DNA from: a virus | Strand: one strand, 5' to 3' | Virus record (IMG/VR): IMGVR_UViG_3300050139_000095 | Span: 96,331-160,330 of that record | DNA: 64,000 nt | Part shown: positions 1 to 64,000 of the stretch, piece after piece | Position numbering within the stretch: the first letter of the stretch is position 1 | How the letters are laid out: the number at the start of each line of letters is the position of its first letter | The notes under the pieces: generated by a model | What the model was told of the DNA's origin: nothing | What the model saw: the letters and a program-made list of their open reading frames with translations, nothing else | Databases searched by the model: none | Translations under genes and position numbers: made by a program

Positions 1-1
1 G

Positions 2-163
2 CTGTGTCTAACCTTATTTGGTTGTGCTAGTGGTACGTTGAAGATGGCGGAACGGAAGTGCTACACGCAAACTCCGCGCAGTTCGTGTATGCCAGGTTAT
101 GAGGAGACAGGTATTATCAATCGCTACGATGTCGGCAACCTTGAAGTGTGTTGCGTTAAATGA
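2..163 (+). CDS. C-terminal part of a small putative lipoprotein (5' truncated)
   Basis: The frame is open from the left edge of the window to a TGA at 161-163, so the start lies outside. The first residues read LCLTLFGCASGT, which looks like the end of a signal peptide with a lipobox (LFGC), followed by a short Cys-containing mature part of about 45 residues. This would place the protein on the outer side of a Gram-negative inner membrane or in the outer membrane. The stop overlaps the next ATG (ATGA), so the two genes are translationally coupled. No family was recognised. Confidence 0.55.
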   Translation: MCLTLFGCASGTLKMAERKCYTQTPRSSCMPGYEETGIINRYDVGNLEVCCVK

Positions 164-510
164 ACAACGATCAAAAGCCACGCGAGTTGTGGATCAATCA
201 ATCGGCTGAAGGCTTCCAGGTGTGGACCGAATGCCGGTCGGCAGGTTGCTATCACATGGTTGATGTTGGAGACTATCGAAGCTTCAAGGAACTCCAAGAG
301 AAGATCGTGACGCTCACTAAACAGCGGGATGATGCTCGACGGGAAATTGAAGTGGCGCTCCGCGAGAGGATCACATCTGAGAACTATCATTCTGAGCGGA
401 TGGTTGAGTGGGTGAAAGCCGGGGCAAAGAACGCGGTAACTTCTTTCACATCGGGGCCGCAGAGACAAATCGCTTACGCAGTTGAAGCATTGATGAAGGG
501 TGGGGGATAA
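160..510 (+). CDS. hypothetical phage protein, 116 aa
   Basis: ATG start in an ATGA overlap with the upstream lipoprotein fragment. The N-terminal half (about residues 5-35) is globular with a Cys-His pair (SAGCYH). The middle (about 40-75) is a charged, likely coiled-coil helix (ELQEKIVTLTKQRDDARREI). It resembles a widespread class of small phage proteins of unknown role. It is the second gene of a closely packed plus-strand operon of small genes. Confidence 0.75.
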   Translation: MNNDQKPRELWINQSAEGFQVWTECRSAGCYHMVDVGDYRSFKELQEKIVTLTKQRDDARREIEVALRERITSENYHSERMVEWVKAGAKNAVTSFTSGPQRQIAYAVEALMKGGG

Positions 511-511
511 G

Positions 512-736
512 ATGGGCGGATTTGCTAAAGTGTCAGGTGACAAACTATATTGGTTCGGCAGGAATCTATCGGCGTACATTCTGACGATTGGGTTCTTCCC
601 AATCTTCTTGGTGATGCTGACATTGGAAATGCTGTGGGAAGGTTTGCTGATCGTGATACGGTCGGACGGATCTGAAGAGTTGAGCTACCCATGGGAAATT
701 AGTTGGCCATTTTTCCGTGAGGATGATGGATGGTAA
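512..736 (+). CDS. hypothetical single-pass membrane protein, 74 aa
   Basis: ATG at 512 is preferred over the GTG at 500 because the G-rich stretch ggtggggga sits just ahead of it. Residues about 18-45 (ILTIGFFPIFLVMLTLEMLW) form one hydrophobic segment, so an inner-membrane protein is likely. It overlaps the start of the next gene by 7 bases. Function unknown. Confidence 0.65.
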   Translation: MGGFAKVSGDKLYWFGRNLSAYILTIGFFPIFLVMLTLEMLWEGLLIVIRSDGSEELSYPWEISWPFFREDDGW

Positions 737-897
737 AGGACTTAGCGGCGGAGCGGCGGCGGATCGAGAAGATCATTAATAAGAGAAAGTCACGGTACGA
801 GTTCGTGGCCAAGGTGAGGAGCGGCGCATCCGAGCGTGCGCAGCGCGGAGTGGTTACTCGAAAGCGCAACGAAGACAACGGGGGAAACTATCTATGA
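730..897 (+). CDS. small basic protein, 55 aa
   Basis: Short frame filling the gap between two well-supported genes: ATG at 730 inside the end of the upstream gene and a TGA at 895-897 that overlaps the next ATG (ATGA). The product is rich in Arg and Lys (AAERRRIEKIINKRKSRYEF), suggesting nucleic-acid binding or a basic helix. The exact fit between both neighbours is the main support. Confidence 0.6.
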   Translation: MVKDLAAERRRIEKIINKRKSRYEFVAKVRSGASERAQRGVVTRKRNEDNGGNYL

Positions 898-1127
898 CAA
901 CGAAGGCTGGAGTGAGACAGGTGGTCAAGGCGCTGACGAGTGATCCCGAATACCGGGAAAGCTGGAAGGCCAACATTGCAATGTCGTTCTATGATGAGGT
1001 CCGGCGCGATCCGATCTTCAGTAACGATCAAGGTGCGGCGAGCGCCATGACACACGACAAGCTGCACACGATTTCAAATAAGGCGGCGGATAACTTCCTG
1101 AACCTTCTTTGCCGGGACAACGAATGA
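894..1127 (+). CDS. hypothetical protein, 77 aa
   Basis: ATG start in an ATGA overlap with the preceding small basic gene; its own stop overlaps the next ATG. The sequence is soluble and mixed in charge (RQVVKALTSDPEYRESWKAN near the N-terminus). No recognised domain. Part of the coupled small-gene operon. Confidence 0.65.
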   Translation: MTTKAGVRQVVKALTSDPEYRESWKANIAMSFYDEVRRDPIFSNDQGAASAMTHDKLHTISNKAADNFLNLLCRDNE

Positions 1128-1516
1128 GCCATGACCACAAAGAGTTGGTGAGGCAAGAAGTCACTGCGATCCTGAACGAAGGCTACGAGGATCTTGGTAA
1201 CGGAGTGTGGGCGCGGAAGATCAAGGACCAGCCTCTGAATGAATCCGAAAGAGCATTGGCGATTGCTTTGCTCCGGCAGGAAGGACGCAGTGGTAAAGGC
1301 ATGATGATGCCCCGTATGGTTGGAGATCCGAAGGCCGACTTGATGGGACGGTACTTGATGGAGATTGGTTGGAGACCTGGCGATCCTCTTCCAAAACAAT
1401 TGGTGAATGGGGATTACAAGATCATGGAGACGTTGAAAGTTATTTGTTTGGTTATGTTCGTGCTGTTTGTTTTCGCGCTGATCTACGGAGCCTTGGGCGG
1501 ATCGAGACCGCATTGA
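1124..1516 (+). CDS. hypothetical protein with C-terminal membrane anchor, 130 aa
   Basis: Start at ATG 1124, overlapping the upstream stop (ATGA); a TTG 15 bases earlier is less likely. Residues 1-100 are polar and soluble. About 105-126 (VICLVMFVLFVFALIYGALG) is a clear transmembrane helix at the C-terminus, giving a tail-anchored layout. No known family was recognised. Confidence 0.65.
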   Translation: MSHDHKELVRQEVTAILNEGYEDLGNGVWARKIKDQPLNESERALAIALLRQEGRSGKGMMMPRMVGDPKADLMGRYLMEIGWRPGDPLPKQLVNGDYKIMETLKVICLVMFVLFVFALIYGALGGSRPH

Positions 1517-2122
1517 ATGAGCGACTTCATCACGCTGTACACCGACGCTTCAGTTAAGAGAGCCATTCGCCGTGCGCAGGTCGCGTGGCGCGGTAAGTGT
1601 TCCTTCGGAATGATCGAGGGCGTTCAACTCTTGCGGTATAGCGATCATGTTGCGAAGGCCGAGATGAAAGCAATTCTCTGCGGGGTTCACGATGCGATTT
1701 GGCACTTCCCGCAGGTAACAGGATTCTTTATCAACTCTGACAATCTCCAGTGCGTGCAAACCTTTTGGACATTCAGGAATAAGCCGCCGCACAAAGATTT
1801 GAAACCGATCTACGATAAGATCCTTGAGATCGCGGATGGCCGATGGATCAGAGCCAAGCATGTGAAGGCGCACACTGGCGGCAAGGATGTTCGGTCGTGG
1901 ATGAATCGCCGGGTGGATAAGTTAACGAGGAGCAAGGACCATGAGTACAGTCGAAGTGAAGTGGTTGCTGGAGAGTCTTCAGAGTTTGAAGTCCACACCA
2001 CCGCAGAACAGCTTTACAACTCAAGCCGACATGGTGGTGTGCTCGGCCAAGAACAAACTGTTAACCAGGATCATTCGATCAGTGAAGCGCCGGACGAAGA
2101 AATCCACAGCGAAGTGATTTGA
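1517..2122 (+). CDS. ribonuclease H-like protein, 201 aa
   Basis: The order of acidic motifs fits the RNase HI fold: YTDAS (Asp9) on strand 1, an AEMKAIL helix with Glu at about 51, INSDN with an Asp at about 75, and a final NRRVDKL Asp after the KAHTGG segment. This family hydrolyses the RNA strand of RNA-DNA hybrids using two metal ions. The last 60 residues are a polar extension with no visible domain. It lies directly after the upstream gene (no gap) and ends just before a compositionally different gene. The family call is by motif only; a resolvase-like or Argonaute-like relative cannot be excluded. Confidence 0.72.
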   Translation: MSDFITLYTDASVKRAIRRAQVAWRGKCSFGMIEGVQLLRYSDHVAKAEMKAILCGVHDAIWHFPQVTGFFINSDNLQCVQTFWTFRNKPPHKDLKPIYDKILEIADGRWIRAKHVKAHTGGKDVRSWMNRRVDKLTRSKDHEYSRSEVVAGESSEFEVHTTAEQLYNSSRHGGVLGQEQTVNQDHSISEAPDEEIHSEVI

Positions 2123-2151
2123 ATTTAAAAAAAACAAACAACGGGGGTAAT

Positions 2152-2937
2152 GTGAATCCACATAGCGAAACAAGGCATGAAAAGAAATCGGGCTTCATGA
2201 TAACAGAGGCACAGGCTTCATTTAGTGAAGTCAAAGACCTTACCAGCAACACTAACGGATACCAATGGAGAGCCATAGATTTTATGGTGTCATTGATTGA
2301 TGATGGTGAAACTATCTCTCAAGATGAAACTGGTTTTTGGGTAGAGGTTGTAGTTGATAACTTGAAAGATTTTATTTCACATACAGCTAAAGGCGCTACT
2401 CACACGCTGTCCAATGTTAAGCAGAGGAAATTTATTTCCAGAATTGAACGTATAGAAGGCTCAAATCCTTTGGCTTATGCGGTGAGGATTGAAAGAAATA
2501 TTTATGCATCTGCGAAGAAATATCCAGGCACTGCTAAGTCTAAGTTCAGAGAAGTAATTGAAAAGCCATTGGATGATCAGGGCACCGATCAGATTGTTGA
2601 GTTTTATCATAAGGACATTTCATATCCGAATATCGCCAAGAGATTGAATGCCCAAGGCTATAGAAGTGCTCGCGGTATCAGATTCGATAAGAAGATTATT
2701 AGCCAGATCCTTTTGTCGAAAGGCTTACGAAGTGCTCGTGGAAGAAATGGTAAGGACAGAATTATTACTTTACCGCCGCCATCAAAGGCCGCTGTCGTGG
2801 AAGTAAAACAAGTCGAATCACCAAAGATTGTTGTCCAAGACTCAGGTGCTGGTTTTTTTAGAATGCTATTGAACGATCTAACTCCAGAGCAAAAAATGAC
2901 TTTGGCGCGTGAGCAAATTGCCAAAGGCGGCCAGTAA
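2152..2937 (+). CDS. hypothetical DNA-binding protein with recombinase-like C-terminal helices, 261 aa
   Basis: GTG at 2152 is chosen because it follows a GGGGG Shine-Dalgarno-like run; a TTG at 2119 is possible. The gene is visibly richer in A and T than its neighbours, suggesting separate acquisition. Residues roughly 155-205 (DISYPNIAKRLNAQGYRSAR, then a second GLRSARGRNGKD) resemble the helical 'recombinase' DNA-binding segment of large serine recombinases, but there is no N-terminal catalytic serine domain. The N-terminal half is unrecognised. Best described as a putative sequence-specific DNA-binding or regulatory protein. Confidence 0.6.
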   Translation: MNPHSETRHEKKSGFMITEAQASFSEVKDLTSNTNGYQWRAIDFMVSLIDDGETISQDETGFWVEVVVDNLKDFISHTAKGATHTLSNVKQRKFISRIERIEGSNPLAYAVRIERNIYASAKKYPGTAKSKFREVIEKPLDDQGTDQIVEFYHKDISYPNIAKRLNAQGYRSARGIRFDKKIISQILLSKGLRSARGRNGKDRIITLPPPSKAAVVEVKQVESPKIVVQDSGAGFFRMLLNDLTPEQKMTLAREQIAKGGQ

Positions 2938-2987
2938 GTTACAGTCACAGTCACATACTAGATCAATTCAACGAAAGGTTAGGCGCA

Positions 2988-3227
2988 ATGGAAGATGGGC
3001 ATGATCAACTGCGGGGAGTGCGTGCGGATCTCTGGGGTAAGAGTGAGCAAGGCAAGAAGGATCTCGCGGAAGTGGCGCGGCGGAACGATCCGGTTGAGCG
3101 GCTGAAGACAATGGTGATCGTGAAGATGCACATGCTTCGCGGCTGTTGTAACACGGCCAGCATCAAGAAGAATCAGATCGAAAAGTCCATTCAAGATTTC
3201 ATCGTTGAAGTTGAGAAGTTCAAATGA
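2988..3227 (+). CDS. hypothetical protein, 79 aa
   Basis: ATG preceded by aaaggttagg. Soluble, charged protein; the N-terminus (MEDGHDQLRGVRADLWGKSE) and a Cys in the middle show no recognised motif. The stop overlaps the next ATG (ATGA), so it is coupled to a putative zinc protein. It begins a new run of small genes after the AT-rich gene. Confidence 0.6.
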   Translation: MEDGHDQLRGVRADLWGKSEQGKKDLAEVARRNDPVERLKTMVIVKMHMLRGCCNTASIKKNQIEKSIQDFIVEVEKFK

Positions 3228-3427
3228 AGTGTGTGTCTTGTCCGAATGAAGTGCTGTCGCCAAATCGCACCGGGCAATGTAAAGAGTGTCGAACGGTTGC
3301 GTGCTCGCATAAGGGATGCAGTAAGCGCATCCAGCGTAAGATCCACACTGATGGCTACTGCCGGGAGCACGCCCACATGAGAGCCAGCCGAAGGCGCGAA
3401 AGAGATTTGGGCTTGGCCCATGAGTAA
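3224..3427 (+). CDS. small zinc-ribbon-like protein, 67 aa
   Basis: ATGA-coupled to the upstream gene. It contains ordered Cys pairs: CVSCPNE at residues 3-6, CKEC at about 19-22, then CSHKGCSKR and CREHAH. These suggest one or two structural zinc sites. The C-terminus is very basic (RASRRRERD), consistent with nucleic-acid contact. Specific role unknown. Confidence 0.65.
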   Translation: MKCVSCPNEVLSPNRTGQCKECRTVACSHKGCSKRIQRKIHTDGYCREHAHMRASRRRERDLGLAHE

Positions 3428-3432
3428 ACCAA

Positions 3433-3513
3433 ATGCCGTTTGAAGAGCCGGAGATCGACGAGACTGACGACGAATACGATTCAGATCCGGTCAGGTCAGG
3501 CGAAGAATTCTAG
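3433..3513 (+). CDS. possible acidic micro-protein, 26 aa
   Basis: ATG at 3433 to TAG at 3511-3513, in the gap before the hydroxylase-like gene. Product starts MPFEEPEIDETDDEYDSDP and is strongly acidic. There is no clear ribosome-binding site. Support is only its position and lack of interruption. Confidence 0.3.
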   Translation: MPFEEPEIDETDDEYDSDPVRSGEEF

Positions 3514-3555
3514 ACTGGCCCTTCCTTTTCAGAGCACTTGTGTCATCATTGGGAA

Positions 3556-4050
3556 ATGAAATCGCTTTACTACATCGACATGATTTGGACTCCGCTGGTG
3601 GCGATCACGCTGATCGAGTTCCACCTGCGCACGTTCGGGTTCACTCCTACGCTGGCGTTTACATTCGCTGGCGGCGTGTTGCTGTGGACCTTCATGGAAT
3701 ATGTTATCCACAGAGTTCTCCACATCACGAGACATCCTGGGCACTTCAGGCACCATGCCTATCCCGTGGAACAGAACGGGCCGGGAGCATTGCAAACGAT
3801 CATCGTGATGGCGCTCATGTACGGAATTTTCCAATTGATTGGAGGATTCATATTCGCGTCAGGCTTCGAGGCGGGGCTGTTGAGCGGTCTCGCGGTCTAT
3901 CTTTTCGTGCATCATGGCATCCACCTGACCACCATCTTCCCGAATAGTAAGCTGCGGATTATGCATGAGAATCATCATGCAGGTATCGGCGAGGAAGTCT
4001 TCGGAGTCACGACCACCCTTTGGGATCGGTTGTTCAATATCTTTAAGTAG
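3556..4050 (+). CDS. fatty acid hydroxylase / sterol desaturase superfamily membrane protein, 164 aa
   Basis: ATG 3556 is chosen because ttggga lies just before it and the protein then begins MKSLYYIDM; a TTG at 3538 is possible. The histidine clusters of the di-iron membrane hydroxylase superfamily are present in order: HRVLH, HFRHHAY, a later HHGIH and MHENHH. They are interleaved with hydrophobic helices (about residues 10-50 and 85-125). Family members oxidise lipids such as fatty acids, sterols or carotenoids in the membrane. In a phage this would be an auxiliary metabolic gene altering host membrane lipid; the substrate cannot be read from sequence. One dispersed 14-bp palindrome lies inside at 3830-3843. 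Confidence 0.8.
   Translation: MKSLYYIDMIWTPLVAITLIEFHLRTFGFTPTLAFTFAGGVLLWTFMEYVIHRVLHITRHPGHFRHHAYPVEQNGPGALQTIIVMALMYGIFQLIGGFIFASGFEAGLLSGLAVYLFVHHGIHLTTIFPNSKLRIMHENHHAGIGEEVFGVTTTLWDRLFNIFK
3830..3843. repeat. dispersed palindrome copy 1 (TCCAATTGATTGGA)
   Basis: Exact match to TCCAATYRATTGGA, centre TG. It lies inside the coding sequence of the hydroxylase-like gene (encoding FQLIGG), so it is not obviously a promoter element. One of nine exact copies in the window. Confidence 0.75.
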
Positions 4051-4063
4051 TGTTCAATGGGCG

Positions 4064-4132
4064 ATGTCCATTGCAATTGAACTCGTGATGATCGCCATCT
4101 TCGTTGGCGTAATGCTTTACTTTGTCGGGTGA
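4064..4132 (+). CDS. possible membrane micro-protein, 22 aa
   Basis: ATG 4064 to TGA 4130-4132. The product (MSIAIELVMIAIFVGVMLYF plus VG) is almost entirely one hydrophobic helix. It sits exactly between the hydroxylase-like gene and the next membrane gene, and an atgggcg sequence precedes it. Several similar one-helix peptides occur elsewhere in this window, which makes it more credible. Confidence 0.4.
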   Translation: MSIAIELVMIAIFVGVMLYFVG

Positions 4133-4135
4133 TGA

Positions 4136-4354
4136 ATGACTCCATGGTACGCGGAAATGGGAATGCTTTGTATGTTGTTCCACATGTTGGAATCGCAGAT
4201 GAAGCCAATAGATCCTGACTGGTCGAAGATGCCAAATCCATTCTCCCAGCAATTCCAAATCGCTATGATGGTCGGCATAGCAATGCATTTGTTCTTGTGG
4301 CCAGTGGTTCTGTTTGCAAGACTATTTCTTTTGATCACGAAGGGTAAGTCATGA
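4136..4354 (+). CDS. hypothetical membrane protein, 72 aa
   Basis: ATG 4136, four bases after the preceding stop. The N-terminus is Met-rich (MTPWYAEMGMLCMLFHMLES). The C-terminal part (about 45-68, MMVGIAMHLFLWPVVLFARL) is hydrophobic and probably spans the membrane. The stop overlaps the next ATG. Function unknown. Confidence 0.55.
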   Translation: MTPWYAEMGMLCMLFHMLESQMKPIDPDWSKMPNPFSQQFQIAMMVGIAMHLFLWPVVLFARLFLLITKGKS

Positions 4355-4536
4355 AGACCGACGCAAGAACGCTATGTACAAACGAGGAGTGCGCGAAACG
4401 CTTTGACTGTTTCCGCTATCTTCAATATGCCAGTAAAGCGAATCAGTCACTTGGCGTTCAGAAGTTCAAGCCGAATAAGCAAGGCGACTGTTGGGTATTC
4501 CTAAGAAAGAAAGATGATGAGCCAGCTAAAGGATAA
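4351..4536 (+). CDS. small Cys-containing protein, 61 aa
   Basis: ATGA-coupled start. Contains LCTNEECAKRFDCFRY near the N-terminus, a Cys arrangement (C-x4-C-x5-C, with a later Cys in GDCWVF) seen in small phage proteins that may bind metal. Basic C-terminus. Specific function not recognised. Confidence 0.6.
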   Translation: MKTDARTLCTNEECAKRFDCFRYLQYASKANQSLGVQKFKPNKQGDCWVFLRKKDDEPAKG

Positions 4537-4846
4537 GGGCCACAACGCTCCGCCACCGCCACCGATTAAGAAGAAGAAATTCTCTGAGACCATGATCATT
4601 GATCTGGATAATCTTCCGGATTGGATGCGCAGGAACTTGGCCGGGCAATTGGAACTCGTGCCGGAGAGAATTAATAATCAGGTGGATCTTGATGCTGCGA
4701 TTGCGGCGGTTGACTTGATGGGTGGCGAACCGATTGATGCCGAGAGAAAGAAAGTTCTGTATCACATCGTTGCCAAGTCTAAATTGGTTCAGGCATATTT
4801 GCTGGCTGTGAAAGTTGACATGATGAAGAAGGGCGCAAAGAAATGA
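4514..4846 (+). CDS. hypothetical protein with proline stretch, 110 aa
   Basis: Starts at ATG 4514 or 4517 within the end of the upstream gene. A PPPPPIKKKK segment near residue 12-22 is followed by an acidic helical domain (DLDNLPDWMRRNLAGQLELV). The C-terminus is basic. The stop overlaps the next ATG. No family was recognised. Confidence 0.62.
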   Translation: MMSQLKDKGHNAPPPPPIKKKKFSETMIIDLDNLPDWMRRNLAGQLELVPERINNQVDLDAAIAAVDLMGGEPIDAERKKVLYHIVAKSKLVQAYLLAVKVDMMKKGAKK

Positions 4847-5163
4847 GCATGGGCGAAAAGCTAGGAACGCATTGGACTTTAAGGCTGATGCATTTATTCG
4901 ATTTGTTATTCGGCTACCGCAGAGTGGTCATGCTCCACAGCGTTGCCATAGGCGGGATGGTCCATGTGTGTTTGTGGGATAGAGGTTCAAAGAATGTCAT
5001 GTCCTCAATAGTGATGAAGCCAAAGGACGCGAAGGATTTTTTGAACGGGTTGGAATTAAACATTGATCGAGCGGAGATTTTCCACGGTGGGAACGGCAAG
5101 TCGGCGGCGACACAACAGGAAGACACGACGGCAACGCCGGGCGGTGATGAACTTCGGCAGTAA
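4843..5163 (+). CDS. hypothetical protein, 106 aa
   Basis: ATGA-coupled to the gene before it. About residues 8-45 contain moderately hydrophobic segments (LMHLFDLLFGYRRVVMLHSV), then a mixed domain and a polar Thr/Gly-rich tail. The end overlaps the start of the next small gene by 17 bases. Unknown function. Confidence 0.6.
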   Translation: MSMGEKLGTHWTLRLMHLFDLLFGYRRVVMLHSVAIGGMVHVCLWDRGSKNVMSSIVMKPKDAKDFLNGLELNIDRAEIFHGGNGKSAATQQEDTTATPGGDELRQ

Positions 5164-5296
5164 GGCCAAGCCGCGCCATCGTTCGGTAGCCGGGCGCACT
5201 GGAACGGCGCACAGCAAAACAACTCCAAAGAAATCTAACAGTGGGTATACATCCACGAAGACCTGGAAAGAAACTTTGCGAAGCCTATTTTGTTGA
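5147..5296 (+). CDS. small basic protein, 49 aa
   Basis: ATG 5147 preceded by gggcggtg. The product starts MNFGSKAKPRHRSVAGRTGT and is rich in Lys, Arg, Ser and Thr, like a small nucleic-acid-binding or ribosomal-type peptide. It overlaps the upstream gene by 17 bases in another frame. Upstream in-frame starts would create a longer overlap and are less likely. Confidence 0.5.
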   Translation: MNFGSKAKPRHRSVAGRTGTAHSKTTPKKSNSGYTSTKTWKETLRSLFC

Positions 5297-5312
5297 CTAG
5301 CGATTTTGTATT

Positions 5313-6074
5313 GTGTCTGATCTGGATTCGTTACGGGGGAAGTTTGTGGAAGGTTACATTCATACGAACTCTGGCATCCATGCGTACCCGCTGGACCTGA
5401 AGCCGGAGCAAGTAAATATCAATGACATTGCTCACGCGCTGGGACACCAGTGCAGATTCTCCGGCCACTGCGATTGGTTCTACTCGGTTGGCCAACACTC
5501 CTACTATGTTTCAGTGATCATCGAACAGCTTGGCGGGACGCCGATGGATCGTCTGTGCGGATTGTTGCACGATGCAACAGAGGCGTACCTTGTCGATCTC
5601 CCGAGTCCAATCAAGTGGCAGCTTCCCGAATACAAGATCGCGGAAGACAAAGCGATGGAAGCCATTTGCACGCACTTCAATTTACCAAAGAATCCGTTCG
5701 GCGAAGGCTTCACTGGCGAGCGAACGATGGCGGCCCAGAATACTTGGGCACTTGTGAAACAGGCTGACCTTATTGCGCTGGCGACTGAAGCGCGTGACCT
5801 GATGAAAAATCCTCCATGGGGAAAGAACCTTGGCCGTGGCATTGAGCCGATGGACTGGAAGATTGATCGCTGGAAGATCCATGACTCAGCTTCCGTGTTC
5901 CGTGCGCAATACTTTGCGCTGGTTGAAGAGATCACCGGGAACTCTGGCCGGATTTGGATTGATCGGATCAAGAAGGTTGGCAAGAGATTCGATCCGCGCC
6001 AGCCGCGAGCACAGATGACGAAGCTTCAAGATAGTTTAATGCCGAGCCTTCATGCGGCGGCGAAGGGACTCTAA
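5313..6074 (+). CDS. HD-domain metal-dependent phosphohydrolase, 253 aa
   Basis: GTG start at 5313, chosen because phage relatives begin a few residues before the conserved RGKF-type segment; a second GTG at 5343 follows a GGGGGA run. The HD motif set is visible: a His in CRFSGHCDW, YSVGQHSYYV, then LLHDATEAYL (HD) followed by DLPSPIK. Proteins of this phage family resemble YfbR-type 5'-nucleotidases, acting on dNMPs with a divalent metal. The next gene's ATG overlaps the stop (TAATG). A degenerate copy of the dispersed palindrome lies at 5606-5619 (12 of 14 matches). Confidence 0.8.
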   Translation: MSDLDSLRGKFVEGYIHTNSGIHAYPLDLKPEQVNINDIAHALGHQCRFSGHCDWFYSVGQHSYYVSVIIEQLGGTPMDRLCGLLHDATEAYLVDLPSPIKWQLPEYKIAEDKAMEAICTHFNLPKNPFGEGFTGERTMAAQNTWALVKQADLIALATEARDLMKNPPWGKNLGRGIEPMDWKIDRWKIHDSASVFRAQYFALVEEITGNSGRIWIDRIKKVGKRFDPRQPRAQMTKLQDSLMPSLHAAAKGL

Positions 6075-6298
6075 TGGAAGACTGGTTGCAATTATTCGAG
6101 TACGCGCATCTGAAGCCGGAACTCCAAGCGGCAAGCGCACCGTTCTGCGAACTCGCACGGCATGTGATCAAGGATTGGCCGGACAATCAGGAAACACAAA
6201 CGGCATTGAGAAAGTTATTGGAAGCAAAGGATGCGGCGGTTCGCGGGAAGTTCTTCAAGAAGAGAACGCAGATCGTTAATAATCCGGATGTTGATTAA
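6074..6298 (+). CDS. hypothetical protein, 74 aa
   Basis: ATG overlaps the last base of the HD-domain gene. Small soluble helical protein (QLFEYAHLKPELQAASAPFC near the start) of a type common in phages that carries no known catalytic motif. Basic stretch FFKKRTQ near the C-terminus. It closes this operon segment before a 169-base non-coding stretch. Confidence 0.65.
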   Translation: MEDWLQLFEYAHLKPELQAASAPFCELARHVIKDWPDNQETQTALRKLLEAKDAAVRGKFFKKRTQIVNNPDVD

Positions 6299-6467
6299 TT
6301 TTATGGGGAAGTCCTAGGCAACAGCGTGGAGATGCATTGAAGCGCCAGGTGCAAGATGAGTCTTAAAGGTGGCGATTGTCCGACTCTAGAACTTGTATCG
6401 CGTTGTGGATGGAGACCTTGCAAGGTTGTGGTATCGTAACCACCTTCTTCTTCACTTAAAGGGGAGA
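6299..6467 (+). promoter_or_regulatory. intergenic region with small dyad; possible 27-aa frame
   Basis: This stretch precedes a gene with a strong ribosome-binding site. It holds a dyad GTGGT-6 bases-ACCAC (about 6428-6443) and a short frame (ATG 6356 to TAA 6439, beginning MSLKGGDCPTLELVSRC) with a weak AGGTG ahead of it. No convincing -35/-10 pair was found. Probably a leader or promoter region. Confidence 0.3.
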
Positions 6468-6773
6468 ATGAAAATGAAAGTAATAAAGGACGGCGTTGTG
6501 CGGAGACCGAATCACATTCCTAAAGATGAACTGAAGCGCGAGAACATCCCATCAATCCTTGAGCGCGTGAGCCGGATTCATGAAGCTGCCACTCGCCTTG
6601 AGTCTACGATTGATGGAATGCACCGCTCGATGCACGGAGCCGGTTCGACGGCGAGTGATGAAGAGAAGTCACATGTGATCACACTCGAAGACACGTCGAA
6701 CGATGTGCTCCAGGTTCTGGCGCGAGTTGAACAGAAGTTGAATACCTTTCGTGAAAAAATTTACGGATCTTAA
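6468..6773 (+). CDS. hypothetical helical protein, 101 aa
   Basis: ATG 6468 is fixed by the AAAGGGGAGA immediately upstream, one of the strongest ribosome-binding sites in this region; a longer frame exists but lacks one. The protein has a Pro-rich basic start and two helices likely to form a coiled coil (SILERVSRIHEAATRLESTI and VLQVLARVEQKLNTFREKI). Role unknown. Confidence 0.65.
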   Translation: MKMKVIKDGVVRRPNHIPKDELKRENIPSILERVSRIHEAATRLESTIDGMHRSMHGAGSTASDEEKSHVITLEDTSNDVLQVLARVEQKLNTFREKIYGS

Positions 6774-6785
6774 CAAGGAGAATTT

Positions 6786-7046
6786 ATGCCGTGGCTTAAT
6801 GCTTTATTGGTAGTGGTAGCTTATTGCGGATCGATTGGTCTGAAGGACAATGTGACCAAGATCGACGCTTGCCGTGTGGAGCGCAGCGAATGCATTCGTC
6901 GCGGGGCAGAGCGCAAGGTCTTGAACAATGACATCGTGAACTTGGTGAACGCTTGCTTGGCCAAGCCGGATCAATTCACTGGTCCTTTGCCGCCGCCCGA
7001 AGCACCGGCCAAGGTTGAAAAGAAAAAGGCTGAGAAGAAGAAATGA
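6786..7046 (+). CDS. putative secreted or periplasmic protein, 86 aa
   Basis: Preceded by aaggag. The N-terminus MPWLNALLVVVAYCGSIGLK is hydrophobic and ends in a plausible signal peptidase region. The remaining part has Cys in DACRVERSECIRRGAE and VNACLAK, possibly disulfide-bonded. A Pro-rich linker and a Lys/Glu-rich tail (EKKKAEKKK) end the protein. ATGA overlap with the next gene. Confidence 0.6.
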   Translation: MPWLNALLVVVAYCGSIGLKDNVTKIDACRVERSECIRRGAERKVLNNDIVNLVNACLAKPDQFTGPLPPPEAPAKVEKKKAEKKK

Positions 7047-7486
7047 TAACGACGATCTTCCACTGCGATGTTTGCAAAGCTGAAGACACGCGATTGCACA
7101 GCGGCACGCCTCACGGGTGGGAGATCGTAAGAGTTGTCACCAGGAATGACGGCAGCTTTGACAAGGGTGGGAGTTACCGAACCTTTGTTGTTTGCGAAGA
7201 GTGCTGGAAGACCGGCAAGAATTTGTTCCCCACATTCTGGCGGAAGATCAAAGCCTTCTTCTTCGGCGCTCCGAGCGACCTTGAAGACATGAAAGCCAAG
7301 TACCACAAACATTCAAATGCCATGCGACTGACGATGGAATTGATTGCCGACTTCAAGCTGGCATACGAAGATGACACCGACGATTTAGATATTCGACAAT
7401 CCTACGAAGCGTTAGTTAACCAAGGGATCAAGATCGAGAACGAGTTAAAGCGACTCGACGATGAGGAGAGAGGCTATGCAGTTTGA
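7043..7486 (+). CDS. zinc-binding hypothetical protein, 147 aa
   Basis: ATGA-coupled. Contains CDVCKAED (C-x2-C) near residue 8 and VVCEECWKTG (C-x2-C) near 52, a split treble-clef or zinc-ribbon layout. A helical C-terminal half follows (MRLTMELIADFKLAYEDDTD). Small phage Zn proteins of this type often bind nucleic acid or a host enzyme, but no target is evident. Confidence 0.65.
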   Translation: MITTIFHCDVCKAEDTRLHSGTPHGWEIVRVVTRNDGSFDKGGSYRTFVVCEECWKTGKNLFPTFWRKIKAFFFGAPSDLEDMKAKYHKHSNAMRLTMELIADFKLAYEDDTDDLDIRQSYEALVNQGIKIENELKRLDDEERGYAV

Positions 7487-8030
7487 AGAAAATGATATTG
7501 CGGTTTGTGTCCAGCCACTTGAGAACCTGCCGGAGTATCTGACCAAGGGAAAGAAATATCCCGTGCGCAAGGTCTTGTCTGACGAGGGCCGGATTGAAGT
7601 GATTGATGATCGCGGGATCGTTCAGCACTTTAAGGCCAGCCGGTTCCGTCCATTGGCCGATGACGGTCGCACTTACATTGATGAGCCAAACAGATCGGTC
7701 GGCGAAGAGATCGTTGAGGACGTGGCCGTGGCCGCAGGTGCCGCGCTCTTGATGCACGAGATTGATGAAAGCAAAAACTCTGACGACGATGATCGGTCGG
7801 ACTCGGATGTGAACGTCCGAGATCCAGAGGAAAAATGGGAAGGCGGCGGCGGTGGATTCAGTGGTGCAGGGGCAACGGGTAGTTGGGAATCGGATACTAA
7901 AGATTCGCCAGGGCAAGACAGTGACTCTGAACCTGAAGAGAGTTCGGACTCCAGCGATGACTCAAGCGACGATTCAAGTGATGATTCGAGCGACGACTCC
8001 GGATCGGATGACAGCGGAAGCGATGAATAA
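7476..8030 (+). CDS. acidic protein with Ser-Asp repeat tail, 184 aa
   Basis: ATG 7476 follows gaggagagag. The N-terminal about 65 residues look like a small beta-rich domain (VRKVLSDEGRIEVIDDRGIV), as in phage proteins that shape a basic surface patch. The middle is acidic, then a Gly run, and the last 35 residues are nearly only Ser, Asp, Gly and Glu in SSDDSSDD-type repeats. That low-complexity tail is unusual and may bind calcium, mimic DNA or remain disordered. Confidence 0.7.
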   Translation: MQFEENDIAVCVQPLENLPEYLTKGKKYPVRKVLSDEGRIEVIDDRGIVQHFKASRFRPLADDGRTYIDEPNRSVGEEIVEDVAVAAGAALLMHEIDESKNSDDDDRSDSDVNVRDPEEKWEGGGGGFSGAGATGSWESDTKDSPGQDSDSEPEESSDSSDDSSDDSSDDSSDDSGSDDSGSDE

Positions 8031-8178
8031 AAAAGAACTCAAGGTTGAAGTTGGAGCACTCAAGGATCTCAAGATCGCCGACGATCTATTGGGCGAGATC
8101 CAAAAGGTCGAAGACCTCAAACAGTTGAGGAAGATCCAGGTTAAAATTCAGAGATACCTACTAGGAAAAAAGAAATGA
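8023..8178 (+). CDS. small helical charged protein, 51 aa
   Basis: ATG 8023 overlaps the end of the acidic repeat gene. The product (MNKKELKVEVGALKDLKIAD and on) is a predicted amphipathic helix with regularly spaced Leu/Ile and many Lys. Its stop overlaps the next ATG (ATGA). Coupling on both sides supports a real gene. Confidence 0.6.
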   Translation: MNKKELKVEVGALKDLKIADDLLGEIQKVEDLKQLRKIQVKIQRYLLGKKK

Positions 8179-8375
8179 AGATCAACAAGGCAAGCATCGT
8201 TGAAGAGATTTACAGCAAGCCAGCTTACAATCCAAAGCTGCAAAATGGTTTGAAGTTTACCGAAGACCAAGTTAAAGCCTTCGGTCTTGAATTGAAAAAG
8301 GATGTTGCTATCAAAGCAAAACCACAACCAAAGGAACAAGTTAATGTCGAGACTAAAAGCGAAGTACAAGATTGA
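8175..8375 (+). CDS. hypothetical protein, 66 aa
   Basis: ATGA overlap with the previous helix gene. Lys-rich small protein without recognised motif (MKINKASIVEEIYSKPAYNP at the start). It overlaps the next gene by 32 bases in another frame. Confidence 0.5.
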   Translation: MKINKASIVEEIYSKPAYNPKLQNGLKFTEDQVKAFGLELKKDVAIKAKPQPKEQVNVETKSEVQD

Positions 8376-8661
8376 TTCTGTTGTCGAATTGAATGCGGTC
8401 GAAGCGACTGACATCAAGGCGGGATTCGGGCGCGTGAACTCGATCACTCAGAATAGAGATGGATTCACTTACGCGGTTGAAGGTTACGCTTCGCCGATCA
8501 AGGAAGCTTGGATCGTGTCGGCGTTCAACAAGTCACGCGCACGCGGAACCAAGCCCAAGCCGCGCATCATTGCTCGCAAGACGACAGTGACTGCGGCACC
8601 GGCAGCGCAAAAGACAGCCACGACTCGCGCTCCTGAAGTTCGCGCAGAGGCGGCAGAGTAA
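8344..8661 (+). CDS. hypothetical protein, 105 aa
   Basis: ATG 8344, preceded by aaggaac. The central part (LNAVEATDIKAGFGRVNSIT) reads like a small beta-sandwich domain, then a basic Ala/Thr-rich tail. The final A of the stop is the first base of the next ATG. Function unknown. Confidence 0.6.
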   Translation: MSRLKAKYKIDSVVELNAVEATDIKAGFGRVNSITQNRDGFTYAVEGYASPIKEAWIVSAFNKSRARGTKPKPRIIARKTTVTAAPAAQKTATTRAPEVRAEAAE

Positions 8662-9038
8662 TGAAAACCACTGGACGGAGAGTTGAAAAGCCGTGGGGAT
8701 TTGAACTGATCTGGGCAGAGACGCCGAAGTATTTGGGAAAGATCCTGCATATAAATTACGGACAACAACTCTCTCTTCAGTACCATAATCTTAAAGAGGA
8801 AACGATCCGCGTAATCGCCGGTACTTTAGAGTTACAGATTCACCACTCCGGCGCTGATGGAGCGGAAGGTGGAGTTGAGAAGATCAAGCTGGAAGTTGGC
8901 GAAGGCTATCACATCACACCGAAGACGATTCATCGTATGAGGGCGGAGTATGGCGACGTGGAGATCCTGGAAGTATCGACTGGGGAACTCCTGGATGTTG
9001 TCAGACTTGAAGACTCGTATGGGCGCAAAGGAACTTGA
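8661..9038 (+). CDS. cupin protein, type II mannose-6-phosphate isomerase-like, 125 aa
   Basis: Starts RRVEKPWGFELIWAETPKY, then GKILHINYGQQLSLQYHNLK and EETIRVIAGTLELQI, followed by YHITPKTIHRM. These match the single cupin domain typical of the type II phosphomannose isomerase family (WGxE, LSLQxHxxxxE metal-binding and PxxxHR segments). The usual reaction is mannose-6-phosphate/fructose-6-phosphate interconversion, or the protein may serve as a sugar-binding cupin. Along with the dTDP-rhamnose genes at 62-64 kb, it suggests phage-encoded carbohydrate modification. Confidence 0.8.
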   Translation: MKTTGRRVEKPWGFELIWAETPKYLGKILHINYGQQLSLQYHNLKEETIRVIAGTLELQIHHSGADGAEGGVEKIKLEVGEGYHITPKTIHRMRAEYGDVEILEVSTGELLDVVRLEDSYGRKGT

Positions 9039-9042
9039 ATTT

Positions 9043-9333
9043 ATGAAAGACGATTTGTTTTGGTTTAAGGACACTTACATCCGTGCGAACGCCATCGACG
9101 CAATTGGAACGGTGGTCAAGGATGCCGGTATCGTAGGTGAAGACGGCCACCGGGTTCACCGGCATAGCTTCAGTGTTCTACTCCGTGGCCAGCTATTAAC
9201 CTACGGATTCGATAGTAAGAATGATGCGGCCAAAGGGCGGGAGTTCTTGGTCCGTGCGTGGCTTGTACATCGCGGCGCAGTTGAAGCTGACATCAAGAAG
9301 TTGGACAAAATGGAGGTAGGCCATGGCGGATGA
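9043..9333 (+). CDS. hypothetical protein, 96 aa
   Basis: ATG 9043 has aaggaac upstream; ATG 9019 inside the cupin end is the alternative. The product begins MKDDLFWFKDTYIRANAIDA and has a short beta-rich N-terminal half and a helical C-terminus. No domain recognised. Overlaps the following 2H-family gene by 11 bases. Confidence 0.55.
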   Translation: MKDDLFWFKDTYIRANAIDAIGTVVKDAGIVGEDGHRVHRHSFSVLLRGQLLTYGFDSKNDAAKGREFLVRAWLVHRGAVEADIKKLDKMEVGHGG

Positions 9334-9808
9334 TTCTGAACGACTGAAAGCAAAGTACGAGAACAAAGGCTTCAGCTATTTGAGTTGGAAGTGTTCGCTC
9401 GACATGGAGGGCTGTGAGGATCTTCACATCACGGCAAAGTTCTTAGGCAAACAGCCGGTGACGAAGGAAGACATCTTTGGGTTGCTCGATCCTTTGGACA
9501 TTCCGCTTGATGTGGATGTCGATGAAGTTGATTGGGTGGCAGAGGAGTGGGACACGAAGAACGACGGCAAGACCAAAGTTCTCCGGCTGAACAGATACCC
9601 GGCCAGCATGGTTGATCTTCACGAGGCGCTGGCACCACTGCGCGATGACGACTATCCCGAGTACAAACCTCATATCACCGTGCCGGACGCGGTGTGGGCA
9701 TTGGTGAAGGGCGACGACATGAGTCCTGAGTATGTCGGGCCGACGCAGTTGGGATTGAAGATTGGGCCATTGGTTCTCAGCAATCAAGGTGAGAAGAGCG
9801 AACTGTGA
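9323..9808 (+). CDS. 2H phosphoesterase (LigT / Acb1-like), 161 aa
   Basis: Two H-x-T signatures are present at the expected spacing for the 2H phosphoesterase superfamily: LHITAKFLG (His35, Thr37) and PHITVPD (His117, Thr119). The superfamily includes RNA 2',3'-cyclic phosphodiesterases (LigT), 2',5'-phosphodiesterases and Acb1, the T4 protein that cleaves cyclic oligonucleotide signals of CBASS defence. Length 161 fits. Start ATG with gaggtagg upstream. In phage context an anti-CBASS or RNA-processing role is plausible; sequence alone cannot decide. An Acb2-like protein is encoded at 32.2 kb. Confidence 0.78.
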   Translation: MADDSERLKAKYENKGFSYLSWKCSLDMEGCEDLHITAKFLGKQPVTKEDIFGLLDPLDIPLDVDVDEVDWVAEEWDTKNDGKTKVLRLNRYPASMVDLHEALAPLRDDDYPEYKPHITVPDAVWALVKGDDMSPEYVGPTQLGLKIGPLVLSNQGEKSEL

Positions 9809-9951
9809 AAGTGAATCCCAACAAGAAGATAAAGATCGCGCATTTCTTTGGGGATCAATACGTCGGAACCACTGAGGGCAAAGTAAAAGACCTTGTGTTC
9901 TTCGATGAAAATTGGAAGCCTTTAAAGAAGAAGAAAAGGAAATCGAAGTAG
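9805..9951 (+). CDS. small basic protein, 48 aa (GTG start)
   Basis: GTG at 9805 overlaps the stop of the 2H gene; TAG at 9949-9951 overlaps the next GTG. Product has a short beta-strand-rich part (HFFGDQYVGTTEGKVKDLVF) and a Lys/Arg-rich tail. Coupling on both ends supports it. Confidence 0.55.
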   Translation: MKVNPNKKIKIAHFFGDQYVGTTEGKVKDLVFFDENWKPLKKKKRKSK

Positions 9952-10076
9952 TGGGCTTCGATGAGCGCGGGGATTACAAGATGTCGTTGGATGATTGTCT
10001 TAGGGTGGCCGCCGTGATCGCGGTCACGATTGCTGTGGTGTCGATCTGCATTTGGGTTTACCGCGAGGGTTGGTAG
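9951..10076 (+). CDS. small single-pass membrane protein, 41 aa (GTG start)
   Basis: GTG 9951 in a TAGTG overlap, TAG at 10074-10076 directly before the next ATG. Residues about 17-37 (VAAVIAVTIAVVSICIWVY) form one transmembrane helix, with an acidic N-terminus and basic C-terminus. One of several such peptides in this region. Confidence 0.55.
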   Translation: MGFDERGDYKMSLDDCLRVAAVIAVTIAVVSICIWVYREGW

Positions 10077-10532
10077 ATGAGTTTATTCCAATGCCGCAAA
10101 TGCGGATGTATCGAGAACACAGCTTGCACCGAGTGCAGTCATTGCACATTCCTGATGAACAACGAGTTCAAGAAGGCCAAGGAAGTCATTTCCAATAACG
10201 AACACGTAAAGAATCCGGACAAGCGCGACAAAGAGTATGTGATCTACAAACGGATCTTCGAGGCGCTATTGAGCTATAAAGTGGTTCTTGATCTAGATCC
10301 GGATCAAGAGTTCGAGAACTATTGCTCGGCGTGTTGCCCGGTGTGGTTCGATAAAAAGATGTACGGCATCGGGCCGAATCCAGATCCGCAACCTGAGATG
10401 GGTAAGTGGCATGGCATCTGGACGCGCCGGAAGTTCCCAATGGGATCGATCAAGACCAATCAAGTTGGCAACATGGTGTACACGAAGGACGGCAGTCCGG
10501 TGAAGATCAGCGACGGTGAGTTGATGGAGTGA
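10077..10532 (+). CDS. zinc-ribbon-containing hypothetical protein, 151 aa
   Basis: The N-terminus has CRKCGCIENTACTECSHC, a dense Cys cluster with C-x2-C pairs, and a second cluster (YCSACCPVWF) near residue 84. The fold is likely built on two zinc sites. The rest is unremarkable (KWHGIWTRRKFPMGSI). Similar Cys-rich proteins are frequent in large phages. Function unknown. Confidence 0.7.
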   Translation: MSLFQCRKCGCIENTACTECSHCTFLMNNEFKKAKEVISNNEHVKNPDKRDKEYVIYKRIFEALLSYKVVLDLDPDQEFENYCSACCPVWFDKKMYGIGPNPDPQPEMGKWHGIWTRRKFPMGSIKTNQVGNMVYTKDGSPVKISDGELME

Positions 10533-10663
10533 TGGCCGGAATACTGATTTTGTTTTTCGTGGTTGGCATTTCTTCGGCAGCGGTTTACTACAGCCTGACT
10601 CCTGAAGAGCGAGCCGACGCAGAGCGGTTAGACAAGATCCTTTTCGGGTTAAATATATCGTAA
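10532..10663 (+). CDS. small membrane protein, 43 aa
   Basis: ATG 10532 overlaps the upstream stop; TAA at 10661-10663. The first about 20 residues (MAGILILFFVVGISSAAVYY) are a hydrophobic helix, followed by an acidic amphipathic tail (TPEERADAERLDKIL). It ends just before a strong hairpin. Confidence 0.55.
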   Translation: MAGILILFFVVGISSAAVYYSLTPEERADAERLDKILFGLNIS

Positions 10664-10664
10664 G

Positions 10665-10686
10665 CGCATAAAATGTGTTTTATGCG
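10665..10686 (+). promoter_or_regulatory. perfect hairpin / inverted repeat before a small gene
   Basis: CGCATAAAA, four-base loop TGTG, TTTTATGCG: a perfect 9-bp dyad. It starts one base after a stop codon and is followed by an A/T-rich tatagaatataaa segment and the next gene. It lacks a terminal U run, so it may be an operator or a processing stem rather than a standard terminator. Confidence 0.55.
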
Positions 10687-10698
10687 TATAGAATATAA

Positions 10699-10710
10699 AG
10701 GTTGTAACCT
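10699..10710 (+). promoter_or_regulatory. palindrome abutting a start codon (AGGTTGTAACCT)
   Basis: AGGTT-GT-AACCT is a perfect dyad ending exactly one base before the ATG at 10711. It covers the place where a ribosome-binding site would be (AGG is inside it). It may be an operator or may regulate access to the start. Confidence 0.4.
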
Positions 10711-10947
10711 ATGAGAACTAAAGAAGAAAAACAGGCGTTGTATAAAGAGCGGCAGCGTCAAATGTCGAAAGACGCACTCGCTCGGGAAAATTCGCGGAAA
10801 AAGCGCGAGGAGAGAAACCTCATGCACAAGGCTGTTCTTTTGGTGGGTGACAACCTTGAGGCGCGAGCCGTGGCCGACGACCGCGAAGCCATGATCAAAA
10901 ACAATCCTTCGATCATTGATGGCCCGGCGACCAAGGTGATCGAATGA
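10711..10947 (+). CDS. highly charged helical protein, 78 aa
   Basis: ATG 10711 behind the hairpin region. The first half is a continuous Lys/Arg/Glu/Gln helix (KEEKQALYKERQRQMSKDAL), probably coiled coil or nucleic-acid-binding. The second half is more ordinary. The stop overlaps the next ATG (ATGA). Function unknown; it may be the first gene of a new transcript. Confidence 0.6.
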   Translation: MRTKEEKQALYKERQRQMSKDALARENSRKKREERNLMHKAVLLVGDNLEARAVADDREAMIKNNPSIIDGPATKVIE

Positions 10948-11192
10948 CCAAAGAGCAAGTGGAAGCCTTCCGGAAAGAATGTGAACAGATCGGCACGCAC
11001 ACTAATGCAATTGTGTTCAGTCACTTGGATTGCAACGGTCAGTCGCGCACTTACACTCAAGGGGAGTACACGAGTCTTTCGTTCTTGGTGATCGCGCTGT
11101 TGGCTTTCGTTCAAGATTTGATTTGGGGTAAGCGTGAGAAGGGCGTAGTGCCGCCGCTGCCGAAGCCTAAACTTTTGACCGACGAGAACTAA
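10944..11192 (+). CDS. hypothetical protein with one membrane segment, 82 aa
   Basis: ATGA-coupled. Residues 48-64 (YTSLSFLVIALLAFVQDLIW) are hydrophobic. The N-terminus is polar with a Cys and the C-terminus has a Pro-rich PPLPKPK tail. Its stop is directly followed by the next ATG. Function unknown. Confidence 0.6.
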   Translation: MTKEQVEAFRKECEQIGTHTNAIVFSHLDCNGQSRTYTQGEYTSLSFLVIALLAFVQDLIWGKREKGVVPPLPKPKLLTDEN

Positions 11193-11588
11193 ATGAAAAT
11201 CTATTTCGCTCATCCGATCTCCCACTACGATACTCCACACGAAGCAAAGTGTTTGAAGCGCATCAAGGAGTGGGCTAAGGAAGTTTTCAGTGGCCGCAAG
11301 AAGATTGAGATCCTGAATCCGAATCAGCGCGTACATCAAGAGGCGTATCAGACGAAGGGCTTCAGGCACTTCGATGCGCTGGTGAGATCGTGTGACATCA
11401 TCGTGGCGGTTTCTTTTCATGATGGCGAGTGGGGAGCCGGTGTGTACCGCGAGTTACAGCAACAGAACATTCATGATTGTTATTCGCTGACCAATGATAT
11501 GAAGATCAGTCCATTGGACTACCGGGACATCCGGCCACTCTCGATCAGGGAAACTTCACATAGGGTTAGAACGCTGAAACAACTGTGA
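11193..11588 (+). CDS. nucleoside 2-deoxyribosyltransferase-like protein, 131 aa
   Basis: The start MKIYFAHPISHYDTPHEA matches the opening beta-strand and loop (YFAxPxS) of the nucleoside 2-deoxyribosyltransferase-like superfamily. Later ILNPNQRVHQEA and a DALVRSCDIIVAVSFHDGEW segment fit the fold's (N)P..H and D.LxxCD..VA pattern. Family members cut or swap N-glycosidic bonds of nucleosides. In phage the substrate could be host nucleotides or a signalling nucleotide; the family call is by motif. It is the last clear plus-strand gene before the convergent minus-strand operon. Confidence 0.68.
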   Translation: MKIYFAHPISHYDTPHEAKCLKRIKEWAKEVFSGRKKIEILNPNQRVHQEAYQTKGFRHFDALVRSCDIIVAVSFHDGEWGAGVYRELQQQNIHDCYSLTNDMKISPLDYRDIRPLSIRETSHRVRTLKQL

Positions 11589-11804
11589 GTGTATCAACTT
11601 ACTGAACCACATCCAGTTGAACGCATCCCAATCATTTGGTCGGAATATTTTAGAGCCGGTCGGTGGGTGGGGATTTTGATTCACGTCGCGATTCTTTATC
11701 AGTTCAAGGATTTGTTTGTGATGGTGTAAGCGCCACTCACGCGCTCTCGTTAGGACTTTAGTTCGATGGAACTCAGTCAGGTCGGCGAGCGTTACTGTCT
11801 TCAT
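11556..11804 (-). CDS. hypothetical protein coupled to the response regulator, 82 aa
   Basis: On the minus strand its ATG overlaps the TGA of the response regulator (ATGA), so translational coupling is likely. The product starts MKTVTLADLTEFHRTKVLTR, has a His-rich patch (RLHHHKQILELIK) and a Trp-rich end (NDWDAFNWMWFSK). No family was recognised. It runs 33 bases into the convergent plus-strand gene and is antisense to a possible 46-aa plus-strand frame. Confidence 0.5.
   Translation of the reverse strand: MKTVTLADLTEFHRTKVLTRAREWRLHHHKQILELIKNRDVNQNPHPPTGSKIFRPNDWDAFNWMWFSKLIHSQLFQRSNPM
11589..11729 (+). CDS. possible small membrane protein, 46 aa (competes with minus-strand gene)
   Basis: GTG at 11589 directly follows the upstream stop; TAA at 11727-11729. 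The product ends in a plausible membrane helix (WVGILIHVAILYQFKDLFVM). It is antisense to the minus-strand frame 11556-11804, so only one of the two is likely real. The tight stop-start junction favours it; the coupling of the other frame to the response regulator argues against. Confidence 0.35.
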   Translation: MYQLTEPHPVERIPIIWSEYFRAGRWVGILIHVAILYQFKDLFVMV

Positions 11805-12181
11805 GCGAACGCTCCAACTAAGTCCATGTACCTTTTCACCAGCAAGATAATGAATTGAATGTCGATAGGTTTGCGAAGGATCTCGGTCGCGTGATTGGCG
11901 GCGATGAAATCTGAATCGTGCGCCGACATCATGATGATGGGAATGCTCGCGAATATTTTTGGGCTGACTCTTTCAAATTCGATAAGGAATGAAGGTCCAT
12001 CCATCGGAGCCATGTTATGATCGAGGAAGATCAAATTGGGGAGTGATTCGGTTTCGAGTTTGGTCAAGGCTTCAAGTCCATCGGCGGCCACGGCCACATC
12101 GTAGCCTTCGGCCCCTAGAAGTAATTCCATCAGTTCAGTCATGTCTTTGCTATCGTCAACCACTAAGATCCTGTAGCTCAT
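11801..12181 (-). CDS. stand-alone CheY-like response regulator receiver, 126 aa
   Basis: All key receiver residues are visible: paired Asp in LVVDDSKD near residues 9-10, phospho-acceptor Asp in LIFLDHNMAP near residue 53, Ser/Thr switch in IIMMSAHD, and invariant Lys in ILRKPID. Length 126 equals one receiver domain with no output domain. Such proteins take a phosphate from a histidine kinase. A phage copy may hijack or titrate a host two-component pathway. It lies on the minus strand, opposite to nearly all neighbours, with its own upstream A/T-rich region. Confidence 0.9.
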   Translation of the reverse strand: MSYRILVVDDSKDMTELMELLLGAEGYDVAVAADGLEALTKLETESLPNLIFLDHNMAPMDGPSFLIEFERVSPKIFASIPIIMMSAHDSDFIAANHATEILRKPIDIQFIILLVKRYMDLVGAFA

Positions 12182-12358
12182 GAACTGGCTCCCGATACGG
12201 TGGATGAAAAGTATATCGAATCTGTATACCGGCCATCATCCTTAAACCAGACATTTAAACGCGGCATGTAAAGATTTCATCTGTGTTCATTAAATAGCTT
12301 TTGATATTTCCAATCGATTGGAATACATCAATTCACTATATTTGAAATGGAGGTTCTG
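12182..12358. promoter_or_regulatory. divergent control region between response regulator and plus-strand genes
   Basis: 177 bases without a clear gene. On the minus strand, TATACT (12210-12215) is a candidate -10 about 29 bases before the regulator ATG, and gggagcc precedes that ATG. GTATA (12211-12215) and GTATAC (12224-12229) form a small dyad. The dispersed palindrome TTCCAATCGATTGGAA sits at 12308-12323, about 35 bases ahead of the plus-strand ATG at 12359, which has ggaggttctg. Probably a bidirectional promoter region. Confidence 0.5.
12308..12323. repeat. dispersed palindrome copy 2 (TTCCAATCGATTGGAA)
   Basis: A perfect 16-bp palindrome containing the 14-bp core TCCAATCGATTGGA, centre CG. 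It lies in the divergent control region between the response regulator and the plus-strand genes. Confidence 0.8.
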
Positions 12359-12505
12359 ATGGGCCGAGTCGTATGGTTTGGGCCGGGCATTTCGCTGGCT
12401 GGAAGTAAGCTGATATTTTCTTTGATCGTTGTGGTTGGCGCGGCAGTAGGAGCGGCGGCCATTGCCGGATACCAATATGCCAAAAGCCAAAACGATAACG
12501 CTTAG
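12359..12505 (+). CDS. small membrane protein, 48 aa
   Basis: ATG 12359 follows ggaggttctg, a good ribosome-binding site, and TAG is at 12503-12505. The product has a long hydrophobic, Ala-rich helix (IFSLIVVVGAAVGAAAIAGY) and a polar C-terminal tail. It is the first plus-strand gene after the divergent region and overlaps the next gene by 29 bases. Confidence 0.6.
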   Translation: MGRVVWFGPGISLAGSKLIFSLIVVVGAAVGAAAIAGYQYAKSQNDNA

Positions 12506-12680
12506 GTTCACTAAACTTCAAACGCGAATGATCAGGGAGTGGGCCGTGACCGGAAGGCAAGCCGACCTCGAAGCGTTCGATGAGGGGCTTGTTCCGTATG
12601 GGATCACGAAAGAAAAGTGCAAACAAATCTGGATCGACATCTTCAAAGAGTTCGCCCGTGGAAACAAAGCAAAGGTTTAA
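12477..12680 (+). CDS. hypothetical DNA-binding-like protein, 67 aa
   Basis: ATG 12477 lies in the end of the upstream gene; a TTG 15 bases earlier is possible. The protein starts MPKAKTITLRFTKLQTRMIR, has a helix-turn-helix-like pattern (VTGRQADLEAFDEGLVPYGI) and a basic end. No confident family. Confidence 0.5.
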   Translation: MPKAKTITLRFTKLQTRMIREWAVTGRQADLEAFDEGLVPYGITKEKCKQIWIDIFKEFARGNKAKV

Positions 12681-12852
12681 GAACGACGCGGAGAGATTCG
12701 TCTCCTGTGAGTATGATGGGTTCGTGGATGTCTTCCGCCTCACATTAATGTGGTGGGTGACTTATACGATTGCCATCAAAAGATTCCAACTGAAGGCGCT
12801 TCATTCCGTTATTGGGAAGGCTCTTCGAGAACATCCGGAGAAGAAAAGATGA
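12658..12852 (+). CDS. hypothetical protein, 64 aa (GTG start)
   Basis: GTG at 12658 overlaps the previous gene by 23 bases, and the TGA overlaps the ATG of the XRE regulator (ATGA). The centre is hydrophobic (FRLTLMWWVTYTIAI), so it may be membrane-associated. The stop-start coupling is its best support. Confidence 0.5.
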   Translation: METKQRFKNDAERFVSCEYDGFVDVFRLTLMWWVTYTIAIKRFQLKALHSVIGKALREHPEKKR

Positions 12853-13121
12853 TTAGGGAAGCGCGACTGAAGGCCGGTCTCACGCAAGAGGAAGCCGGAA
12901 ACAAATTGGGGATCAGCCAGAATTACTGGTCGCAGTTTGAAACTGGCGCGATAAATATACCACCAGTATATTTTAAGAGCCTTGGCGAATTTCTGAAGAT
13001 CAATCCGGAGATCCTTTTGCTACATCACATGAACTTGTATGAGAAAGCTTTGCGTGCGGGGATTGGACTCGACAGCAAGGGCCGGGGAAAGCAACCGACG
13101 TTGACGAAGAGGAAGGTATGA
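12849..13121 (+). CDS. XRE-family helix-turn-helix regulator, 90 aa
   Basis: ATG 12849, coupled ATGA. Residues about 4-60 form a Cro/CI-type HTH: EARLKAGLTQEEAGNKLGIS then QNYWSQFETGAINIPP. The C-terminal 30 residues form a basic tail. Likely a DNA-binding transcription regulator of phage or host genes. It lies downstream of the response regulator's divergent promoter and just ahead of a winged-helix-like gene, making this a small regulatory cluster. Confidence 0.85.
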   Translation: MIREARLKAGLTQEEAGNKLGISQNYWSQFETGAINIPPVYFKSLGEFLKINPEILLLHHMNLYEKALRAGIGLDSKGRGKQPTLTKRKV

Positions 13122-13543
13122 TCAGGCAATCGAGCATAGATGCGTACCATCAAATTAAAGATTCGGGATTACTAAATCAGATCCAAGATGAAGTTCTTAA
13201 GGTCATAACTGACCATGGTCCTATCACTCAGGGGGAGACTTGGTATTTCCACTTCTCAGATCGACAGCGCCATGATGTTTGTCCTCGCTTCGCTGAACTT
13301 CTTGCTAAGGGAGCGATAAAGTGTTTGCCGAGAAGACCATGCAGGTACACCGGCAGGAGTGTTCAAACATGGGATGTGAACGAAGCTTTTTCTGTTCAAG
13401 ATACTCTGAAGAAATTAACCAAGACTGAGATCATTTCCATGCTGATGAAAGCGATTGATGATCTGAAATCTGAAAATGTTAAACTGACGAAACTTCTTCA
13501 GAAGAAACTGGTAATCAATTTACCAAAGGTTCGCGCCCTGTGA
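13118..13543 (+). CDS. hypothetical winged-helix-like protein, 141 aa
   Basis: ATGA-coupled to the XRE gene. Residues about 20-85 (DEVLKVITDHGPITQGETWY, ending in CLPRRPCRYTGRSVQTW) look like a winged helix with a basic wing. The C-terminus (about 100-135) is a coiled coil (AIDDLKSENVKLTKLLQKKL). Phage genes of this shape are often DNA-binding regulators. Fold inferred by eye. Confidence 0.6.
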   Translation: MIRQSSIDAYHQIKDSGLLNQIQDEVLKVITDHGPITQGETWYFHFSDRQRHDVCPRFAELLAKGAIKCLPRRPCRYTGRSVQTWDVNEAFSVQDTLKKLTKTEIISMLMKAIDDLKSENVKLTKLLQKKLVINLPKVRAL

Positions 13544-13746
13544 GTGAAGAAAAGCTTGGTCCTCTATCTTCAGCGCCGGACGTGGTTAAAGAGCGGCGGC
13601 TTGCGATCTGCCGGACGTGCCCAAAGCTTTGGAAGATGGTTTCGATCTGTCATGTGTGCAAGTGCTACGTCCCGGTGAAGACCGGGTTCGCGCTTGCGAG
13701 TTGTCCCGACACTCCGAAAAGGTGGTTAGCCCTTGCAAGCGAATGA
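13540..13746 (+). CDS. small Cys-rich zinc-binding phage protein, 68 aa
   Basis: GTG 13540 overlaps the upstream stop. The pattern CRTCPKLWKMVSICHVCKCY followed later by SCPDTPKRW is characteristic of a small family of phage zinc proteins (two C-x2-C pairs plus a third Cys pair, with a C-terminal basic Trp). Their function is not established. Confidence 0.75.
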   Translation: MSEEKLGPLSSAPDVVKERRLAICRTCPKLWKMVSICHVCKCYVPVKTGFALASCPDTPKRWLALASE

Positions 13747-13900
13747 TGAATTTGTAGACATCGAAGACCTGAAGCAAAAGCAGATAAACAAAATCTTGCA
13801 ATTGCTTTTGGACCGATTGAATTTGCGTGTGATGATCCGGCGCGATCAAACGGCTGGGGATGAAGTTTGGCTCTATGACCTATCAAGCTTGGACGATTAA
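13733..13900 (+). CDS. small acidic/helical protein, 55 aa (TTG start)
   Basis: TTG at 13733 has aaggtgg upstream and overlaps the previous gene by 14 bases; TAA at 13898-13900, two bases before the next ATG. Product (LQANDEFVDIEDLKQKQINK at start) is a helical, charged protein with no recognised motif. It fills a gap that otherwise lacks a gene. Confidence 0.5.
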   Translation: MQANDEFVDIEDLKQKQINKILQLLLDRLNLRVMIRRDQTAGDEVWLYDLSSLDD

Positions 13901-13902
13901 TT

Positions 13903-14139
13903 ATGGTGGACTTTGAAGTGATCGAGTTGAAAGAAGGCGAGCCGGTGGACACCAGTTGGAAGGATACCCATCTGAAGCCAACGGTTTTGTTTGTACTGCC
14001 GAAAGGTTCCACTGAAGACAAGCCTTCGTATTGCTGGAAGATGATCGACGGCTATGGTCGAACTTATTACGCGCAGATCACCCACAAGATGTTGATGGAT
14101 GGAATCAAGGCGGCGGATAAAATGGGAGCAATATTTTGA
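13903..14139 (+). CDS. hypothetical protein, 78 aa
   Basis: ATG 13903. Mostly beta-rich pattern (VLFVLPKGSTEDKPSYCWKM) without a recognised domain. The stop overlaps a possible TTG start of the next gene. Part of the small-gene operon. Confidence 0.6.
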   Translation: MVDFEVIELKEGEPVDTSWKDTHLKPTVLFVLPKGSTEDKPSYCWKMIDGYGRTYYAQITHKMLMDGIKAADKMGAIF

Positions 14140-14558
14140 CGACCTTCTTGATCATCGGTCTCCCGTCGATAGCTCTGACGGCGACTATCGTCTACGAACT
14201 TGTAACTTCACCTAGGGGGAAGAGAATGGACCTACGAAAACTTCAGACCACGTTGCCGTGGACAATCAAGTACAGTCAGGACTTCAGATCCAATCCGATG
14301 TCGCATAAAGATTTCGCGCACGGACTCACGCACGTCACGAAGGCATCGGGACGATTGAGCGAGATCGTTGACAAGATGGATCACAGCAAAGAGTTCGCGG
14401 CCAACATGACTCAGGACCAAAAGGTTCTGGTTGGTAATTACATTTCTGATTTGGTTGTTTGCGCTCTCCGTATGGCGAACACATTCCCTGGCGGGACAAT
14501 TGATTTGCAGGATGCGGTTGTGAGAAGGATCGAAACTAAGAACGGAGTGAAGTTGTAA
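14136..14558 (+). CDS. putative membrane-anchored protein, 140 aa (110 aa if ATG 14226)
   Basis: The frame opens at TTG 14136 (TTGA overlap with the upstream stop), giving a hydrophobic N-terminal helix (FLIIGLPSIALTATIVYELV) followed by positive charges. A strong AGGGGGA run at 14213-14219 sits ahead of ATG 14226, which would give a soluble 110-aa product instead; both forms might be made. The remaining part is helical (VTKASGRLSEIVDKMDHSKE). Function unknown. Confidence 0.5.
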   Translation: MTTFLIIGLPSIALTATIVYELVTSPRGKRMDLRKLQTTLPWTIKYSQDFRSNPMSHKDFAHGLTHVTKASGRLSEIVDKMDHSKEFAANMTQDQKVLVGNYISDLVVCALRMANTFPGGTIDLQDAVVRRIETKNGVKL

Positions 14559-14848
14559 TGCCACTTGATTGGGAGTTACCACATAAGATTTTTAAATATC
14601 CGTTGAAGCTTCAAGACGAACAGTTGATTGAGATGCAGCAATGGGCCGACATTTTATCTGTTAAAAATATAGGCGATGAACTTTATTTGTGGGCGATGGT
14701 GGCTGTGGATGCCCCAAAGGAAGAGCGAAAGATCATGATCACCGGGACGGGACATCCGATTGATCCTGAGATACTGATCGGTGGAAAACATATTGATACT
14801 GTGGTCATGCCAAATGGTTTGGTGTGGCATATCTTCGAGGTAAAATAA
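14558..14848 (+). CDS. hypothetical protein, 96 aa
   Basis: ATG overlaps the upstream stop. Polar and hydrophobic residues alternate (MPLDWELPHKIFKYPLKLQD; later PEERKIMITGTGHPIDPEIL-like order with VMPNGLVWHIFEV at the end), suggesting a small beta-rich globular protein. No family recognised. Confidence 0.6.
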   Translation: MPLDWELPHKIFKYPLKLQDEQLIEMQQWADILSVKNIGDELYLWAMVAVDAPKEERKIMITGTGHPIDPEILIGGKHIDTVVMPNGLVWHIFEVK

Positions 14849-15030
14849 TGAATAAGATTTTTGCATTCCTGTTGACGCTGACGACCTATGGCTGTGGACC
14901 TCACCACGTTTCGACGGTCATGGTGTCAACGACGAAATATACTTGCGTGAATTGGTTCCAGACGATTGCGATATGCGACACGGTGGCTGAGTGCAATAAG
15001 ACTTGCGCGGAAGCGGCAGGTCGCAAATGA
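14848..15030 (+). CDS. small lipoprotein, 60 aa
   Basis: ATG 14848 in a TAATG overlap. MNKIFAFLLTLTTYGCGPHH has a typical short signal peptide ending in a lipobox (TYGC), so the mature protein of about 44 residues would be lipidated at that Cys. Five further Cys (TCVNWFQTIAICDTVAECNKTC) suggest disulfides in the periplasm. One of several envelope-targeted proteins in this phage. Confidence 0.65.
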   Translation: MNKIFAFLLTLTTYGCGPHHVSTVMVSTTKYTCVNWFQTIAICDTVAECNKTCAEAAGRK

Positions 15031-15503
15031 ATAAGATCGAAGGATTGAATCCGGAATACAGACCGCTGACCAAAGATGAAACGGAAGTTTTCTTGATGGC
15101 AGTTATGATGGAGTCCAAGGTCGGCGACAAAGAATTTATTCCGAAGGAAGATTATCCGCCGCTGTTACAGATCGTGATGAAGAGAATCGAAGCCATGGAA
15201 CTGCCGATCAAGTTCACTGACACGGCGAAGATGGTGATGCTCTCGATGATCGATGGACCGGGTAAAGCGATTGTGTTTCTGATTGACGCTCTCGCTCTGT
15301 ACGAGGGCAAGACCGTTACGGGTAACATGATAGCTGAAGACCTTTACCCGTTTGGATTCTACACGGACGATTCGTTCGGCAGGTACGTGGATCATTTTAT
15401 CAGGCCGCACAAAGTGAAGTGGGCAGGAATTTATCTTGGCCAGCCGGACTACTCGCGGCTTCCTGAAGATCAACAGCCAAAGGAACAACAACCGAATGGC
15501 TGA
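15027..15503 (+). CDS. hypothetical protein, 158 aa
   Basis: ATG 15027 overlaps the lipoprotein stop (ATGA). Contains a central helical region with an acidic pattern (DETEVFLMAVMMESKVGDKE) and a Pro-rich, polar C-terminus (LPEDQQPKEQQPNG). Similar to small phage proteins of unknown function; no catalytic motif seen. Confidence 0.6.
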   Translation: MNKIEGLNPEYRPLTKDETEVFLMAVMMESKVGDKEFIPKEDYPPLLQIVMKRIEAMELPIKFTDTAKMVMLSMIDGPGKAIVFLIDALALYEGKTVTGNMIAEDLYPFGFYTDDSFGRYVDHFIRPHKVKWAGIYLGQPDYSRLPEDQQPKEQQPNG

Positions 15504-15852
15504 TCTTCCTTGCGGTGAATGTCGTGGCAGGTGCTGCAAGTACCCGGCGTTCTCTCCAGCCGAATTTGAATTAGTTAAGAGTGTTCGCGGGATTCCAAAG
15601 GGAACAATCGTTCAACCGATGCAGCACGTTCAGAGTTACGATCCGGCCAACAAGCCTGGCGCAGTCGGGTACATGCTCCATCGCTTCGACGGAACGTGTC
15701 CGTATCTATACGATGGCAAGTGTTCGATCTATTGGATGCGCCCGAAGGTCTGCAAGGACTATGGCGTGGTGAAGGATCTCCCGTGTGAATATCTTTACCC
15801 AGGCGAAGCAAAGCGTTTGCAGCGTGAGCGCGTGAAGAGGTCACAGGCATGA
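15496..15852 (+). CDS. YkgJ-type Cys-cluster protein, 118 aa
   Basis: ATG 15496 overlaps the previous gene. Starts MADLPCGECRGRCCKYPAFS and later has TCPYLYDGKCSIYWMRPKVC then KDYG. This is the Cys pattern (C-x2-C-x3-CC, then C-P-x6-C-x-I-Y-x-x-R-P-x-x-C) of the YkgJ/UPF0153 family, which is thought to bind an Fe-S cluster or Zn. The biological role of phage copies is not known. Confidence 0.78.
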   Translation: MADLPCGECRGRCCKYPAFSPAEFELVKSVRGIPKGTIVQPMQHVQSYDPANKPGAVGYMLHRFDGTCPYLYDGKCSIYWMRPKVCKDYGVVKDLPCEYLYPGEAKRLQRERVKRSQA

Positions 15853-16406
15853 GCATCGAAGAGGATGTGATCGCGAGTATCCATAGGCAGATCGCGCAAG
15901 CCGTGGGCATTCCTGAAGCGATGTTGAAAGGCGGCGACGGGCCGACCACCGGAACCGATGCGTTCATGAGGCACCTGGATAAGCTGGCCGACGCCTTGAA
16001 GATCAAAGTGATCTTGGCCGTGCCGGGAACTCTCCCAAGGTTCGGATTGATTGAGACAGACTTCGTGGATGGCATGATGAAGATCCGTGTGCTGGCGGAA
16101 GTCGAGAAGACGAAAAAGGATAAGGCACACATTAAGGACTTGAAGAAGAACGAGATACATTGGTATTTGGCCCACACAAGAGATTTAACAATCATAACGG
16201 AGAGGTTCGACAATGAGCGTTGGTGGCAAAGTTATTCAGATTTATCAAGCGGCCCCGGACAAAGTTTGGTTGAACACCTTGGATCACAGCGAGCCAACGT
16301 CAGTGATGGTCAACCCGAAGAACCAAGAGATAAAACTTGGCGACAAAGTTTGGTGGCAAGGTGGAACCGTCTATTGGACCTCTGTCGAATTAATGAAGAC
16401 CATTGA
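15849..16406 (+). CDS. hypothetical protein with long overlap into the next gene, 185 aa
   Basis: ATGA start after the YkgJ-like gene. The first 120 residues look like real coding (IASIHRQIAQAVGIPEAMLK then VILAVPGTLPRFGLIETDF). The last about 65 overlap the next gene by 194 bases in another frame and are rich in Trp/Ser/Arg/Gln. Natural overlaps this long are rare, so the true C-terminus may be shorter or the overlap may reflect a frameshift. The function is unknown. Confidence 0.5.
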   Translation: MSIEEDVIASIHRQIAQAVGIPEAMLKGGDGPTTGTDAFMRHLDKLADALKIKVILAVPGTLPRFGLIETDFVDGMMKIRVLAEVEKTKKDKAHIKDLKKNEIHWYLAHTRDLTIITERFDNERWWQSYSDLSSGPGQSLVEHLGSQRANVSDGQPEEPRDKTWRQSLVARWNRLLDLCRINEDH

Positions 16407-16563
16407 ACTTCCGAAGATCAGTGGCTCTGGCGTGAACCATCCGCTCGGCAAGGAATACGAAATCACATACGACCTTGGCCGGATCGTCACGCAGAAGAAA
16501 ACGCGGATCAAAGAACTTGAAGCTGAACTCTTGGCACTAAAGCAAAAGCATGGTTTGATCTAG
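16213..16563 (+). CDS. hypothetical phage protein, 116 aa
   Basis: ATG 16213 has gagaggttcgac upstream. The sequence contains the segment NPKNQEIKLGDKVWWQGGTV (about residues 35-55), which resembles a recurrent phage family with a KVWWQGG..YWT core, and a C-terminal coiled coil (KTRIKELEAELLALKQKHG). It precedes the tRNA gene. Function unknown. Confidence 0.7.
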   Translation: MSVGGKVIQIYQAAPDKVWLNTLDHSEPTSVMVNPKNQEIKLGDKVWWQGGTVYWTSVELMKTIELPKISGSGVNHPLGKEYEITYDLGRIVTQKKTRIKELEAELLALKQKHGLI

Positions 16564-16570
16564 CCCGACA

Positions 16571-16597
16571 TGTCGCTGATTTCTATTTTCGGCGACA
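16571..16597 (+). promoter_or_regulatory. stem-loop upstream of tRNA-Asn
   Basis: TGTCGC (16571-16576) and GCGACA (16592-16597) can pair around a 15-base A/T-rich loop. It lies between the stop of the preceding gene and the tRNA, so it may mark transcript processing or a weak terminator. No U run follows. Confidence 0.35.
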
Positions 16598-16630
16598 CGT
16601 TTGAGGAACATGTTTACGTTGAAGTCATGT

Positions 16631-16706
16631 TGGGTTGTAGCTCAGTTGGCAGAGCCACTGGCTGTTAACCAGTTGGTCGCAGGTTCGAGTCCTGCCAACC
16701 CAGCCA
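16631..16706 (+). tRNA. tRNA-Asn (anticodon GTT), CCA encoded
   Basis: A full cloverleaf can be drawn. Acceptor arms are TGGGTTG and CAACCCA, D-arm sequence is AGCTCAGTTGGCAGAGC-like, and the anticodon stem is ACTGG/CCAGT around CT-GTT-AA (anticodon 16664-16666). The T arm is GCAGG-TTCGAGT-CCTGC, with discriminator G and encoded CCA at 16704-16706. It reads AAC/AAT. It is the only tRNA seen in the window, between two small-gene operon segments, so it may supply a limiting host tRNA or replace one degraded by anticodon nucleases. Confidence 0.95.
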
Positions 16707-16721
16707 TTTTTCGGGGGAGAA

Positions 16722-17192
16722 ATGTTAGAACCGTATTGCGATCTTGACGGCGTGCTCGCCAACTTCATGGGCAAAGTCAAAGAACACTATCCTGATTCAT
16801 ACGACTGGATGCCGGACAACATCCTGTGGCCGCGAGTGGATTCCATTCCGAACTTCTGGGAATCACTCGACTGGATGCCGGACGGAGAAAAGCTTTGGAC
16901 GTACCTGAAGACAAAGAATCCAAAGATCCTTTCAGCGCCAGCGAGAGATCCGCGCTGCATTCCTGGCAAGCATAAGTGGATCGACACTCGGCTCGGAGAG
17001 CATGTGCCACGTATCATCGTGAAGGCACACCAGAAAAAAGATTATGCAGCGCCCAATCGCATCCTGATCGACGACCTTAAAAAGAATGTTGACGCATGGA
17101 CAGAGGCCGGTGGTATTGGAATACTTCACACCAACGCTATCGAAACGATAGTTTTACTTGAGGGACATTTCCTGGAGAGCAAGCATGGATAA
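16722..17192 (+). CDS. HAD-like 5'-nucleotidase / 5'(3')-deoxyribonucleotidase-like, 156 aa
   Basis: Starts MLEPYCDLDGVLANFMGKVK, a classical HAD motif I (DLDGV). About residues 65-75 have LSAPARDP (motif II-like Ser) and a C-terminal RILIDDLKKN (acidic motif IV) with the Lys in AHQKKD. These features fit the small 5'(3')-deoxyribonucleotidase branch (NT5C). The start follows a GGGGGAGA run 16 bases after the tRNA. Likely nucleotide-pool metabolism. Confidence 0.75.
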   Translation: MLEPYCDLDGVLANFMGKVKEHYPDSYDWMPDNILWPRVDSIPNFWESLDWMPDGEKLWTYLKTKNPKILSAPARDPRCIPGKHKWIDTRLGEHVPRIIVKAHQKKDYAAPNRILIDDLKKNVDAWTEAGGIGILHTNAIETIVLLEGHFLESKHG

Positions 17193-17442
17193 GGTAATCG
17201 TAAAGGTCGGACGCAAGAGAGATAAAGGCCCGTTGTTCCCAACGACTAAACCGATTGTGATGGGACGGCTTTTGAACTTCGGAATCCTTGAAGCTGGAAC
17301 CGAAAGCGGGAAGACCGCAGTCGCATTCGCATTTGATATTGGCGACAAAGTTTTGATGGTCGAGACCACGGCGGAAGTCTTCCGCAAGCTGGGCAGAGAG
17401 ATCGACGAAGCGGAGAAGATGTTCGAGGCTTATGAAGGGTAA
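17185..17442 (+). CDS. hypothetical protein, 85 aa
   Basis: ATG 17185 overlaps the HAD gene end by 8 bases. Contains beta-rich core (LNFGILEAGTESGKTAVAFA then IGDKVLMVETTAEVF) and a helical C-terminus. No family recognised. The next gene overlaps it by 11 bases. Confidence 0.55.
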   Translation: MDKVIVKVGRKRDKGPLFPTTKPIVMGRLLNFGILEAGTESGKTAVAFAFDIGDKVLMVETTAEVFRKLGREIDEAEKMFEAYEG

Positions 17443-17644
17443 GATGGCTGTGGTCACGTTCAACATCGTGACTAGAGCCGGAAGCTTCGGTGAAGTGAAC
17501 CACGGCGACATCTTGGCGGTACTAGGTAAAGACATTGTGTTTGCCGATCCACTTTGCGATGTCGATGAGTGCTGTGAGTTTTGTGAACAGATTCGCCGGA
17601 GAATCCTATCTCGGCAAAACCTTGGGATACGACATGCAAAGTAA
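17432..17644 (+). CDS. hypothetical Cys-containing protein, 70 aa
   Basis: ATG 17432. Has CDVDECCEFCEQIRRRI (four Cys in a row of 11), suggesting a metal site or disulfide, and a basic end. Overlaps both neighbours by about 11 bases, as is usual in this operon. Function unknown. Confidence 0.5.
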   Translation: MKGKMAVVTFNIVTRAGSFGEVNHGDILAVLGKDIVFADPLCDVDECCEFCEQIRRRILSRQNLGIRHAK

Positions 17645-17864
17645 AATTCCAATTGATTCAAAGGTCATGGTCATGGACGCCATCAAGGGCGCGGGATTCT
17701 CGAACATCGAGGCGGCCACGCGGATGGAGAAGATGGGCGCGGCCCGGTTCACTGGTGATCAGCATAACCCGGCGTGGGAGTGGAACACCGACTGGCTTGG
17801 AAAGCAGAAGGAAGAGATGCTCTTCACGATTTACTACTGCATGAAATCTGGGCGGATCAAGTGA
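17634..17864 (+). CDS. hypothetical protein, 76 aa
   Basis: ATG 17634 overlaps the upstream stop region by 11 bases. Sequence MQSKIPIDSKVMVMDAIKGA then AATRMEKMGAARFTGDQHNP and a Trp-rich segment (WEWNTDWLGK). The TGA overlaps the GTG of the next gene. A degenerate dispersed palindrome is at 17648-17661 (12 of 14 matches). Function unknown. Confidence 0.6.
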   Translation: MQSKIPIDSKVMVMDAIKGAGFSNIEAATRMEKMGAARFTGDQHNPAWEWNTDWLGKQKEEMLFTIYYCMKSGRIK

Positions 17865-18196
17865 AGAAGAAGTTGGGACGGTCCAAGCAATGCGCGAAGT
17901 GTCCGTGGAAGGTCACGACCAACCCGCACGACATTCCAAACGGCTACCGGGAAGACAAGCACTGCGCTCTGAAGAAGACAATCGCCGAGCCGGGATCTCT
18001 CCGTTCCAATCCTCATGCGATGGCGTGTCACGAGTCGATGCCGGGAAAAGATATGCATTGCATAGGATGGCTTGCACATCAGATGGGACCTGGGAATAAT
18101 ATCGGCTTGCGCTTGAAGATGATGCATTACGATCTCAGCAAGGTGGAGTTGGACGGGGAACAGCACGAATCTTTTGAAGATACGTTGCCGTCATGA
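17861..18196 (+). CDS. Cys/His phage protein of the DUF6283 type, 111 aa
   Basis: GTG 17861 overlaps the upstream stop. Shows CAKCPWKVTTNPHDIPNGY, AMACHESMPGK and CIGWLAHQMGPGNNIGLRLK: the order C-x2-C, CHxS, C-x-GWL and GNNI fits DUF6283-type phage proteins. It probably binds a metal through Cys/His. The function of that family is not known. Followed by a GGGGG run and a TTG-start gene. Confidence 0.65.
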   Translation: MKKKLGRSKQCAKCPWKVTTNPHDIPNGYREDKHCALKKTIAEPGSLRSNPHAMACHESMPGKDMHCIGWLAHQMGPGNNIGLRLKMMHYDLSKVELDGEQHESFEDTLPS

Positions 18197-18205
18197 GGGG
18201 GAGTC

Positions 18206-18490
18206 TTGGCTTTCGAGGAAGTGAAATTGGATATGAAGGACATGATCAAGCGTGCGATCTCGACGCTTGGCTACGTCTACAAGCCTGGAGTCACGGGGCC
18301 AAATGTCTTTGATCAAAAGGGAAAACCAGTTTGCTATTTTCGCCAGGCAAAGTTTTGGCCTGAAGGTCACGTTTGCCTGTGGGTAGAGACCTCAACCGGG
18401 ATAAAGCACCTGGACGTTGACATAGACCTGAGTGAGAATGAAGTTGACCTTTTGGCTGGAAGCCAATGTGATGAAAGTGAGTTACATTAA
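18206..18490 (+). CDS. hypothetical protein, 94 aa (TTG start)
   Basis: TTG 18206 follows GAGGGGGAGTC. Product begins LAFEEVKLDMKDMIKRAIST; beta-strand-rich centre with Trp (FWPEGHVCLWVETSTGIKHL) and acidic end. No family recognised. A dispersed palindrome copy lies just after the stop. Confidence 0.55.
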   Translation: MAFEEVKLDMKDMIKRAISTLGYVYKPGVTGPNVFDQKGKPVCYFRQAKFWPEGHVCLWVETSTGIKHLDVDIDLSENEVDLLAGSQCDESELH

Positions 18491-18494
18491 ATCT

Positions 18495-18508
18495 TCCAAT
18501 CAATTGGA
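18495..18508. repeat. dispersed palindrome copy 3 (TCCAATCAATTGGA)
   Basis: Exact core, centre CA. It is five bases after the stop of the preceding gene and directly ahead of ATG 18515. The following GGAGA of the ribosome-binding site overlaps its right arm, so a bound protein could block translation or transcription there. Confidence 0.8.
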
Positions 18509-18514
18509 GAATCG

Positions 18515-18709
18515 ATGGACCAAAAGGCCATAATCGTTTGCGCGAACGGAACTTACCTTCAAAGTTTTCGCAAAGGGATCTCGATCACCTACACCAATGA
18601 TCGCGAGAAGGCCAAACGGTTCAACAGTAAGTCAGAGGCCAAGCGGATCGCTACTTCTGTTTTAAGAACGATAACTTTTGAGATTGAACTCTACACTCCA
18701 TTGAAATAG
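18515..18709 (+). CDS. hypothetical protein, 64 aa
   Basis: ATG 18515 has GGAGA in the right arm of the dispersed palindrome. Short Lys-rich, beta-strand-rich protein (MDQKAIIVCANGTYLQSFRK, then SKSEAKRIATSVLRTITF). No recognised motif. Confidence 0.6.
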   Translation: MDQKAIIVCANGTYLQSFRKGISITYTNDREKAKRFNSKSEAKRIATSVLRTITFEIELYTPLK

Positions 18710-18730
18710 TTTTTTGACCTTGGGGGAATT

Positions 18731-18961
18731 ATGGACACGCAAACATTGCAGCAAATTTCATTCGGTATTGATGTGTTACTCATCTTCCCATCCGTATGGC
18801 TTGGATGGAGGAACTTGCAAATCTGGAAGAAGACTCGGGATAATTGGTTGGAGTCGAAAGTTTTCCTTGATGACTGCAAGGTGCATTTGTCCGAAGTCGC
18901 CAAGGCTCGCAAAGAGTCGGACGACATCTTGGCTAGAGCCAGGAATTTGAGACTGATATAA
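18731..18961 (+). CDS. hypothetical membrane protein, 76 aa
   Basis: ATG 18731 with TGGGGGAATT upstream. Residues 9-27 (SFGIDVLLIFPSVWLGWRNL) are a membrane helix; the C-terminal half is a charged helix (FLDDCKVHLSEVAKARKESD). The last base is shared with the next ATG. Function unknown. Confidence 0.6.
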   Translation: MDTQTLQQISFGIDVLLIFPSVWLGWRNLQIWKKTRDNWLESKVFLDDCKVHLSEVAKARKESDDILARARNLRLI

Positions 18962-19227
18962 TGGCGGGATTGTTCGAGGGCCTGAAGAGAAGTCCTGTCA
19001 CCAAATGCGTTTACCTGATCGAGCACTCGCACTACGAGTCAACTCTGTCAGCTAAAGCTTTCTTGGATTACACCGAGGCCAATAGATATTTCGATAAGAA
19101 AGCAATTGGGTTTACTCACAAGGCGTCGAACAAAGAAGAGGCGATTGGTGACGGTATCGTTGAGTTAAAGTCTCGCCACAAGAATCATGGCGAAGTTGTT
19201 GTGTTTAAAAAAGTAAGTTTACAATAA
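18961..19227 (+). CDS. hypothetical protein, 88 aa
   Basis: ATG overlaps the upstream stop. Small mixed alpha/beta protein (MAGLFEGLKRSPVTKCVYLI; AKAFLDYTEANRYFDKKAIG) with no domain recognised. Confidence 0.6.
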   Translation: MAGLFEGLKRSPVTKCVYLIEHSHYESTLSAKAFLDYTEANRYFDKKAIGFTHKASNKEEAIGDGIVELKSRHKNHGEVVVFKKVSLQ

Positions 19228-19247
19228 ACTGGGTTGATGGAGGGGTT

Positions 19248-19826
19248 ATGGATCTGCAAGCTTATGTGGAGAAGGTCCACGGTATCGCCGTGGCAAAAGG
19301 TTGGTGGGAGACTTTCGAGAACGGCGACGTTCAGGTAAGACCATCACGGGAAATTAGGATGCTGATGGTGACAGAGATAGCTGAAGCTTCGGAAGAAGTG
19401 CGCGGCGGCAAGGCACCAATGTATTGGAACACTCCGACCGGCGTTGTGCGATGGGAAGACGTTGGCTTGGGAAGTAACTTGAGTGTTGGAACTGAATTGC
19501 AAAAGCCTGAAGGTGAAGCGGTTGAGTTGATCGACTGCGTTATCAGGATCATGGATTACTTCGGCGCGTGCAAATGGAATCTCGAAGAGCACATGTCTGA
19601 CAGCTATCATCTGCCGGATCGCGAGCGCCCACTTGAAACTCACATGGACATAGTTTCAATGATCTCGATGGCGTATGGTGATGATGAAGAGAAGATGCTT
19701 GGCCGGGTGGTCAAGGTCATCAAGGAATACTTCGCTCGCAAGGACTGGGACTTCGAGACGGTGCTCAAGGGGAAGATCCAGTACAACGAGACACGGCCAT
19801 ATCGGCATGGCGGGAAGACAGCATAA
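19248..19826 (+). CDS. MazG-like all-alpha NTP pyrophosphohydrolase, 192 aa
   Basis: Preceded by ggaggggtt. It shows the all-alpha NTP-PPase pattern: VTEIAEASEEVRGGK (E-x2-E-x-x-E) and, after an insertion, GEAVELIDCVIRIMDYFG (E-L-x-D). The family hydrolyses nucleoside triphosphates to monophosphate plus pyrophosphate with Mg2+, e.g. dCTP or dUTP housecleaning. This one has a longer insert between the two motifs and a C-terminal helical extension. It likely tunes the nucleotide pool. Confidence 0.75.
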   Translation: MDLQAYVEKVHGIAVAKGWWETFENGDVQVRPSREIRMLMVTEIAEASEEVRGGKAPMYWNTPTGVVRWEDVGLGSNLSVGTELQKPEGEAVELIDCVIRIMDYFGACKWNLEEHMSDSYHLPDRERPLETHMDIVSMISMAYGDDEEKMLGRVVKVIKEYFARKDWDFETVLKGKIQYNETRPYRHGGKTA

Positions 19827-20107
19827 TGCCAACTGGAATTTATGAACGACGGACCAAAAAGGAAATAGCTTTGCACGGGCTGAAGAAAGATGAGCCAACT
19901 AATAACCAGAAGGTGCGAGAGTGGACCGCCGAGTTGGAGCGGTTGATCGGCGAAGCGAACGAAGAAAAGAAAATGCATGTGTCTGAAACTGATCGCTATC
20001 GAAGGATTGGTCTCTCGATTGAGATCGGCAACAAGGAAAGAATGATCGCCAAGATAAAGTCGGATATACATTTTCTGTTGACCGGGGAACATAAATCTTT
20101 TCGATAG
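19826..20107 (+). CDS. hypothetical charged protein, 93 aa
   Basis: ATG overlaps the MazG-like stop. Starts MPTGIYERRTKKEIALHGLK with a PTGIYxR-type N-terminus reminiscent of HNH endonuclease-associated proteins, but no HNH motif follows. The rest is a long charged helix (VREWTAELERLIGEANEEKK). Function unknown. Confidence 0.55.
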   Translation: MPTGIYERRTKKEIALHGLKKDEPTNNQKVREWTAELERLIGEANEEKKMHVSETDRYRRIGLSIEIGNKERMIAKIKSDIHFLLTGEHKSFR

Positions 20108-20114
20108 GAAGCGC

Positions 20115-20555
20115 ATGACACCGAAGTTAGTATCCAAATACTTTATGTTGGGGACTCTTCTTATTTGGGGAGTGTTCGATATTTTTCTCTACATAAAATA
20201 CGGGAACGCGGCCACCGAGTCGGCGACCACATGGCGCGAAGGTAATCTGTTCGCTGGCTTAGTATTTTTTGTCGGCGCTTTGATGGGCCACTTCTTTGGT
20301 CAGTGGAGAAAGCCATCACCTGATACGATAGTTCCGCCAACATGGAGAGCTATCGGAAAGACGGCCTTGGTTGTACTGATGACTCCGTGGTGTCTTCTCG
20401 ATGGATACGGGATCATTGTCAGCGCCACTCCATCGGTGGTCGATACTTTCGTTTGGAGTCTTGTCGGCCATCAAGTGTGGCTATTGTTCTTGATCGCATT
20501 TGGGATCGGAAGTTTGTTTCTGCCGATGGATGAGCCAACGGATTTCCCATCATGA
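20115..20555 (+). CDS. polytopic membrane protein, 146 aa
   Basis: Upstream taggaagcg. Four hydrophobic segments (about 12-30, 45-60, 74-95 and 115-135, e.g. ALMGHFFGQWRKP loop between). No substrate-binding motif seen. Likely inner-membrane location. ATGA overlap with the next gene. Confidence 0.65.
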   Translation: MTPKLVSKYFMLGTLLIWGVFDIFLYIKYGNAATESATTWREGNLFAGLVFFVGALMGHFFGQWRKPSPDTIVPPTWRAIGKTALVVLMTPWCLLDGYGIIVSATPSVVDTFVWSLVGHQVWLLFLIAFGIGSLFLPMDEPTDFPS

Positions 20556-20857
20556 AGATTGATCCGGTACAGAATGCATTCGCGCAAGAGTCGATCACCA
20601 GACTCCGTAAGCTGGTGAACGAAGAGTTGATCAAGCTGCCGCCGCGCCCGTCGCGACTTCAGTTGGTCGATCACGCGGAGTTGTGCGCAATCGTTTGGCT
20701 CTTCGATCAGGCGGCTGAGATGTCAAAAGGGTTCAGCAAAATATTTGTGGATTACGCTCAAGGCATGGACGACATCAAAAAGATTGTAGAGGAAAAAGGA
20801 ACTCGCGCTCAGATCATCGAACGCTTGGACAAGATCAAGAAGGACGTTGGGCTTTAA
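20552..20857 (+). CDS. hypothetical protein, 101 aa
   Basis: ATGA-coupled. Helix-rich, charged (MKIDPVQNAFAQESITRLRK; later MDDIKKIVEEKGTRAQIIER). No family recognised. Ends two bases before the next ATG. Confidence 0.6.
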   Translation: MKIDPVQNAFAQESITRLRKLVNEELIKLPPRPSRLQLVDHAELCAIVWLFDQAAEMSKGFSKIFVDYAQGMDDIKKIVEEKGTRAQIIERLDKIKKDVGL

Positions 20858-20858
20858 G

Positions 20859-21314
20859 ATGCAAAGTGACATCAAGGAAGCGTTCAAGCGGCTCGGTATA
20901 GATTTGGCGGCCACCAATATTTTGATGACGAAAAATCCTGGCACTCCATCGGATGAGATACGGTGCGTGTGGCTCTACGGAAAAGGGCGCGACAAGGTAA
21001 AGCCTTTCGATCCTCAGAAGAGTGGCAAGTGGCTGATCTTCCATCCAACGAGCGAGATCGACGCGGCGTGGGCCAAGATTTGGAAAGCTTGCGGCAAAAA
21101 GCTTTTGGGATCTGGATGCAAGGTCTCGACGCTTCGCTCGCGCAAGAGTGACGGCAAGCATGTGATCTGTTGCTATACCGATGACTACGAGAACAAAGAG
21201 GACGTGCTCCGCGTGCGATGGGCGCTTTGGGATTTAGGATACCGCTTGCCCCTGTATTACAAATCGGATGAGATGTCTCGTCGTGGAGAGAGTGGCAGTT
21301 TATACAGGGAGTGA
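20859..21314 (+). CDS. UPF0696/Bles03-like (putative phosphothreonine lyase-fold) protein, 151 aa
   Basis: ATG 20859 (an upstream TTG is less likely). The order GKWLIFHPTSEIDAAWAKIW, then a LGSGCKVSTLRS segment, HVICCYTDDYENKEDVLRVR and LPLYYKSDEMSRRG matches the DUF1917/UPF0696 (Bles03-like) pattern, sometimes described as phosphothreonine-lyase-like. The family's biochemical role is unclear. A homolog in a phage next to a phosphatase gene could hint at phospho-protein chemistry, but this is speculative. Confidence 0.55.
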   Translation: MQSDIKEAFKRLGIDLAATNILMTKNPGTPSDEIRCVWLYGKGRDKVKPFDPQKSGKWLIFHPTSEIDAAWAKIWKACGKKLLGSGCKVSTLRSRKSDGKHVICCYTDDYENKEDVLRVRWALWDLGYRLPLYYKSDEMSRRGESGSLYRE

Positions 21315-21317
21315 AAA

Positions 21318-21854
21318 ATGAAATGGCTATGGATAGCTTTGTTTATTCCGTTGGCGGCTTGTGCGAGTAAGGTTGTTCAGAACGATCCGAATGTTCCACT
21401 CGGGAATTATTATCAAGTGACTGGCGATGCGTACTTGTATCGAAGCGCCCAGCCGGATCACGCGGGGATGTTGTGGCTCGCGAACAACGGATTCAAAACA
21501 ATAATCAATGTGAACGACAATTCGAGTGAGATGGCTTCGGAAGCGCAGGACGCACGGGCGCTCGGCATCAATGAGATCCAAGTTCCTTTGGCCAGCTTTG
21601 CAACGCCATCGGACGAAGACATCGCGAAGATTGAACAGAGCATTGATCCAACCGCTGGCAAAATCTTGGTGCATTGCGAACACGGCCAAGACCGCACTGG
21701 ACTCGTGATCGGACTCCATCGCGTTATTGCCGACCGATGGGCCGCGCAAAAAGCGCATGACGAAATGCTCCAATACGGATTTCACACAATTCTGGTTCCA
21801 CTCGACGATTACTTCTGGGACCATTCCAAAGTCATTCCGCAATTTCATAACTAG
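21318..21854 (+). CDS. lipoprotein dual-specificity/tyrosine phosphatase-like, 178 aa
   Basis: MKWLWIALFIPLAACASKVV is a signal peptide with a lipobox (LAAC), so the enzyme would be lipid-anchored in the envelope. The catalytic signature HCEHGQDRTGLV (C-x5-R with His before Cys) is at about residue 121-132, as in dual-specificity phosphatases; the acid loop is likely around PLASFATPSDED. Cysteine phosphatases in this position usually dephosphorylate proteins or phosphoinositides and related small molecules. Immediate downstream neighbour is a papain-like protease. Confidence 0.85.
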   Translation: MKWLWIALFIPLAACASKVVQNDPNVPLGNYYQVTGDAYLYRSAQPDHAGMLWLANNGFKTIINVNDNSSEMASEAQDARALGINEIQVPLASFATPSDEDIAKIEQSIDPTAGKILVHCEHGQDRTGLVIGLHRVIADRWAAQKAHDEMLQYGFHTILVPLDDYFWDHSKVIPQFHN

Positions 21855-21862
21855 GGGGACCT

Positions 21863-22666
21863 ATGCAAAACAGAGTATTAAACTGGACGCCTTCACTTCC
21901 AGATCATCGCGACTTTAAATATTCGATGGTTGAACACGGACACGCGCAAGCTGTCTATCCGTCGAAGGTTGATCTTCGCCCGTTGATGTCACCGATCATG
22001 GATCAAGGCGATCTCGGATCTTGCACCGGCCACGCAGGAGCGGCGGCGGTTGAGTTCCTGGAACTCCAAGAGATCCGCATGAACCTTCCGGTCGGCAAAG
22101 CGCCGCAGGAATATGTGGCCGAGCAATTCGCTCCCGTAAGCCGCTTGTTCATTTACTACAATGAGCGCGTGATCGACGGCACCACTGACCAAGACGCTGG
22201 CGCAAACATGCGTGACGCTTGCACTGTGGCACTGAAGACCGGCATCCCTCGCGAGAGCCTGTGGCAGTACGAAGATTCACTGGCGCTGGTTAAGCCGAAC
22301 GCAGCGGCCTACGCTGAAGCGAAGAACCACAAGATCACGGCTTACTATGCGATCAAGACTTTGCAGGATATGAAGCGTTGTCTCGCGCACGGCTTTCCGT
22401 TCATCTTTGGAATTTCGATTTACGATTCTTTCATGACTGACGCGGTTGCAGCGAGCGGCATCGTTCCGATTCCGAATGCGAATGAGAATCTTTTGGGTGG
22501 TCACGCGCTGACTTGCGTCGGCTATGACGACACCAAGATGATGTTCATTGGTCGGAACTCTTGGGGCAAGGGATGGGGCCAGAGCGGGTACTTCGAGATT
22601 CCGTATGGCTATCTCACGAATCCTGACCTTGCTTCGGATATGTTCACCCTTCGGCGGGTAGCCTAA
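21863..22666 (+). CDS. papain-like (C1) cysteine peptidase, 267 aa
   Basis: Start follows TAGGGGGACCT. Catalytic residues of the papain fold are all visible: Gln in DQGDLGSCTGHAG, catalytic Cys in SCTG (about residue 51), His in GGHALTCVGYDD (about 213), and Asn in FIGRNSWGKGWGQ (about 232). No signal peptide, so it acts in the cytoplasm or is packaged/delivered. There is no long propeptide. Possible roles are host protein cleavage or virion maturation. Coupling to the phosphatase suggests a joint function. Confidence 0.88.
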   Translation: MQNRVLNWTPSLPDHRDFKYSMVEHGHAQAVYPSKVDLRPLMSPIMDQGDLGSCTGHAGAAAVEFLELQEIRMNLPVGKAPQEYVAEQFAPVSRLFIYYNERVIDGTTDQDAGANMRDACTVALKTGIPRESLWQYEDSLALVKPNAAAYAEAKNHKITAYYAIKTLQDMKRCLAHGFPFIFGISIYDSFMTDAVAASGIVPIPNANENLLGGHALTCVGYDDTKMMFIGRNSWGKGWGQSGYFEIPYGYLTNPDLASDMFTLRRVA

Positions 22667-22669
22667 AAA

Positions 22670-22894
22670 GTGACCACCTACTGGGCGCACATCGTAAACA
22701 TCCATTTGTCTGCGCCGGTTCCTAGCAATAAGAACTGGCGTGAGGTTATTCGCAAAGAGGACTTCGATGTTCACCAGGAAAGAGTCAACGTGCGCGAGCG
22801 CCGGTACATGGACATCGACCATGAAAACCGGACGCTCTCGGCGGAGATCCTGCTACTCAAATCCGAGATCAACCGACTAAAAAATACACGGTAA
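22670..22894 (+). CDS. hypothetical coiled-coil protein, 74 aa (GTG start)
   Basis: GTG three bases after the protease stop. The C-terminal half is a strong coiled coil (ENRTLSAEILLLKSEINRLK); the N-terminus has a compact beta segment (YWAHIVNIHLSAPVPSNKNW). No family recognised. It may be a partner of the upstream enzymes. Confidence 0.55.
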   Translation: MTTYWAHIVNIHLSAPVPSNKNWREVIRKEDFDVHQERVNVRERRYMDIDHENRTLSAEILLLKSEINRLKNTR

Positions 22895-22905
22895 GCAGAT
22901 CATGG

Positions 22906-22934
22906 TTGCCATGGTGATCATGATAAAATAATAC
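22906..22934 (+). promoter_or_regulatory. sigma70-like promoter (TTGCCA, 17 bp, TAATAC)
   Basis: TTGCCA at 22906-22911, a 17-base spacer and TAATAC at 22929-22934; the next gene starts at 22958 with ggaggacca. Both hexamers differ from consensus by one or two bases. The clearest host-type promoter in the window. Confidence 0.6.
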
Positions 22935-22957
22935 CTCCAGAAACAAATGGAGGACCA

Positions 22958-23212
22958 ATGAGCAATAAAACGGTAGTGCGCGTCATAGGCGAAGTCATCG
23001 AGCCGGTGGACAATGGCGATCAGCTTTGTCTTCAAAAAGTTACTTATCAACACGGCAACGGCGAGAACGAAGACGGCTTTCGTTTCATTCGCAAAGACAC
23101 TGCCGGTCGCATGAAAGCGCAGCGTGGACAGGCCAACTGCATTTCTCTCGACATGATTAATTTGATGGTGAGCAAATGGAAAGTCGCGCACGGCGGAATC
23201 GCAGTTCCCTAA
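22958..23212 (+). CDS. hypothetical protein, 84 aa
   Basis: Preceded by ggaggacca and by a promoter candidate. Small basic beta-rich protein (MSNKTVVRVIGEVIEPVDNG then GFRFIRKDTAGRMKAQRGQA). Resembles phage-encoded small proteins of unknown role; no motif identified. Confidence 0.65.
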   Translation: MSNKTVVRVIGEVIEPVDNGDQLCLQKVTYQHGNGENEDGFRFIRKDTAGRMKAQRGQANCISLDMINLMVSKWKVAHGGIAVP

Positions 23213-23245
23213 ATTGGGTAACTGATTACCTAAATGGGGGAATGG

Positions 23246-23479
23246 ATGTTTGAAGTTACATCGTTAAATCAGTGTTGGTCTTGGCCGGTGGTTCTACTTG
23301 GTCCCGGCATTGAGATTTTTATGGTCGGGATTTTTGTGGGAGTAATGGGCAATCAGCTATTTGAATTCTTGCGCGTGCTGCGAATGATGAGGGCGCGGAG
23401 AAAGAATATCGTGGCGTCCATTGGCCAGACGGATTACATGCACAAACAATTCGCAGAGAAGGATCGCGAGCATGAGTGA
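23246..23479 (+). CDS. small membrane protein, 77 aa
   Basis: ATG 23246 follows GGGGGAATGG; an ATG 12 bases earlier would put the Shine-Dalgarno inside the gene. Residues about 14-38 (VVLLGPGIEIFMVGIFVGVM) are hydrophobic. The C-terminus is basic (RMMRARRKNIV). Overlaps the methyltransferase gene by 8 bases. Confidence 0.6.
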   Translation: MFEVTSLNQCWSWPVVLLGPGIEIFMVGIFVGVMGNQLFEFLRVLRMMRARRKNIVASIGQTDYMHKQFAEKDREHE

Positions 23480-24122
23480 CGATCATTTGTACCAGCCTTT
23501 GTTCAAGCCGGAGTTAGCCGACGAAGACTTCATGGAGATCGCCAATGTCGGCGCAGGTCTGACGCTGTTGAGTCCTGATCGAATGCACGTTCTCTACTCG
23601 ACTCTTCGCCACGTCATGCAAGCTAATTTGAAAGGCGAAGTGTGGGAGTGCGGAACTTATCGCGGCGGATCTGCGATGGTCATGGCCGCGTATCTGAAGA
23701 AGAATTACATCGCACAGCCGCTGGTGCTGTTCGATACCTTTGATGGAATGCCAGTTACCAACAAGGCAATCGACGAACACAACGAGGGAGATTTTGCTGA
23801 TACCGATTACGAGACCGTGAAAAAGAATTTGGATTATCCGTTCGCGGAAGTGGTGAAGGGATTTATCCCAGACACTTTCAAGGGCCGGGAGTTGGCACGG
23901 ATCTCGATGGCTCACATTGACGTGGACATCTACAATTCTGTCTTGGCGTGCGCGGAATTTATTTATCCAAGACTTTTGTGCGGCGGCATCATGATCTTTG
24001 ACGACTACGGATTCCCAACGTGCCGTGGAGCGCGGAAGGCCGTAGACGAATTTTTCAAGAATCGGATGAGCGTTCCAATCGTTCTGCCAACCGGCCAAGC
24101 TATTGTTTTTAAATCTATCTAA
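23472..24122 (+). CDS. TylF/MycF-family O-methyltransferase, 216 aa
   Basis: ATG 23472. GEVWECGTYRGGSAMVMAAY is the SAM-binding start (acidic E then GxxxGxS-type loop), VLFDTFDGMP and a later MAHIDVDIYNSV (HIDxDxY metal/substrate motif) plus IMIFDDYGFP are hallmark features of the macrocin/sugar O-methyltransferase group. These enzymes methylate sugar hydroxyls. With rhamnose genes at 62-64 kb it suggests decorated sugars, perhaps on virion or host surface. Confidence 0.85.
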   Translation: MSDDHLYQPLFKPELADEDFMEIANVGAGLTLLSPDRMHVLYSTLRHVMQANLKGEVWECGTYRGGSAMVMAAYLKKNYIAQPLVLFDTFDGMPVTNKAIDEHNEGDFADTDYETVKKNLDYPFAEVVKGFIPDTFKGRELARISMAHIDVDIYNSVLACAEFIYPRLLCGGIMIFDDYGFPTCRGARKAVDEFFKNRMSVPIVLPTGQAIVFKSI

Positions 24123-24130
24123 CGGTTCCC

Positions 24131-24159
24131 TTGACAAGTTGTAATGCAAATCTGAACAT
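24131..24159 (+). promoter_or_regulatory. possible promoter with TTGACA -35
   Basis: Perfect TTGACA at 24131-24136 in the 52-base gap after the methyltransferase; with a 16-17 base spacer the -10 would be TGAACA or GAACAT, which is poor. The following gene has gagggggttat ahead of its ATG. Confidence 0.4.
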
Positions 24160-24174
24160 TGTCGAGGGGGTTAT

Positions 24175-24399
24175 ATGCAGAAGGGTTATGAGGGCGGGAT
24201 CTCTAGATCCGCACGTTTTGTTCAGGTCAGTCCGAAGAGTCTCAGGACCATCGCCGATAGGCTTGAAGCCTTGGCGCGAGTGAACTCGAAAGAGTCTGTC
24301 ACTTTTGAATTAACGCCCGACATCACTTTGTACTATGATCCTGGTATAGACTTGTCTCAAGTGCAACCGACTGCCATTCCGTCAACAGGGAGCAAATGA
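24175..24399 (+). CDS. hypothetical protein, 74 aa
   Basis: Preceded by GAGGGGGTTAT. Contains a short helical region (PKSLRTIADRLEALARVNSK) then beta-rich residues (VTFELTPDITLYYDPGID). No recognised family. The stop overlaps the following ATG. Confidence 0.6.
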   Translation: MQKGYEGGISRSARFVQVSPKSLRTIADRLEALARVNSKESVTFELTPDITLYYDPGIDLSQVQPTAIPSTGSK

Positions 24400-24470
24400 A
24401 TCAAGTCCATGTTGTGTGTTGGATTCTTATCGTGTTGTGGATTTTCTTTTGGTGGAAGGGCCACGACTAA
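24396..24470 (+). CDS. membrane micro-protein, 24 aa
   Basis: ATGA-coupled to the upstream gene, TAA at 24468-24470. The product (MNQVHVVCWILIVLWIFFWW plus KGHD) is one Trp-rich hydrophobic helix. The stop-start coupling supports translation. Confidence 0.5.
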   Translation: MNQVHVVCWILIVLWIFFWWKGHD

Positions 24471-24485
24471 AACGCAAAGGCATTT

Positions 24486-24764
24486 ATGCGCAAGGCCCCA
24501 GAGGATTATCTAAGCGTTGGTGTTCAAAAATTGCTCGACTTTCCTGACAGAGCAAAAGCATTTCTCAAAACACATTTGATCGAAGTTAAAGAGATGACCG
24601 TGATGTGGAAGGGCAAACAGCACACCATCAAGTCGGTCACTGACATCGATTGGTTGCCGGACGAGATCGCGGTGTGGGCCGCCAAAGTTCAAATGGGAAC
24701 TGAGATGTGGTGGGCCACAGAAGAAGGCCAGGCAACCATGAGCGCGTTTGAAAAGGTTCGATGA
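24486..24764 (+). CDS. hypothetical protein, 92 aa
   Basis: ATG 24486 with aaaggcattt upstream. Has a Trp-rich end (MWWATEEGQATM) and no known motif. The stop overlaps the next ATG. Confidence 0.55.
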   Translation: MRKAPEDYLSVGVQKLLDFPDRAKAFLKTHLIEVKEMTVMWKGKQHTIKSVTDIDWLPDEIAVWAAKVQMGTEMWWATEEGQATMSAFEKVR

Positions 24765-25012
24765 AGTTTGAACTCCACACCTTTTGGAAGCACACGGACT
24801 GCATGGATCTTTTCCTGTGCGTTCACCACGAGTTTCCGCACGGTAGCGCGACAAGACTTTCGGCTGAGTGGATGCTTCAATGCGCCACAAAGTACATAAC
24901 GGTTCGCGTGGGAAATTACTGGGAGAGCGGCCTTCAGACCGTTGACATCCTGCCAACTGAGTACGAAAAATGGAGACCATATAATCCACGCGGAGTTTAC
25001 TGCGGAGATTGA
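24761..25012 (+). CDS. hypothetical protein, 83 aa
   Basis: ATGA-coupled. Contains Cys/His residues (HTDCMDLFLCVHHEFPHGSA) that could bind metal, and a Pro-Asn-rich end. No family recognised. Confidence 0.6.
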   Translation: MKFELHTFWKHTDCMDLFLCVHHEFPHGSATRLSAEWMLQCATKYITVRVGNYWESGLQTVDILPTEYEKWRPYNPRGVYCGD

Positions 25013-25024
25013 GCGGAGATTGTT

Positions 25025-25309
25025 ATGCACCGTTGGTTTGTCGCATTCAGTTATAGAAAGAATCCAGAGGCCCCGGTCGCGTTCTCGAACTTGGTGTGCT
25101 CGACACCGGACGCTTATTTCAGCTTCGCACACGTTGCGCAGCGGATCGCGGATGACCATCAGTATTCCGATGTGCAAATCATAAACTGGAAGCAATTGCA
25201 GGAGATTGAGTTCTTGGCCTACGAAGGCTGGAAGTCGGATCATGGCGTGCCGCCGACTCGCGACGTTGAGCAAACCTTCGAGGGAGTAGTGCCTGACGAT
25301 TCCAATTGA
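25025..25309 (+). CDS. hypothetical protein, 94 aa
   Basis: ATG 25025 with agcggagattgtt upstream. Mixed alpha/beta (RWFVAFSYRKNPEAPVAFSN; later IEFLAYEGWKSDHGVPPTRD). The stop lies inside dispersed palindrome copy 4. Last gene of the 1-25 kb small-gene region. Confidence 0.6.
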   Translation: MHRWFVAFSYRKNPEAPVAFSNLVCSTPDAYFSFAHVAQRIADDHQYSDVQIINWKQLQEIEFLAYEGWKSDHGVPPTRDVEQTFEGVVPDDSN

Positions 25310-25314
25310 TTGGA
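25301..25314. repeat. dispersed palindrome copy 4 (TCCAATTGATTGGA)
   Basis: Exact core, centre TG; the TGA stop of the upstream gene (25307-25309) lies within it. It begins the control region before the large fibre-like gene. Confidence 0.8.
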
Positions 25315-25505
25315 GAAGTCCAGTTCCGGAAATAAAACGGAACCTCTGTAATAATAAGATCCCAGCAATTTTATGAGGTTGCGCCGATATAAAAAGTAAC
25401 CTCTAATAACCCCTAGTAAAAACGCCTGGTCGTGACCATTCAATTCTCATTGAGATAATTTTGATCGGGCGTTACGATTGTGTGGATATATTGGTAGGGG
25501 GATGG
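25310..25505 (+). promoter_or_regulatory. intergenic control region ahead of the fibre-like gene
   Basis: 196 bases without a gene. Contains palindrome copy 4 (25301-25314), a hairpin GTTCCG-9 bases-CGGAAC near 25323-25343, a dyad GAGGTT (25375-25380)/AACCTC (25398-25403), and an A/T-rich stretch. A weak TTGATC at about 25469 lies ahead of gatatatt. The next gene has gtaggggga directly before its ATG. Probably a terminator-plus-promoter region. Confidence 0.45.
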
Positions 25506-28500
25506 ATGAAACGGATCATTGCGGTTCTCGGCCTATTGTGTTGCGTAATCGCGTGGGCGGGAACTCCGCCACCGCTGATCGGCATCCTTCAAGGCAACGA
25601 GATCAAGTTCTTCGCACCGAACCTAAACATCAATGATGCTGCCAAATTTTTGACTGGCTCCGTAGATCCGACTGCGGTCGCGACGGATGCACCGGCAGGA
25701 TCTTTGTTCCTTCGTTCGACCGGCAATGTGTATGTGAAGTTGGATGCTGGATCGACAGTCAATTGGACTTTGCTCGCGAATAGTTCATCGACCGTGACCA
25801 GTGTTGGACTGGCTCTCGATCCTTCAGTGTTCGCGATCTCAAATTCTCCCGTGGTGAACAGCGGAGTCTTGACCGGCACTTTCATTCCACAGAATCCGAA
25901 TATGATTTTCGCGGGGCCAGCTTCAGGTTCCGCAATCCCGCCCACATTCCGATTGCTCGATCCCTTAGACATTCCTTCTCTTGATGCCTCGAAGATCACA
26001 AGCGGCCAAGGCTCCATCAGCACATCAACTACTGGCGTGACGATTGGCAATGGCGCGTCTTCAACGGTCGGCCCTAACGTCACCGTCGATGTTCAGGCCG
26101 CGAGCGGATCACAGCCTGGGTTACTGACCGCTGCGAATTTCAATACATTCAACGGCGCGGCCACTATGACGAGCGCAGCTTCATCGTCAAATATTTCGAG
26201 CGTGCTGGTTAAGCGCGACATCAGCGGTGGCTTCGCGGCTGGACAAGTATCGACCGGCAGCGTGTTGTTCCGTGACTCTGGCGCGAACGTAATTGGTATT
26301 CAGTCACCATCTGCCGTCTCGACCTATGCACTTATTCTTCCGCCTACGCAGGGAAGTTCAAGTCAGACTCTTTTGAATGACGGCGCTGGAAATTTATCTT
26401 GGGCTTCGATCCTTCCAGCATCTCTTCCCAGCGGTCAGATTTTTATCGGAAGCGTTGGCAATACTGCGACTCCTCAGACCATCAGTGGCGACGTTGTTTC
26501 GATCACGAATGGTGGAGTGACCACGCTTAAGAACACGGGAACTCCTGGTGCGTACTATAAGGTAAACACGGATGCGCAAGGGCGCGTGACCTCTGGCAAC
26601 ACATCATTGATTACTTCTGATCTTCCTGCGCTGACATCCGCATCAATTTGGATTGGTAACGGCTCGAACTCTGCGGCGGTCCAACCACTCACTGGTGACA
26701 TCAGCCTTTCAAATGCTGGCGTTACCGCAGTGAATACCGTTGGTGGATCTTCTGCCGCGAACATTCACTCGGCTGAGTTGGCAGCTAACGCTTCCACAAA
26801 TTTGAATACTTCATCGGCTATTGTCAGACGAGATAGCTCAGGCAATTTTTCTGCGGGAACGATGACTGGAAATGTTACCGGGAATTTAACTGGTAACGTG
26901 ACCGGCAATGTCAGCGGCACGGCTGGAAGCTTTACTGGAGCATTACTCGGTGATGTGACAGGAACTCAGGCATCCACGGTTGTTTCTCTCGTCGGCGGAT
27001 CGTCGGCGGCGAATGTTCACTCGGCTGAACTCGCGGCGAACGCGGCGACAAATATCAATACCGCCAGCACTATCGTCAAGCGCGATGGCTCTGGAAACTT
27101 TTCGGCTGGTGTGATCTCAGGGGCACTGACTGGCAACGTGACCGGAAACGTAAGTGGATCATCCGCGACGTTCACGAGTCCTTTGGTTGGTGATGTAACA
27201 GGCAACCAAGGCTCTACTGTTGTTGGAAAGATTCAAGGCAGCGCGGTGTCTATCACGGCTCCGACTGACGCTCAGTTGTTGATCTGGAACAACGGTCAGA
27301 CAAGATACAATCCAAGTTCATTGAGCGGCGATGCGACGATCACGAATGCAGGTGCCTTGACTGTTGGATCTGTGGGGACTTCTTCCGCGTCCAACATTCA
27401 TTCAGCCGAACTCGCGGCCAATGCTGCCACGAATTTGAATACGATCAGCACGATTGTTAAACGCGACGGCTCTGGAAACTTTTCGGCTGGAACTATCATC
27501 GCGGCCCTGACCGGAAATGTGACTGGTAATGTGAGTGGTTCATCTGGATCATTCACTGGTTCTCTGGTTGGCGATGTGACTGGAAATCAAAGCGCGACTG
27601 TTGTTTCAACTGTCGGCGGATCTTCTGCGGCCAATGTGCATAGCGCCGAACTAGCCGCCAATGCGGCGTCGAGCAATGACACCAGCGGAAATACTATCGT
27701 CAAACGCAGTGGTGGTGCCTTCACTACCGGCGCGGTGACTGCGACTGGTGCGGCGGTGACGGGAGTATCGACCACGGCTTTGACTGTGAACAATACGACT
27801 CTCGTTGCTGATTCATCCAACGGAGCGATTGGAATAAACACGGCACCAGCATCTACTGCGGTACTTGATGTCGTGAATAATTCTGGAGCAACAAAGGCAG
27901 TTCAGATTACTGGCTACGGATCTAACGTAGGATTCCGTGGAAGATTTGCTCGAGGAACTCTTGCAACCCCGACATCCGTATTGCTCGATGACATCATTGA
28001 ATTTATCAGTGGCCGTGGATACGGAGCGACTGGATTTGCGACGGCATCGACTGGATCTATCAATATATCGGCTGGCGCAAACTTCACTGACTCATCAATG
28101 CCGACGTACATTTCACTGAGCACAACGCCAGTTTCATCGGTAACAAGTGCAGAGGCCATGCGAGTCAACTCAACTGGTAACGTGTTGATCGGCAAGACAA
28201 CCGATGATGCCACCAACAAGCTTCAGGTGAATGGTTCAGCGTCGGTTACGAATGAGAAGATCGCCGGAACGGCTGGCGCTGGGTATATCAATTTCAACAA
28301 TCAATCTTCAGCGGCTCCGAATCCAACAACCAGTGTAAATTTGTTTGCCAATACTTCTGGCCACCTAAGCATGATCGAGAGCGGAAGCTTCATCGGATCA
28401 TTCAGTCTCGCGAACTTGACTGCGAACCGCACGTACACTTTGCCTGATACCAGTGGAACATTTGCTTTCGCGGTAAACTTCGGTGGAGATTTCGGTACTG

Positions 28501-29789
28501 GTGGAACTCAAGGTATGGTTCCGCCGCCGCCGTCAGGCTCTGGAACAACTTCATATTTGAAAGCGAATGGCTCTTGGACCACGGCTGTTTCAAGTGTGGC
28601 AGTAACTGTTCCGTCTGACTTTACGATTACCGGAAGTCCGATCACGACCACTGGAACATTGGCGATCACGCGGAATACACAGTCGGCGAATATGATTTTC
28701 GCAGGTCCGGCGTCAGGTGGCGTTGCAGTTCCGACCTACCGAGCGTTTGTCGTTGGGGATAGCAATCCTGACTTATCGTTCTTCTTTGGTGATGGATCTG
28801 ATGGAAATGTGACGGTCAACTCAGGACTGACCGCCCTTTCGCGTGACATGTATTACAACAACCTCACGCTAAGTGGATCAGGACAAATATATACTGCCGG
28901 GTACAAGATTTTTGTTTTGGGAACTCTTGATATGACTCACTCTACGGCAGGTGCTTTCAACAACGATGGTGCCGTTGGTGGAAATGCTTCGGCTCAAGCA
29001 AAGGGAGCGAGCGGTGGTTTGACCGCCGCTGGAAGTGTGGGTGGCGGTGGAGCCGGTGGCGCTGGAAGTACCGCAACGTCAACTACTGGAACTGCGGCCA
29101 GTGCTGGATCGGCACAGAATCCAAGCAATAGTCAAAATGGTGGCGCTGGATCGACTGGCGGCGCTGGAACAAATGTTGGTAGCGCGGCTGGAAATGGCGG
29201 ATCAACAACTGCATATCCTCCATTTCATAGATTCACTCCTGATCCAATGTACAACGGGACAACCATCGATGGTGGTTCGGGCGGCGGCGGCGGCGGATCT
29301 GGTGGCGGGGATGGCACACACTCTGGAGCCGGTGGTGGCGCGGGTGGTTCTGGTGGCGGATCTATTTTTATTGCCGCAAATACTATAGCTCGCGGAGCAT
29401 CTACTTCAGTATCTTCGATCCTCGCACAAGGTGGGGCTGGCGGTGGTCCTGGAACCGACAACGCGGCTTGCACAAACTGCGGCGGAGCGGGTGGCTCTGG
29501 CGGCGGTAGCGGCGGATTCATTATGATTTACTATGCGAATTTAACCGGATCAATTGCTACAAACATGATTGATGCTTCAGGTGGCGCTGGTGGCGCTGGG
29601 GGAAATGCAATCGGCGGAACTGGTGGTAAGGGCGGAAGTTCTGGTGGTGGCGGCAATGTTACTTTATTCAATATAAACACAAACACTTCGACAACCAATA
29701 CTGGATCTGCGGCTGTCTCCGGAACGGTAGCATCGGGAACCACTGGTGGTCCTGGAGCGCCAGTGAACTCTTTCTTGCTTTCGCTTTAA
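25506..29789 (+). CDS. large repetitive fibre/adhesin-like protein with signal peptide, 1427 aa
   Basis: ATG 25506 with TAGGGGGATGG upstream gives MKRIIAVLGLLCCVIAWAGT, a good Sec signal peptide; the longer frame adds an unlikely N-terminus. The body is beta-rich Ser/Thr/Gly sequence. Four related modules (about residues 410-740) share SSAANxHSAELAANA, IVKRDGSGNFSAG and GNVTGNVSG. The C-terminal about 250 residues are Gly-rich with loops like GGSGGGGGGSGGG, as in phage adhesin tips or bacterial surface fibres. It is followed by small structural-like genes. A fibre role is inferred; the signal peptide is unusual for a virion protein. Confidence 0.75.
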   Translation: MKRIIAVLGLLCCVIAWAGTPPPLIGILQGNEIKFFAPNLNINDAAKFLTGSVDPTAVATDAPAGSLFLRSTGNVYVKLDAGSTVNWTLLANSSSTVTSVGLALDPSVFAISNSPVVNSGVLTGTFIPQNPNMIFAGPASGSAIPPTFRLLDPLDIPSLDASKITSGQGSISTSTTGVTIGNGASSTVGPNVTVDVQAASGSQPGLLTAANFNTFNGAATMTSAASSSNISSVLVKRDISGGFAAGQVSTGSVLFRDSGANVIGIQSPSAVSTYALILPPTQGSSSQTLLNDGAGNLSWASILPASLPSGQIFIGSVGNTATPQTISGDVVSITNGGVTTLKNTGTPGAYYKVNTDAQGRVTSGNTSLITSDLPALTSASIWIGNGSNSAAVQPLTGDISLSNAGVTAVNTVGGSSAANIHSAELAANASTNLNTSSAIVRRDSSGNFSAGTMTGNVTGNLTGNVTGNVSGTAGSFTGALLGDVTGTQASTVVSLVGGSSAANVHSAELAANAATNINTASTIVKRDGSGNFSAGVISGALTGNVTGNVSGSSATFTSPLVGDVTGNQGSTVVGKIQGSAVSITAPTDAQLLIWNNGQTRYNPSSLSGDATITNAGALTVGSVGTSSASNIHSAELAANAATNLNTISTIVKRDGSGNFSAGTIIAALTGNVTGNVSGSSGSFTGSLVGDVTGNQSATVVSTVGGSSAANVHSAELAANAASSNDTSGNTIVKRSGGAFTTGAVTATGAAVTGVSTTALTVNNTTLVADSSNGAIGINTAPASTAVLDVVNNSGATKAVQITGYGSNVGFRGRFARGTLATPTSVLLDDIIEFISGRGYGATGFATASTGSINISAGANFTDSSMPTYISLSTTPVSSVTSAEAMRVNSTGNVLIGKTTDDATNKLQVNGSASVTNEKIAGTAGAGYINFNNQSSAAPNPTTSVNLFANTSGHLSMIESGSFIGSFSLANLTANRTYTLPDTSGTFAFAVNFGGDFGTGGTQGMVPPPPSGSGTTSYLKANGSWTTAVSSVAVTVPSDFTITGSPITTTGTLAITRNTQSANMIFAGPASGGVAVPTYRAFVVGDSNPDLSFFFGDGSDGNVTVNSGLTALSRDMYYNNLTLSGSGQIYTAGYKIFVLGTLDMTHSTAGAFNNDGAVGGNASAQAKGASGGLTAAGSVGGGGAGGAGSTATSTTGTAASAGSAQNPSNSQNGGAGSTGGAGTNVGSAAGNGGSTTAYPPFHRFTPDPMYNGTTIDGGSGGGGGGSGGGDGTHSGAGGGAGGSGGGSIFIAANTIARGASTSVSSILAQGGAGGGPGTDNAACTNCGGAGGSGGGSGGFIMIYYANLTGSIATNMIDASGGAGGAGGNAIGGTGGKGGSSGGGGNVTLFNINTNTSTTNTGSAAVSGTVASGTTGGPGAPVNSFLLSL
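26739..27700 (+). repeat. four tandem-like repeat modules inside the fibre-like gene
   Basis: Blocks starting near 26739, 26988, 27366 and 27609 each encode a G-x-SSA[AS]N[IV]HSAELAANA segment followed by N[IL]NT-x-S-x-IVKR-type and GNVTGNVSG-type segments. Spacings are about 249, 378 and 243 bases, so one module carries an extra insert of roughly 130 bases (a QGSAVSITAPTDAQ-type spacer). Indicates module duplication and possible recombination between copies. Confidence 0.7.
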
Positions 29790-29808
29790 CAAAAAAGGAG
29801 AAACTAAT

Positions 29809-30201
29809 ATGACGAACGATGCATGGGGTAGAACAGTAGTAAAGACGACCGATGGAGTAACGGATACCTACACGGTAGGCGCTGATAGCGACGTTGGAGA
29901 TCGTGCATTTACTTTGGATTTCCCCGCTGGCGCTGATTTAGAAGGTCAAGTTTATCGCGCAATAAATGGACGCCCACCGTCTGGAACTGGTGGAACGCCG
30001 GTCAATCTTGCGCTGTTACCTTCCACTGGATTCCTTGGATCAGGCGCAACACAAGATCGTCCAGTAACCAATGATGGGCCGCCACCCGATGCCGGTGTAT
30101 TTGTTGGCCAATATTATTTCGACACCAGCCTTGGCATTCCTGTTTATTTTGTTGGCAATGGAACTACTGGATGGGTTGACGCAACAGGCGCTCAAGTTTA
30201 A
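29809..30201 (+). CDS. small structural-like protein, 130 aa
   Basis: Preceded by aaaaaggag. N-terminus MTNDAWGRTVVKTTDGVTDT with a FPAGADLEGQVYRAINGRPP segment shared with the next gene, so the two are paralogs. The C-terminus has GQYYFDTSLGIPVYFVGNGT and GWVDATG, which looks like a short fibre-tip or collar sequence (YYFDTxLGxPxx..GWVDA). Likely a virion component or fibre accessory. Confidence 0.6.
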   Translation: MTNDAWGRTVVKTTDGVTDTYTVGADSDVGDRAFTLDFPAGADLEGQVYRAINGRPPSGTGGTPVNLALLPSTGFLGSGATQDRPVTNDGPPPDAGVFVGQYYFDTSLGIPVYFVGNGTTGWVDATGAQV

Positions 30202-30210
30202 GGGGGAAGT

Positions 30211-30663
30211 ATGCTACCGAACGATAAATTTGGCCGTTCAGTCACGATGGCCACCGCAGACGGTGAAGACAATTACACTGTCACGGGCAGTGATGGCAGT
30301 TCATTTTCGGTAAGCTTCCCAGCGGGAACAGATGTCGGTCAGGTGTACAACTCGATCAATGGTCAAGCGCCAGCGGGATATACACCACCGGCAATTCCGT
30401 TGAATCAACAATACACACGGGCACAGTTTGGTGCCCTGTTGATTCAAGGGTTCTCGGATTCAAATGGCGATAGGGGCTTGACCGCCGATCAGAATTTTCA
30501 GATCGCGCAGATGATGGCCCCATTCGCTTTACTGGCTCAGGCCGGGGATCTCGATACTTTGGTGGCAGAGGTTTCAAAGATTCCGGTTGACGGAGTTTTG
30601 ATTACCCAGTCACTCATAGATATGTTTGTTGGGGAAATTCAAGCATACTTAAATGGTAACTGA
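30211..30663 (+). CDS. paralog of the upstream structural-like protein, 150 aa
   Basis: Start after AAGGGGGAAGT. First 60 residues align with the previous gene (FGRSVTMATADG; VSFPAGTDVGQVYNSINGQA). The rest is helical (FQIAQMMAPFALLAQAGDLD), so the two differ in the second half. Probable tandem duplication with divergence. Function unknown. Confidence 0.6.
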   Translation: MLPNDKFGRSVTMATADGEDNYTVTGSDGSSFSVSFPAGTDVGQVYNSINGQAPAGYTPPAIPLNQQYTRAQFGALLIQGFSDSNGDRGLTADQNFQIAQMMAPFALLAQAGDLDTLVAEVSKIPVDGVLITQSLIDMFVGEIQAYLNGN

Positions 30664-30674
30664 CGGGGGATGAA

Positions 30675-31007
30675 ATGATCGTTCAAGGCGGAGCAACAAT
30701 ATCGTTTAACTATACGACCTACGATCAAAGGTCAGACCTCTTCATTCAGGCATCCATCTACGATGTGACTGGCGATACTCCGCAGTTGGTCACGACCTTG
30801 CCAATGCCTCATGTGGCCTTTGGAATCTACATCGGAAAATTCGTTCCGCTGTTCAATAGAATTTATCAAGTGATCAAAGTGGTATACCTCGAAGACACCT
30901 TCGACAATATTGATCCGCAGCGTGCGCCTGACGTTGACGATTACTCAGCTTTGGCATTGCAAGATCAAACTGGTTCGGACATTATCGGAGTTGTTCAAGA
31001 TTGTTAA
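30675..31007 (+). CDS. hypothetical phage structural protein, 110 aa
   Basis: Preceded by acgggggatgaa. Beta-rich (GGATISFNYTTYDQRSDLFI then VAFGIYIGKFVPLFNRIYQV), resembling small tail-fibre/adaptor proteins encoded near fibre genes. No definite family. Confidence 0.6.
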   Translation: MIVQGGATISFNYTTYDQRSDLFIQASIYDVTGDTPQLVTTLPMPHVAFGIYIGKFVPLFNRIYQVIKVVYLEDTFDNIDPQRAPDVDDYSALALQDQTGSDIIGVVQDC

Positions 31008-31019
31008 TAGGGGGTTGTT

Positions 31020-31241
31020 ATGGCTAGGCAGGAAACACAATCGGTTGATTTCGTTAAGCGTTTTGAAGAACTGAAAAAGCAATGGTTCGCCAAACGAGAA
31101 AAGCAATTCGATATTGATGGGGATGAAATCTACTCGGCGGTTCCCGACCGCTCACTACTGGCAAAGATGTTTGAGAACATGGGTTGCGACATTCCTCTCC
31201 ACCCGAGCGATCCGCCGAAGCTGATCGGGCCAGCCGAATAA
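31020..31241 (+). CDS. hypothetical protein, 73 aa
   Basis: Start after ataGGGGGttgtt. Short helical N-terminus (VDFVKRFEELKKQWFAKREK) and an unremarkable C-terminus. The stop is followed by palindrome copy 5. Confidence 0.6.
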   Translation: MARQETQSVDFVKRFEELKKQWFAKREKQFDIDGDEIYSAVPDRSLLAKMFENMGCDIPLHPSDPPKLIGPAE

Positions 31242-31242
31242 A

Positions 31243-31258
31243 TTCCAATCAATTGGAA
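31243..31258. repeat. dispersed palindrome copy 5 (TTCCAATCAATTGGAA)
   Basis: 16 bases, two matched arms of seven around centre CA; contains the exact 14-bp core. Located in the gap between two small genes, 44 bases before the next ATG. Confidence 0.8.
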
Positions 31259-31301
31259 ATCAGGACTGTGCCGATGAGTGATCGGCATGGAATAATTTGT
31301 C

Positions 31302-31538
31302 ATGTCGAAGTACCTCAAGACCTTACAGCAAGGCTTCACCGTTCGAGCGGCCAAACTCGCATCTGACATCTTGAGGGGATGGGTATCTGTCGTTCCGGCT
31401 GAAGAGGTTGAGAAGTTCCTGGACACTCACGACTGCAAACCCATAGGCGACACGTCAGACAAAATACTTGCAGATTTGGTAAAAAATGGTTTCAGTGAAG
31501 AGATCATGGACAGGGCGAGAGAACTCGTTGGGGGATAG
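31302..31538 (+). CDS. hypothetical protein, 78 aa
   Basis: ATG 31302. Helix-rich protein (AAKLASDILRGWVSVVPAEE; ILADLVKNGFSEEIMDRARE). The stop is directly followed by the kinase ATG, and the shared GGGGGATAG acts as the latter's ribosome-binding site. No family recognised. Confidence 0.55.
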   Translation: MSKYLKTLQQGFTVRAAKLASDILRGWVSVVPAEEVEKFLDTHDCKPIGDTSDKILADLVKNGFSEEIMDRARELVGG

Positions 31539-32201
31539 ATGATCGTTGTTGTAAGTGGCAAGATGGGTTCTGGAAAAACTGCGCTGACAGATCAAATCAA
31601 ACTCTCAATTCCTAATTGCCATGTGGTTAAATTCGCTGGCCCACTCTATGAGTCGGTCACGGCGGCGCTTCATGTGCTTGAAGGCTACGGCCTGAAGCCG
31701 CGCAAGAAGGACGGCAAGTTCCTCCAGTGGCTTGGCAAATACATTCGCGAGTCAGAGCGCCCGGACTTCTGGGTGAATATCGGGCGCGAACAAGCCAGCA
31801 AATTTGAAGCAACATCCACTCCGTATGTGCCGGTCATTACGCTGATCGACGACTGTCGGTTCCCAAATGAGTTCGACGTTTTCCCTGACGCTTTTAAGAT
31901 CCGCCTTGAGTGCGACCGCGACATGCGCAAAGCACGGGCCGACAACTGGCGCGAGGACGAGTTCCACGACAGCGAAGTGAGTCTTGATACCTATTCGCAG
32001 GATGGGAAGTTTGATTTCTATATCGACACCGGCAAAGTAAATGCCCAAGACACTTTCAAGTCTGTTCGCACGATGATGGGCGAGTGGACAAATTATGGCC
32101 GCCTTCCGCACAATGGAGACTACAAATCCATGATGGACAACTGGGAAGGCTTCGGCCACGTTATGCACGCTGTGATTGGAAAGAAAATAAGCACACGATA
32201 G
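31539..32201 (+). CDS. deoxynucleotide monophosphate kinase-like protein, 220 aa
   Basis: Walker A GKMGSGKTAL at residues 7-16, then the LxxYxK-type helix and EFHDSEVSLD segment; the central LIDDCRFPNEF is a common motif in phage dNMP kinases (D-x-R-F-x-N-E). The family phosphorylates dNMPs to dNDPs. The start follows GGGGGATAG. It probably feeds DNA synthesis, fitting the HAD nucleotidase, MazG-like and HD genes. Confidence 0.75.
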   Translation: MIVVVSGKMGSGKTALTDQIKLSIPNCHVVKFAGPLYESVTAALHVLEGYGLKPRKKDGKFLQWLGKYIRESERPDFWVNIGREQASKFEATSTPYVPVITLIDDCRFPNEFDVFPDAFKIRLECDRDMRKARADNWREDEFHDSEVSLDTYSQDGKFDFYIDTGKVNAQDTFKSVRTMMGEWTNYGRLPHNGDYKSMMDNWEGFGHVMHAVIGKKISTR

Positions 32202-32209
32202 GGGTTGTT

Positions 32210-32419
32210 ATGAAAGTTCATTCGTTTTTTGAGAGCCGCAATTTTAAGACGCCGGAGCGTGCGAAGTTGGTCGAGGAGATCAAGATCGCGGCATCAGTGC
32301 TTTTGGAGAGCATGGCCAAGATCGAATCAAGCCCAGAGAATGGTCGCTTGGTATCTCTGGCGAAGACTCACCTGGAAGATTCGGTGATGTGGTCAGTCAA
32401 AGCGATAAGCCGCGAATAG
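32210..32419 (+). CDS. Acb2-like anti-CBASS cyclic-nucleotide sponge, 69 aa
   Basis: ATG 32210 with ATAGGGGTTGTT upstream. About 69 residues of two helices; the second half carries GRLVSLAKTHLEDSVMWSVK followed by AISRE, which resembles the Acb2 (Vs.4-like) pattern R-x-L-x-x-A-x-T-x-L-E-x-x-x-M-x-x-x-x-A-[IV]. Acb2 proteins form hexamers that bind and sequester cyclic di- and trinucleotides, blocking CBASS signalling. Length and motif fit; no structural proof. Together with the 2H protein at 9.3 kb it may form a two-layer counter-defence. Confidence 0.65.
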   Translation: MKVHSFFESRNFKTPERAKLVEEIKIAASVLLESMAKIESSPENGRLVSLAKTHLEDSVMWSVKAISRE

Positions 32420-32457
32420 GCTATTGAGAATTGCGTGGGCTTTGCTAAACTCAGCCC

Positions 32458-33846
32458 ATGCGACTTAAAGAAGACCTAGACCTTTTCGGAATGCCACTGG
32501 TTGAAAAGTTCGACCGCGCTATCAAAACGATGGGTGGTAATTCAGTTGAGATTTTCAAGAATCCATCACGCCAGGAAATGAAAGAGATCGCGCAGCACAA
32601 CGAGGCTCGCGGGTTCCTGGTTGGCAATGATCTCTACGTTTGGAGCGCGACCGGAGCAATCCACCATCACGTAGCTGAAGAGATGAAGTTCCCGCGTGAT
32701 GCAATCGCGCTGAACATAGGTGTGCATACCGATGGTAAATCATATTGGGTGAACGTGTCCGACTGGAATGTTGGCGGCCCTTGGGATCACAATCCAAAGG
32801 TCAAAGAACAAATTCTAAATCATCCGATGCTGAAGTTGGTTCGTGATCGCGGTCCTGAGTTTGAGATCGGATACTTCGATGAAGCGATTGTCGGCGATTG
32901 GTCTGAGGCTGATAAGAAGGCAGTGGGCGAAGCTGGCTATCCGAATCCAGTTCAAGACTTCGATGACAACGTGGATGCAGTGAGAGGTCCAAAGCAAGCC
33001 AAGTTCGGCGAAGCCAAGGCTCCGAAGATAACCGTCAGTAAAAAAGATGACGAGATCAAAGTTGAAATGAAAGGCATCGGTAGCGCGAGCGGCCATGACC
33101 TATCAGACTTTGGATTCTGGTTTGAGAAAGAAGATGATGACGAATCACTTCCTCAGTACCACACGATTTTTATTTTCGAGCATTTGGAAGTGGATGCGAA
33201 ATATCAGGGGAAAGGTTATGGCCGTGAGTTGGTCATGGCCTTGATCAAGGAAGTAAAGAAGGCAAAGATCCCAGCGATATTCATGAACGCTTCGCCCATG
33301 GGAGCGCACAAGAGTTTGGATAAAGATGAACTACAAAAGTTTTACGAAAGTTGTGGCTTCAAGAATTACGAAGGTCATAGCGCCGGAGCCATCATGTATA
33401 TGGAACTCCAAAAGCAAGAGATGGCAGAGACGACTAACAAAACTCCTGATCAAGCGGATCTCGATTCGGCTTTTTCGGGCGTTAACCTGGAGCCTTACAA
33501 AGACGCCATCGACAAAGGGCAATACATTGAGATCCCTCTTAAGGATGCAAAGAAGATCCTGGTAATCCATCACAACACTTATGACGCTGATGTTGAAAAA
33601 TTCATGAAGGTCATGGCCGCAGATCCAATCGTTTTGTTTCAGGTTGGAAAGAAACTATACGCGCACGATGGCCAACACCGATTAAATTTTGCGATCAAGA
33701 ACAACCTTCCGTCGATCTCGGCGTATGTGATAAAGCTTGATCCGATTCATTTGGATGGCATGGAGAACGATGGAACTTTTGATCCTGATCGCAATGGATG
33801 GACTCGTGCCGACAGTCAACCTATACAGGTGGATGCGCCATGGTAA
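32458..33846 (+). CDS. tagged multi-domain protein: N-terminal tag, GNAT acetyltransferase-like, ParB-like end, 462 aa
   Basis: Residues 2-16 (RLKEDLDLFGMPLVE) form the tag shared with neighbours. About 25-165 is an unrecognised domain. About 245-310 has GNAT features: LEVDAKYQGKGYGRELVMAL (Q/R-x-x-G-x-G/A acetyl-CoA loop) and LQKFYESCGFKNY. The end (about 375-440) has KKLYAHDGQHRLNFA, a ParB/sulfiredoxin-like D-G-x-H-R core. Fusion of these domains suggests a chromatin- or DNA-associated effector. Overlaps the following ParB-like gene by 7 bases. Confidence 0.65.
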   Translation: MRLKEDLDLFGMPLVEKFDRAIKTMGGNSVEIFKNPSRQEMKEIAQHNEARGFLVGNDLYVWSATGAIHHHVAEEMKFPRDAIALNIGVHTDGKSYWVNVSDWNVGGPWDHNPKVKEQILNHPMLKLVRDRGPEFEIGYFDEAIVGDWSEADKKAVGEAGYPNPVQDFDDNVDAVRGPKQAKFGEAKAPKITVSKKDDEIKVEMKGIGSASGHDLSDFGFWFEKEDDDESLPQYHTIFIFEHLEVDAKYQGKGYGRELVMALIKEVKKAKIPAIFMNASPMGAHKSLDKDELQKFYESCGFKNYEGHSAGAIMYMELQKQEMAETTNKTPDQADLDSAFSGVNLEPYKDAIDKGQYIEIPLKDAKKILVIHHNTYDADVEKFMKVMAADPIVLFQVGKKLYAHDGQHRLNFAIKNNLPSISAYVIKLDPIHLDGMENDGTFDPDRNGWTRADSQPIQVDAPW

Positions 33847-34295
33847 AGAGGCTGACGGAAAATATTGATAGCTTTGGAATGCCTTTATTTGAAGCCAACA
33901 TTTCGGCTGATCAGTTGATTGATAATTGGGGAAATGCCCAAGGCGAAGATGACATGGCGAAAAGATTCCGCGACACTGGTTACGATTTTAACTCTTTGGT
34001 TCCGCATGTGATTGATCATTATGACGAATACAAAGAGACCATGATTGAGCCAAAAGATATTGCTCCGAATGCCGTTAAGTCTTGGCTTGATCCGATGAGT
34101 AAAGAAGAAGAAGTTTATGCGCAGGAGTATTCAAAGAAACCAGCGGAGACAGCGCCACCAGTTGTGTTGCGTCCGAGCACTAGCGGTGGTGGATATAAGT
34201 GGCAGGTAGTTGATGGGCGTCATAGGATACGTGCGGCGGCGATTCGCGGCGGCAAGGTGAAGGCCGCCATTCCAATTGGTAAATCAAAGGTGTGA
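33840..34295 (+). CDS. tagged ParB-like protein, 151 aa
   Basis: ATG 33840. Residues 2-16 (VKRLTENIDSFGMPLFE) are the shared tag. The C-terminal WQVVDGRHRIRAAAIRGGKV has the G-R-H-R core of ParB/Srx-type domains, with a V-K-A-A-I-P strand after it. There is no HTH segment like classical ParB, so it may be a nuclease- or CTP-binding-type fragment. Immediate neighbours carry the same tag. Confidence 0.6.
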   Translation: MVKRLTENIDSFGMPLFEANISADQLIDNWGNAQGEDDMAKRFRDTGYDFNSLVPHVIDHYDEYKETMIEPKDIAPNAVKSWLDPMSKEEEVYAQEYSKKPAETAPPVVLRPSTSGGGYKWQVVDGRHRIRAAAIRGGKVKAAIPIGKSKV

Positions 34296-34937
34296 TTGAT
34301 GAAAAAGTTAATTGAGAAGGTGGATAGTTTCGGTATGCCATTCATGGAAGGTTACAAGCCACTGCGCGAAGAAAAGGAATCATTCCTGCCAAGTAAATTG
34401 GTCATGGTTGATCTTGAAATGACTGGCGTGGTTCCCGAGCGCGACGAGATAATCCAGATCGCAATGATCAAGCTTGTGCTCCAGGGCAACCAGTACGTCG
34501 AAGAAGGCGAGCCTCTGGAGATTTTTCCGCATACCAACGAAGAGCCGTCGAATGATTTCCACCGTAAGTTCCTGATGGACATCTTTGCCAAAGCTAGAGA
34601 ATCAACAATCGAGATCGCCGACTGCGGTCCACTGATTGAAGATTGGCTTGGCGACTGGAAGGGCAAAGCGATGCCGGTCGGCGACTGCGTGCCGCAGGAC
34701 ATGATGTTCCTCTATGCGAATGGGATTCTCACTCGCAATGACATCGTGAATGAAGGGCCAGTGCCGGGAACATTTCACTATGAGTTCTTTGAAATCGAGC
34801 CGCTGAAGTCTTTGTCGCGCACGAAGACCGGCAAGAAGGAATCTTTGGAGTTAGATAAAGGCATACACAACGCTCTCGTTGACTGCCGGAATCAAACCAT
34901 TGAACTGAACCATTACATCAGTGTGTTGCTCTCATAA
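34296..34937 (+). CDS. tagged DEDD (oligoribonuclease-like) 3'-5' exonuclease, 213 aa
   Basis: Tag in residues 4-18 (KLIEKVDSFGMPFME). Then LVMVDLEMTGVVPERDEIIQ (motif I, D-x-E), VGDCVPQDMMFLYANG (motif II region) and HNALVDCRNQ (motif III, H-x4-D), as in oligoribonuclease/DnaQ-type enzymes. These degrade short RNA or DNA from the 3' end. The tag precedes an otherwise ordinary exonuclease, so it is an added targeting element. Confidence 0.75.
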   Translation: MMKKLIEKVDSFGMPFMEGYKPLREEKESFLPSKLVMVDLEMTGVVPERDEIIQIAMIKLVLQGNQYVEEGEPLEIFPHTNEEPSNDFHRKFLMDIFAKARESTIEIADCGPLIEDWLGDWKGKAMPVGDCVPQDMMFLYANGILTRNDIVNEGPVPGTFHYEFFEIEPLKSLSRTKTGKKESLELDKGIHNALVDCRNQTIELNHYISVLLS

Positions 34938-34996
34938 GCTAAATCGATTGATTTCTGGTCTAGTTAATCGCTAGAGAATCCATTCTACTAAATAGG

Positions 34997-35257
34997 ATGA
35001 TTATACTACTTTTGAGTATGGCCATGGCGATGGCCGCCGATAAGTGCTACACGACTCAAGACGTTAAAACGAACGTCTGTTGGGCGCTTTGCCGTCAGGA
35101 TGGTTATGACACTGGGGCATACGAACAGAAGACCGACTCTTGCATCTGTGGTCAGCGGAAAGAGTACAAAGAGTATACTCAGACAGTTTTGAAAATCATT
35201 GGACCGATCAAGGAAGCCAATCCACCAGCGACAAGATTTTATCTGCGCGACGAGTAA
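34997..35257 (+). CDS. secreted Cys-rich protein, 86 aa
   Basis: ATG 34997. MIILLLSMAMAMAADKCYTT is a signal peptide with a likely cleavage after A-M-A. The mature part has five Cys (CYTTQDVKTNVCWALCRQDG; SCICGQRK), suggesting disulfides in the periplasm. It directly precedes the L,D-transpeptidase lipoprotein. Function unknown. Confidence 0.6.
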   Translation: MIILLLSMAMAMAADKCYTTQDVKTNVCWALCRQDGYDTGAYEQKTDSCICGQRKEYKEYTQTVLKIIGPIKEANPPATRFYLRDE

Positions 35258-35307
35258 AGAGCGAATATTTATCGTGCAGGAATTTTTTTGTTGTTTAAGC
35301 TGTCGGA

Positions 35308-36066
35308 ATGAAAAACATAATCATTGCCTTAATTGGCACAATCTTACTGTCATCTTGTAACCACACCAACAGCGCACCGGCTCCATCACCTTCAGTGGTG
35401 ACACCGGCTCCTGTACCGGCACCGGCTCCTACGCCGACGCCACCGCCCTCGCCCTCTCTCTTAGACCAAATGATTGCGAACGGAGTTCCTAAAGCCGCAG
35501 CGACTGAAGCTATGGCGAAGTACGCAACCTTCAAGAGCCGCGCCACCAACAGTGCTTGGCTTACGGTAATTGATTTTACGAAACCGTCAGGCCAAAAGCG
35601 GATGTACATGGTGAACACTGCGACTGGCGCTGTGACTGCGATCTATGTGGCTCACGGATCAGGATCAGATCCTAACGCCACCGGCACGCCGTACAAGTTC
35701 TCGAACATTCCCAACACACACATGTCATCACTCGGCGCTTACTTGGTGAGCGAGAAGTTCATGTTCGCCAACCATGGTGAGTCGATGAAGCTTGATGGCT
35801 TGGAGAATACGGATAGCCTTGTTCGTGAGCGCGGGATCTATATGCATCCTGCAACCTACGTGTCGGCTGGCCGCTCGAAGATGGGAATGAGTTGGGGTTG
35901 CTTCGCGCTCTCGACTACGGATATTGTTACGGCGCTCAGTCGTTTGTCTGGCGGAAGTTTTCTTTACGCTTATTCAACCGTGAAGAGTCAGTCGATGGAC
36001 AAACTCTTGAGTCCTGATTATCACTTCGTGAACGAGGGCGAAGGCGCTCCGCTCAACGGCGATTAA
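35308..36066 (+). CDS. lipoprotein murein L,D-transpeptidase-like (YkuD-type), 252 aa
   Basis: MKNIIIALIGTILLSSCNHT is a lipobox signal (LSSC). Residues 20-50 are a Pro-rich spacer. The catalytic part matches the murein L,D-transpeptidase domain: MYMVNTATGAVTAIYVAHGS, then ERGIYMHPATYVSAGRSKMG and SWGCFALS with the likely catalytic Cys in MSWGCFALS. Such enzymes crosslink or modify peptidoglycan or release its tails. In a phage this may remodel or protect the host cell wall. Ends four bases inside the convergent helicase gene. Confidence 0.75.
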   Translation: MKNIIIALIGTILLSSCNHTNSAPAPSPSVVTPAPVPAPAPTPTPPPSPSLLDQMIANGVPKAAATEAMAKYATFKSRATNSAWLTVIDFTKPSGQKRMYMVNTATGAVTAIYVAHGSGSDPNATGTPYKFSNIPNTHMSSLGAYLVSEKFMFANHGESMKLDGLENTDSLVRERGIYMHPATYVSAGRSKMGMSWGCFALSTTDIVTALSRLSGGSFLYAYSTVKSQSMDKLLSPDYHFVNEGEGAPLNGD

Positions 36067-37904
36067 TTTTTATCTTTACTGAAGTACGCGCCGAGCAAAT
36101 TGCTGGCGTCGTACTTGGAGATTTGTTCCATCGGAACATTTGAGAGTTTGAACTTCTTGATGAGCGCATATTGCTTTTCAGAACATCTCTCGCCCTTAGC
36201 TCTCTTCTTCCACGGCGCTTTGATCCACAGCAAGCGATCCCAATCCGGATACTGAGTCAGCATGTGATCTTCGATTTTCTTTGCAGCGTCAGGGCCATTG
36301 GCTCCACGGAAGGCAATGATTCGTTCGCCGGGGAAAGTGCGCGGGGCCGCGAGTGGCTTTCGCATCATGATCGAATCGAATCCGCCAAGGCCGTTCGGAG
36401 TGATGACAACCTGATACCTCATGCCGCTGTCCTTGTCTGAGTGGATCAGCTTGAGGTTCGTGCCGGAGCGGAAATACCGATAGCGTGAATCGAAATAGTC
36501 AGAGTTGTCATCGAAGGTTGAGTAGATGTCGTCGGCCACTTCTTTGACATCGCCAGGAGCGAAGCGCGGCTTTTCACCAGGAGCCAAACCTTTAGTGTTT
36601 GTTGGATTCGCACGCTCGAAGCGCAGCTTCATCTCGCTCCATGACGCGCAGTTGTAGGGGTTGAAATATTCTTTCTCGCCGATCATGGTGTCGGCCAAGT
36701 TCACACATTCGAGGAAGTCATGTCCTTCACAGTCGAAGTCCTGTCGAAAGTTAAAGATTTTTGCCACGGTTGCGGTCTTGTCCGAGTGCTCATCCACGAT
36801 CTCGACAATGTGAGCAACATCCTTTCCTTCCCACAAGCGCGTGGAGCGACCTGCAATTTGGGTGAGGAGAAGTTGGGACTTTGTAGGGCGTGCGTTGATG
36901 ATGAGATCGAGTTTTCCGTAATTAAAACCTTCCGTAAGAATCCCAAAGTTCGCCAGGATCTTCAGCTTTCCTGATTTGAAATCAGCGATAATTTTGCGGC
37001 GCTCTTCTTTGGGCATGTCTCCGGAGATCCCTTCGGCGGAAACTCCAATCGATTGGAATTGTTCGGTGAGCCGGAAGACGTGCTCAAGGTCGGTCGCAAA
37101 GATCAGGGCCTGTTTGTCTGGGAATCTTTTCTGCCAAGTCTCGACGATCAGAGTATTTCGTTCGACGTTATTGACGGCGGCGGCGAGGTCTTTAAGGTTG
37201 AAGTCACCGGCAGTGGTACGGACTCGTGCAAGATCGGTTTTAGAGTCCACGCGCCAGCTTACGATAGGAGCGAGGTACTTCTGCCTTGTGCCAGCCACGA
37301 TGTCCAGATTGAGCGCCACGCTGTCGAAGATGCCGGAGAGAGATTCGTCATCGGCCCGTTTGGGAGTCGCGGTCACGCCGACGATAAGAGTGCCGGTCTT
37401 CTCGGGATTGAAATAGGAGATCACATATTGGTAGGTGCTCGCGATGCAATGATGTGCTTCGTCAAACATGATCACGCCAAAATGATCGGGCGAGAATTTT
37501 GTGATCCGATTGCTGTTACTGCGCCCAATGGTTTGGACGGACGCGAGAACGACATGCGCCTGTTGGCTGGCTTCGCGGTCGGCTTGTTCAATTTCGATAA
37601 TGTAATCGGGACCGATAACGGCGGCGATTTCTTCGGCGGCTTGTTCGAGAAGTTCTTCGCGGTGAGCCACCATCATCACTGGCTTTTTAAGAACTGTCAG
37701 ACACCAAAGAGCGATAGCTCCCATGGTTGGAGTTTTGCCCAATCCAGTGGCCATGATGACTAGCTGACGCAGCGACTTACGTGCCTCGTAATCTTTGATG
37801 ATTTTTAATTTGGCCTGATCTTGGTACGCTCGCATGGTAATGACGCCAGGTCGCGGCGCTTGCGGCCACGCCATCGGAACCGAATCAAAAATCGACTGTT
37901 GCAT
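36063..37904 (-). CDS. SF2 DEAD/DEAH-box helicase, 613 aa
   Basis: Minus strand; ATG at 37904 follows taggggtacgggg, preferred over a longer start at 37949. Motifs: IMATGLGKT (I), LASVQTIGR (Ic), IMFDEAHH (II, DEAH), GVTATP (III), LIFATD (IV region), ANFGILTEGF (V) and QIAGRSTRLW (VI). The C-terminal region (about 430-613) is unrecognised. Resembles phage and bacterial RAD25/DEAD-type helicases for replication, recombination or transcription. Contains palindrome copy 6 within its coding sequence. Confidence 0.9.
   Translation of the reverse strand: MQQSIFDSVPMAWPQAPRPGVITMRAYQDQAKLKIIKDYEARKSLRQLVIMATGLGKTPTMGAIALWCLTVLKKPVMMVAHREELLEQAAEEIAAVIGPDYIIEIEQADREASQQAHVVLASVQTIGRSNSNRITKFSPDHFGVIMFDEAHHCIASTYQYVISYFNPEKTGTLIVGVTATPKRADDESLSGIFDSVALNLDIVAGTRQKYLAPIVSWRVDSKTDLARVRTTAGDFNLKDLAAAVNNVERNTLIVETWQKRFPDKQALIFATDLEHVFRLTEQFQSIGVSAEGISGDMPKEERRKIIADFKSGKLKILANFGILTEGFNYGKLDLIINARPTKSQLLLTQIAGRSTRLWEGKDVAHIVEIVDEHSDKTATVAKIFNFRQDFDCEGHDFLECVNLADTMIGEKEYFNPYNCASWSEMKLRFERANPTNTKGLAPGEKPRFAPGDVKEVADDIYSTFDDNSDYFDSRYRYFRSGTNLKLIHSDKDSGMRYQVVITPNGLGGFDSIMMRKPLAAPRTFPGERIIAFRGANGPDAAKKIEDHMLTQYPDWDRLLWIKAPWKKRAKGERCSEKQYALIKKFKLSNVPMEQISKYDASNLLGAYFSKDKN
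37044..37057. repeat. dispersed palindrome copy 6 (TCCAATCGATTGGA)
   Basis: Exact core, centre CG. Inside the helicase gene (codes for a QSIGV-type stretch on the minus strand), so a promoter role is unlikely. Confidence 0.75.
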
Positions 37905-38034
37905 CCCCGTACCCCTATGTGGTGTTCTGTGGTTGCTAACATACCACATGACAATGTGTAAAGCGGCTTGTAGGGTTTTTGGGATGAACGATTCGTATGT
38001 TATTCATCATGAGGTTTTAAAAAAGGAGAGCGCA

Positions 38035-39150
38035 GTGGATCTAGTTCAGTTGGATGACGAAGTTGTTAAGCAAGAAGAACTAAAGATCGAAGACACAAAA
38101 AAGGTGGCCGTTAAGTTCGGAATCCTTGGTTCCGGGCAAGCGGGAAATGCGCTGGCCGATTCTTTTTATTCCATTGGATACCGGCGCGTAGTCGCCATCA
38201 ATTCCACGGATCGCGACATGCAACGGATTCAAATCCCGGTCAGCAATCGTTATCTGTTGGGCGGCATCGAAGGCGCTGGGAAAGTTCCTGAGTCTGGTCG
38301 CAAAGCCACAGAGCGCGATTACGACGAGATCATGAAGGTCGTTCGCAAATCTTTCGGCAAAGACATTGATCATATTTTAGTTTGCGCAGGACTCGGCGGC
38401 GGCACTGGCGGCGGCTCGGTGAACATCCTTGTGGATCTCTGCCAGGAATATTTGGCTTCCATCGGCGTGTCTGATGTTGAAAAGAAAGTTGGCGTGATCG
38501 CCACTCTCCCTACCAAGGACGAAAGTTCGGCGGTTCAGCACAATGCACTCACCGGATTGAAGAGCCTCTTCGATCTCGCAGAGAAAGGTAAACTATCTCC
38601 GCTGATCTTGGTGGACAACGCGAGGGCGCTTTCTCTCTACGGCGGAGCGAGCGTCGTGGATGCATGGAGCAAAATTAATAGAAATGTTGTCGGAATGTTC
38701 GATTACTTCAACGTGCTCTCCGCAGCGAACGATTCTTCTGTGCATGTCACATTTGATCCCCAAGACTACAAAACCGTTCTTCAATCTGGAGTTATGACCT
38801 TCGGTCGCGCCATCATCGGCGGCTACGACGTTGGCGTGATCTCGGATGCAGTTAAACAGAACGTGAAGAAAGGTTTGCTTGTGGAGGATGTGGACTTCTC
38901 GCAAGCCACCCACGGCGCGGCCATTCTTCTCGGCGACAAAGAGTCGCTGTCAAAGATTTCACAGGACGCTTTGGAAGATGCGTTCGGGACACTGAATCGC
39001 ATGATGAAGCAAGGCAAGGGCACGAAGCTTCATCGCGGAGTGTACGAAGGCGGAAAAGATTGTTACGTGTTTACGATCATGTCCGGCCTTGGCCGACCAA
39101 CAAAGCGCCTTGCGGAAATCGAAGCTAAGGCTGGAAAGGCATACCCATGA
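38035..39150 (+). CDS. tubulin/FtsZ-superfamily GTPase, 371 aa
   Basis: GTG 38035 with AAAAAGGAGAGCGCA upstream is chosen over weaker upstream ATGs. GTP-binding features: FGILGSGQAGNALADSF (residues about 29-45) and the tubulin signature GLGGGTGGGS (about 119-128), then LILVDNAR and a long helical C-terminal part (FDYFNVLSAANDSS; MKQGKGTKLH). Phage tubulins (PhuZ, TubZ-like) form filaments that centre or segregate phage DNA or nuclei. Length 371 fits such proteins. It is followed by a coupled one-helix membrane peptide, and the opposite strand carries the helicase. PhuZ or TubZ assignment needs tree placement. Confidence 0.88.
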   Translation: MDLVQLDDEVVKQEELKIEDTKKVAVKFGILGSGQAGNALADSFYSIGYRRVVAINSTDRDMQRIQIPVSNRYLLGGIEGAGKVPESGRKATERDYDEIMKVVRKSFGKDIDHILVCAGLGGGTGGGSVNILVDLCQEYLASIGVSDVEKKVGVIATLPTKDESSAVQHNALTGLKSLFDLAEKGKLSPLILVDNARALSLYGGASVVDAWSKINRNVVGMFDYFNVLSAANDSSVHVTFDPQDYKTVLQSGVMTFGRAIIGGYDVGVISDAVKQNVKKGLLVEDVDFSQATHGAAILLGDKESLSKISQDALEDAFGTLNRMMKQGKGTKLHRGVYEGGKDCYVFTIMSGLGRPTKRLAEIEAKAGKAYP

Positions 39151-39260
39151 ATCGTTTACGAAGTGGACTCCACGCTGTGGTCATTGCTCTTGGTGCTAAT
39201 GCTTTGGTCTGTATTGGCATCCTTGGCTTTATTGTATTCTTGTTTCGTTTGAAAAAATGA
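39147..39260 (+). CDS. membrane peptide coupled to tubulin-like gene, 37 aa
   Basis: ATGA overlap with the tubulin stop; TGA at 39258-39260. Product has one transmembrane helix (LHAVVIALGANALVCIGILG) and basic ends (MNRLRSG; FRLKK). It may anchor or tether the filament system to the membrane, or be a small independent protein. Confidence 0.6.
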   Translation: MNRLRSGLHAVVIALGANALVCIGILGFIVFLFRLKK

Positions 39261-39385
39261 ATTTGATGGTCGCCGGTAAAAGGAAAAAAGGCTTGGGACC
39301 TTGCCAGAATCAGGAGCCTTGCGGCGCAAGCCAATACCCATTAAGATCGTCTGTAGCTGGCAGACCGGCGACCAGTTTTATGTAG
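39257..39385 (+). CDS. possible small basic protein, 42 aa
   Basis: ATGA overlap with the membrane peptide. Product starts MNLMVAGKRKKGLGPCQNQE and is basic with two Cys. There is a chance that this stretch is instead a leader. The stop overlaps the -35 area of the following promoter. Confidence 0.35.
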   Translation: MNLMVAGKRKKGLGPCQNQEPCGASQYPLRSSVAGRPATSFM

Positions 39386-39427
39386 TGACAATTTTAAGTT
39401 GGGATATAATTACCGCATAGGGCGGTA
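39383..39427 (+). promoter_or_regulatory. promoter -10 TATAAT plus perfect dyad operator-like site
   Basis: TATAAT at 39405-39410 is a perfect -10; an acceptable -35 (tagtga, 39383-39388) lies 16 bases upstream. Right behind it, TACCGC (39411-39416) and GCGGTA (39422-39427) form a perfect dyad spaced by five bases, which overlaps the likely start of transcription. Probably a regulated promoter for the following genes (ATG 39431). Confidence 0.55.
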
Positions 39428-39430
39428 ACT

Positions 39431-39622
39431 ATGAACATCAAAAGCATTGTCAGCGACCTTTCGGTTGTGGAAGATATTGAGCACATCACTGTGCAGGACA
39501 TCGACAAAGTAGTGAGCGCACTGGCTGATCAAATGGCCCAAGAGGGAAAGATCGCCGACATCCTGATCGCGCACGGTTTGAAACGCATGAAGCGAGTTAG
39601 GTACAAACGAAGGAAATCATGA
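39431..39622 (+). CDS. hypothetical protein, 63 aa
   Basis: ATG 39431 behind the TATAAT/dyad region. Starts MNIKSIVSDLSVVEDIEHIT and ends in a basic KRMKRVRYKRRKS tail. Small helical protein. ATGA overlap with the methyltransferase gene. Confidence 0.55.
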   Translation: MNIKSIVSDLSVVEDIEHITVQDIDKVVSALADQMAQEGKIADILIAHGLKRMKRVRYKRRKS

Positions 39623-40128
39623 CGGTCGAATATTTTTCTGAAACGCAAAAGGTTAGGCCGCACGTTTTTCCATTTCTTCGCGGGAACATTTTAGACATCG
39701 GATGCGGGACAGAAAAGATTTGCGCCGGGGCCATCGGAGTAGACGTTCGCAAAACTGAAGCGGTCGATCATGTGATCGGCGGCTTCGATAAGTTGAGCGA
39801 AGAGTTGAAGAAGATCGGACTGACCGAGAAGTGGGATACCATTTTCTCCAGCCACTGCCTTGAACATTTGCGCGACGATTGGGCGGCGATTGAGGATTGG
39901 TGCAACCTTCTCGCGAAGAAGGGCAACCTGATCTTGTATCTTCCCGACGATGATCACTATGACAACGATTCAAATACTGAACATCTGCACCGTTACAAAT
40001 ACGCTGAGTTCATGAAAGAGTTTGGAGCGCGGTGTTCTTTCATGGAGATCGCGCACAGTGGCCCACACGTCGGCCATGACCTTTATTCTTTCTATCTGGT
40101 GGCGACCAACACCTGCAAATGGGACTAA
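39619..40128 (+). CDS. class I SAM methyltransferase-like protein, 169 aa
   Basis: ATGA-coupled. GNILDIGCGTEKICAGAIGV is the SAM-binding motif I, GVDVRKTEAV follows, and DTIFSSHCLEHLRDDWAAIE with LILYLPDDDHYD is the post-I and motif III region. Typical of phage and host methyltransferases acting on small molecules or sugars; the substrate is unclear. Ends about 98 bases before the terminase. Confidence 0.75.
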   Translation: MTVEYFSETQKVRPHVFPFLRGNILDIGCGTEKICAGAIGVDVRKTEAVDHVIGGFDKLSEELKKIGLTEKWDTIFSSHCLEHLRDDWAAIEDWCNLLAKKGNLILYLPDDDHYDNDSNTEHLHRYKYAEFMKEFGARCSFMEIAHSGPHVGHDLYSFYLVATNTCKWD

Positions 40129-40187
40129 CCAGACCTAAGCCTTAGCCTTGCTATGATGGGCATTGTCAAATATCCTGAGTGGACGTT

Positions 40188-40201
40188 TCCAATTGATTGG
40201 A
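40188..40201. repeat. dispersed palindrome copy 7 (TCCAATTGATTGGA)
   Basis: Exact core, centre TG. In the gap between the methyltransferase and the terminase, about 26 bases ahead of the chosen terminase start; a TTG in the same reading frame lies within it. Confidence 0.8.
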
Positions 40202-40226
40202 GTCGTTTCATCCACAAGGATCGTTT

Positions 40227-42248
40227 GTGATTATCTCACAGTCGGGGCGTCACCGCTCCGTAAGAACTGACAAAGAACTCGCAGACTTAATCGGTCAAGA
40301 GTACGAGTCTATGGATACTGAAGAGCGAGAAATTTTCGCGCAGATCCTTGAGGATTACAAAGCCACAGGCACATCACCTTTTGTTGAAGTCGCAAGCGCC
40401 AGCATTTATAAAACGCGGCCCGTCTCGATGGAAACTTTCCTGACAGATCCGTACTACCTGGGCGATGCGGGAAAGACTTTGTTCCCAATCCTGAAGGACG
40501 ACATGACCGATATGTTTTCCGGCAGGTACGAAGAGGCCAACTTCTCAGGCTCTATCGGTTACGGAAAATCTTCTCTTGGCCGGTTCTCGCTGATTCGCAT
40601 GGTCTACGAAGCTTCGCTCCTTTGGAATCCGCAAGAAGTTTACGACATCACATCTACAGATAAAATTGAGTTCGCGTGTATATCGGTGACGGAAGACGCG
40701 GCCAATGAAGTTGTGTTTGATGGCGTGAACTCGATCATAAAACAGTCGCCGTATTTCCAGGAAAAGTTTAAGCCGCTAAAGGTTACGAGTGAAGCCGGAA
40801 TAGTTTTTCCCAACAACATTATCATTCCTCCAGGTATGTCCACGGAGAAATCGGCCATCGGTCGTAACATTCTCGGTTGCGTGCTCGATGAAGGTAACTT
40901 CTTCAGGCGCGTGGCCCACTCGGTAGAAGTGCGTGACTATGCAAAAGAGATTTACGATTCGATCAAGCGTCGTATGAAATCTCGTTTCGAGAGAAATGGT
41001 AAACTGCCGGGAATAATTCTTCTGCTATCTTCAAAAAAGAATGTAAACAGTTTTACTGAACAACGGATTCGCGTATCAACTGACGATCCGAAAGTTTTTG
41101 TTCGCGAGTACAGCCTTTGGGATGTTCACGATAAGAAACGGTATTCACCAAAAAGGTTTAGAGTAGCGATTGGAACAGAGACAACGCTATCGAGAATCCT
41201 CGTTCCCAAGGAACAGCCGCCTGAAGGCTCGACGGTCATTGATGTGCCGGAAGATTTCAGGAAAGATTTCGAGGACGATCTTGACGGATCTATCCGCGAC
41301 ATCGCCGGGTACTCAACGATTGCGATCACGCCGTTCATTCAGCGGCGAAACAAAATTGCTGAAGCGATTGATACCACGCGGGTACATCCGTTCAGCGAAC
41401 ATATTTGGCAGCAAGACGTGCCGGGAGTTATTCGCTGGGACATGCTGGCCAAACAGGACATCCATCAAGTTTGGAAGCCGCTACTCAATCCTTCGGCCCC
41501 TCGCCATGTGCATCTGGATTTATCAAAGAACAAAGATAGAACCGGCCTAGCCATTGGTCATATCGGCGGGTGGACACAGGTCCAAGCCATTGGCGGCGAA
41601 ACTGAGATGGCACCGATCTTTGTTCCGGATTTTACGTTGGCGATTGCGGCTCCGCCAAATGGCGAGATCATTTACTCGGAAATTCGTCGGATCATTTATG
41701 AGTTCGCGCTACATGGGTACTTCATCAAGCTGGTGTCGGCGGATAGTTTCCAATCGCTCGCCATGCTCCAGACCATGCGGCAGCAAGGATTCAATACCAA
41801 AGTCGTCTCTGTGGATCTCATGGGGCCTTACGATGTGCTCAAGCAAGCCTTCTATGAGAACAGGATGCGGATGTACCGCTACGAACCTTTGCTCACGGAA
41901 CTCCGGACGCTGGAAAAGAACTGGAAGACCGGCAAAGTGGATCACCCGGACGGCGGAACAAAAGACGTTGCCGATGCATTGACGGGGGTAGTCACAACAC
42001 TTTCAGAGGTCGCTCAACAATATTCTGGAACTTCAGTGACCGCGCCACCAGGAAGCAAGTACGCTGACGACGATGAACAGTGGGTACTCGAATCCGCAAT
42101 ACCCGTTGAAAAATCAAATAAAGACAATAACAATGAGGCTTGGAAAGACGAAGTTGAGAAAAGAAACCAGGCACGCGAGCAAGGTTCAGACTTGAGTTTG
42201 TTTCCTGAAGCTGGCAGGGGTTTCCAACTGCCGTTTGAAATGGGGTAA
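40227..42248 (+). CDS. large terminase subunit, 673 aa
   Basis: GTG 40227 with aaggatcgttt upstream; a TTG at 40197 lies inside palindrome copy 7. ATPase part: SGSIGYGKSSLGRFSL (Walker A-like) and LGCVLDEGNFF (Walker B region). Nuclease part: VHLDLSKNKDRTGLAIGH, VSADSFQSL and KDVADALTGV give the acidic residues of the RNase H-fold nuclease. Terminase packages DNA into the prohead by ATP hydrolysis and cuts it. It starts the head operon. Confidence 0.9.
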   Translation: MIISQSGRHRSVRTDKELADLIGQEYESMDTEEREIFAQILEDYKATGTSPFVEVASASIYKTRPVSMETFLTDPYYLGDAGKTLFPILKDDMTDMFSGRYEEANFSGSIGYGKSSLGRFSLIRMVYEASLLWNPQEVYDITSTDKIEFACISVTEDAANEVVFDGVNSIIKQSPYFQEKFKPLKVTSEAGIVFPNNIIIPPGMSTEKSAIGRNILGCVLDEGNFFRRVAHSVEVRDYAKEIYDSIKRRMKSRFERNGKLPGIILLLSSKKNVNSFTEQRIRVSTDDPKVFVREYSLWDVHDKKRYSPKRFRVAIGTETTLSRILVPKEQPPEGSTVIDVPEDFRKDFEDDLDGSIRDIAGYSTIAITPFIQRRNKIAEAIDTTRVHPFSEHIWQQDVPGVIRWDMLAKQDIHQVWKPLLNPSAPRHVHLDLSKNKDRTGLAIGHIGGWTQVQAIGGETEMAPIFVPDFTLAIAAPPNGEIIYSEIRRIIYEFALHGYFIKLVSADSFQSLAMLQTMRQQGFNTKVVSVDLMGPYDVLKQAFYENRMRMYRYEPLLTELRTLEKNWKTGKVDHPDGGTKDVADALTGVVTTLSEVAQQYSGTSVTAPPGSKYADDDEQWVLESAIPVEKSNKDNNNEAWKDEVEKRNQAREQGSDLSLFPEAGRGFQLPFEMG

Positions 42249-42250
42249 AA

Positions 42251-44044
42251 GTGTCAGCGGAATCTAGGACGTTACAATTTATTCGTCAGATTGTGTCAGA
42301 GCCTTCGCAATACAGTTTGCCCATCGCTCCGCAAATCGCCAACTCATCGATCCTTGGATCATACGGTGTCGGCGGTTTTAGCTACCTGACAAATTCGTTC
42401 AACCAATCAATCGTTCAATACTTGGCAGTGGATCAGGATCTGATCACGCGCTTCATTGATTACGAAGATCAGGATGACAGTCCACTGATTGCATCGTCGC
42501 TGGATATTTATGCAGACGACAGCACGCAGACCAAGGACGCCGAGAACAAAACTCTCTGGGTTGAATCGGACGACGAGTACATCCGCGACGAACTAGACTC
42601 CATGCTCCACAAAAATTTGCTCACTGAAGAAACGATATGGCCGTTGGCGCGTACCCTTTGTAAGTACGGAAACTACTACGGCGAATTGATCGTGAAGAAA
42701 AATGAGGGCGTGATTGGGATGAATGTTCTCCCGCCGCCCGTCATGCGCCGCCTGGAGTTTGGCTCTGGACGCGAAGGTATCATCGGATTTATTTACGATC
42801 CCACTGGCCAATTCCGTATGACCACTTTTGAATTCATAGACTCATTGAAGTCGCGGATTCAAGATGGTGGAAAAATGGTTTCTGATTATTACGGTAAGCC
42901 GCCTGAGTCTATCGTGATGGAAGATTGGGAGATCGCCCACTTCCGTTTGCGCGGAAAGAAACCGCAATCGCTTTATGGATTCGGTATCGGTGAACCGGCA
43001 CGCTGGATCTTCAAGCGCCTTGTGCTCTTGGAAGATTCGATCATCATGCATCGGCTCACCCGCGCACCTTCGCGCTATGCTTTCTACGTGGATGTGTCGA
43101 ACATTCCGCCGAATGAAACCAGCGCCTATCTAAACAAAGTTCGTCAGGCCGTTAAAAAACAAAAGTATGTGAATCCGAACACCAATAAAATGGATGAGAA
43201 GTTCAACATGCTGACCACCATGGATGACTTTTTCTTGCCGGTGCGCGATGGCCGCGAGTCAACCAAGGTCGAATCTTTGGCCGGTCCTGTTTATGATGCC
43301 ATTGAAGACATCAAGTATTTCGAGAACAAATTGTTCGCGGCACTTAAAGTACCAAAGCCTTTCTTGACCTACGAAGAATCGACAGCCAAGACCAATCTCT
43401 CGGCGGAAGATTCGCGCTTCGCTCGAACCATCATGCGTATTCAGCGCGAGATGAAAAACGGCTATCGCAAAATCTGCAATGTCCATTTGGCCGCCAAAGG
43501 AATCAATCCTGATAAGGTGGAATTTGAACTGAAGATGACGACGCCCTCTGCGATCTTTGAACTCGCGCAGCTTGAGATCCGTGCGGCTGAAGTTGAACTG
43601 GCCGACAAGTTTGGCGCTTATGCTCCGCGCTCCTGGATCTTGCGCGAGATCATGCATTTCACCGATGAACAAATCGAAGAGATGGATGAGATGAAGCGCA
43701 AAGAAGAGATGAAGGGCGAGGCCGCAGAAGACGAAGAATCGGGCGGCGGCGGTGGTGGATCGTCGGGAGCCATTGATAAACTGGTCTCCAGACGTGATGA
43801 GCCTTCGTCGTCGAGCACCAGTGGATCTGCACCTTTAGCTGTTGCTGCCGGTGAGTCGAAGGGCTATCCGTCACGTAAACTAGGTTCAGATGAATTCTGG
43901 AATGGCGGAGTTAAGAAGAATTTGAGTACAATACTGGAACGACTTGAAGAAGCGAAAGCCACGGATAAAAAGTTTTCCAGACATTGGGATCGGACCACTG
44001 GACTATTAAACGAACTGAGGGACAACTTACGTCGTAAGAAATAA
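42251..44044 (+). CDS. portal protein (gp20-like), 597 aa
   Basis: GTG start two bases after the terminase stop. Segments such as YGNYYGELIVKKNEGVIGMN, RLRGKKPQSLYGFGIGEPAR and VESLAGPVYDAIEDIKYFEN are typical of T4-type portal proteins; C-terminal part has FELKMTTPSAIFELAQLEIR. The end is Gly/Ser-rich. Forms the dodecameric channel for DNA entry and tail attachment. Position after terminase and before the protease fits. Confidence 0.88.
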   Translation: MSAESRTLQFIRQIVSEPSQYSLPIAPQIANSSILGSYGVGGFSYLTNSFNQSIVQYLAVDQDLITRFIDYEDQDDSPLIASSLDIYADDSTQTKDAENKTLWVESDDEYIRDELDSMLHKNLLTEETIWPLARTLCKYGNYYGELIVKKNEGVIGMNVLPPPVMRRLEFGSGREGIIGFIYDPTGQFRMTTFEFIDSLKSRIQDGGKMVSDYYGKPPESIVMEDWEIAHFRLRGKKPQSLYGFGIGEPARWIFKRLVLLEDSIIMHRLTRAPSRYAFYVDVSNIPPNETSAYLNKVRQAVKKQKYVNPNTNKMDEKFNMLTTMDDFFLPVRDGRESTKVESLAGPVYDAIEDIKYFENKLFAALKVPKPFLTYEESTAKTNLSAEDSRFARTIMRIQREMKNGYRKICNVHLAAKGINPDKVEFELKMTTPSAIFELAQLEIRAAEVELADKFGAYAPRSWILREIMHFTDEQIEEMDEMKRKEEMKGEAAEDEESGGGGGGSSGAIDKLVSRRDEPSSSSTSGSAPLAVAAGESKGYPSRKLGSDEFWNGGVKKNLSTILERLEEAKATDKKFSRHWDRTTGLLNELRDNLRRKK

Positions 44045-44063
44045 CCTCACGGAAAGGGAAGTT

Positions 44064-44771
44064 ATGAAACAGATCATTGAGTCAAAGAGCCTTGAGAAAT
44101 TACTCGAAGGTTCCGATGAACAAAAGCTGCACAAGTTCGATCAGATCCTTTCTGAGTCGAAGATCAAACGCATTGCAACATTCGACAAGTACGTGATCGG
44201 CTTGAAAGAGTCAGGCGAGATCGTGCGCGTGGTGATCGTTGAAGGCAAAATCCTTTCGACGGCGATCATGCCCATCCAGTTGGCAGAAGAAAAAGCTGGA
44301 CCAACCGCAGTCCGTTCAATGGTCGAGTGGTGCATCGGCGGCGCTCTTCCCGATGAAGACCAGTTCGCAGAATTCTTGAATCAAATCTCGACCAAAGAGG
44401 CCAAGCTTTCCATCGCTGAGAAAAAGCTGGATAAGTTTTTGGCCGCAATGCCCAAGCCCAAAGAAGAGTGGGTGAAGACTTTTGGCGACAAAGTGGAATC
44501 TCTCCAATCAATTGGACAAGCTCTTGATCATTTATCCGCCATTGCACAAGTGGCGGAAAGAGTATCCGTTACGCAAAGTATGGGCAAAGCCATCTGTGAA
44601 CACGCGGCTGTCTTTGCACAACCGTTAGGCACAGTGGTAAGCACGTTGCGCGATGTTTTGGGTTCAGGCGACCAAGTTGGTGCCAACAAATTCATGGAAC
44701 AATTTGGTTCGCACTGGCAGAATCTTTGTATCACTGGTCAGTTCTTGAAGAATGTAGGCGAGGTCAAGTAG
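44064..44771 (+). CDS. hypothetical head-module protein, 235 aa
   Basis: ATG with ggaaagggaagtt upstream. Starts MKQIIESKSLEKLLEGSDEQ, resembling the tag K-Q-I-x-E-S but without the FG-P part. The remaining part is helical, including LSIAEKKLDKFLAAMPKPKE. Located between portal and the 2,222-aa protein, so it is likely a prohead core or packaged protein. Contains palindrome copy 8 within its coding sequence. Confidence 0.65.
   Translation: MKQIIESKSLEKLLEGSDEQKLHKFDQILSESKIKRIATFDKYVIGLKESGEIVRVVIVEGKILSTAIMPIQLAEEKAGPTAVRSMVEWCIGGALPDEDQFAEFLNQISTKEAKLSIAEKKLDKFLAAMPKPKEEWVKTFGDKVESLQSIGQALDHLSAIAQVAERVSVTQSMGKAICEHAAVFAQPLGTVVSTLRDVLGSGDQVGANKFMEQFGSHWQNLCITGQFLKNVGEVK
44503..44516. repeat. 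dispersed palindrome copy 8 (TCCAATCAATTGGA)
   Basis: Exact core, centre CA, inside the 235-aa head-module gene (codes for LQSIGQ). Intragenic location argues against a simple operator role. Confidence 0.75.
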
Positions 44772-44772
44772 C

Positions 44773-47700
44773 GTGGAATTAACGGAGCGTTACAAAGTTG
44801 TGCGCTCCAAGCGTCCGAACTCAAAACTTCGGACGGCCAGGCGGCGTGCGTACCGGAAGAACAAGAGCAAGGCGAAGCGTGCGGCTAAACGCAATCGCAG
44901 GAAGCCAAGCTTCAAACGCCGGTTGAAACGCATCCGTCAGCTTCGTAAGCGGATGCACATCAAGCCCGGATCTCGCAGGAGATTACGGGTGGCAGACAGC
45001 GGTAGAGTCGGCAACATGAGTGAGGTTAGAGTGGATTTGGAAAATTCTTGGGATCAGGAAAAGATGCTCGATTCATATCTCACCACTATGTTGTGGTCTT
45101 CCGTTGGTGACAATGATGAGCCGCTCGATGATGTCCACAGCATCGAAGATATTTCCCCAGAGGCTTTAGCCAAATCAAAAAAAGACATCCATGAATTTTG
45201 CGTACAATCCGGTGATCTTTTGGACGGCCTTGATGAAGCACAAGTGGGCCATGACTTCTGGCTCACTCGCTGCGGCCACGGCGCTGGCTTTTGGGATGGC
45301 GATTATGAAAAAGAAGTCGGCGAAAAATTGACAGACATTTCAAAAAAATTCGGTAACGAAGATCCGTATGTTGGCGACGACAAAAAGATCCACATCATGG
45401 GTGAAAGCAAATTGGGGAGTGACATGAAAAACATCATCGCTGAAGACAAACTGAAGGCCCTCCAAGACAAGATCGCGAAGGCCCAGGCCGATGGTGATGA
45501 TGCTCTTGCGAAACAACTCAACTATGAGTTGAGCGACATGGTTAACAACGACAAGAAAGAAAAAGAACAATTGAGTCCCGAAGAAAAAGCGATCCTCGCA
45601 AACACCGGACTCGATACCGGAAAAACGGAATCCATTGCAAAATGGGGCAAGATGGTTGAGGCGCGTAAAGAAAAGCTTGCCGAAGCCAGTGATTCAAATT
45701 TCGGTGAAGAATTTGAATACACTCACGAGTTGGAAAAGGAATTGGAAAAGTACGGTTACTTGGATGACATCGAAGTTACCCGCGAAGAAGACCGCACCAA
45801 GTTCGCCAAACTGAAGTCGAAGATCGCAAAGGATCTGGCGCGTACACACAAACTTTTTTTGGATCAAACCCATGCCGATAAGTACATGGAAAATGCCAAG
45901 GATGCGGCCAAAGGGTTCGTAGAAGATTGCGCCAAGAAAGATGCTCCTGCACTCAAGGGGAAACTTGAAATTGAAGTTGGCGAACGCATCGGTGACAACT
46001 ATGTAGGTTCTGGCAACGGCGCTCTATATATTACGCTGAAGGCGGCTGGCGCAGAGGACGTTGAACTTGAGCCTGGTGCCCTTCACTACAGCGGATCTTC
46101 CGATGTGGTGAATGAAGATATGGGAAATTGGAATTGGGTATTCTGGTTGGCAAGCGACGATTCTCCTTTCCAAGACTCAAGCTGGGTTGATTCTTACGAG
46201 TACGACCGCATTGGTCAGGCTCTTGAACAATTCGCGCAGACTTTGAGCGAATCAGATTTACGCTTCGAGTTGAAGAACGCCTTCAATCAAATCGAGCGCG
46301 ACCTGCATTTGGCCGACCAAGATGTTGAAGAAGAGTCAGTTGATCTTGAGTTCAAGCATCCCAAGGGAGTTAACTCAAAGAAAAATGGCAAAGGTAAACC
46401 AGAGGCGGCTGATCCTGTTGATGAATTGAATCCTGCGCCAGAGACTAAAGTTCAAGAAGATACTGCCGGTGGCGAGAAGGTCATGATCGCGGCTGTTGAG
46501 CGCCTTGCTCAAGAGTGCAATGACTACCTTAAGAAAAAAGGCATCAAGGCCCCGAGCAACAAAATGTATAAGAACGACGTAATCAAGTTCACGCATCTGA
46601 GCTACGACGCGGCCATGACTCAAAAAGAAGACGGCAAAGATGTTCACTATCCTGAGATGGTCAGCTTCAATATTGAATCCCGCAACACCATGAAGCTTTC
46701 CTATCTGGCCGATGGCAGGATCATCCGCGAAGGCCAAGACTTGTCCAGCAAGGGCATGACCAAAGAACAACTGTTTGAAAAGGTCGCAGACGATGTGGCC
46801 GAGTGGTCAAACGCGGCAGAGCGCCGCAAGTCGGCCAAGACCGAAGATGAAGGCAGCAAGAAGGTTGGAGATTACGAGATCATCAACCACGGCGTTGAAG
46901 GTGATCAGTATTTCCAAGGTCATGGCATCTCTCATTCAAAATGGGATGATTGCGCAACGGGCATCGGCATGAGTGAGCGCGAAGCTTATGAAGACGCACT
47001 CGAACAGCTTGCTCAAAACGGTTGGGAAATTTCTCCGGAAATGGAAGCCGATGTTCAGAAAGCCAGCGATAAAGACATAGTTGGAGATCGTGAAGATAGT
47101 TACGTTTACATTTCTGTAGATGTAAAAGGTGAAGGACCTAAAGAGGCCACCGAGTCTGAAAAGCGTATCGCGAATCTTCGCGAGTCGATCAATGAATTTG
47201 AAAAAGCTTTGGAGCCGACAAGCGGCGCTATATATATTGAAGCGTTCAAAACTTCTGTACGAGTGGCCAAAAATCTTGTCGAGGCATATCAGAAGATTGT
47301 TGATGCCGCGCCCGTGAAACAGATCGAAGAGTCTGTGGATGATTTTAATATCCCTCTTCCTGGATTCGAGCATAACGAAATGCGCGACGACAACTTATCT
47401 GAGGATTTCTCAGAACTGTTGGGCGTAAAGAAACCAAAGACGATTGTCGAAGAGGCCAAGGTTCGTGAAGCCAAGTCAGACACCGAAGCTGCGAAGCTTG
47501 TGATCGAGGATCTGAAGAGCCTTCAGGAACAAAGCGCCAAGCTTGCGACAGCCGCATCAAAAGGTTTGCTCGACGAAGCTGAAGCCAAAAACTTCCTGCG
47601 TAAGACTCAGAAATATTTGGACGGAGCGATTGATGCTCTGACTGAAGATGAAGACGAAGATGATAAAGAATGGCCACTTCACATTGACCACATAAAAAAA

Positions 47701-50700
47701 GCCATGAAGATGGTTGAGAATCCTCGCGAGTGGTTAAGTGCCATGGCAGTGGATAAGCAATTGGCCAAGGCTCTTGAACTTTATCAAGAGCGCGGTGAGT
47801 ACGATGGAACACTACAAAGTGCCCGTGAATGCCTTGAACTTGCGGCGTTCGAGTTTACTGAATCTGATGATTCTGATCCAGACGATGACGGCGGCGGAGC
47901 GGAGCATGAAGAAGAGCATGATGAGCCAGAAGAAGGCGACATGTACTTCAGCGACTCTGGACCTTTAGGTTCAAAGACTTCGGTTTCGGTCGAAGGCAAA
48001 CACATAGGCGAGTTCAATTCTCAGGAAGAGGCTGAAAAAGCCGCTAGGGATTGGATGGTCAAGAATAATTACCATCCCAATATTTGGTACATCTCTGATC
48101 ATGGCAACGTCCATCCGTACACCTTAGAGACCGATGAATCGGTTGAAGAGGCTCGCGTTACCACTGACAAAGTGGCCAAGGCGTTTGCTCAAGGGTTGGC
48201 CAAAAAAGATGGCAACAACTCGACTGATGGAAGTATTTTTTCTCTCCACGGGAACAACATCGTAAAGCGCGATGAGAATGGCGACATCTTTATTACTGAC
48301 GCCGGATGGCCCACGCCGACGACTCGTGAGCGCATCAATGGTGTGCTCCAGGCTTTAGATATTGATGCTTCCGTCTGGAAGGTTAAGGGCAAGCAATCAA
48401 TTCAAATTGGCCGCGATAAAAAACCGTGGGATGGCGCGTGGACGAAGGTTGGGAATCAATCTCCGAACGGCGGCGGCGAAGACGAATCAGTTCAGGAAAA
48501 GCTGGACAATCCTTTACCCGCAGCGAATCGCAAGATGACTCATAAGGACGTGTTGAAAGTTCGCGACCTAAAAGCGAAGCTTGCCGGTATGGATCGCCAA
48601 GATCCCGAGTACGACAAGACTCAACTTTTGATCAACAAGATCCTTGGCTATACCGCCGTGACCGAAAAGTATCTTGGCTTTGACAAATTGAAGAGCAAGA
48701 TCGCGCACGAGAAAAATCCGCCAAAAGATCCTGGCGCAGTGGCCGCAAGCATTGGCCGCGAGAAGTACGGCAAGGAAAAATTCCAGAAGGCCGCCGCTGC
48801 CGGTAAAAAATTGGGTGAGGATGCAGTCAGCGAGGACGAAGGCGAAGACGTTGGCGGAGAGATTAATATCCAGATTTACGCTGACATCGTAGAGAAGGGT
48901 TCGATCCATTCTGGCGATAAGGTTGTGCTTGAGGAAACTACTGCGCGTGACAAGATCAGCGAAGTGTCAAACTTGTTGGCTGAAAAGCTTGGCGACATGT
49001 TTGAACTCCAACAAAAGGTTCAGTGGTTCCCCGGCTCTGACGGCAAGGACGGACTCTACACTTCGCAGAGCATGTTCATTGAACAGGAAGACTTTAAAAA
49101 GTTGGCAGAATTCTTTCCTGAATCAGACGCCGCAGAATTTTCTGAAGCAAAAGAAGTTGAGGTCATGTTCGTTCTTGGAATCTCTGATCCCAAGAAAGAA
49201 CTCACTGGCCGCGAGTTGAAGAGCGACGGCAAGGAAGAGGGCTTGAACAGCCCCATGCAAGATGTCGAAGAGGCGGTCAAGGTCATCATGAAGACCAAGC
49301 CTTTGCGCGATGAAGCGATTCGCATGGTCGAGAGCCGCGCCAAAGTGGTTCACTACGATGCATTCGTCATGAAGCACAGCCCTGTACTCATCAATGCAAA
49401 AATTAATATTGGTTCAGTTTATGGAGAAGAACTTCAGCGCGAGTTGAAGGTGGCTGTTGTTGAATCAAAAAAATCGCTCAAAGAAGATTCTATGAGCGGC
49501 CAGGTTTTCAATCAGGACAATAAGTTCTATGTCAAAGATCCAAAGAGCGGTGGCTACTATCCTATGAAGGATCAGAATGGAGCCAGTAAGCTTGTTGGAG
49601 CCATGGTCAACTTCAATGTTGATCAGGACAAGAATGCCAATGTGGTTGAAGACGGCGGCGCTGGAATTGGCGTGGCCGCGATTGGCGCTGGTCCCATGGG
49701 CGGAAAAATGCTCAGGGATCGCAAAAAAAATTATGAAAAGCTTTTGGGAAAAGACGACAAGAAGGAAGACATCTACGGCAACAACGATCCTGAAGTTGGC
49801 GCTGGAACAATCGGCGGAAAAAAAGATCCGAAGCCAGTTAAGGAAGATTACAAATTTAGCCCTGGAGAAAAAGAGTTCTTCGACAAGCATTCTATTGGTG
49901 ACATGACTGGCGCTATGACCGACGAGGCCAAGGAAGCTTTGTGCGTTGATTTGATCAAAGCCGGTTTTCAAGAGACCGCAGATCACATCAAGGCAATGTC
50001 GAAAGACGAATTTGAAGACTTCTTGATGAATGAAATTTATGACGGATGTGAAGAGTCGGAGATGCGTTCGTTCGATCACGCTGGCAACGGTGGTCATCCT
50101 GAAACAGTTGAGTCATCGGGCAAGAAAGTTTCTCCCGAAGACGAAAAGAAGATCGAAGCTTTTGCGAAATCTCAGAAGGCCGTGAAGTACATCGCCATTC
50201 CTTCACAGAACAAAGTGGACATTTACCACGATAATGTTCATGCGACCGAATATGAACTCGATTCTGTGTTGAGTGGATCTCCCAAGAAGGCCAAGTCTGG
50301 CGAAGGTAAGACCAATGGCGGAGAAAAAGTTGAAGCCAAAGATGATGTAAAAGCCATTTTGGTCGCCTTAAATTCAACCGGCAGCATGGGTGGTAAATAT
50401 CCTATCGGCAACAAAGAGTTGACCGTTAAGGTCAAGGCACTCGAAGCCGCAGGAAAAATTAAATACGATTCGATGAAGGACAAATGGACCAGAGCCAATG
50501 ACAAATCTTCCTTCGGCGAAGCCAAAGGTGCGAAGTGGATCATACAAGATTGGGCTGGCAACGTATGCTTCGGCGGAAAAGATTTTAATAGTTTCGATGA
50601 TGCTGAAGAGTGGTTGTCAGTAAAGCTTGGAGATGAGTACGAGACTGATCGCGAAGAGTATGAAATCGTTAAAGGCGGTTCACGCGATGCGAATTATCTA

Positions 50701-51441
50701 GATCCAAAAGATCCTCGCGGCGGAAAAAAAGTTAAAGAAGGATCAACCAAAAAGGCCGGTAAAAAACTTACCGAGCGCGAAGGCCAAGGATTGATTGAAA
50801 ATCATCCCGAGTGGGCAGAGATGGTGAAGGCCGAAGTACAAGAGGCTGGAGAAGACATCAGTCGCAAGTACGAAACTTATTCTGATTCCGTTGAAGAAGT
50901 AGAGCACAAGTCACGCGACGGATTCATTTCGTCTAATGACGGTGGATACCAGTGGAAAGGTTTCGCTGATACTTCCAGCCTGATGGGATCTGGCCGTGGC
51001 CATTCAATGCCGAAGAAGGCCGTCGCAGCTTTGGAAAAAGATTATGAGCAAAATAATCAGTACGCGCTTGACGCCTTCAAAGAAGAGCACGCAGAAGAGA
51101 TCGCAGGAATCCCTGAAGATAAATTGAATTACCATGACCTCTACGACATGGGAAAAGGTGATCTCGCTGAAAAGTTGAGTGAGTTAGAAAATACTCACAA
51201 CAGCGATGAGCAATCCACTTTCATGTTCATGGTGATGGTGATGTTCAATGCAGGGGAAGACGGCGGCGAGCATAGCATGACCGTTCAAGCCGTGATCAAT
51301 TGGGAAGCGCCCTATCACCGCAACAAGAGCCAGTTCGAGGATTACAAGCAAGTTGAATTTGATTTCAAAGATGAGACTGATCTTGGAAAGAAACTTCACG
51401 ACGCTATGGAACAGTGCCTCAAGCACATTAACGCGAGGTAG
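44773..51441 (+). CDS. very large multi-domain head-module protein, 2222 aa
   Basis: GTG 44773, one base after the upstream stop. Residues 1-75 are extremely basic (LRTARRRAYRKNKSKAKRAA). Then follow many small phage-type domains: HDFWLTRCGHGAGFWDGDY with LTDISKKFGNEDPYVGDDKK (about 159-200), a LYITLKAAGAEDVEL block (about 415), a SIFSLHGNNIVKRD block (about 1155), and long acidic linkers. The tag KQIEESVDDFNIP occurs at about 849-861. Not similar to any known T4 core protein. Position between portal and protease suggests a prohead core or packaged protein, possibly cut into several products by the protease. Confidence 0.7.
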   Translation: MELTERYKVVRSKRPNSKLRTARRRAYRKNKSKAKRAAKRNRRKPSFKRRLKRIRQLRKRMHIKPGSRRRLRVADSGRVGNMSEVRVDLENSWDQEKMLDSYLTTMLWSSVGDNDEPLDDVHSIEDISPEALAKSKKDIHEFCVQSGDLLDGLDEAQVGHDFWLTRCGHGAGFWDGDYEKEVGEKLTDISKKFGNEDPYVGDDKKIHIMGESKLGSDMKNIIAEDKLKALQDKIAKAQADGDDALAKQLNYELSDMVNNDKKEKEQLSPEEKAILANTGLDTGKTESIAKWGKMVEARKEKLAEASDSNFGEEFEYTHELEKELEKYGYLDDIEVTREEDRTKFAKLKSKIAKDLARTHKLFLDQTHADKYMENAKDAAKGFVEDCAKKDAPALKGKLEIEVGERIGDNYVGSGNGALYITLKAAGAEDVELEPGALHYSGSSDVVNEDMGNWNWVFWLASDDSPFQDSSWVDSYEYDRIGQALEQFAQTLSESDLRFELKNAFNQIERDLHLADQDVEEESVDLEFKHPKGVNSKKNGKGKPEAADPVDELNPAPETKVQEDTAGGEKVMIAAVERLAQECNDYLKKKGIKAPSNKMYKNDVIKFTHLSYDAAMTQKEDGKDVHYPEMVSFNIESRNTMKLSYLADGRIIREGQDLSSKGMTKEQLFEKVADDVAEWSNAAERRKSAKTEDEGSKKVGDYEIINHGVEGDQYFQGHGISHSKWDDCATGIGMSEREAYEDALEQLAQNGWEISPEMEADVQKASDKDIVGDREDSYVYISVDVKGEGPKEATESEKRIANLRESINEFEKALEPTSGAIYIEAFKTSVRVAKNLVEAYQKIVDAAPVKQIEESVDDFNIPLPGFEHNEMRDDNLSEDFSELLGVKKPKTIVEEAKVREAKSDTEAAKLVIEDLKSLQEQSAKLATAASKGLLDEAEAKNFLRKTQKYLDGAIDALTEDEDEDDKEWPLHIDHIKKAMKMVENPREWLSAMAVDKQLAKALELYQERGEYDGTLQSARECLELAAFEFTESDDSDPDDDGGGAEHEEEHDEPEEGDMYFSDSGPLGSKTSVSVEGKHIGEFNSQEEAEKAARDWMVKNNYHPNIWYISDHGNVHPYTLETDESVEEARVTTDKVAKAFAQGLAKKDGNNSTDGSIFSLHGNNIVKRDENGDIFITDAGWPTPTTRERINGVLQALDIDASVWKVKGKQSIQIGRDKKPWDGAWTKVGNQSPNGGGEDESVQEKLDNPLPAANRKMTHKDVLKVRDLKAKLAGMDRQDPEYDKTQLLINKILGYTAVTEKYLGFDKLKSKIAHEKNPPKDPGAVAASIGREKYGKEKFQKAAAAGKKLGEDAVSEDEGEDVGGEINIQIYADIVEKGSIHSGDKVVLEETTARDKISEVSNLLAEKLGDMFELQQKVQWFPGSDGKDGLYTSQSMFIEQEDFKKLAEFFPESDAAEFSEAKEVEVMFVLGISDPKKELTGRELKSDGKEEGLNSPMQDVEEAVKVIMKTKPLRDEAIRMVESRAKVVHYDAFVMKHSPVLINAKINIGSVYGEELQRELKVAVVESKKSLKEDSMSGQVFNQDNKFYVKDPKSGGYYPMKDQNGASKLVGAMVNFNVDQDKNANVVEDGGAGIGVAAIGAGPMGGKMLRDRKKNYEKLLGKDDKKEDIYGNNDPEVGAGTIGGKKDPKPVKEDYKFSPGEKEFFDKHSIGDMTGAMTDEAKEALCVDLIKAGFQETADHIKAMSKDEFEDFLMNEIYDGCEESEMRSFDHAGNGGHPETVESSGKKVSPEDEKKIEAFAKSQKAVKYIAIPSQNKVDIYHDNVHATEYELDSVLSGSPKKAKSGEGKTNGGEKVEAKDDVKAILVALNSTGSMGGKYPIGNKELTVKVKALEAAGKIKYDSMKDKWTRANDKSSFGEAKGAKWIIQDWAGNVCFGGKDFNSFDDAEEWLSVKLGDEYETDREEYEIVKGGSRDANYLDPKDPRGGKKVKEGSTKKAGKKLTEREGQGLIENHPEWAEMVKAEVQEAGEDISRKYETYSDSVEEVEHKSRDGFISSNDGGYQWKGFADTSSLMGSGRGHSMPKKAVAALEKDYEQNNQYALDAFKEEHAEEIAGIPEDKLNYHDLYDMGKGDLAEKLSELENTHNSDEQSTFMFMVMVMFNAGEDGGEHSMTVQAVINWEAPYHRNKSQFEDYKQVEFDFKDETDLGKKLHDAMEQCLKHINAR

Positions 51442-51443
51442 TT

Positions 51444-52397
51444 GTGGAAGAGTCGGCGAGTAAGGAATTGGTTTCATTCAACGGAGATTTACTCCGTGCC
51501 CTTGAACAAGGGATGAAATCAATTGGCAAAGATGTTCGTGTGCTGAAGTCGAACTACACTTCCGATGGTATTGAAGCCACGTTGCTCTTCAAAGAGCCAC
51601 GCGGCACAGTCCGTCGTTACAAGATGAAAATAACCAAGCAATACGGCGTGACGCCAGACTTGCCAGAGGATGTGAAAATGGACTCAGAAGTTAAGGAAGC
51701 CACCAAAGAGAACACACCATTTGAACCGGAAGCAATGGCCGAAGATTTGGCCAAGTCTCTTGGCGAAGAGTTTAAGGAAGAGATTTCTGAATCACTTGAT
51801 ATTTCCAAAGGCCGTTACTCTGACTTCGGATCGGCTGGTGAGTTCACTGCCGATGGCCAGAAATACAATGTCATCGAGAGTGAAGACGAAGCCGAGCGCA
51901 TTGCCAAAGATATTGTGAAGCAAGACCTGGAGAGCGAGCCTTCTCTTTTCAGCCCAGACTTCCTTCAACAGCATCTATATATATCTCCCACTGACCGTCG
52001 CATCATTGCCGGTGAAGAGGCGGATGCCCTGGCTGAAGGCCAGAGCGATGAGGATTTTGTTGAAGCCAATGGCACCAAGGAACAGTGGGAAGCCGAAGAG
52101 GCCGATGGAGATACAGAGGGCGCACAAAAACTCGTCGATGCTGCCAAAGAAGAATGGGTTTCTGACCAGTCAGATAAAATCGAAAAGGAACTTGAAGATC
52201 CAATTGAGTATTTCATCAACGACCATGGCATCTATGGTGATGTTGGAGAATTGATGAAAGCCAATTTTATCCAGGTAGACATCGACGAAGCTACGGACGA
52301 AGCGGTTCGCATTGATGGCTGGGCACATTTTCTTTCGCACTACGACGGGAACTACGAAACCACCGCTGGCGGTTTAGTTTACTTTAGGGAAGACTAG
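51444..52397 (+). CDS. acidic head-module protein with phage-specific domain, 317 aa
   Basis: GTG start two bases after the large gene. Residues about 85-190 are acidic and helical; DRRIIAGEEADALAEGQSDE and PIEYFINDHGIYGDVGELMK (about 185-285), ending IDGWAHFLSHYDG, match a domain seen in several large phage proteins of unknown function. It may be related to the domains inside the 2,222-aa protein. Likely a core or packaged protein. Confidence 0.65.
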   Translation: MEESASKELVSFNGDLLRALEQGMKSIGKDVRVLKSNYTSDGIEATLLFKEPRGTVRRYKMKITKQYGVTPDLPEDVKMDSEVKEATKENTPFEPEAMAEDLAKSLGEEFKEEISESLDISKGRYSDFGSAGEFTADGQKYNVIESEDEAERIAKDIVKQDLESEPSLFSPDFLQQHLYISPTDRRIIAGEEADALAEGQSDEDFVEANGTKEQWEAEEADGDTEGAQKLVDAAKEEWVSDQSDKIEKELEDPIEYFINDHGIYGDVGELMKANFIQVDIDEATDEAVRIDGWAHFLSHYDGNYETTAGGLVYFRED

Positions 52398-52401
52398 CTC
52401 C

Positions 52402-52821
52402 ATGAGAACTAAGGAGTTGAAGATAAATGGTGATCCAGTCGAGGCTGTGCTCATGGCCGGTGGACCTGGCTTTAAGATTTATCACGCTTCCGATAGTCTA
52501 GTTGTGGTCAAGGGAAGAAAGCAGATCGTCTTCAAAGAGGATGATCCGGACTTTAAGACAGTAATTCGATATGTGAATCTTAGGTATCAACCGGCAGGGG
52601 AGCACGAGAAGGTGAAGGCAGACTTTGATGCGTTGATCAAAATAGCTCCGGAAGTCTCGGAAGCCGCCAACGATGGATCGCCAAAGAGATACAAGGACGC
52701 TATCGATAAAGTTGAGAAGAAACTTTACAGCCGGATGCGGCGGGGTAAAATAAAGTCGAAGCTTGGGAAAAAGGGCAAGAGCAAGATTCCTGGCTTTGGA
52801 TACTTTTTTAAGAGAGACTAG
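52402..52821 (+). CDS. hypothetical head-module protein, 139 aa
   Basis: ATG with ctagctcc upstream. N-terminal beta-rich part (GDPVEAVLMAGGPGFKIYHA), acidic middle, very basic end (RMRRGKIKSKLGKKGKSKIP). The basic tail could contact DNA or be a cleaved core peptide. Directly ahead of the protease gene, as T4 gp67/68-type core genes are, but no similarity was recognised. Confidence 0.6.
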   Translation: MRTKELKINGDPVEAVLMAGGPGFKIYHASDSLVVVKGRKQIVFKEDDPDFKTVIRYVNLRYQPAGEHEKVKADFDALIKIAPEVSEAANDGSPKRYKDAIDKVEKKLYSRMRRGKIKSKLGKKGKSKIPGFGYFFKRD

Positions 52822-52826
52822 GGGAT

Positions 52827-54365
52827 ATGGCTGACAAAAGGTTACTAATCGATAGACAGGGTACGGTCGCGATGACGCTGGCAGAAGATGCCGGTGGACG
52901 AATGATTGCCCGTGGTGAATTTGGTAAGGCCGATGTCCCCACCGAAAACAAGCGCGTGTATCCTCGCAAAATCTGGGAATCACAGATCGCTCGCGTCACA
53001 CAAGAAATGAACGAAGGCAAAATCCTTGGAGAACTCGATCACCCGGCTGACGGCAAGACCTCAGTCAAACGCGCATCGCATTTGATGCGCCGGTTGTGGA
53101 TCGAAGATGATGGCCGTGTCATGGGTGAGGCAGTGATCCTCGACAATGATTACGGTAAACAGTTGAAGTCGATTTTTGATGCCGGTGGGCAAGTTGGAGT
53201 TTCGAGCCGTGGAATGGGTTCCACGCGCATGTCTGAAGGTGGCATTGAAATCGTTGAGGACGACTATAGTTATATGACTCACGATTTCGTTGCAGATCCC
53301 GCAGTGAAGTCCAGCTACCCGAAGGTGACAGTCGAACAAGTCGCTGCCACCGAGAGCATTGAAAAGAAAGTTAATCCGGTTGTTGAGAGCAATCCGGCAA
53401 TTCTAAAGGAGAATGTCATGGAAAAGATGCTGACTGAAGAACAGGTTGCCAAACAACTCAATGAAGCAACGGAAGCACTCAAAAAAACTTTTGAAGATAG
53501 CCTGACCGAAAAGGCCGCCCTCATGCGCGAGTCGATTGAGAAAAGCGTTCGCGCTGAACTCATGACCGCTCCTGAACTGGTTGGAGCGAAAGCTTCGCTG
53601 GAACAGATCGTTGCTGCCGTGAAACCTTTCATCGTGAAAGAAGACAGGGACGAAGCCATGGTCGCTCTCCAAAAGGAGAACGCCGAGTTGAAGGTCCAGT
53701 TGGAAGGCAAAGTGAAAGAGATCGCCGAGATGGAAAAGGCCGCTGTTGAAATCGTTGAAGGTTCCAAGCGCATGGGCCTGAGCATTTTCTTTGAACGCGC
53801 AATGTCCAAAGATGAAGACCGCGTTGAGATCAGCGAAATGATCGGCGATCTGAAACAGTACGCCGACGAGAAGTCTTTGGAAGAGGCCATCAAAAAGGCC
53901 AAAGACAAAGCGGCTGAAAAGAAGAAGGCCGCCTTGGAGAAAAAGAAAATGAAGGAAGACGCCGACGCTAAGACAAACGCCAAGATCAAGGCTTTGGAAG
54001 AGCAAAACGCGAAAACAAATAGAGCGTTGGAAGAATCTTTGAGCAAGGAAAAATCACTCGCCGCGAAGATTTATTTGGAAGAACGAATTAAAGGCAATCC
54101 CAACGCTCGCCTCATTCGTAAACTCGCCGAAGGTGTTGTTGAAAAAAGAAAGATCGACAACATTGTAAAGGAGAATGCTGTTGCGGTGGGCAACGGAACT
54201 GTTTATAATTCTGTTAATGAAAGACTCGCACGCTTGGATGCAGTGAGAGCAGATAAAGACAAAAAGATCGTTGAAGATCAATTGGCAGAGGCGAATGGAA
54301 AGTCGAAGTCAAAAGAAGTCACGGTCGAAGATGTCGATGCTGAAATTGCGCAAGTAACGGGCTAA
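52827..54365 (+). CDS. prohead protease with C-terminal scaffold domain, 512 aa
   Basis: ATG with ctaggggat upstream. The N-terminal about 180 residues match the S80/gp21-type prohead protease: LGELDHPADG has the conserved His, and VGVSSRGMGS has the Ser. The C-terminal 315 residues are almost all helical with many Lys/Glu/Ala (AEKKKAALEKKKMKEDADAK), a typical scaffolding domain. A strong internal start at 53418 allows separate production of the scaffold. Such proteases mature the capsid and cleave core proteins. Confidence 0.88.
   Translation: MADKRLLIDRQGTVAMTLAEDAGGRMIARGEFGKADVPTENKRVYPRKIWESQIARVTQEMNEGKILGELDHPADGKTSVKRASHLMRRLWIEDDGRVMGEAVILDNDYGKQLKSIFDAGGQVGVSSRGMGSTRMSEGGIEIVEDDYSYMTHDFVADPAVKSSYPKVTVEQVAATESIEKKVNPVVESNPAILKENVMEKMLTEEQVAKQLNEATEALKKTFEDSLTEKAALMRESIEKSVRAELMTAPELVGAKASLEQIVAAVKPFIVKEDRDEAMVALQKENAELKVQLEGKVKEIAEMEKAAVEIVEGSKRMGLSIFFERAMSKDEDRVEISEMIGDLKQYADEKSLEEAIKKAKDKAAEKKKAALEKKKMKEDADAKTNAKIKALEEQNAKTNRALEESLSKEKSLAAKIYLEERIKGNPNARLIRKLAEGVVEKRKIDNIVKENAVAVGNGTVYNSVNERLARLDAVRADKDKKIVEDQLAEANGKSKSKEVTVEDVDAEIAQVTG
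53418..54365 (+). CDS. nested scaffold protein from internal start, 315 aa
   Basis: In-frame ATG 53418 has AAAGGAG at 53405-53411, six bases before it, better than the site ahead of many genes here. The product begins MEKMLTEEQVAKQLNEATEA and covers only the helical scaffold part of the protease gene. This repeats the lambda C/Nu3 arrangement, in which protease and scaffold share a C-terminus. Inference from sequence; no direct proof of expression. Confidence 0.6.
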   Translation: MEKMLTEEQVAKQLNEATEALKKTFEDSLTEKAALMRESIEKSVRAELMTAPELVGAKASLEQIVAAVKPFIVKEDRDEAMVALQKENAELKVQLEGKVKEIAEMEKAAVEIVEGSKRMGLSIFFERAMSKDEDRVEISEMIGDLKQYADEKSLEEAIKKAKDKAAEKKKAALEKKKMKEDADAKTNAKIKALEEQNAKTNRALEESLSKEKSLAAKIYLEERIKGNPNARLIRKLAEGVVEKRKIDNIVKENAVAVGNGTVYNSVNERLARLDAVRADKDKKIVEDQLAEANGKSKSKEVTVEDVDAEIAQVTG

Positions 54366-54391
54366 GACAAAACACCAAGGAGAGGGACACA

Positions 54392-55903
54392 ATGGAACAA
54401 CGTAATCTTCAGGAAATGAAGAATGATCTCTCCGCTGATAGCTTTGTAAAAAGCCCCCAGCGGCGAGCACTGATCGAGCGATGGCAGAAATGGATTCCGA
54501 AGACAGTCGGCAACGACTATCAGAAGTATTGCCTCGCAACACTGTTTGAAAATCAACTCTCGGAGTTGAAACAGTTCAAAGAAAAACATTTGATGGGTGA
54601 AGACACCACTACGGCCAACACCGCGCCGTTCATCAAGTACACTTTCCCCTTGCTCCGCCGCGTTTGGCCAGCATTGATTGCTCCGGAAATTGTATCAGTC
54701 CAACCGATGACCGCTCCCGTTGGCGCGATCTTCTACTTCGAGTTGAAGTATGGACAAGCTAAAGGCTCCGTAGCCAATGGCGACAAATTAGTGGCGAATT
54801 TCAATCGCTATTATTCTTCACAATATATTGACGGTGAAGCCAATGTTTCGGTGAACGGAACGGCACAGGCATTCACTCTCGCTTACATCCCGGTTCTCCC
54901 GAACACGGTGAAGATCACTACCAGCTTGTCTGGCATTGGTCCCTTCGTGGACAACGGTTCTGGTTTGTTGAGCGGTCCTGGTTTGGCTTCGGGCACTGTC
55001 AACTACGTCACTGGCGCGGTTGCATTGGTGTTCTCGGCGAATCCCGGCGCTGGTGCTGCAATGACCAGCTTTTATCAGTACAACAACGAGGCGAACTCTT
55101 TAGTTCCCACGGTCTTCATCGACATCGCGCTTGTCAGCGTGACCGCACGAAGCCGCAAATTGAAAGCACTCTGGAGTTCAGAGGCCGCTGACGATTTGAA
55201 GGCTCTCCACGGTATCGACGCTGAACAAGAATTGGTGTCTGGTGTGGGTTCGGAATTGGCTCTTGAGATCGACCGCGAAATCATCGAAGACTTGCGCCTT
55301 GGCGCGAGCGGTGGAACTGCGGCTTACGATCTGACCACTCCCGCAGGTTTCAAACAACGCGACACCATCGTTGCGATGTTGACTCAACTCACGCTCTTGT
55401 CGAACCAAATCGGCAAGAACACTTTGCGCGGCCCCGCAAATTGGATCGTGATGGGTTATGAATTGGCCGCTTACATCGAGCAACTTGGTCTTGATGGTTT
55501 CTTCCGCCCTGTGTTCGCCGGAAACGCCGAAGCACTGTCAGCGGCTGAAGCTCCTCAGACTTGGGGCGTGATGAAGATGGGAACTCTCCAACAACGCTGG
55601 ACCTGTTACAAAGATCCTTATCTGACCACTGGTCTGCCCAGTTCCGCTGTGGCAATCATGGGTTATAAGGGTTCGAGTTTCGTGGATGCCGGTTATGTGT
55701 GGGCACCATACGTCCCGTTGCAAGTCACTGCAACCTTCCTCGATCCGAACGATTTCCGTTTCCGCAAAGGCTTGCGTACTCGTTACGCCAAGTTGATGGC
55801 TCGCACGGAGTTCTTCGGCAAGATGAATGTCACAGGCATCAACGCCCTGACCAGCACTGTGTCCTCAACGGGACCTGTCGCTGCCGGTGTGTTGAACTTC
55901 TAA
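54392..55903 (+). CDS. major capsid protein (gp23-like), 503 aa
   Basis: Strong aaggagagggacaca ribosome-binding site. Sequence such as PFIKYTFPLLRRVWPALIAP, then TARSRKLKALWSSEAADDLK, ALHGIDAEQELVSGVGSELA and LEIDREII match the T4 gp23 HK97-fold major capsid family. It may be N-terminally processed by the prohead protease. Followed by a terminator, in line with high expression. Confidence 0.92.
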   Translation: MEQRNLQEMKNDLSADSFVKSPQRRALIERWQKWIPKTVGNDYQKYCLATLFENQLSELKQFKEKHLMGEDTTTANTAPFIKYTFPLLRRVWPALIAPEIVSVQPMTAPVGAIFYFELKYGQAKGSVANGDKLVANFNRYYSSQYIDGEANVSVNGTAQAFTLAYIPVLPNTVKITTSLSGIGPFVDNGSGLLSGPGLASGTVNYVTGAVALVFSANPGAGAAMTSFYQYNNEANSLVPTVFIDIALVSVTARSRKLKALWSSEAADDLKALHGIDAEQELVSGVGSELALEIDREIIEDLRLGASGGTAAYDLTTPAGFKQRDTIVAMLTQLTLLSNQIGKNTLRGPANWIVMGYELAAYIEQLGLDGFFRPVFAGNAEALSAAEAPQTWGVMKMGTLQQRWTCYKDPYLTTGLPSSAVAIMGYKGSSFVDAGYVWAPYVPLQVTATFLDPNDFRFRKGLRTRYAKLMARTEFFGKMNVTGINALTSTVSSTGPVAAGVLNF

Positions 55904-55920
55904 TCTGGACTCGTCCAGAT
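55903..55920. promoter_or_regulatory. perfect inverted repeat at capsid stop codon
   Basis: ATCTGGAC-TC-GTCCAGAT, arms of eight bases, begins with the last base of the TAA stop. As RNA it can form CUGGA/UCCAG around a CUCG tetraloop. It may stabilise the mRNA 3' end or assist the adjacent terminator. Confidence 0.5.
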
Positions 55921-55930
55921 GTAGAAACGA

Positions 55931-55962
55931 AGGGGACTGCGAAAGCGGTCCCTTTTGCTTTG
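55931..55962 (+). terminator. Rho-independent terminator after major capsid gene
   Basis: GGGACTGC (55933-55940), GAAA tetraloop, GCGGTCCC (55945-55952), one G-U pair, then TTTTGCTTT. A classic intrinsic terminator, placed just after the most abundant structural gene. Confidence 0.85.
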
Positions 55963-56014
55963 TTGAAACCCCACTTAACTCATGATGTACTTGTGATTGA
56001 CACAGGGGGATTTA

Positions 56015-56677
56015 ATGAGCCGGTTAGAAGAACTGAAAAAAGAAATGCACAGCCTTGAAGAACGCTTTCTTGAAAAAGAAGGGCAGCATTTAAGCGCGAT
56101 TTTAGATCCTAGCCGAATCCCCACGGACATGGCGGCACTCGCATCACTTGAACAAGGCCGCACCGATACACCTGATGGTTCATTGCCAGGCAACGACAAC
56201 ACAGAAGTTCCAAAGCCAAAGGCTCCAGGCGAAAAAGAAAACGACGACAAAGAGCCAACGGACGAAAAAGAACCTAGCGACGATGTGACCGAAGAAGACA
56301 TCAAGCAAATGAGCGCGGAAGAAGTTAAAGAAAGTCTTGGCCTCGCTCTTGAAATTGCTTTTGAATGCGTTGAGAAAGCGCACATGATCTTGAAAGCTTT
56401 GACTGGCGGTCAAGGTGAAGCTGATCTCAAGGATGTCGTTGACAAAGAAATGGTTGAAAAAGCCAATGACGTAGCCGAGGAGTACATCGAACTTGTTGAG
56501 TTGATGGAAGAGATCGAGGGCGACAATGAACCTGAAGATGATGGCGATGCTGATGATGCAGACGCAGATGACGACAAACCTGCCGACGATAAACCAGCCG
56601 ACGAAAAGCCCGAAGACAAACCCGAAGCCGATGACAAATCCGATTCAAAGGATGAAGAAGAACCGGAAAAGGAATAG
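56015..56677 (+). CDS. acidic head-module protein, 220 aa
   Basis: ATG 56015 with CAGGGGGATTTA upstream; an earlier in-frame start lies before that site. The N-terminal 35 residues are a coiled coil (RLEELKKEMHSLEERFLEKE). The C-terminal 60 residues are nearly all Asp, Glu, Lys, Ala and Pro (DDKPADDKPADEKPEDKPEA). Likely a disordered acidic protein near the capsid gene; role unknown. Confidence 0.65.
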   Translation: MSRLEELKKEMHSLEERFLEKEGQHLSAILDPSRIPTDMAALASLEQGRTDTPDGSLPGNDNTEVPKPKAPGEKENDDKEPTDEKEPSDDVTEEDIKQMSAEEVKESLGLALEIAFECVEKAHMILKALTGGQGEADLKDVVDKEMVEKANDVAEEYIELVELMEEIEGDNEPEDDGDADDADADDDKPADDKPADEKPEDKPEADDKSDSKDEEEPEKE

Positions 56678-56681
56678 GTAA

Positions 56682-57434
56682 ATGTCGAGTCTTAGCAAGG
56701 GAACAATGATCAAGATGATCATCACCGAACTTGGTGGTGATCCGGACGCTTTGCCGACTGACGCAACAGTTGATGTTGAAATCACTGCGGGTCAGTTCAA
56801 GACGGCGTTCACTCGGACCATGATGTGGTTCACGGCCAAAAAAGGTTTCGTCGTCCTGCGCCCTGTTCCCATCTCAGACAATCAGACTGAATATAAAATG
56901 AAGGACGACGTAGCCAATGTGCTCGACGTTATGTTCGAGGTTCCGTCAGATGTGGCGGCCTTTTTCTCTCTAGGATTTTTCGATTTGATTCCATACGGGC
57001 CACAGTCGATTGGAAATTTAGGCTCAAGCTTGGCCAACTATTCTGGCTTCGCGCAGCTTTTGAATTTCAATCAGAACCGCAAGGACGTTTTCTCGGTCAC
57101 GCCCGACTGGTCATATCAGCAACAGACCAAGATTTTGAATGTGCTAATTCGTCCAGGCGCAGCGACAAATTTCATCATCGCACAAGTGAAGCTGAACACG
57201 TTCGACGTTGCGTCACTCGACGACAAGGATCAGGATATTTTCTATCGGTACTTCCTAGCGCGTAGCAAGATCACCCTAGGCCGCATCCGCTCGAAATACG
57301 ACAGTCTCCCTGCGGCTGGCGGAACGGTAACGCTGGACGGGCACACGCTTATCGAAGAGGCCAACGCTGAGATCGTAGAATTGAACAAAGAAATTTTCGC
57401 AAGCCAAGGGCCAGACTTGCCGGTGGTGGGATAA
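56682..57434 (+). CDS. putative neck / head-completion protein, 250 aa
   Basis: ATG 56682. Helix-rich N-terminus (KGTMIKMIITELGGDPDALP), a central DLIPYGPQSIGNLGSSLANY segment, and C-terminal YFLARSKITLGRIRSKYDSL with LDGHTLIEEANAEIVELNKE. This pattern appears in virion assembly proteins of large myoviruses near the capsid (gp13-like adaptors). Assignment by position and general pattern; weak. Confidence 0.55.
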   Translation: MSSLSKGTMIKMIITELGGDPDALPTDATVDVEITAGQFKTAFTRTMMWFTAKKGFVVLRPVPISDNQTEYKMKDDVANVLDVMFEVPSDVAAFFSLGFFDLIPYGPQSIGNLGSSLANYSGFAQLLNFNQNRKDVFSVTPDWSYQQQTKILNVLIRPGAATNFIIAQVKLNTFDVASLDDKDQDIFYRYFLARSKITLGRIRSKYDSLPAAGGTVTLDGHTLIEEANAEIVELNKEIFASQGPDLPVVG

Positions 57435-58456
57435 TGGATTTTGAAAAGACACTCGGACTTGATCCGAACACAAAAGATGCCCGTCATAATGGTCTTAAAA
57501 AGGACAGTTATGATGAGTCCAAGATCACAACCGACCTAAAGGCGGCTGTTGAGGATTTTACGGTGAATCCAGACGCCCAGCGCACGCCGCCGTTGCCGGA
57601 GTTCGATTATTTATTTACCAATTGGCCGGACAAGAATCCGTCAGAGAAACCTTTCAAGGCCAAACCCTCCAATCAATTGGACAAAAATATTTCCAGCGCA
57701 CCGGCCAAGAAAGTCGCCAAACAAGAGTCGGAACTGACTCCTGAAGAACAGGCTGTGCTCAAGCGTTGGGAAGAGATGAAGGTCGCTCCTATCGGAGAGG
57801 GCGCGGTGAAGAACCGCTTTGAGAACTCTATGCGCAAGCTGAATAAAAAGCCGTGGCAGGAGTGGGGCAAGCTTGAATGGAAGATTGCTGGCCGCGTGAC
57901 GAAGCATGAGACGGTCACGGATGAACCTGAAGAAGAGAAGAGACCGCAGCAAATATTTTCGATCAAACCTCTTTTGGCGAAGGTTGCACCGGAGAAGTCC
58001 GAGTCAATCAATCGATCCAAGAGTAAGTCCTTGGTCGAGATGCAGTTTCTCGACTTCCTTTTCAAGAAGGCCATGACCACGGCGCACGCGAAGCCTGAAA
58101 AGGAAGAGGGATCAAATTCGGTCTACACTCGGATCAATGACATAGTGTCCAAGACCTTGAAGCCCTTTGGCCTAAAGGCTACCTCGCCCAAGAAGTACGA
58201 TGACGCCGATGTGATGGGGATCAATTACCAAGTGAAGATCGGCAAAGAGTCTTACGCAATTCATACATATCTCCTCAAGGGCAATAAGGTATTCATGTGT
58301 TCCATTTGGGATAAAGAAGAAAACCGTTTATTATTGACGTTGAGTGAGGGATATTTAAGGCAATACTACTATCTTGTCGGAATCGGTAAAGAGCGGCTAA
58401 GATCATGGATGGAGCAAACACATGGAAAGTCCGAATCAGGAAAAAATCACGGGTAG
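57434..58456 (+). CDS. hypothetical head-module protein, 340 aa
   Basis: ATG 57434 overlaps the upstream stop (TAATG). Charged N-terminal half, C-terminal domain (about 215-325) with globular pattern (VYTRINDIVSKTLKPFGLKA; YQVKIGKESYAIHTYLLKGN). Palindrome copy 9 lies inside. No family recognised. It overlaps the next gene by 35 bases. Confidence 0.65.
   Translation: MDFEKTLGLDPNTKDARHNGLKKDSYDESKITTDLKAAVEDFTVNPDAQRTPPLPEFDYLFTNWPDKNPSEKPFKAKPSNQLDKNISSAPAKKVAKQESELTPEEQAVLKRWEEMKVAPIGEGAVKNRFENSMRKLNKKPWQEWGKLEWKIAGRVTKHETVTDEPEEEKRPQQIFSIKPLLAKVAPEKSESINRSKSKSLVEMQFLDFLFKKAMTTAHAKPEKEEGSNSVYTRINDIVSKTLKPFGLKATSPKKYDDADVMGINYQVKIGKESYAIHTYLLKGNKVFMCSIWDKEENRLLLTLSEGYLRQYYYLVGIGKERLRSWMEQTHGKSESGKNHG
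57668..57681. repeat. dispersed palindrome copy 9 (TCCAATCAATTGGA)
   Basis: Exact core, centre CA, inside the 340-aa gene (codes for SNQLD). Confidence 0.75.
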
Positions 58457-60713
58457 ACTCTGCGCCATCGGTCGGGCTGAGTACACCAATCTAATCGGCG
58501 GGGCCGGTTACAAGTTCATCGAGAACGGTGGATTCAAGTGGGAACTCGATCCTGCCGACATTGATCGTTACGGCATCTCCATGGACGCACTTCTGGATTG
58601 TGTTGAACAACTGGAAAAAATGGGCACGATTGAACAGATCAAGGCCAGCGAGCATTTCAAGGGTAGCGACGGCTGGCGTAATGCTGGTATAGTGATTCAG
58701 TCGAAGCTTGATCCGCGAGTTGTTTGTAGTGTTGAATTGGTTGGTAATGAATACGACAAATCAGAAGTTAGTATGCGATGGTTTGTTGATCTCGAAAAAG
58801 AAAGCAAGGCCGCCGTTGGAGCACCAGAGCACACGGCAGATCCTGAAGAACTCAAAGCAGTCGAAAGGGCACAAGAAATGAGCAAAGATAAATCGTCCGA
58901 CAAAAAAGATCAGAAGGAATCAATTGATCACCTTTTCGACCTGCCGATCCGTTCCACGGCGAAGACCGGCGTGAAACAGATTAAAGAGTCGGTCGATGGT
59001 TGGGGATTGCCCACTCTTGGTGAGAGCGAGTTGGAAGACGGTCACGGCGGTCATGTTGGCGACCAAACTATTGGAGAAAAACCAAAGCCAGAACCTGGAG
59101 CCGGAAAAGAGTATGGCGAGAAAGACGCCAACGGAAATATCGTAAAGCCCGGAACGATTGCAAAAGATCCTGAACTGAATCATGTCGAAGGCAACGGCGG
59201 TGCAGATCCTACTCTTGAACTCGATCTTCCTGCGAATAAAATCAAACCCGGAACGATTGCAAAAGATCCGGAGTTGAATCACATGGAAGAGGCCAAGGAC
59301 AAGGAAGCCAAGGCCAAGGCTGAAAAAGAAAAAGCTGAAAAAGAGAAAGCCGACAAAGCTAAAAAATTGAAAGAAGATGCTGGTGGCGAAAAAGAAACCA
59401 AGCATGTTCATCCCGCTGACCGCAAGGCTGGCGACGGAAAATCAACTGGCGATGTTCCTGAACTCGACAGCGACAATGATGGCCACATCACTCAGGAAAA
59501 AAAACTGAAGGAAACTGGCGAACCTGATCAGGACTACGACAAGGAAGCACTCGACAAAGTTGTTGAGGCTTTGAAGAACGACGGCTTCCAGGCCAGCCAT
59601 CGCGAGTTCGATAAATACCAAGGTATTTATTTGAAGGTCAGCAAGAATGGCAAGACCGAGAAGTTTTGGATGCGCGACGTGGACCACCTTAAAGAAGGCG
59701 GAGTCATCATCCACTTCCAGCCCGAGTCTGGAAAAGAAGAGCAATTTGTTTCCTGCGAAGTTTCTGACGAAGCTTTCATTGGCGACCTTGTTGAGTTCAT
59801 GGAAACGGGCAAGACCGCCAACGATGAAGAACCGGCAGATGGTTCAAAAGATGAGCCGAAAAAGGAAGAGAGCATCATTATCCACAAGGGTTCTGAAGCC
59901 AACAAATCCGCAAGCGGCATTCATTTGATCGGCGTGAAGTCGGAAGCCATCAAGGAAGCCAAAGAGTACGCGGTGAAAACCGGCGCGAAGCACATCTACA
60001 TTCACCGCGATGGTCCGAAGTTCGGCGCAAAAACCGAATCACGTTCGTACATCGCCAAGGGTGGACGGATGCTTCAGGTCGAGGACAATGATGTTTACGT
60101 CGGCGTGAAAGCCTTGGAAACTCCCAAGGACAAAGCCGACGATGGCAAGAACCGCGAAGAAGTTGATGGTGCTGGAAAAGTGAAAGACAAAAACGACGGC
60201 GCTGACAACAAAAGCCCTGAGCACATGGACGGTGGCGGCCAATCGCAAGTTGGCGGCACCGACAAAGAAGATGCTTTGGCCGCTGCGAAAATTAAACCTG
60301 GCGCTCCCGAAGCCGCACCGAAGTTGATGGCCGAGCGCAAAAAAATGCGTGAAGCTGCAATGAAGCGCCGCGAAGAGCGCAAAGCGTCCGATGGAAAGGT
60401 TGTCGAGTCACAAAAGGCACCTGGAAAAAAGCTTAGTGAGGGATACGACCACCCTCAAAAAGTGATGGACGGATTGAAGCGTCACATGGACGAAGCGCAT
60501 CGTGCAGTTCGCAAAGGTCACGAAATGACTGAGTGGGCGCATAAAAAGATGCATGAGTGCATGGAATCAATGCCGCATCCTTTGGCCGCCGAACTTGGCA
60601 AGCATCATGAAAAAATGAATGACGCCAAGATCAAGTTAAACGATGCGAAGCGTAGCGTGTCCGAAGTCTGCGAAGACATCGACCGCTTGCACCGCCACAG
60701 TAAACGCAAGTAA
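58422..60713 (+). CDS. large multi-segment head-module protein with tag, 763 aa
   Basis: ATG 58422 with ggatggagcaaacac upstream. Residues 1-140 are a folded domain (VELVGNEYDKSEVSMRWFVD). At 166-175 ESIDHLFDLP and at 184-201 VKQIKESVDGWGLPTLGE are two tag-like motifs. Two copies of KPGTIAKDPELNH (about 245 and 280) show a duplicated segment. DSDNDGHITQEK near residue 348 resembles an EF-hand loop. The rest is acidic linkers and a C-terminal helical region (KRHMDEAHRAVRKGHEMTEW). Probably a packaged or core protein. Confidence 0.65.
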   Translation: MESPNQEKITGRLCAIGRAEYTNLIGGAGYKFIENGGFKWELDPADIDRYGISMDALLDCVEQLEKMGTIEQIKASEHFKGSDGWRNAGIVIQSKLDPRVVCSVELVGNEYDKSEVSMRWFVDLEKESKAAVGAPEHTADPEELKAVERAQEMSKDKSSDKKDQKESIDHLFDLPIRSTAKTGVKQIKESVDGWGLPTLGESELEDGHGGHVGDQTIGEKPKPEPGAGKEYGEKDANGNIVKPGTIAKDPELNHVEGNGGADPTLELDLPANKIKPGTIAKDPELNHMEEAKDKEAKAKAEKEKAEKEKADKAKKLKEDAGGEKETKHVHPADRKAGDGKSTGDVPELDSDNDGHITQEKKLKETGEPDQDYDKEALDKVVEALKNDGFQASHREFDKYQGIYLKVSKNGKTEKFWMRDVDHLKEGGVIIHFQPESGKEEQFVSCEVSDEAFIGDLVEFMETGKTANDEEPADGSKDEPKKEESIIIHKGSEANKSASGIHLIGVKSEAIKEAKEYAVKTGAKHIYIHRDGPKFGAKTESRSYIAKGGRMLQVEDNDVYVGVKALETPKDKADDGKNREEVDGAGKVKDKNDGADNKSPEHMDGGGQSQVGGTDKEDALAAAKIKPGAPEAAPKLMAERKKMREAAMKRREERKASDGKVVESQKAPGKKLSEGYDHPQKVMDGLKRHMDEAHRAVRKGHEMTEWAHKKMHECMESMPHPLAAELGKHHEKMNDAKIKLNDAKRSVSEVCEDIDRLHRHSKRK

Positions 60714-60731
60714 TCAAAAGGATCGTTGTCG

Positions 60732-61259
60732 ATGGGAACCTTACTCAAAAAAGGGGAACAAGTTCTCTTCGACAACGTGAATGTCGAGATACAAACACTT
60801 GCCGGTGTTGGCGACGGAAACTGCATCCTCTGGAAATTTTTGAAAGTTCCTCCAGGCGCACAAGGCGTTGGAGTCTCTGGGTTCATCGACTGTCTGTACG
60901 GTGAGCCGGTTCTCGCTTCGCGCCACTACCAACCATACAAGATCAATGCGTACTTCGAGCGCCCGACTCAAGATGCTGACGCGACTGACGAGGGTATGAC
61001 CGTCACAAAAACTTCAAAGGTCACGATCTCCCGCAAAGGGGTTGAGATTGCAAAAGTTCCGGCGTCGAGCAATCGTCAACATGTGAACGTCGGAGACATC
61101 CTTGAGTTTTTCCGTAAGGGGAATGCTTTCTTTTTCGAGGTCAAGAATTGTGAACAAGATGGCTGGATTAACGACCAAGACCAATGGACACAATATTTGG
61201 CGGATGTGGTGAACATCAATTACTTCACGCCCGACAGAAAACTTTTAGGATCGACATAA
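60732..61259 (+). CDS. putative neck protein / head-tail connector, 175 aa
   Basis: ATG 60732 with aaaaggatcgttgtcg upstream. Contains ASRHYQPYKINAYFERPTQD, ATDEGMTVTKTSKVTISRKG, GDILEFFRKGNAFFFEVKNC and EQDGWINDQDQWTQYLADVV, a combination typical of gp14-like neck proteins in large myoviruses. Position after head proteins supports that. Assignment is by pattern. Confidence 0.65.
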   Translation: MGTLLKKGEQVLFDNVNVEIQTLAGVGDGNCILWKFLKVPPGAQGVGVSGFIDCLYGEPVLASRHYQPYKINAYFERPTQDADATDEGMTVTKTSKVTISRKGVEIAKVPASSNRQHVNVGDILEFFRKGNAFFFEVKNCEQDGWINDQDQWTQYLADVVNINYFTPDRKLLGST

Positions 61260-61507
61260 TGGATTTAGATTTACGCACGATGAGAATGATTGAAGAAGAG
61301 ACCACGAAGATCGAGGAGTCGTTTATTTTCGACGCTCCAGATCCTCTGCACGAAGTCTTCCCAGAGAAAACGCGCAAGGCCGGAAGGCCGGTAGGTACTA
61401 CTGATTCTCCAAAGATTCGCGCCGAGCGTTTGCTTCGTAAAGCTGCCAAGTTTATTAAAGAGGCTCACAAGCGTTTGGAGAATTTCCGTGATTCAAGAAA
61501 AGGTTGA
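61259..61507 (+). CDS. small helical protein, 82 aa
   Basis: ATG 61259 overlaps the upstream stop. Acidic N-terminus (MRMIEEETTKIEESFIFDAP), basic end (LLRKAAKFIKEAHKRLENFR). No family recognised. Overlaps the next gene by 20 bases. Confidence 0.6.
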   Translation: MDLDLRTMRMIEEETTKIEESFIFDAPDPLHEVFPEKTRKAGRPVGTTDSPKIRAERLLRKAAKFIKEAHKRLENFRDSRKG

Positions 61508-62333
61508 TCAGGACAATGTTGATGTAGTCCGTAAGGGCTTGAAGAAAATCAAAAAAGATATTGCCGATAGGGACATCAAGAAATTTGTTCAGTACCTCGA
61601 AAGCACTGGCATGGCCTCTGAAGTTTTGAGTGGCGACGTTTTCGTGTCGCTATTGACCTTCGGTACTGAGATTGGATTTCCTTCCACCATCGGTGCTGCG
61701 CGGATGGCGCTGAGTGCTGATGGCCTGAAGACCGAAGACATCCTTGATGTTCTTGAGCGTGCGAAGATCATTGATCGTGTGGACATCCCTGGAGGAACGA
61801 TTGAGTCTTTCGTCAACCGCGACTGGAAAGAAGACAAAGAGATCAAGAAAAATCCTACGAAGGAAATAGCGGTCTACGATTACAATCAGATGTTCGTCGG
61901 TAAGCTTGGGGATATTTTTAACAAGATCGGTTTTAAAGGCGAGGACACAATGAATCCAGTTTTGAAAACACTTTTGGAAGAGTCAGAGCGAGTGAAACAG
62001 ATCAACAGCGGCAAGCCTCTCGAAGAGGTCCATGAAGATCCGGATCACAGTGAAGAAGATGAGTTGGAGTTCTTCCACCATTTGGACAATGAAGCCTTGG
62101 ATAAGTTCGCCGATGGTTTGCTTTTGGTTCTGGGTGAGCTAGAGGCATCGGGCAAGATCCCGCACTTCGACAGCGCGAAAACGGCCAAGACTGCATTGAT
62201 GGCGACTATTAGAAAGTTGTACCAATCCCGCTCATCCATTGGCAAGATGGCCAGGAAGTACCAGAGGTTTGGGGCACAGCGCGTTTTGCGGAAGGCTCGC
62301 CGGGAAATAACCAGGGCGCAGTCATCTCGTTAG
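61488..62333 (+). CDS. hypothetical structural-module protein, 281 aa
   Basis: GTG 61488 with ttggagaatttcc upstream. Helical, with a central VSLLTFGTEIGFPSTIGAAR region and a basic tail (KMARKYQRFGAQRVLRKARR). Last gene of the head module before the rhamnose genes. Function unknown. Confidence 0.6.
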   Translation: MIQEKVDQDNVDVVRKGLKKIKKDIADRDIKKFVQYLESTGMASEVLSGDVFVSLLTFGTEIGFPSTIGAARMALSADGLKTEDILDVLERAKIIDRVDIPGGTIESFVNRDWKEDKEIKKNPTKEIAVYDYNQMFVGKLGDIFNKIGFKGEDTMNPVLKTLLEESERVKQINSGKPLEEVHEDPDHSEEDELEFFHHLDNEALDKFADGLLLVLGELEASGKIPHFDSAKTAKTALMATIRKLYQSRSSIGKMARKYQRFGAQRVLRKARREITRAQSSR

Positions 62334-62348
62334 TTTGTTGGGGGAGTT

Positions 62349-63197
62349 ATGATTTTGGTTCTTGGCGGCAGCGGCAATGTTGGAAGTTCGCTGTGCCGGT
62401 TGATGCATACAAATAAAGTTCAATTCGTCGCGCCCACATCGAAAGACCTCGATATAACGAATCAGTTTGCCGTCCACTCGGCGATCAAAGATTTGCGGCC
62501 AAGCCACATCGTGAACTGCGTAGCCAAGACAAACGTAGATTGGTGCGAGGATAATTCAGAAGAGGCTCACTTGGTCAACGGCATAGCGGTTGATTACATC
62601 GGCAAGGCGGCCAAGACCTTCAAATCAAAACTTATTCAGATCAGCACCGACTATGTTTTTGATGGAAAAAAGGATGGCATTTACAGCGAGGAAGACCAGA
62701 CCAATCCAGTGCAGGAGTACGGGCGCTCGAAGGTTTTAGGAGAAAAGAATGCTCTCGCGCACGAGGGCGTGGTCGCAAGAATCCAATGGGTTCTCGGCCA
62801 GGAGAAGTCGAACTTTGTGACTTGGATCATGGAGAGCATAGTCAATGGCCGAGAGGCGAAGCTGTCTACCATCCAATACGGATCTCCTTGCTCATCCGAA
62901 TACATAGCCAAAAATATCTATTTCCTTATGGCTCTCAACGCCTACACGGGAATCTTTCACATCACCCATGACGACTTCGTAAACAGGTACGATTGCGCTA
63001 CCTACATTTCGACTCGCATTGGTGTTCATCCTAGCAAGAACATTGTTCCAGTGGAGAGTGTGGCATTCGGTAAGGCCGAGAGGCCGGTCAACACCAAGCT
63101 ATCGAACGCGAAGCTTAAGCGTCATTTTGGTGACAGTACAAAAGATTTATGGGTTGATGACGTGAACGATTATCTGATTTCAAGGTATGGAAAATGA
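62349..63197 (+). CDS. rmlD: dTDP-4-dehydrorhamnose reductase, 282 aa
   Basis: Start after GTTGGGGGAGTT. MILVLGGSGNVGSSLCRLM is the NAD(P)-binding GxxGxxG motif; DLDITNQFAVHSAIKDLRPS, IVNCVAKTNVDWCEDNSEEA, QISTDYVFDGKK and YGRSKVLGEKNA (with the Y-x3-K pair) match RmlD. It reduces dTDP-4-dehydro-L-rhamnose to dTDP-L-rhamnose. First gene of a rhamnose cluster (D-C-A order); RmlB is not in the window. Confidence 0.9.
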   Translation: MILVLGGSGNVGSSLCRLMHTNKVQFVAPTSKDLDITNQFAVHSAIKDLRPSHIVNCVAKTNVDWCEDNSEEAHLVNGIAVDYIGKAAKTFKSKLIQISTDYVFDGKKDGIYSEEDQTNPVQEYGRSKVLGEKNALAHEGVVARIQWVLGQEKSNFVTWIMESIVNGREAKLSTIQYGSPCSSEYIAKNIYFLMALNAYTGIFHITHDDFVNRYDCATYISTRIGVHPSKNIVPVESVAFGKAERPVNTKLSNAKLKRHFGDSTKDLWVDDVNDYLISRYGK

Positions 63198-63802
63198 AGA
63201 CCACATTCCACGCGGTAAAGCCGCTCAAACCATACGTGACTAAGACCGGATGCTTGGTGTTGCCATCAAAGACTTTCCACGATGAGCGCGGATCTTTCAT
63301 CGAGAACTTTAAGAACTCAAACTTTTTCGAGATCATTCGCGAGGCGTACCACGTCCCGCCCGTTGCTCCGATAGACTTCAGCTTCCCCACTTTCATTCAG
63401 GACAACATCAGCTTTTCAAAAAAGAACGTCGTTCGCGGCCTTCACTTCCAGACTGACGGCCATGAGCAAGGCAAGCTTGTGAGCGTCGTGAATGGAGAGG
63501 CTCTTGATGTGGTGGTTGATTTGCGCAAAGGTTCAGCAACCTACGGCATGGTGGAGACGTTCCAGCTATTGCCAATGCAGCTTGCCGTCTATATTCCGCC
63601 TGGCTTTGCGCACGGCTTTTGGGCCAAAGAAGAGAACACTATTTTTATTTATAAATGTACAAGCGAATATTATCCATCTGGGGAGGGCGGGATCAATCCG
63701 CTCGATGAACAACTGTGCCTTCCTTGGATGGACTTTAAGGATGACTTGATTATTGCGCCCAAGGACCGGGCATTTCCTACGTTGGAAGAGTTGAAGAACT
63801 GA
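63194..63802 (+). CDS. rmlC: dTDP-4-dehydrorhamnose 3,5-epimerase, 202 aa
   Basis: ATGA-coupled to rmlD. DERGSFIENFKNSNFFE, QDNISFSKKNVVRGLHFQ (R-G-L-H-F-Q with catalytic His) and AVYIPPGFAHGFWA (P-P-G-F-A-H-G-F) are RmlC hallmarks. Converts dTDP-4-keto-6-deoxyglucose to the L-form by double epimerisation. Complete length. Confidence 0.95.
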   Translation: MKTTFHAVKPLKPYVTKTGCLVLPSKTFHDERGSFIENFKNSNFFEIIREAYHVPPVAPIDFSFPTFIQDNISFSKKNVVRGLHFQTDGHEQGKLVSVVNGEALDVVVDLRKGSATYGMVETFQLLPMQLAVYIPPGFAHGFWAKEENTIFIYKCTSEYYPSGEGGINPLDEQLCLPWMDFKDDLIIAPKDRAFPTLEELKN

Positions 63803-63810
63803 GGAGTTTT

Positions 63811-64000
63811 ATGGTTGGCGTTGTTGCGGCTGGTGGTAGTGGATCGCGTTTGGCTCCGCTCACAAATTACATAAACAAGCACTTGGCTCCGTGTGAGCCG
63901 GGCAAGCTTATGATCGACTACCCGCTTGAGTTGATGCGCAAGATCGGTCTCGACGAAGTGATCGTCGTCACTGGATCGAACCATGCGAGTCAGATCGTTG
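63811..64000 (+). CDS. rmlA: glucose-1-phosphate thymidylyltransferase, N-terminal part (3' truncated)
   Basis: ATG 63811 with gaggagtttt upstream; runs off the window. VVAAGGSGSRLAPLTNYINK then HLAPCEPGKLMIDYPLELMR and IVVTGSNHASQIV resemble RmlA's nucleotidyltransferase start (AGGxGxRLxPLT and Pro-Met-Ile-Tyr-Pro-Leu region). It makes dTDP-glucose from dTTP and glucose-1-phosphate. Completes D-C-A of the rhamnose pathway. Confidence 0.85.
   Translation, partial: MVGVVAAGGSGSRLAPLTNYINKHLAPCEPGKLMIDYPLELMRKIGLDEVIVVTGSNHASQIV

Follow-up and report, generated by a model that had tools for sequence, protein, structure and literature searches.

Several systems have been described in which a short DNA site is dispersed over a genome. 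The parS sites of ParB are of the TGTTTCACGTGAAACA type, the matS target of MatP is GTGACRNYGTCAC, and phage N15 carries scattered centromere sites. In the ParB-parS and Noc-NBS systems the specificity is set by a helix-turn-helix (HTH) recognition region, where R173 of ParB contacts guanine 1 of parS (PMC7383237), and in the MatP-matS system the 800-kb Ter domain of E. coli has 23 copies of the dispersed 13-bp target (PMC3330122). Among phages, the stoperators of cluster A mycobacteriophages are asymmetric and oriented along transcription, while Corndog of the cluster O mycobacteriophages contains the 17-bp dyad repeats TGTTCGG-N3-CCGAACA, which are represented by more than 30 invariant palindromes, are unoriented, lie partly between and partly inside genes, and have an unknown function in a phage that is not obviously temperate (PMC4351075). 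Such dispersed invariant phage palindromes have been on record since 2015 without a binder; for the array described here a binder is nominated.

The DNA stretch analysed (the window; 64,000 nucleotides, bases 96331–160330 of a 160,330-bp virus record) belongs to a distant T4-like myovirus, whose capsid protein is about 30–33% identical to those of known phages. It contains nine exact copies of the palindrome TCCAATYRATTGGA, to which no strand is assigned, while 0 are expected according to 100 dinucleotide shuffles. Four copies are located inside genes, namely TCCAATTGATTGGA at 3830–3843 (gene 3556–4050), TCCAATCGATTGGA at 37044–37057 (helicase gene 36063–37904, minus strand), and TCCAATCAATTGGA at 44503–44516 (gene 44064–44771) and at 57668–57681 (gene 57434–58456). 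Four others are intergenic: TCCAATCGATTGGA at 12309–12322, TCCAATCAATTGGA at 18495–18508, directly past a stop codon, and at 31244–31257, and TCCAATTGATTGGA at 40188–40201; the remaining TCCAATTGATTGGA copy at 25301–25314 provides the TGA stop of gene 25025–25309. The symmetry extends to 16 bp in two of the nine, at 12309 and 31244. All this agrees with an earlier note on the window, which had placed the nine copies, judged them far above chance, counted five between genes or at a gene end and four inside genes, and seen the two 16-bp cases; the imperfect copies that it had added at 5606 and 17648 deserve little weight, since eight matches with up to two mismatches are found in the window versus 4.1 (sd 2.0) expected.

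In the whole record the palindrome is present in 21 exact copies versus 0 of the reversed-pattern control, and in an unbiased genome-wide scan of palindromes with half-sites of 5–8 bases TCCAAT-N2-ATTGGA was the most enriched by a wide margin (21 versus 0.03 expected). The site is nearly all-or-none, with 21 exact versus four one-mismatch copies. Its central dinucleotide is TG in nine copies, CA in eight, CG in four, and TA in none, so that the restriction to TG, CG, or CA noticed in the window holds over the genome, and next to a half-site there is a pyrimidine in 37 of 42 cases, A being absent from this position. An RNA hairpin was considered and rejected, as the stem is invariant, with no compensatory change and with neither loop nor strand bias.

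Many invariant palindromes over a whole genome, with no orientation to transcription, make this array similar to that of Corndog, while the sequence and the spacer differ and the binder of the Corndog repeats is unknown; no mycobacteriophage was among the tblastn matches of the protein family phrog_17202 considered below. Stoperators, at which the phage repressor binds and blocks transcription, are likewise dispersed, many of them in short gaps, but the present sites are perfect palindromes, strand-neutral and with unbiased centres. The earlier comparison with parS and matS stands for the logic of dispersed organising sites and falls for the sequence: a 14–16 bp palindrome is shared with ParB-parS and Noc-NBS, yet TCCAATYRATTGGA is not of the parS type, and matS, also a short dispersed target, has another sequence and is restricted to one domain of a bacterial chromosome.

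A search of IMG/VR yielded eight contigs with a related capsid. The expectation that related phages keep the sites was borne out in G007 (134,619 bp), which has 16, and in G006 and G001, which retain copies, but not in G005 (149,291 bp), which has none; capsids of relatives such as G007 are about 65–70% identical, and four smaller capsid-related contigs have one or two sites each. In an IMG/VR 14-mer scan the matches listed were mostly contigs with one chance copy, together with G030 (102 kb, 20 copies) and G038 (94 kb, 12 copies), both of which share just about 20–33% protein identity with the window phage. The G030 site is relaxed in its centre, so that TCCAA-N4-TTGGA occurs 63 times; the gene-poor gaps of this genome gave no support for an alternative genetic code. 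Scans with 16-mers added the G038 relatives G100, G103, G107, G110, and G102 and a phi29-like contig, G106, whose 15 kb contain 19 copies and in which no protein was clearly recognisable as common to the window phage. A literature search for the exact sites returned nothing relevant.

TCCAA-N4-TTGGA is absent from the cultured relatives of G038 and of G106. Those of G038 possess a site of equal architecture with the second base altered (TGCAA...TTGCA): 27 copies of TGCAATNNATTGCA in DLP5 (0.002 expected), 16 of GCAATNNATTGC in LV6, 15 of TGCAANNNNTTGCA in RHph_Y1_11, and eight copies of the sister site in RcZahn. In the Astrithrvirus relatives of G106 neither site class stands out.

The best candidate for the binder, named by upstream sites and by co-variation in one alignment column, is an HTH protein of the family phrog_17202, encoded in the window phage outside the window (genome 71545–72573, 342 aa; profile match E 7.8e-19). 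This profile is matched by 35 of the 36 aligned family members, while the Pfam domain DUF3102 is matched weakly by four and falls just under the Pfam cut-off in the window-phage protein; phrog_17202 is of unknown function in PHROGs, and DUF3102 has no assigned function. The family is encoded by every large motif-bearing genome, and its members were seen in lineages A, B, B', and C as well as in G137, a Bacillota contig; those of the cultured phages include the proteins of Rhodobacter phage RcZahn (58369–59586) and of DLP5 (ATS92308.1). G137 carries a serine recombinase and two copies of the site 687 bp apart, both within a single gene that is related to G038_11 and to the window-phage gene. 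Gene 1 of G106 matches the family only weakly (hhalign E 0.016). The smaller lineage A contigs are fragments that stop short of the gene, so their sites are not paired with it, and G005 has an ortholog in spite of being site-less; an initial search for proteins common to the motif phages and absent in G005 gave nothing useful. The home-made gene caller missed at least one gene, namely the G030 family member (22974–24029), which was recovered by a six-frame HMM search. The binders proposed earlier from within the window are not supported: the product of 32458–33846 carries a GNAT acetyltransferase domain, that of 33840–34295 matches no family, that of 2119–2937 has only a weak Recombinase domain, and the motif-bearing G007 lacks orthologs of all three.

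Eighty IMG/VR loci encoding the family were collected, and the pooled surroundings of the gene (1.41 Mb) contain 249 copies of TGCAA-N4-TTGCA versus two of the reversed control and 20 of TCCAA-N4-TTGGA versus 0. Three or more sites are present in 37 loci, of which 19 have one located up to about 300 bp upstream of the phrog_17202 gene, usually at 70–120 bp, with 3.4 expected (p about 5e-9); a count made likewise for 20 further query genes from the loci gave no comparable signal (best, a helicase, p 0.047). Such a site is absent just upstream of the gene in the window phage and G007, where the nearest ones lie 2.9 and 0.9 kb away, and several Arg-type loci have no or few sites in 20 kb. In an AlphaFold2 model the N-terminus is of low confidence and the helical HTH region is well predicted, while the C-terminal part looks ribbon-helix-helix-like by sequence. 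Foldseek found no significant match to the modelled protein in PDB, with the DNA-binding domains of ParB and SopB at E above 1; in comparison of the HTH region with the ParB DNA-binding domain 6t1f gave a probability of 0.75 (E 1.9), and 2ntz and 3mkz were weak. The candidate differs from ParB in its weak match to DUF3102 and in the lack of a ParB_N/CTPase domain, which Pfam detected in none of the phrog_17202 proteins, a separate ParB_N protein being encoded nearby.

In one alignment column only, proteins of the two site classes have no residue in common, and this column follows the second base of the site: Arg accompanies G in 41 of 41 cases, and Ser or Thr accompanies C in 5 of 5, Thr being also the residue of the site-less G005. 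According to the AlphaFold2 model this is residue 114, second in the recognition helix 113–128 that follows the turn, and the contact of ParB R173 with guanine provides a precedent for such a residue-base code. Protein and site apparently switched together between G038 (Ser, TCCAA) and its sisters L432 and L433 (Arg, TGCAA; SH-aLRT 88%). Independent phylogenetic pairs agree in 4 of 4 cases, and in 2 of 2 on well-supported branches, although the co-variation rests on just 4–5 tree changes, so that 0.05 is out of reach for a tree-aware sign test. This one-residue, one-base code can be tested in cultured phages with tractable hosts.

The regularity of spacing, which the earlier note proposed to check, is confirmed: the minimum distance between sites in the window phage is 2106 bp, more even than chance (p 0.0013), with corresponding p values of 0.0003 in G030 and 0.0005 in DLP5, and G038 and LV6 are similar; in DLP5 the coefficient of variation of spacing is 0.48 versus 0.96 under random placement. 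Gaps and gene ends hold about 3–7 times more sites than random placement would give, and many sites also lie deep in genes. The sites are indifferent to gene orientation, with TG and CA centres balanced where about 90% of genes are on one strand. Operators would cluster at promoters, whereas strand neutrality and even spacing favour a role in genome organisation or segregation, and the view that these are dispersed organising sites and not simple operators is in accord with this over-dispersion and with their occurrence in other phages. A pyrimidine-purine (YR) step is central in 214 of 234 sites (91%), which suggests a bend or kink.

It can thus be proposed, with a probability of about 0.6, that the palindromes are binding sites of the phrog_17202 protein and that their main role is genome-scale organisation; binding and bending are deduced, and the organising role we infer from spacing and strand neutrality alone. 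A dimer would read both T[C/G]CAAT half-sites and require a flexible YR step at the centre, a probable point of DNA bending, and the protein may control its own gene in many phages. By occupying some 10 to 60 evenly distributed positions, it could serve as an anchor through which the replicating phage genome is condensed, bridged, or segregated. Such anchors would fit the even coverage and an HTH protein that seems to regulate its own gene, located close to genes of replication and recombination. The logic would be that of ParB, Noc, or MatP, with phrog_17202 not being their relative. The wider picture, put at slightly under even odds, is of an undescribed phage-wide system: the HTH family phrog_17202 and its evenly scattered palindrome would evolve jointly under a T[C/G]CAAT code in myoviruses, in siphoviruses, and perhaps in phi29-like phages, and would structure or segregate the genome during replication, as a viral equivalent of ParB, Noc, or MatP. 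If true, it would offer an entry point to genome organisation and segregation in large phages, as well as orthogonal protein-DNA pairs.

Two serious rivals share the candidate protein. It may be a repressor, with the array serving as a regulon or stoperator-like system that keeps the phage genome silent, comparable to that of cluster A mycobacteriophages; the 3–7-fold enrichment in gaps and gene ends, the apparent autoregulation, and the reports of DLP3 and DLP5 as temperate, DLP5 as a phagemid (PMC7326821), speak for this. Nevertheless, palindromic sites with no orientation to transcription, many of them deep in genes and evenly spaced, and a gene that belongs to the replication-recombination module, with RuvC and RecA close by, do not correspond to silencing. 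Moreover, G106 belongs to the phi29-like kind, known as lytic, and we consider this explanation unlikely. The other rival is a dispersed phage-plasmid centromere, as in N15, where the sites, the HTH protein, and a separate ParB_N or TubZ-like partner would partition an extrachromosomal prophage. It is made serious by DLP5, which was isolated as a phagemid with two ParB-domain proteins (PMC7326821), and the window phage also encodes a ParB_N protein (genome 73312–74121) and a TubZ-like GTPase (window 37984–39150). The latter verifies the tubulin-like GTPase of the earlier note; but both genes are also present in the site-less G005, which weakens its bearing on the sites, and no partner gene was shown to track the sites across lineages, making the centromere quite improbable.

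Readings that dispense with phrog_17202 are weaker still. Some other conserved phage protein might be imagined to use the palindromes in replication, recombination, or packaging, because primase, RuvC, RecA, and helicase genes are common to lineages A, B, and C; yet these genes are devoid of the upstream-site signal and no relatives of their products were found in G106, so there is little to recommend this option. A factor common to the hosts, of Chi, KOPS, or nucleoid type, could account for an exact site in unrelated phage types and for site classes that differ between phages of different hosts, but is close to refuted. A GTDB scan of 84,980 species genomes returned 70 stretches of GTCCAATCAATTGGAC versus about 120 expected for a 16-mer, as we estimate from the collection size, with 1–5 copies per genome that has it, and the sister site was not enriched in 15 mostly proteobacterial genomes. 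Multi-copy cases in Viridilinea and Prevotella proved to be an unrelated intergenic repeat and an unrelated 22-bp tandem array, respectively, and a Chi- or KOPS-type chromosome motif was rejected for lack of over-representation. The comparison with host genomes suggested earlier thus leaves bacteria with chance copies only, and since relatives and very distant phages carry the site, the palindrome is a phage feature.

The positions of individual sites are partly maintained among relatives. The copy at 37044 is held at the equivalent place in G001 and G007, with flanking DNA 66–67% identical, and that at 44503 in G006, where the DNA is 77% identical. In the G038 group several sites occupy equivalent gaps between orthologous genes. 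Turnover is also seen, as the window phage offers no equivalent for one of the sites in G006.

The product of window 32458-33846 (+), which the earlier note had put forward as a possible binder of the palindrome TCCAAT-N2-ATTGGA, carries a GNAT acetyltransferase domain and is not ParB-like. A ParB_N domain match is found in the protein encoded at genome 73312-74121 (L008 13312-14121), whose gene is separated by a few genes from that of phrog_17202, the HTH family regarded as candidate binder of the palindrome, and orthologs of this ParB_N protein are present in the related phages G007 and G005 and in the distant phage G030. The tubulin-like GTPase also claimed in the window was confirmed at 37984-39150 (+) as a TubZ/PhuZ-like protein by matches to PF00091 (2e-11) and TubZ-like_C (2e-5), and both G007 and G005 encode its orthologs. 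Elsewhere in the genome a PAPS reductase-family protein (genome 41021-41815, minus strand; L007 1021-1815) belongs to a short minus-strand gene cluster.

Additional site classes, GGCAA-N4-TTGCC and CGCAA-N4-TTGCG, occur alongside an Arg-type protein in loci L466, L468, and L507, and they may make a larger share of the recognition code readable. In Acinetobacter phage Phanie (L429) GTGA-N8-TCAC is repeated five times in 11.9 kb and resembles CRP sites, a marginal observation.

In bacteria, the Bacillota contig WQVM01000004.1 (L407) encodes a serine recombinase, and another of its genes (15215-16012), which is related to the phage HTH family, contains two palindrome copies. In Candidatus Viridilinea (L342, L362, L374, and L381) GTCCAATCAATTGGAC occurs by happenstance within a dispersed intergenic repeat, and Prevotella possesses an intergenic 22-bp tandem minisatellite with units GTGTCCAA-N4-TTGGACA (L331 4370-4560 and L388 2800-2900).

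Follow-up and report, generated by a model that had tools for sequence, protein, structure and literature searches.

The stretch of viral DNA analysed here (the window) comprises the last 64 kb of an incomplete record of 160,330 bp (G000), which derives from a large, uncultured virus of bacteria. On its plus strand, positions 38035..39150 encode a TubZ-like protein of 371 aa belonging to the tubulin superfamily of GTPases, with a GTG start at 38035, preceded by a strong and fully conserved ribosome-binding stretch (AAAAAAGGAGAGCGC), and a TGA stop at 39148-39150. The original prediction had described a 371-aa GTPase of this superfamily from the motifs GSGQAGN and GGGTGGGS, and both were indeed present in the open reading frame, the former as the T1 nucleotide loop (residues 32-38; 38128..38148, plus strand) and the latter as the T4 tubulin signature (residues 121-128; 38395..38418, plus strand), as seen in the sequence and in an alignment of 47 family proteins. 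The T7 catalytic loop, TFDPQD with D241 and D244, was placed by alignment at 38749..38766 (plus strand), the position at which the relatives L283 and L284 carry an insert. All three loops were intact, catalytic acid included. The protein matched the Pfam family PF00091 (Tubulin) above the cut-off (E 1.9e-11) and TubZ-like_C slightly below it (E 1.9e-5), and a sequence search of the PDB returned TubZ as the nearest protein (3e-13), followed by FtsZ.

A viral contig of 5.7 kb (IMGVR_UViG_3300010371_000647, hereafter L002) was found to encode a tubulin 90% identical to that of the window. The two genes differ by 158 synonymous and 59 other substitutions, distributed as 30/21/166 over codon positions 1/2/3 of 371 codons (166 of 217 at the third position), and this dominance of synonymous, third-position changes indicated that the tubulin is under purifying selection. 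The 371-aa product is almost certainly a functional-looking tubulin-superfamily GTPase.

The tubulin gene sits in a late region, adjoining the gene for the terminase large subunit (terL) and with portal, T4-type protease and Gp23-like capsid genes nearby. A divergently transcribed ResIII/DEAD helicase gene (36063..37949, minus strand) lies 85 bp upstream. Downstream of the tubulin, all on the plus strand, are a small membrane peptide discussed below, a 63-aa protein of unknown family (39431..39622), a methyltransferase-like protein (PF13489; 39619..40128) and terL (40197..42248), whose start is probably the GTG at 40227 as judged from comparison with L002. The order helicase, tubulin, small peptide, 63-aa protein, methyltransferase-like protein and terL is the same in L002. 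A search for a close TerL returned no match; in L168, a syntenic contig with a TerL 47% identical to that of the window, the helicase and terL are direct neighbours and the tubulin cassette is absent between them, and the cassette is thus optional at this place and not fixed in the lineage.

Phage tubulins are chiefly known as PhuZ, the spindle protein of nucleus-forming phages, and as TubZ, which serves the partition of prophages that resemble plasmids, c-st being one example. The search of 50,697 annotated phage records yielded one real relative, gp138 of Bacillus phage G (annotated FtsZ-like; 24.7% identity over 91%), and two matches from a phage collection (L004 and L005) were rejected as bacterial FtsZ contigs. 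Six further phage tubulins (L280-L285), 37-41% identical to that of the window, were recovered by searching under the guidance of TerL and with a profile that had been refined, and a genome scan detected chromosomal relatives in one Myxococcota and two Latescibacterota bins. Of the chromosomal TubZ-like proteins in these Myxococcota and Latescibacterota bins (L024:3863-5662 and L026:4022-5194), one has a long, repeat-like-looking C-terminal extension.

In the final tree, built after the inserts of L283 and L284 had been removed, the eight phage proteins (window, L002 and L280-L285) formed one clade with a support of 99/96. TubZ and phage G formed a clade of their own (95/91), and the eight-phage clade lay outside it, with TubZ as its nearest, sister-like neighbour and with weakly resolved deep branches, the order of which is not firm. 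FtsZ (97/100), CetZ and PhuZ (100/100, on long branches) appeared as separate, well-supported clades. Phylogeny with PhuZ, TubZ and FtsZ had been proposed as a check in the original prediction, and the trees, together with the structural comparison below, indicated that the window tubulin, which falls outside the FtsZ clade, is probably not a duplicate of a host FtsZ; in the AU test, joining the phage clade and FtsZ as one clade was borderline (p 0.058). On sequence grounds, the window tubulin and its seven metagenomic relatives appear to constitute a little-known, distinct phage branch beside TubZ, a placement to be read together with the AU result for the phage clade and PhuZ as sisters, which was not rejected (p 0.43).

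A structural model was built with AlphaFold2 from 36 related sequences, replacing a six-sequence run that had given a pLDDT of 55. The model (pLDDT 89, pTM 0.90) showed the two-domain tubulin fold, and its closest structures in the PDB were those of Bacillus plasmid TubZ (4ei7, 2xka; TM 0.82, Z 40.2, about 20% identity), which has the same T1, T4 and T7 loops; CetZ (Z 36) and FtsZ (Z about 30) were more distant. In BFVD, A0A6J5RW92, which comes from an uncultured Caudovirales phage and bears the label 'FtsZ Cell division GTPase', matched with a TM of 0.88 at 30% identity. With its 452 residues against 371 in the window tubulin, it must carry extra sequence; it is probably a further member of the same family, which would mean that this phage tubulin family is already in public data, unrecognised under an FtsZ label.

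PhuZ of the phiKZ-like jumbo phages, which positions phage DNA and capsids (PMC7950403), is likewise encoded by a phage, and a PhuZ-type spindle for a phage nucleus would suit the large genome and the AU result given above. This function nevertheless seems most improbable for the window tubulin. PhuZ forms its separate clade on long branches and has another T4/T7 pattern, PhuZ models fitted the window model more poorly (TM 0.54-0.60) than TubZ did, and the alignment showed that the acidic C-terminal tail of the PhuZ type is absent from the window tubulin. In addition, the phiKZ shell protein (chimallin), used as query, found no match in the incomplete record.

The phage clade differs from TubZ at its C-terminus. 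Its members end 2-6 residues past the core (6 in the window) and have no C-terminal tail, whereas TubZ and phage G continue for 51-102 residues from the same alignment position (about 60-100 in Bacillus plasmid TubZ and about 51 in phage G gp138). Proteins of the TubZ, PhuZ, CetZ and FtsZ families mostly have 14-102 post-core residues, with the archaeal L047 (4) and the Myxococcota L024 (217) outside this range. The tail of TubZ is required for normal assembly and is bound by TubR and TubY (PMC5322520; PMC7762940), and TubZ truncated in this tail did not assemble in dilute solution but only under crowding (PMC5322520), so that assembly of the tail-less phage tubulin is not to be assumed. Such a clade would provide a natural experiment on the C-tail, showing whether this part, held necessary for TubZ assembly and adaptor binding, is dispensable.

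Both T7-loop aspartates are retained across the phage clade in the alignment. In L283 (2404-5067) and L284 (2443-5064), in-frame inserts of about 345 residues lie directly before the T7 motif TFDRAD, and inspection of their sequences revealed intein-like ends and endonuclease-like middles. Inteins favour conserved active sites. The tail-less clade is old enough for two of its members to have such intein-like inserts at the active site. Separately, the tubulins of L283, L284 and L285 are extended at the N-terminus by an additional domain, about 80-100 residues long (PPPFHxLxxxPG ... WPHxSGFxVxDLLxQLVQ), and adjoin tail-fibre-like genes; through this domain the tubulin might be connected to parts of the virion.

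Since TubZ is the nearest relative by sequence, tree and fold, type III (TubZRC) partition, in which the phage genome would be segregated in the form of a circular plasmid-prophage, a mode proposed for c-st and the plasmid TubZs, had to be weighed. In phage G, a small gene of winged helix-turn-helix appearance lies directly before the tubulin gene and may encode TubR. In the window, however, no tubR was present directly upstream of the tubulin, where the helicase is found instead, unlike every bacillar plasmid TubZ locus examined, all of which have an upstream gene of about 100-120 aa (c-st, pXO1 and pBtoxis entered the comparison through PDB matches). Nor was an iteron centromere (tubC) found near the gene: 37850-38120 contained no direct repeats and 39140-39640 one weak three-copy family. 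The 160-kb record, which is incomplete, was also searched for a MerR-type TubY, and no MerR protein matched. Taken with the missing C-tail and the late setting beside terL, among virion genes, these results make TubZRC partition unlikely here.

Directly downstream of the tubulin gene, two overlapping frames could encode a small hydrophobic peptide. The original prediction had named a 37-aa protein coupled to the tubulin by an ATGA overlap, and such an open reading frame does exist (39147..39260, plus strand), its ATG at 39147 overlapping the TGA stop. Compared with L002, however, the substitutions in this frame are distributed over codon positions 1/2/3 as 14/4/4, with 3 synonymous and 19 not, and relative to the tubulin its third-position changes are too few (Fisher p 3e-5) and its first-position changes too many (p 4e-6). 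On this codon-position pattern it is probably not the constrained frame, and we rejected it as a conserved gene. When the tubulin frame was instead continued past the TGA, the substitutions relative to L002 were distributed as 2/1/10 over 29 codons, a tubulin-like pattern with an excess of synonymous changes (P 0.014). Because these substitutions show constraint in the frame of the tubulin, we took the constrained product to be a 29-aa membrane peptide (VDSTLWSLLLVLMLWSVLASLALLYSCFV; 39163..39252, plus strand; hydropathy 2.3), a call drawn from 13 substitutions between two genomes, with room left for dual coding. The peptide starts 12 nt past the tubulin stop, with GTG in the window and ATG in L002, where its sequence is MDSTLRSLLLVLMLWSVLASFALLYSCFG. 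Both candidate frames resemble membrane helices (hydropathy 2.2-2.6), which accounts for the earlier choice of the 37-aa frame; the membrane tether proposed beside the tubulin thus survives as a small membrane peptide directly downstream, but as a different peptide from the one named.

No constraint is apparent in the four codons between the tubulin stop and the start of the 29-aa peptide, which speaks for a new start rather than readthrough, and TGA is an ordinary stop in the record, ending 78 of 222 predicted genes. It is very unlikely that readthrough of the TGA yields a minor, self-tethering form of the tubulin composed of the core, the four codons and the 29-aa helix as an anchor replacing the lost adaptor tail. 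The peptide would rather be produced by reinitiation after the tubulin stop. That it is a functional partner of the tubulin is conceivable, though we hold this only tentatively; if so, it might help to keep filaments at the membrane, or to regulate them there, in the sub-lineage of the window and L002. The closest parallel to a membrane peptide next to a TubZ-like protein is TubY, a tetrameric, DNA-binding, MerR-type regulator of type III partition that binds membranes and has an amphipathic helix (PMC7762940), and which illustrates that a partner associated with the membrane can form part of a TubZ system. Unlike TubY, the window peptide is a 29-aa hydrophobic helix only, without a DNA-binding domain.

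There is also a considerable chance, if short of even, that the peptide is unrelated to the tubulin or spurious and merely lies downstream in the same transcript, which would be compatible with the filament model proposed below. It adjoins the tubulin in two close phages only, the window and L002, and no such membrane peptide was found after the tubulin in the six relatives L280-L285; furthermore, codon usage does not favour it, the 29-aa frame scoring 0.1 bits and the 37-aa frame 3.9 bits. On the other hand, the constraint in the tubulin frame matches the divergence of the tubulin itself at each codon position, and the start codon is retained as GTG or ATG at a tight spacing.

FtsZ relatives are able to co-assemble, and small phage peptides frequently block division or lyse cells. 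The window tubulin could act during infection as a decoy or inhibitor, inserting into the host Z-ring and blocking division, and the membrane peptide would separately act in lysis or in division inhibition. We consider this quite improbable, as identity is about 25% and the FtsZ C-terminal conserved peptide, the contact site of FtsA, ZipA and SepF, is absent from the window tubulin along with any tail; moreover, the full retention of the catalytic loops argues for turnover of its own rather than poisoning.

The original prediction had further joined the tubulin, the membrane peptide, dispersed palindromes and ParB-like proteins into a three-part positioning system of filament, adaptor and DNA site. 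The palindromes are real: YTCCAATYRATTGGAR occurs in the 160 kb at 24-25 sites with up to two mismatches and at 16 sites with up to one, compared with 0 of the latter in shuffled sequence. The central step of these sites is invariably pyrimidine-purine, and their spacing is more even than chance (CV 0.49, P 0.003). Copies in the window include TTCCAATTGATTGGAG beside the terL start (40187..40202), which is conserved in L002 (3021), CTCCAATCGATTGGAA within the helicase gene (37043..37058) and TTCCAATCGATTGGAA (12308..12323), and others start at 3829, 17647, 18494, 25300, 31243, 44502 and 57667. The ParB-like proteins fared less well within the window, where 32458-33846 contains a GNAT domain and 33840-34295 had no Pfam match; a ParB_N domain was found outside it, at G000:73312-74121.

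Among the matches listed, the YTCCAATYRATTGGAR palindromes mark a set of related contigs, and they are present in L168 although the tubulin cassette is absent there between the helicase and terL. In the wider TerL group, the tubulin-positive records contained TCCAATnnATTGGA (21 copies in G000), CGACCAnTGGTCG (8 in G031) and CGCAAGnnCTTGCG (7 each in G052 and G053), and G054 had no dispersed palindrome family; altogether, four of the six tubulin-bearing records had clear palindrome families, one had a weak family and one had none. Records in which no tubulin was found yet have palindromes of their own, namely TGCAGGnnCCTGCA (48 copies in G034), TATAACnnnGTTATA (9 in G037) and GCTGGCGCCAGC (6 in G014), so that at least three of the eight relatives without a detected tubulin have clear palindromes. 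A smaller, earlier comparison (3/3 versus 1/4) had suggested a tie between palindromes and tubulin, which the larger set did not bear out, and the palindromes were rejected as the DNA site of the tubulin. Because they are equally strong in related phages without a detected tubulin and few or missing in some tubulin phages, the three-part system was not supported; its other parts offered no rescue, the peptide being confined to two phages and TubR, TubY and an iteron centromere not having been found. The palindromes resemble dispersed operators or architectural sites, their evolution being independent of the tubulin, for which sites the stoperators of mycobacteriophages are a comparison class.

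We infer, at about even probability, that the window tubulin is expressed late and forms a cytomotive, TubZ-like filament serving to position phage DNA or capsids. In this model, the tubulin would form head-to-tail polymers with GTP, in which each active site is completed by the T7 loop of the adjoining subunit, and late in infection the filament would position replicated phage DNA or capsids. Lacking a tail to which an adaptor of the TubR type could bind, the protein would need other contacts, which could be provided by its N-terminal extension, the core surface or partners. A phage tubulin branch in which neither chimallin nor TubR has been recognised would be a third lineage in which to ask how such filaments are used.

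Behind the membrane peptide lies a conserved non-coding, RNA-like element (39267..39378, plus strand), which is closed by a perfect 11-bp stem (39267-39277 with 39364-39374) followed by TTTT. Over 39300-39349, 49 of 50 bases are identical between the window and L002, compared with mostly 55% to 88% identity in the surrounding coding DNA. An Rfam search with the element gave no match, no second copy was found in the genome, and L002 alone matched its core among the viral contigs searched. Its folding energy is ordinary (z -1.4 and -1.2), and it may be an RNA with a defined structure, an element resembling a terminator, or a site for packaging or replication. An imperfect inverted repeat at 39406-39432, directly before the 63-aa open reading frame and largely retained in L002, is a possible operator or translational control site.

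Elsewhere in the window, 35308-36066 encodes a lipoprotein-like L,D-transpeptidase (YkuD_2), the presence of which in a phage suggests a diderm host or a wall-modifying function. A short motif resembling SVDxFGMPLxE, with the variants FGMPLVE, FGMPLFE, FGMPFME, FNIPLPGFE and WGLPTLGE, is common to the proteins encoded at 32458-33846, 33798-34295, 34296-34937, 44773-51441 and 58422-60713; given the T4-type protease at 52827-54365, it is possibly a capsid-targeting or prohead-protease signal.

What the first reader, a model, noticed from the sequence alone, without database searches (positions are those of the whole stretch)
44773..52397. 2,222-aa multi-domain protein between portal and protease, possibly a processed polyprotein
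It begins with a histone-like basic stretch, then strings several separate phage domains through acidic linkers, and carries an internal copy of the FG-P tag. The next gene (51444-52397) carries a further phage domain of the same kind. This place in T4-like phages normally holds small core genes. A single long chain cut by the prohead protease could deliver several products into the head.
Basis: partly seen in the sequence, partly recalled or inferred. Interest (0 to 1): 0.82.

Follow-up and report, generated by a model that had tools for sequence, protein, structure and literature searches.

The report
Modular cargo polyprotein in phage head operon
In the head-building operon of a T4-type virus of bacteria lies one very long gene that strings about a dozen small, swappable protein modules onto a basic head-core protein; in relatives the string includes an antirestriction protein, which suggests a packed kit that enters the host with the DNA, although packaging and cutting are not yet shown.

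Summary
The ORF is real: 44773-51441 is one open frame of 2,222 aa between a T4-type portal and a gp21-type (S77) protease, followed by g317. It is not an assembly fusion: relatives on independent contigs carry the locus as single genes of 1,127-2,431 aa or as two or three adjacent genes, while distant relatives have two genes of about 300 aa. Two constant parts (K/R-rich N-terminus, helical core) carry modules whose order, number and splitting differ even against a relative with about 90% identical portal and capsid proteins. In four relatives the last module is the antirestriction protein ArdA. The 'FG-P tag' is a real motif, hxE-x-[VL]-D-x-FG[MLI]P-h-x-E, mostly at the N-terminus of otherwise unrelated genes (three in this window), recalling T4 capsid-targeting leaders; the copy inside the 2,222-aa protein is imperfect. 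Best explanation: a polyvalent-type virion cargo string, packaged through the core and probably cut by the neighbouring protease. Packaging is inferred; cutting is the weaker inference, because cleavage-site counts are no higher than in control proteins. New variant of a known kind.

The parts
42251..44044 (+). portal protein (T4 gp20 type), upstream boundary
   Evidence: PF07230 E 8e-64
44064..44771 (+). g235, first gene of the slot, present in short and expanded forms
   Evidence: 68% to L011 homologue; weak homologue in L016
44773..51441 (+). 2,222-aa modular polyprotein gene
44782..45024 (+). constant part 1: K/R-rich N-terminal stretch, flanked by hxE in the expanded homologues
   Evidence: HMM in 8 loci; alignment; net charge +33
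45064..45378 (+). module A (phrog_1915, GHDFWLTRxGHGAGFWDG)
   Evidence: AlphaFold pLDDT 96; no PDB fold match
45409..45672 (+). module B
   Evidence: shared with L015 in another context
45682..46293 (+). module C (EDMGNWNW)
   Evidence: L015, L017, L018
46474..46839 (+). module D
   Evidence: L015, L020 in other positions
46858..47085 (+). module E (YFQGHG)
   Evidence: five loci; stand-alone 92-106-aa genes in L128-L130
47230..47643 (+). constant part 2: helical core domain with LSEDFSELLGVKKP
   Evidence: seven loci
47326..47373 (+). imperfect internal tag variant EESVDDFNIPLPGFEH
47923..48141 (+). module G (ISDHGN)
   Evidence: L015, also L050 and L108
48145..48468 (+). module H (TTRERLNG; phrog_554/Kyano_Gp96)
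48559..48807 (+). module I (GREKYGKEKFQ)
   Evidence: L015
48829..49227 (+). module J
   Evidence: L015
49237..49470 (+). module K
   Evidence: L015
49483..49656 (+). module L
   Evidence: L015, L018
49693..50520 (+). segments M, N, O: N and O found only in this window; M partly shared with L015
50524..50742 (+). module P (DWAGN)
   Evidence: L020, different position
50761..51435 (+). module Q; part of a separate 496-aa gene in L018/L003
51444..52397 (+). g317; residues 108-316 are module S, fused to the polyprotein in L015 and L020; relatives have ArdA plus S here
52402..52821 (+). g139, small basic-tailed gene before the protease
52827..54365 (+). prohead protease S77 with scaffold-like C-terminal half
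   Evidence: PF03420 E 3e-18; phrog_207 E 3e-43
54392..55903 (+). major capsid protein gp23; putative maturation site [ML][LI]GE near residue 70
   Evidence: PF07068 E 3e-64; alignment
58422..60713 (+). second modular protein after the capsid gene; shares modules with the slot; tag-like KESVDGWGLPTLGE
32458..33846 (+). N-terminally tagged protein with GNAT domain (MRLKEDLDLFGMPLVE)
33840..34295 (+). N-terminally tagged protein, 151 aa (MVKRLTENIDSFGMPLFE), unassigned
34299..34937 (+). N-terminally tagged oligoribonuclease-like exonuclease (MKKLIEKVDSFGMPFME)
   Evidence: PDB oligoribonucleases E 1.5e-10

Best explanation
The gene encodes a modular virion cargo string. A T4-type prohead-core protein (basic N-terminus plus helical core, about 240-300 aa in the presumed ancestral short form) has taken on a changing set of small domains and carries them into the prohead. 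After assembly the neighbouring gp21-type protease probably cuts at hxE sites (h = hydrophobic) around the basic part and the core, and possibly in linkers, and the released domains enter the host with the DNA to act at once against defences or host functions. Other cargo uses the same route as single proteins with a short leader, hxE-x-[VL]-D-x-FG[MLI]P-h-x-E. Shown here: the open frame, its position, its modularity, module exchange between genes and phages, ArdA in relatives, the tag and its mostly N-terminal placement. Inferred: packaging, cutting, injection, and the function of each module.
For: Position between portal and protease kept in all expanded relatives. Constant N-terminus and core with variable modules: window basic-A-B-C-D-E-core-G-H-I-J-K-L-..-P-Q|S; L015 basic-B-C-E-core-..-G-I-..-J-K-..-L-..-A-D-S; L020 basic-core-P-A-D-H-..-S; L017 basic-core-A-C|E-..-ArdA/S; L018 C-core-L|Q|E-..-ArdA/S. 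DNA identity with L015 is a continuous 77% up to 45025 and 76% from 52179, in scattered pieces between. ArdA (PF07275 E 8e-19 to 2e-24) in L005, L017, L018, L022, always next to the C-terminus; the profile of that region matches the ArdA structure 2w82, E 4e-4. Module A usually stands alone: 46 of 67 ORFs are at most 200 aa. Modules are shared with the second modular protein after the capsid gene (E down to 2e-36) and with a tagged 372-aa protein (E 1e-10). Tag: 18 pattern matches in the clade's records (6 of 7 with a match) against 1 for the reversed pattern, none in two short-form outgroups; E at F-5 in 17/23 and at P+3 in 15/22, positions not in the search patterns; two homologous Nudix proteins carry it at opposite ends.
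Against: No virion proteomics. [LIM]xE and [LIVM]xE[ASG] in the long proteins are no more enriched than in control proteins; only ESV in linkers stands out (15 vs 3.5 expected; controls 23 vs 15), and homologous linkers were not removed from that count. The tag copy inside the protein is imperfect. The window's own string has no recognised enzyme or antirestriction domain: module S gives no fold match to ArdA, module A no PDB match. The link of the basic part to the short form rests on K/R-rich sequence plus synteny.
Confidence: 0.62

Rival explanations
1. Packaged but not cut: an intact giant inner-head or core protein whose modules act together or serve structure, like uncut polyvalent proteins.
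For: No excess of protease sites; phage polyvalent proteins with many domains are predicted to be packaged (PMC5512222); the basic N-terminus could bind DNA.
Against: In relatives the same modules are split into two or three genes or stand alone, so one chain is not required; adjacent prohead protease; hxE conserved at the edges of constant parts. T4 core proteins are cut to fragments (PMC5694885).
Confidence: 0.22
2. Scaffold/core extension only: modules are filler that enlarges the assembly core and is degraded and lost, with no function in the host.
For: T4 core proteins gp22, gp67 and gp68 are degraded (PMC5694885); the constant parts look like core protein.
Against: Modules are conserved domains that occur alone in many phages, and one slot in relatives is ArdA; tagged singles include Nudix, GNAT and oligoribonuclease-like enzymes.
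Confidence: 0.08
3. Recombination hot spot: small late genes fused by chance, translated but with no common delivery.
For: High turnover of modules; segments N and O found in no other locus examined.
Against: Frames kept open over 1,100-2,400 aa in several phages; fixed first and last parts; the unrelated record G009 has the same architecture with its own repeated linker.
Confidence: 0.07
4. Assembly or sequencing artefact that fuses separate genes.
For: Single metagenomic record.
Against: Independent contigs with fused homologues.
Confidence: 0.01

Closest known systems
Polyvalent proteins of phages and conjugative elements (Iyer et al. 2017, PMC5512222)
   Same: Many domains in one polypeptide, late/structural gene context, domains also found solo, ArdA and GNAT among the known domains, predicted capsid packaging and injection.
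   Different: Built on a T4-type core protein beside an S77 protease; modules mostly of unknown function; no metallopeptidase or LPD domain was reported by Pfam in the proteins scanned; a lineage-specific tag on separate cargo.
T4 internal proteins (Ip1-Ip3) with capsid-targeting sequence
   Same: Unrelated proteins share only a short N-terminal leader; T4 Ips are injected and inhibit restriction enzymes (PMC3012670, PMC12373910).
   Different: The leader here is FG[MLI]P-based; it can be C-terminal or internal, and much cargo is concatenated in one gene.
T4 core proteins gp67/gp68 of the prohead
   Same: Prohead core genes near the protease gene; basic core-like constant part.
   Different: About 4-8 times longer than the short form; cargo modules inserted and appended. 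Homology to gp67/gp68 was not tested.
Phage P1 DarA/DdrB head proteins
   Same: Multi-domain, proteolytically processed, packaged; DarA counters restriction (PMC5512222).
   Different: No sequence comparison was run; different phage type and processing enzyme.
SPN3US/phiKZ ejection proteins processed by the prohead protease (PMC5694885, PMC10052503)
   Same: Head proteins cut after xxE by a prohead protease and ejected.
   Different: There, long propeptides are removed from single proteins; no module shuffling is described in the passages read.

Membership tests
Polyvalent protein (phage type) | several distinct domains in one polypeptide | tested here: met
   at least 13 recurring modules
Polyvalent protein (phage type) | late/structural gene context | tested here: met
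   between portal and protease
Polyvalent protein (phage type) | domains also as solo genes, accreted repeatedly | tested here: met
   modules A and E
Polyvalent protein (phage type) | known polyvalent domains (ArdA, GNAT, DdrB-ParB, MPTase, LPD...) | tested here: inconclusive
   ArdA in four relatives, not in the window's string
Polyvalent protein (phage type) | packaged in virion and injected | not testable with these tools
   needs proteomics
T4 internal protein / capsid-targeting leader | shared N-terminal leader on unrelated proteins | tested here: met
   met for the tagged single genes; the 2,222-aa protein itself has only an internal imperfect copy
T4 internal protein / capsid-targeting leader | the T4 leader sequence itself | not tested
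   no comparison with T4 leader sequences was run; the motif found here is FG[MLI]P
T4 internal protein / capsid-targeting leader | leader cut by a gp21-type protease at [LI]xE | tested here: inconclusive
   E at P+3 in 15 of 22 tags, with L, I, V, F and others at P+1; cutting itself not testable here
gp21-processed polyprotein | excess of cleavage sites at module junctions | tested here: inconclusive
   generic motif not above controls; ESV in linkers 15 vs 3.5; hxE conserved around constant parts
ArdA | PF07275 match | tested here: not met
   window g317: none; relatives L005, L017, L018, L022: met

The most novel reading that the evidence does not exclude
Tailed phages of several unrelated lineages package modular polyproteins: strings of small exchangeable domains joined by a lineage-specific repeated peptide that also marks or releases cargo. 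In this clade the peptide is hxE-x-VD-x-FG[MLI]P-hxE; in the unrelated record G009 it is [FY]A[KND]GG or similar, with 20 pattern matches, all on one strand within 10.6 kb and none elsewhere in 170 kb. The same cargo domain can travel as a tagged single protein or as a module of the string.
Probability: 0.35. Interest if true: 0.88.

Novelty: new variant of a known kind. Interest (0 to 1): 0.74.

Why it matters
If right, the portal-protease slot is a readable list of the proteins a phage sends into its host with the DNA, and the tag finds further such proteins by sequence alone, as the T4 leader did. That would give a direct route to anti-defence genes among the many phage families of unknown function (about 87% of PHROGs families have none), and would show that a T4-type head can deliver cargo as one modular chain instead of, or besides, separate internal proteins.

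Tried and rejected
Whole-protein search of IMG/VR found nothing; tblastn of modules E, G, P and S in GenBank phages found nothing at 1e-3, so a wide distribution is shown only for module A and, by three small genes, for E. Counting [LI]xE sites as proof of cutting was rejected: control proteins show the same excess. ArdA in the window's own g317 was rejected: no Pfam match and no fold match, although the C-terminal segment aligns with ArdA-bearing relatives. PDB fold search of module A: no match. ParB-like reading of the tagged 33840-34295 protein: suggested only by the VDGRHRIRAA string; Pfam, PHROGs and PDB gave no support. NCBIfam found nothing for ten modules, PADLOC nothing for the window's proteins. 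A strict tag pattern in all of IMG/VR gave 9 stretches: two in the known L017 phage, the others in contexts that do not look like the tag. A search for gp23 in the unrelated polyprotein phages is uninformative because no control genome rang.

Full report
What is there. The window is part of a 160,330-base virus record. From 40197 it holds, all on one strand, a terminase-like gene, portal, g235, the 2,222-aa gene, g317, g139, an S77 protease with a scaffold-like second half and a gp23 capsid gene. The 2,222-aa gene starts one base after g235 stops, and g317 starts two bases after the long gene stops. The terminase assignment rests on position; Pfam and PHROGs gave no match for that gene.

Not an artefact. 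Searching IMG/VR with the capsid, portal and protease proteins gave relatives. The slot between portal and protease was read in each. Distant relatives have two genes of about 285 and 305 aa (L019, L021, L023, L025, L030, L033, L036); Prochlorococcus phage P-SSM4 has one of 112 aa. Closer relatives have 2,431 (L015), 1,791 (L020), 1,216 (L016), 1,127 (L022), 1,075+948 (L017) and 795 (cut by the contig end)+496+1,392 aa (L018). Independent contigs therefore carry equivalent fusions.

Anatomy. Iterated profiles made from the window and L015 resolve two constant parts and a set of modules. The K/R-rich start (residues 4-84) begins the gene in five relatives (L015, L016, L017, L020, L022) and has a counterpart, by K/R-rich similarity and synteny, in the second gene of two short forms (L019, L021). 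The core (820-957) is present in seven loci including the window. Everything else moves: A is second in the window, near the end in L015, third in L017; D goes from 568 to 2109; P and H are in L020 in another order; Q belongs to a separate gene in L018; the g317 module S is fused to the end in L015 and L020. Between window and L015 the DNA is about 77% identical up to 45025, where the basic part ends, and about 76% again from 52179, with scattered pieces in between. Segments N and O were found in no other locus.

Cargo character. Module A (phrog_1915) is mostly a stand-alone gene: 46 of 67 ORFs examined are at most 200 aa; module E occurs alone in L128-L130. A second modular protein after the capsid gene (window 58422-60713 and homologues) shares modules with the slot, E down to 2e-36. 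In L005, L017, L018 and L022 the string ends with ArdA, the antirestriction protein (profile match to 2w82). In the window, L015 and L020 that place holds module S, whose last part aligns with those relatives but which has no ArdA match in Pfam or by fold (model pLDDT 89). Module A folds with high confidence (pLDDT 96) and resembles no solved structure.

The tag. DNA patterns for FG[ML]P and [VLI][DN]xFGhP in whole records found the same element in relatives: 18 matches in six of seven clade records (none in G004) against 1 for the reversed pattern, and none in two short-form outgroups of 355 kb together. Most sit within residues 6-21 of a reading frame; a few are C-terminal or internal. Glutamate five before F (17/23) and three after P (15/22) were not part of the patterns. 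Nudix homologues from two phages carry it at opposite ends. A tagged 372-aa protein of the L022 phage contains a domain that is a module in L018. The analogy is T4's internal proteins, which share only a capsid-targeting leader and inhibit restriction enzymes after injection (PMC3012670, PMC12373910). The core of the 2,222-aa protein has an imperfect copy, EESVDDFNIPLPGFE.

Is it cut? The capsid alignment shows an invariant GE at residues 69-70, in the context [ML][LI]GE, a likely maturation site by analogy with T4 gp23. hxE is conserved just before and just after the basic part and after the core (alignment). But overall counts of [LIM]xE or [LIVM]xE[ASG] are no more enriched in the long proteins than in control proteins, so count alone is no evidence. 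ESV is enriched in linkers (15 vs 3.5; controls 23 vs 15). Cutting is likely from the company the gene keeps (T4 core proteins are cut to fragments by gp21, PMC5694885), not shown.

Wider pattern. Module A also sits in very long proteins of unrelated phages (L050, L092, L107, L114, L117, L052, L047), several with their own repeated linker. In the L117 record the linker pattern matches 20 times, all on one strand in 10.6 kb and nowhere else in 170 kb. Whether those are virion proteins was not established; PHROGs gave no structural context and the gp23 search had no working control.

Placement. By anatomy this is closest to the polyvalent proteins (PMC5512222), in a form built on a T4-type core gene and accompanied by a tag system. 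A search of the open-access library for phage polyproteins with capsid-targeting sequences found no description of it; that library lacks most subscription papers.

Noticed in passing
L003:7312-9972 (also L018:8633-11293): The protease gene carries an intein-like insert of about 380 aa between residues 73 and 457.
   Followed up: no
L019:933-5426; L022:394-3561 and 3569-5794; L026:3046-7173; L032:2274-5780 and 5783-7978; L037:2737-7134: Terminase and portal genes of relatives are split by large in-frame inserts, probably inteins; frequent in this clade's head genes.
   Followed up: no
window 37834-39150: TubZ/FtsZ-like tubulin (PF00091, PF22453), as in phages that build filaments or a nucleus-like compartment.
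   Followed up: no
window 35308-36066: L,D-transpeptidase (YkuD_2), unusual in a phage head-region neighbourhood.
   Followed up: no
window 62349-63802: RmlD-like dTDP-sugar reductase followed by an RmlC-like protein by eye (only RmlD tested), just after the head genes.
   Followed up: no
window 25461-29789: 1,442-aa ORF with no Pfam assignment; no FG-P tag found in it; could be another modular or a tail protein.
   Followed up: no
L117:1-9096 (record G009 153189-163789): Proteins of 1,656 aa and at least 1,164 aa; in the first a [FY]A[KND]GG-type linker recurs roughly every 100 aa; 20 pattern matches clustered on one strand of the record.
   Followed up: partly
L107:4243-8679, L114:4657-9471, L092:3934-9768, L052:4588-8940: Proteins of large phages with a conserved N-terminal 230 aa or so followed by variable modules and recurrent K[TQ]A / KxADTADNPxNE linkers.
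   Followed up: partly
L015:11062-12638: The capsid gene of the closest relative reads as two frames, a probable frameshift in that contig.
   Followed up: no
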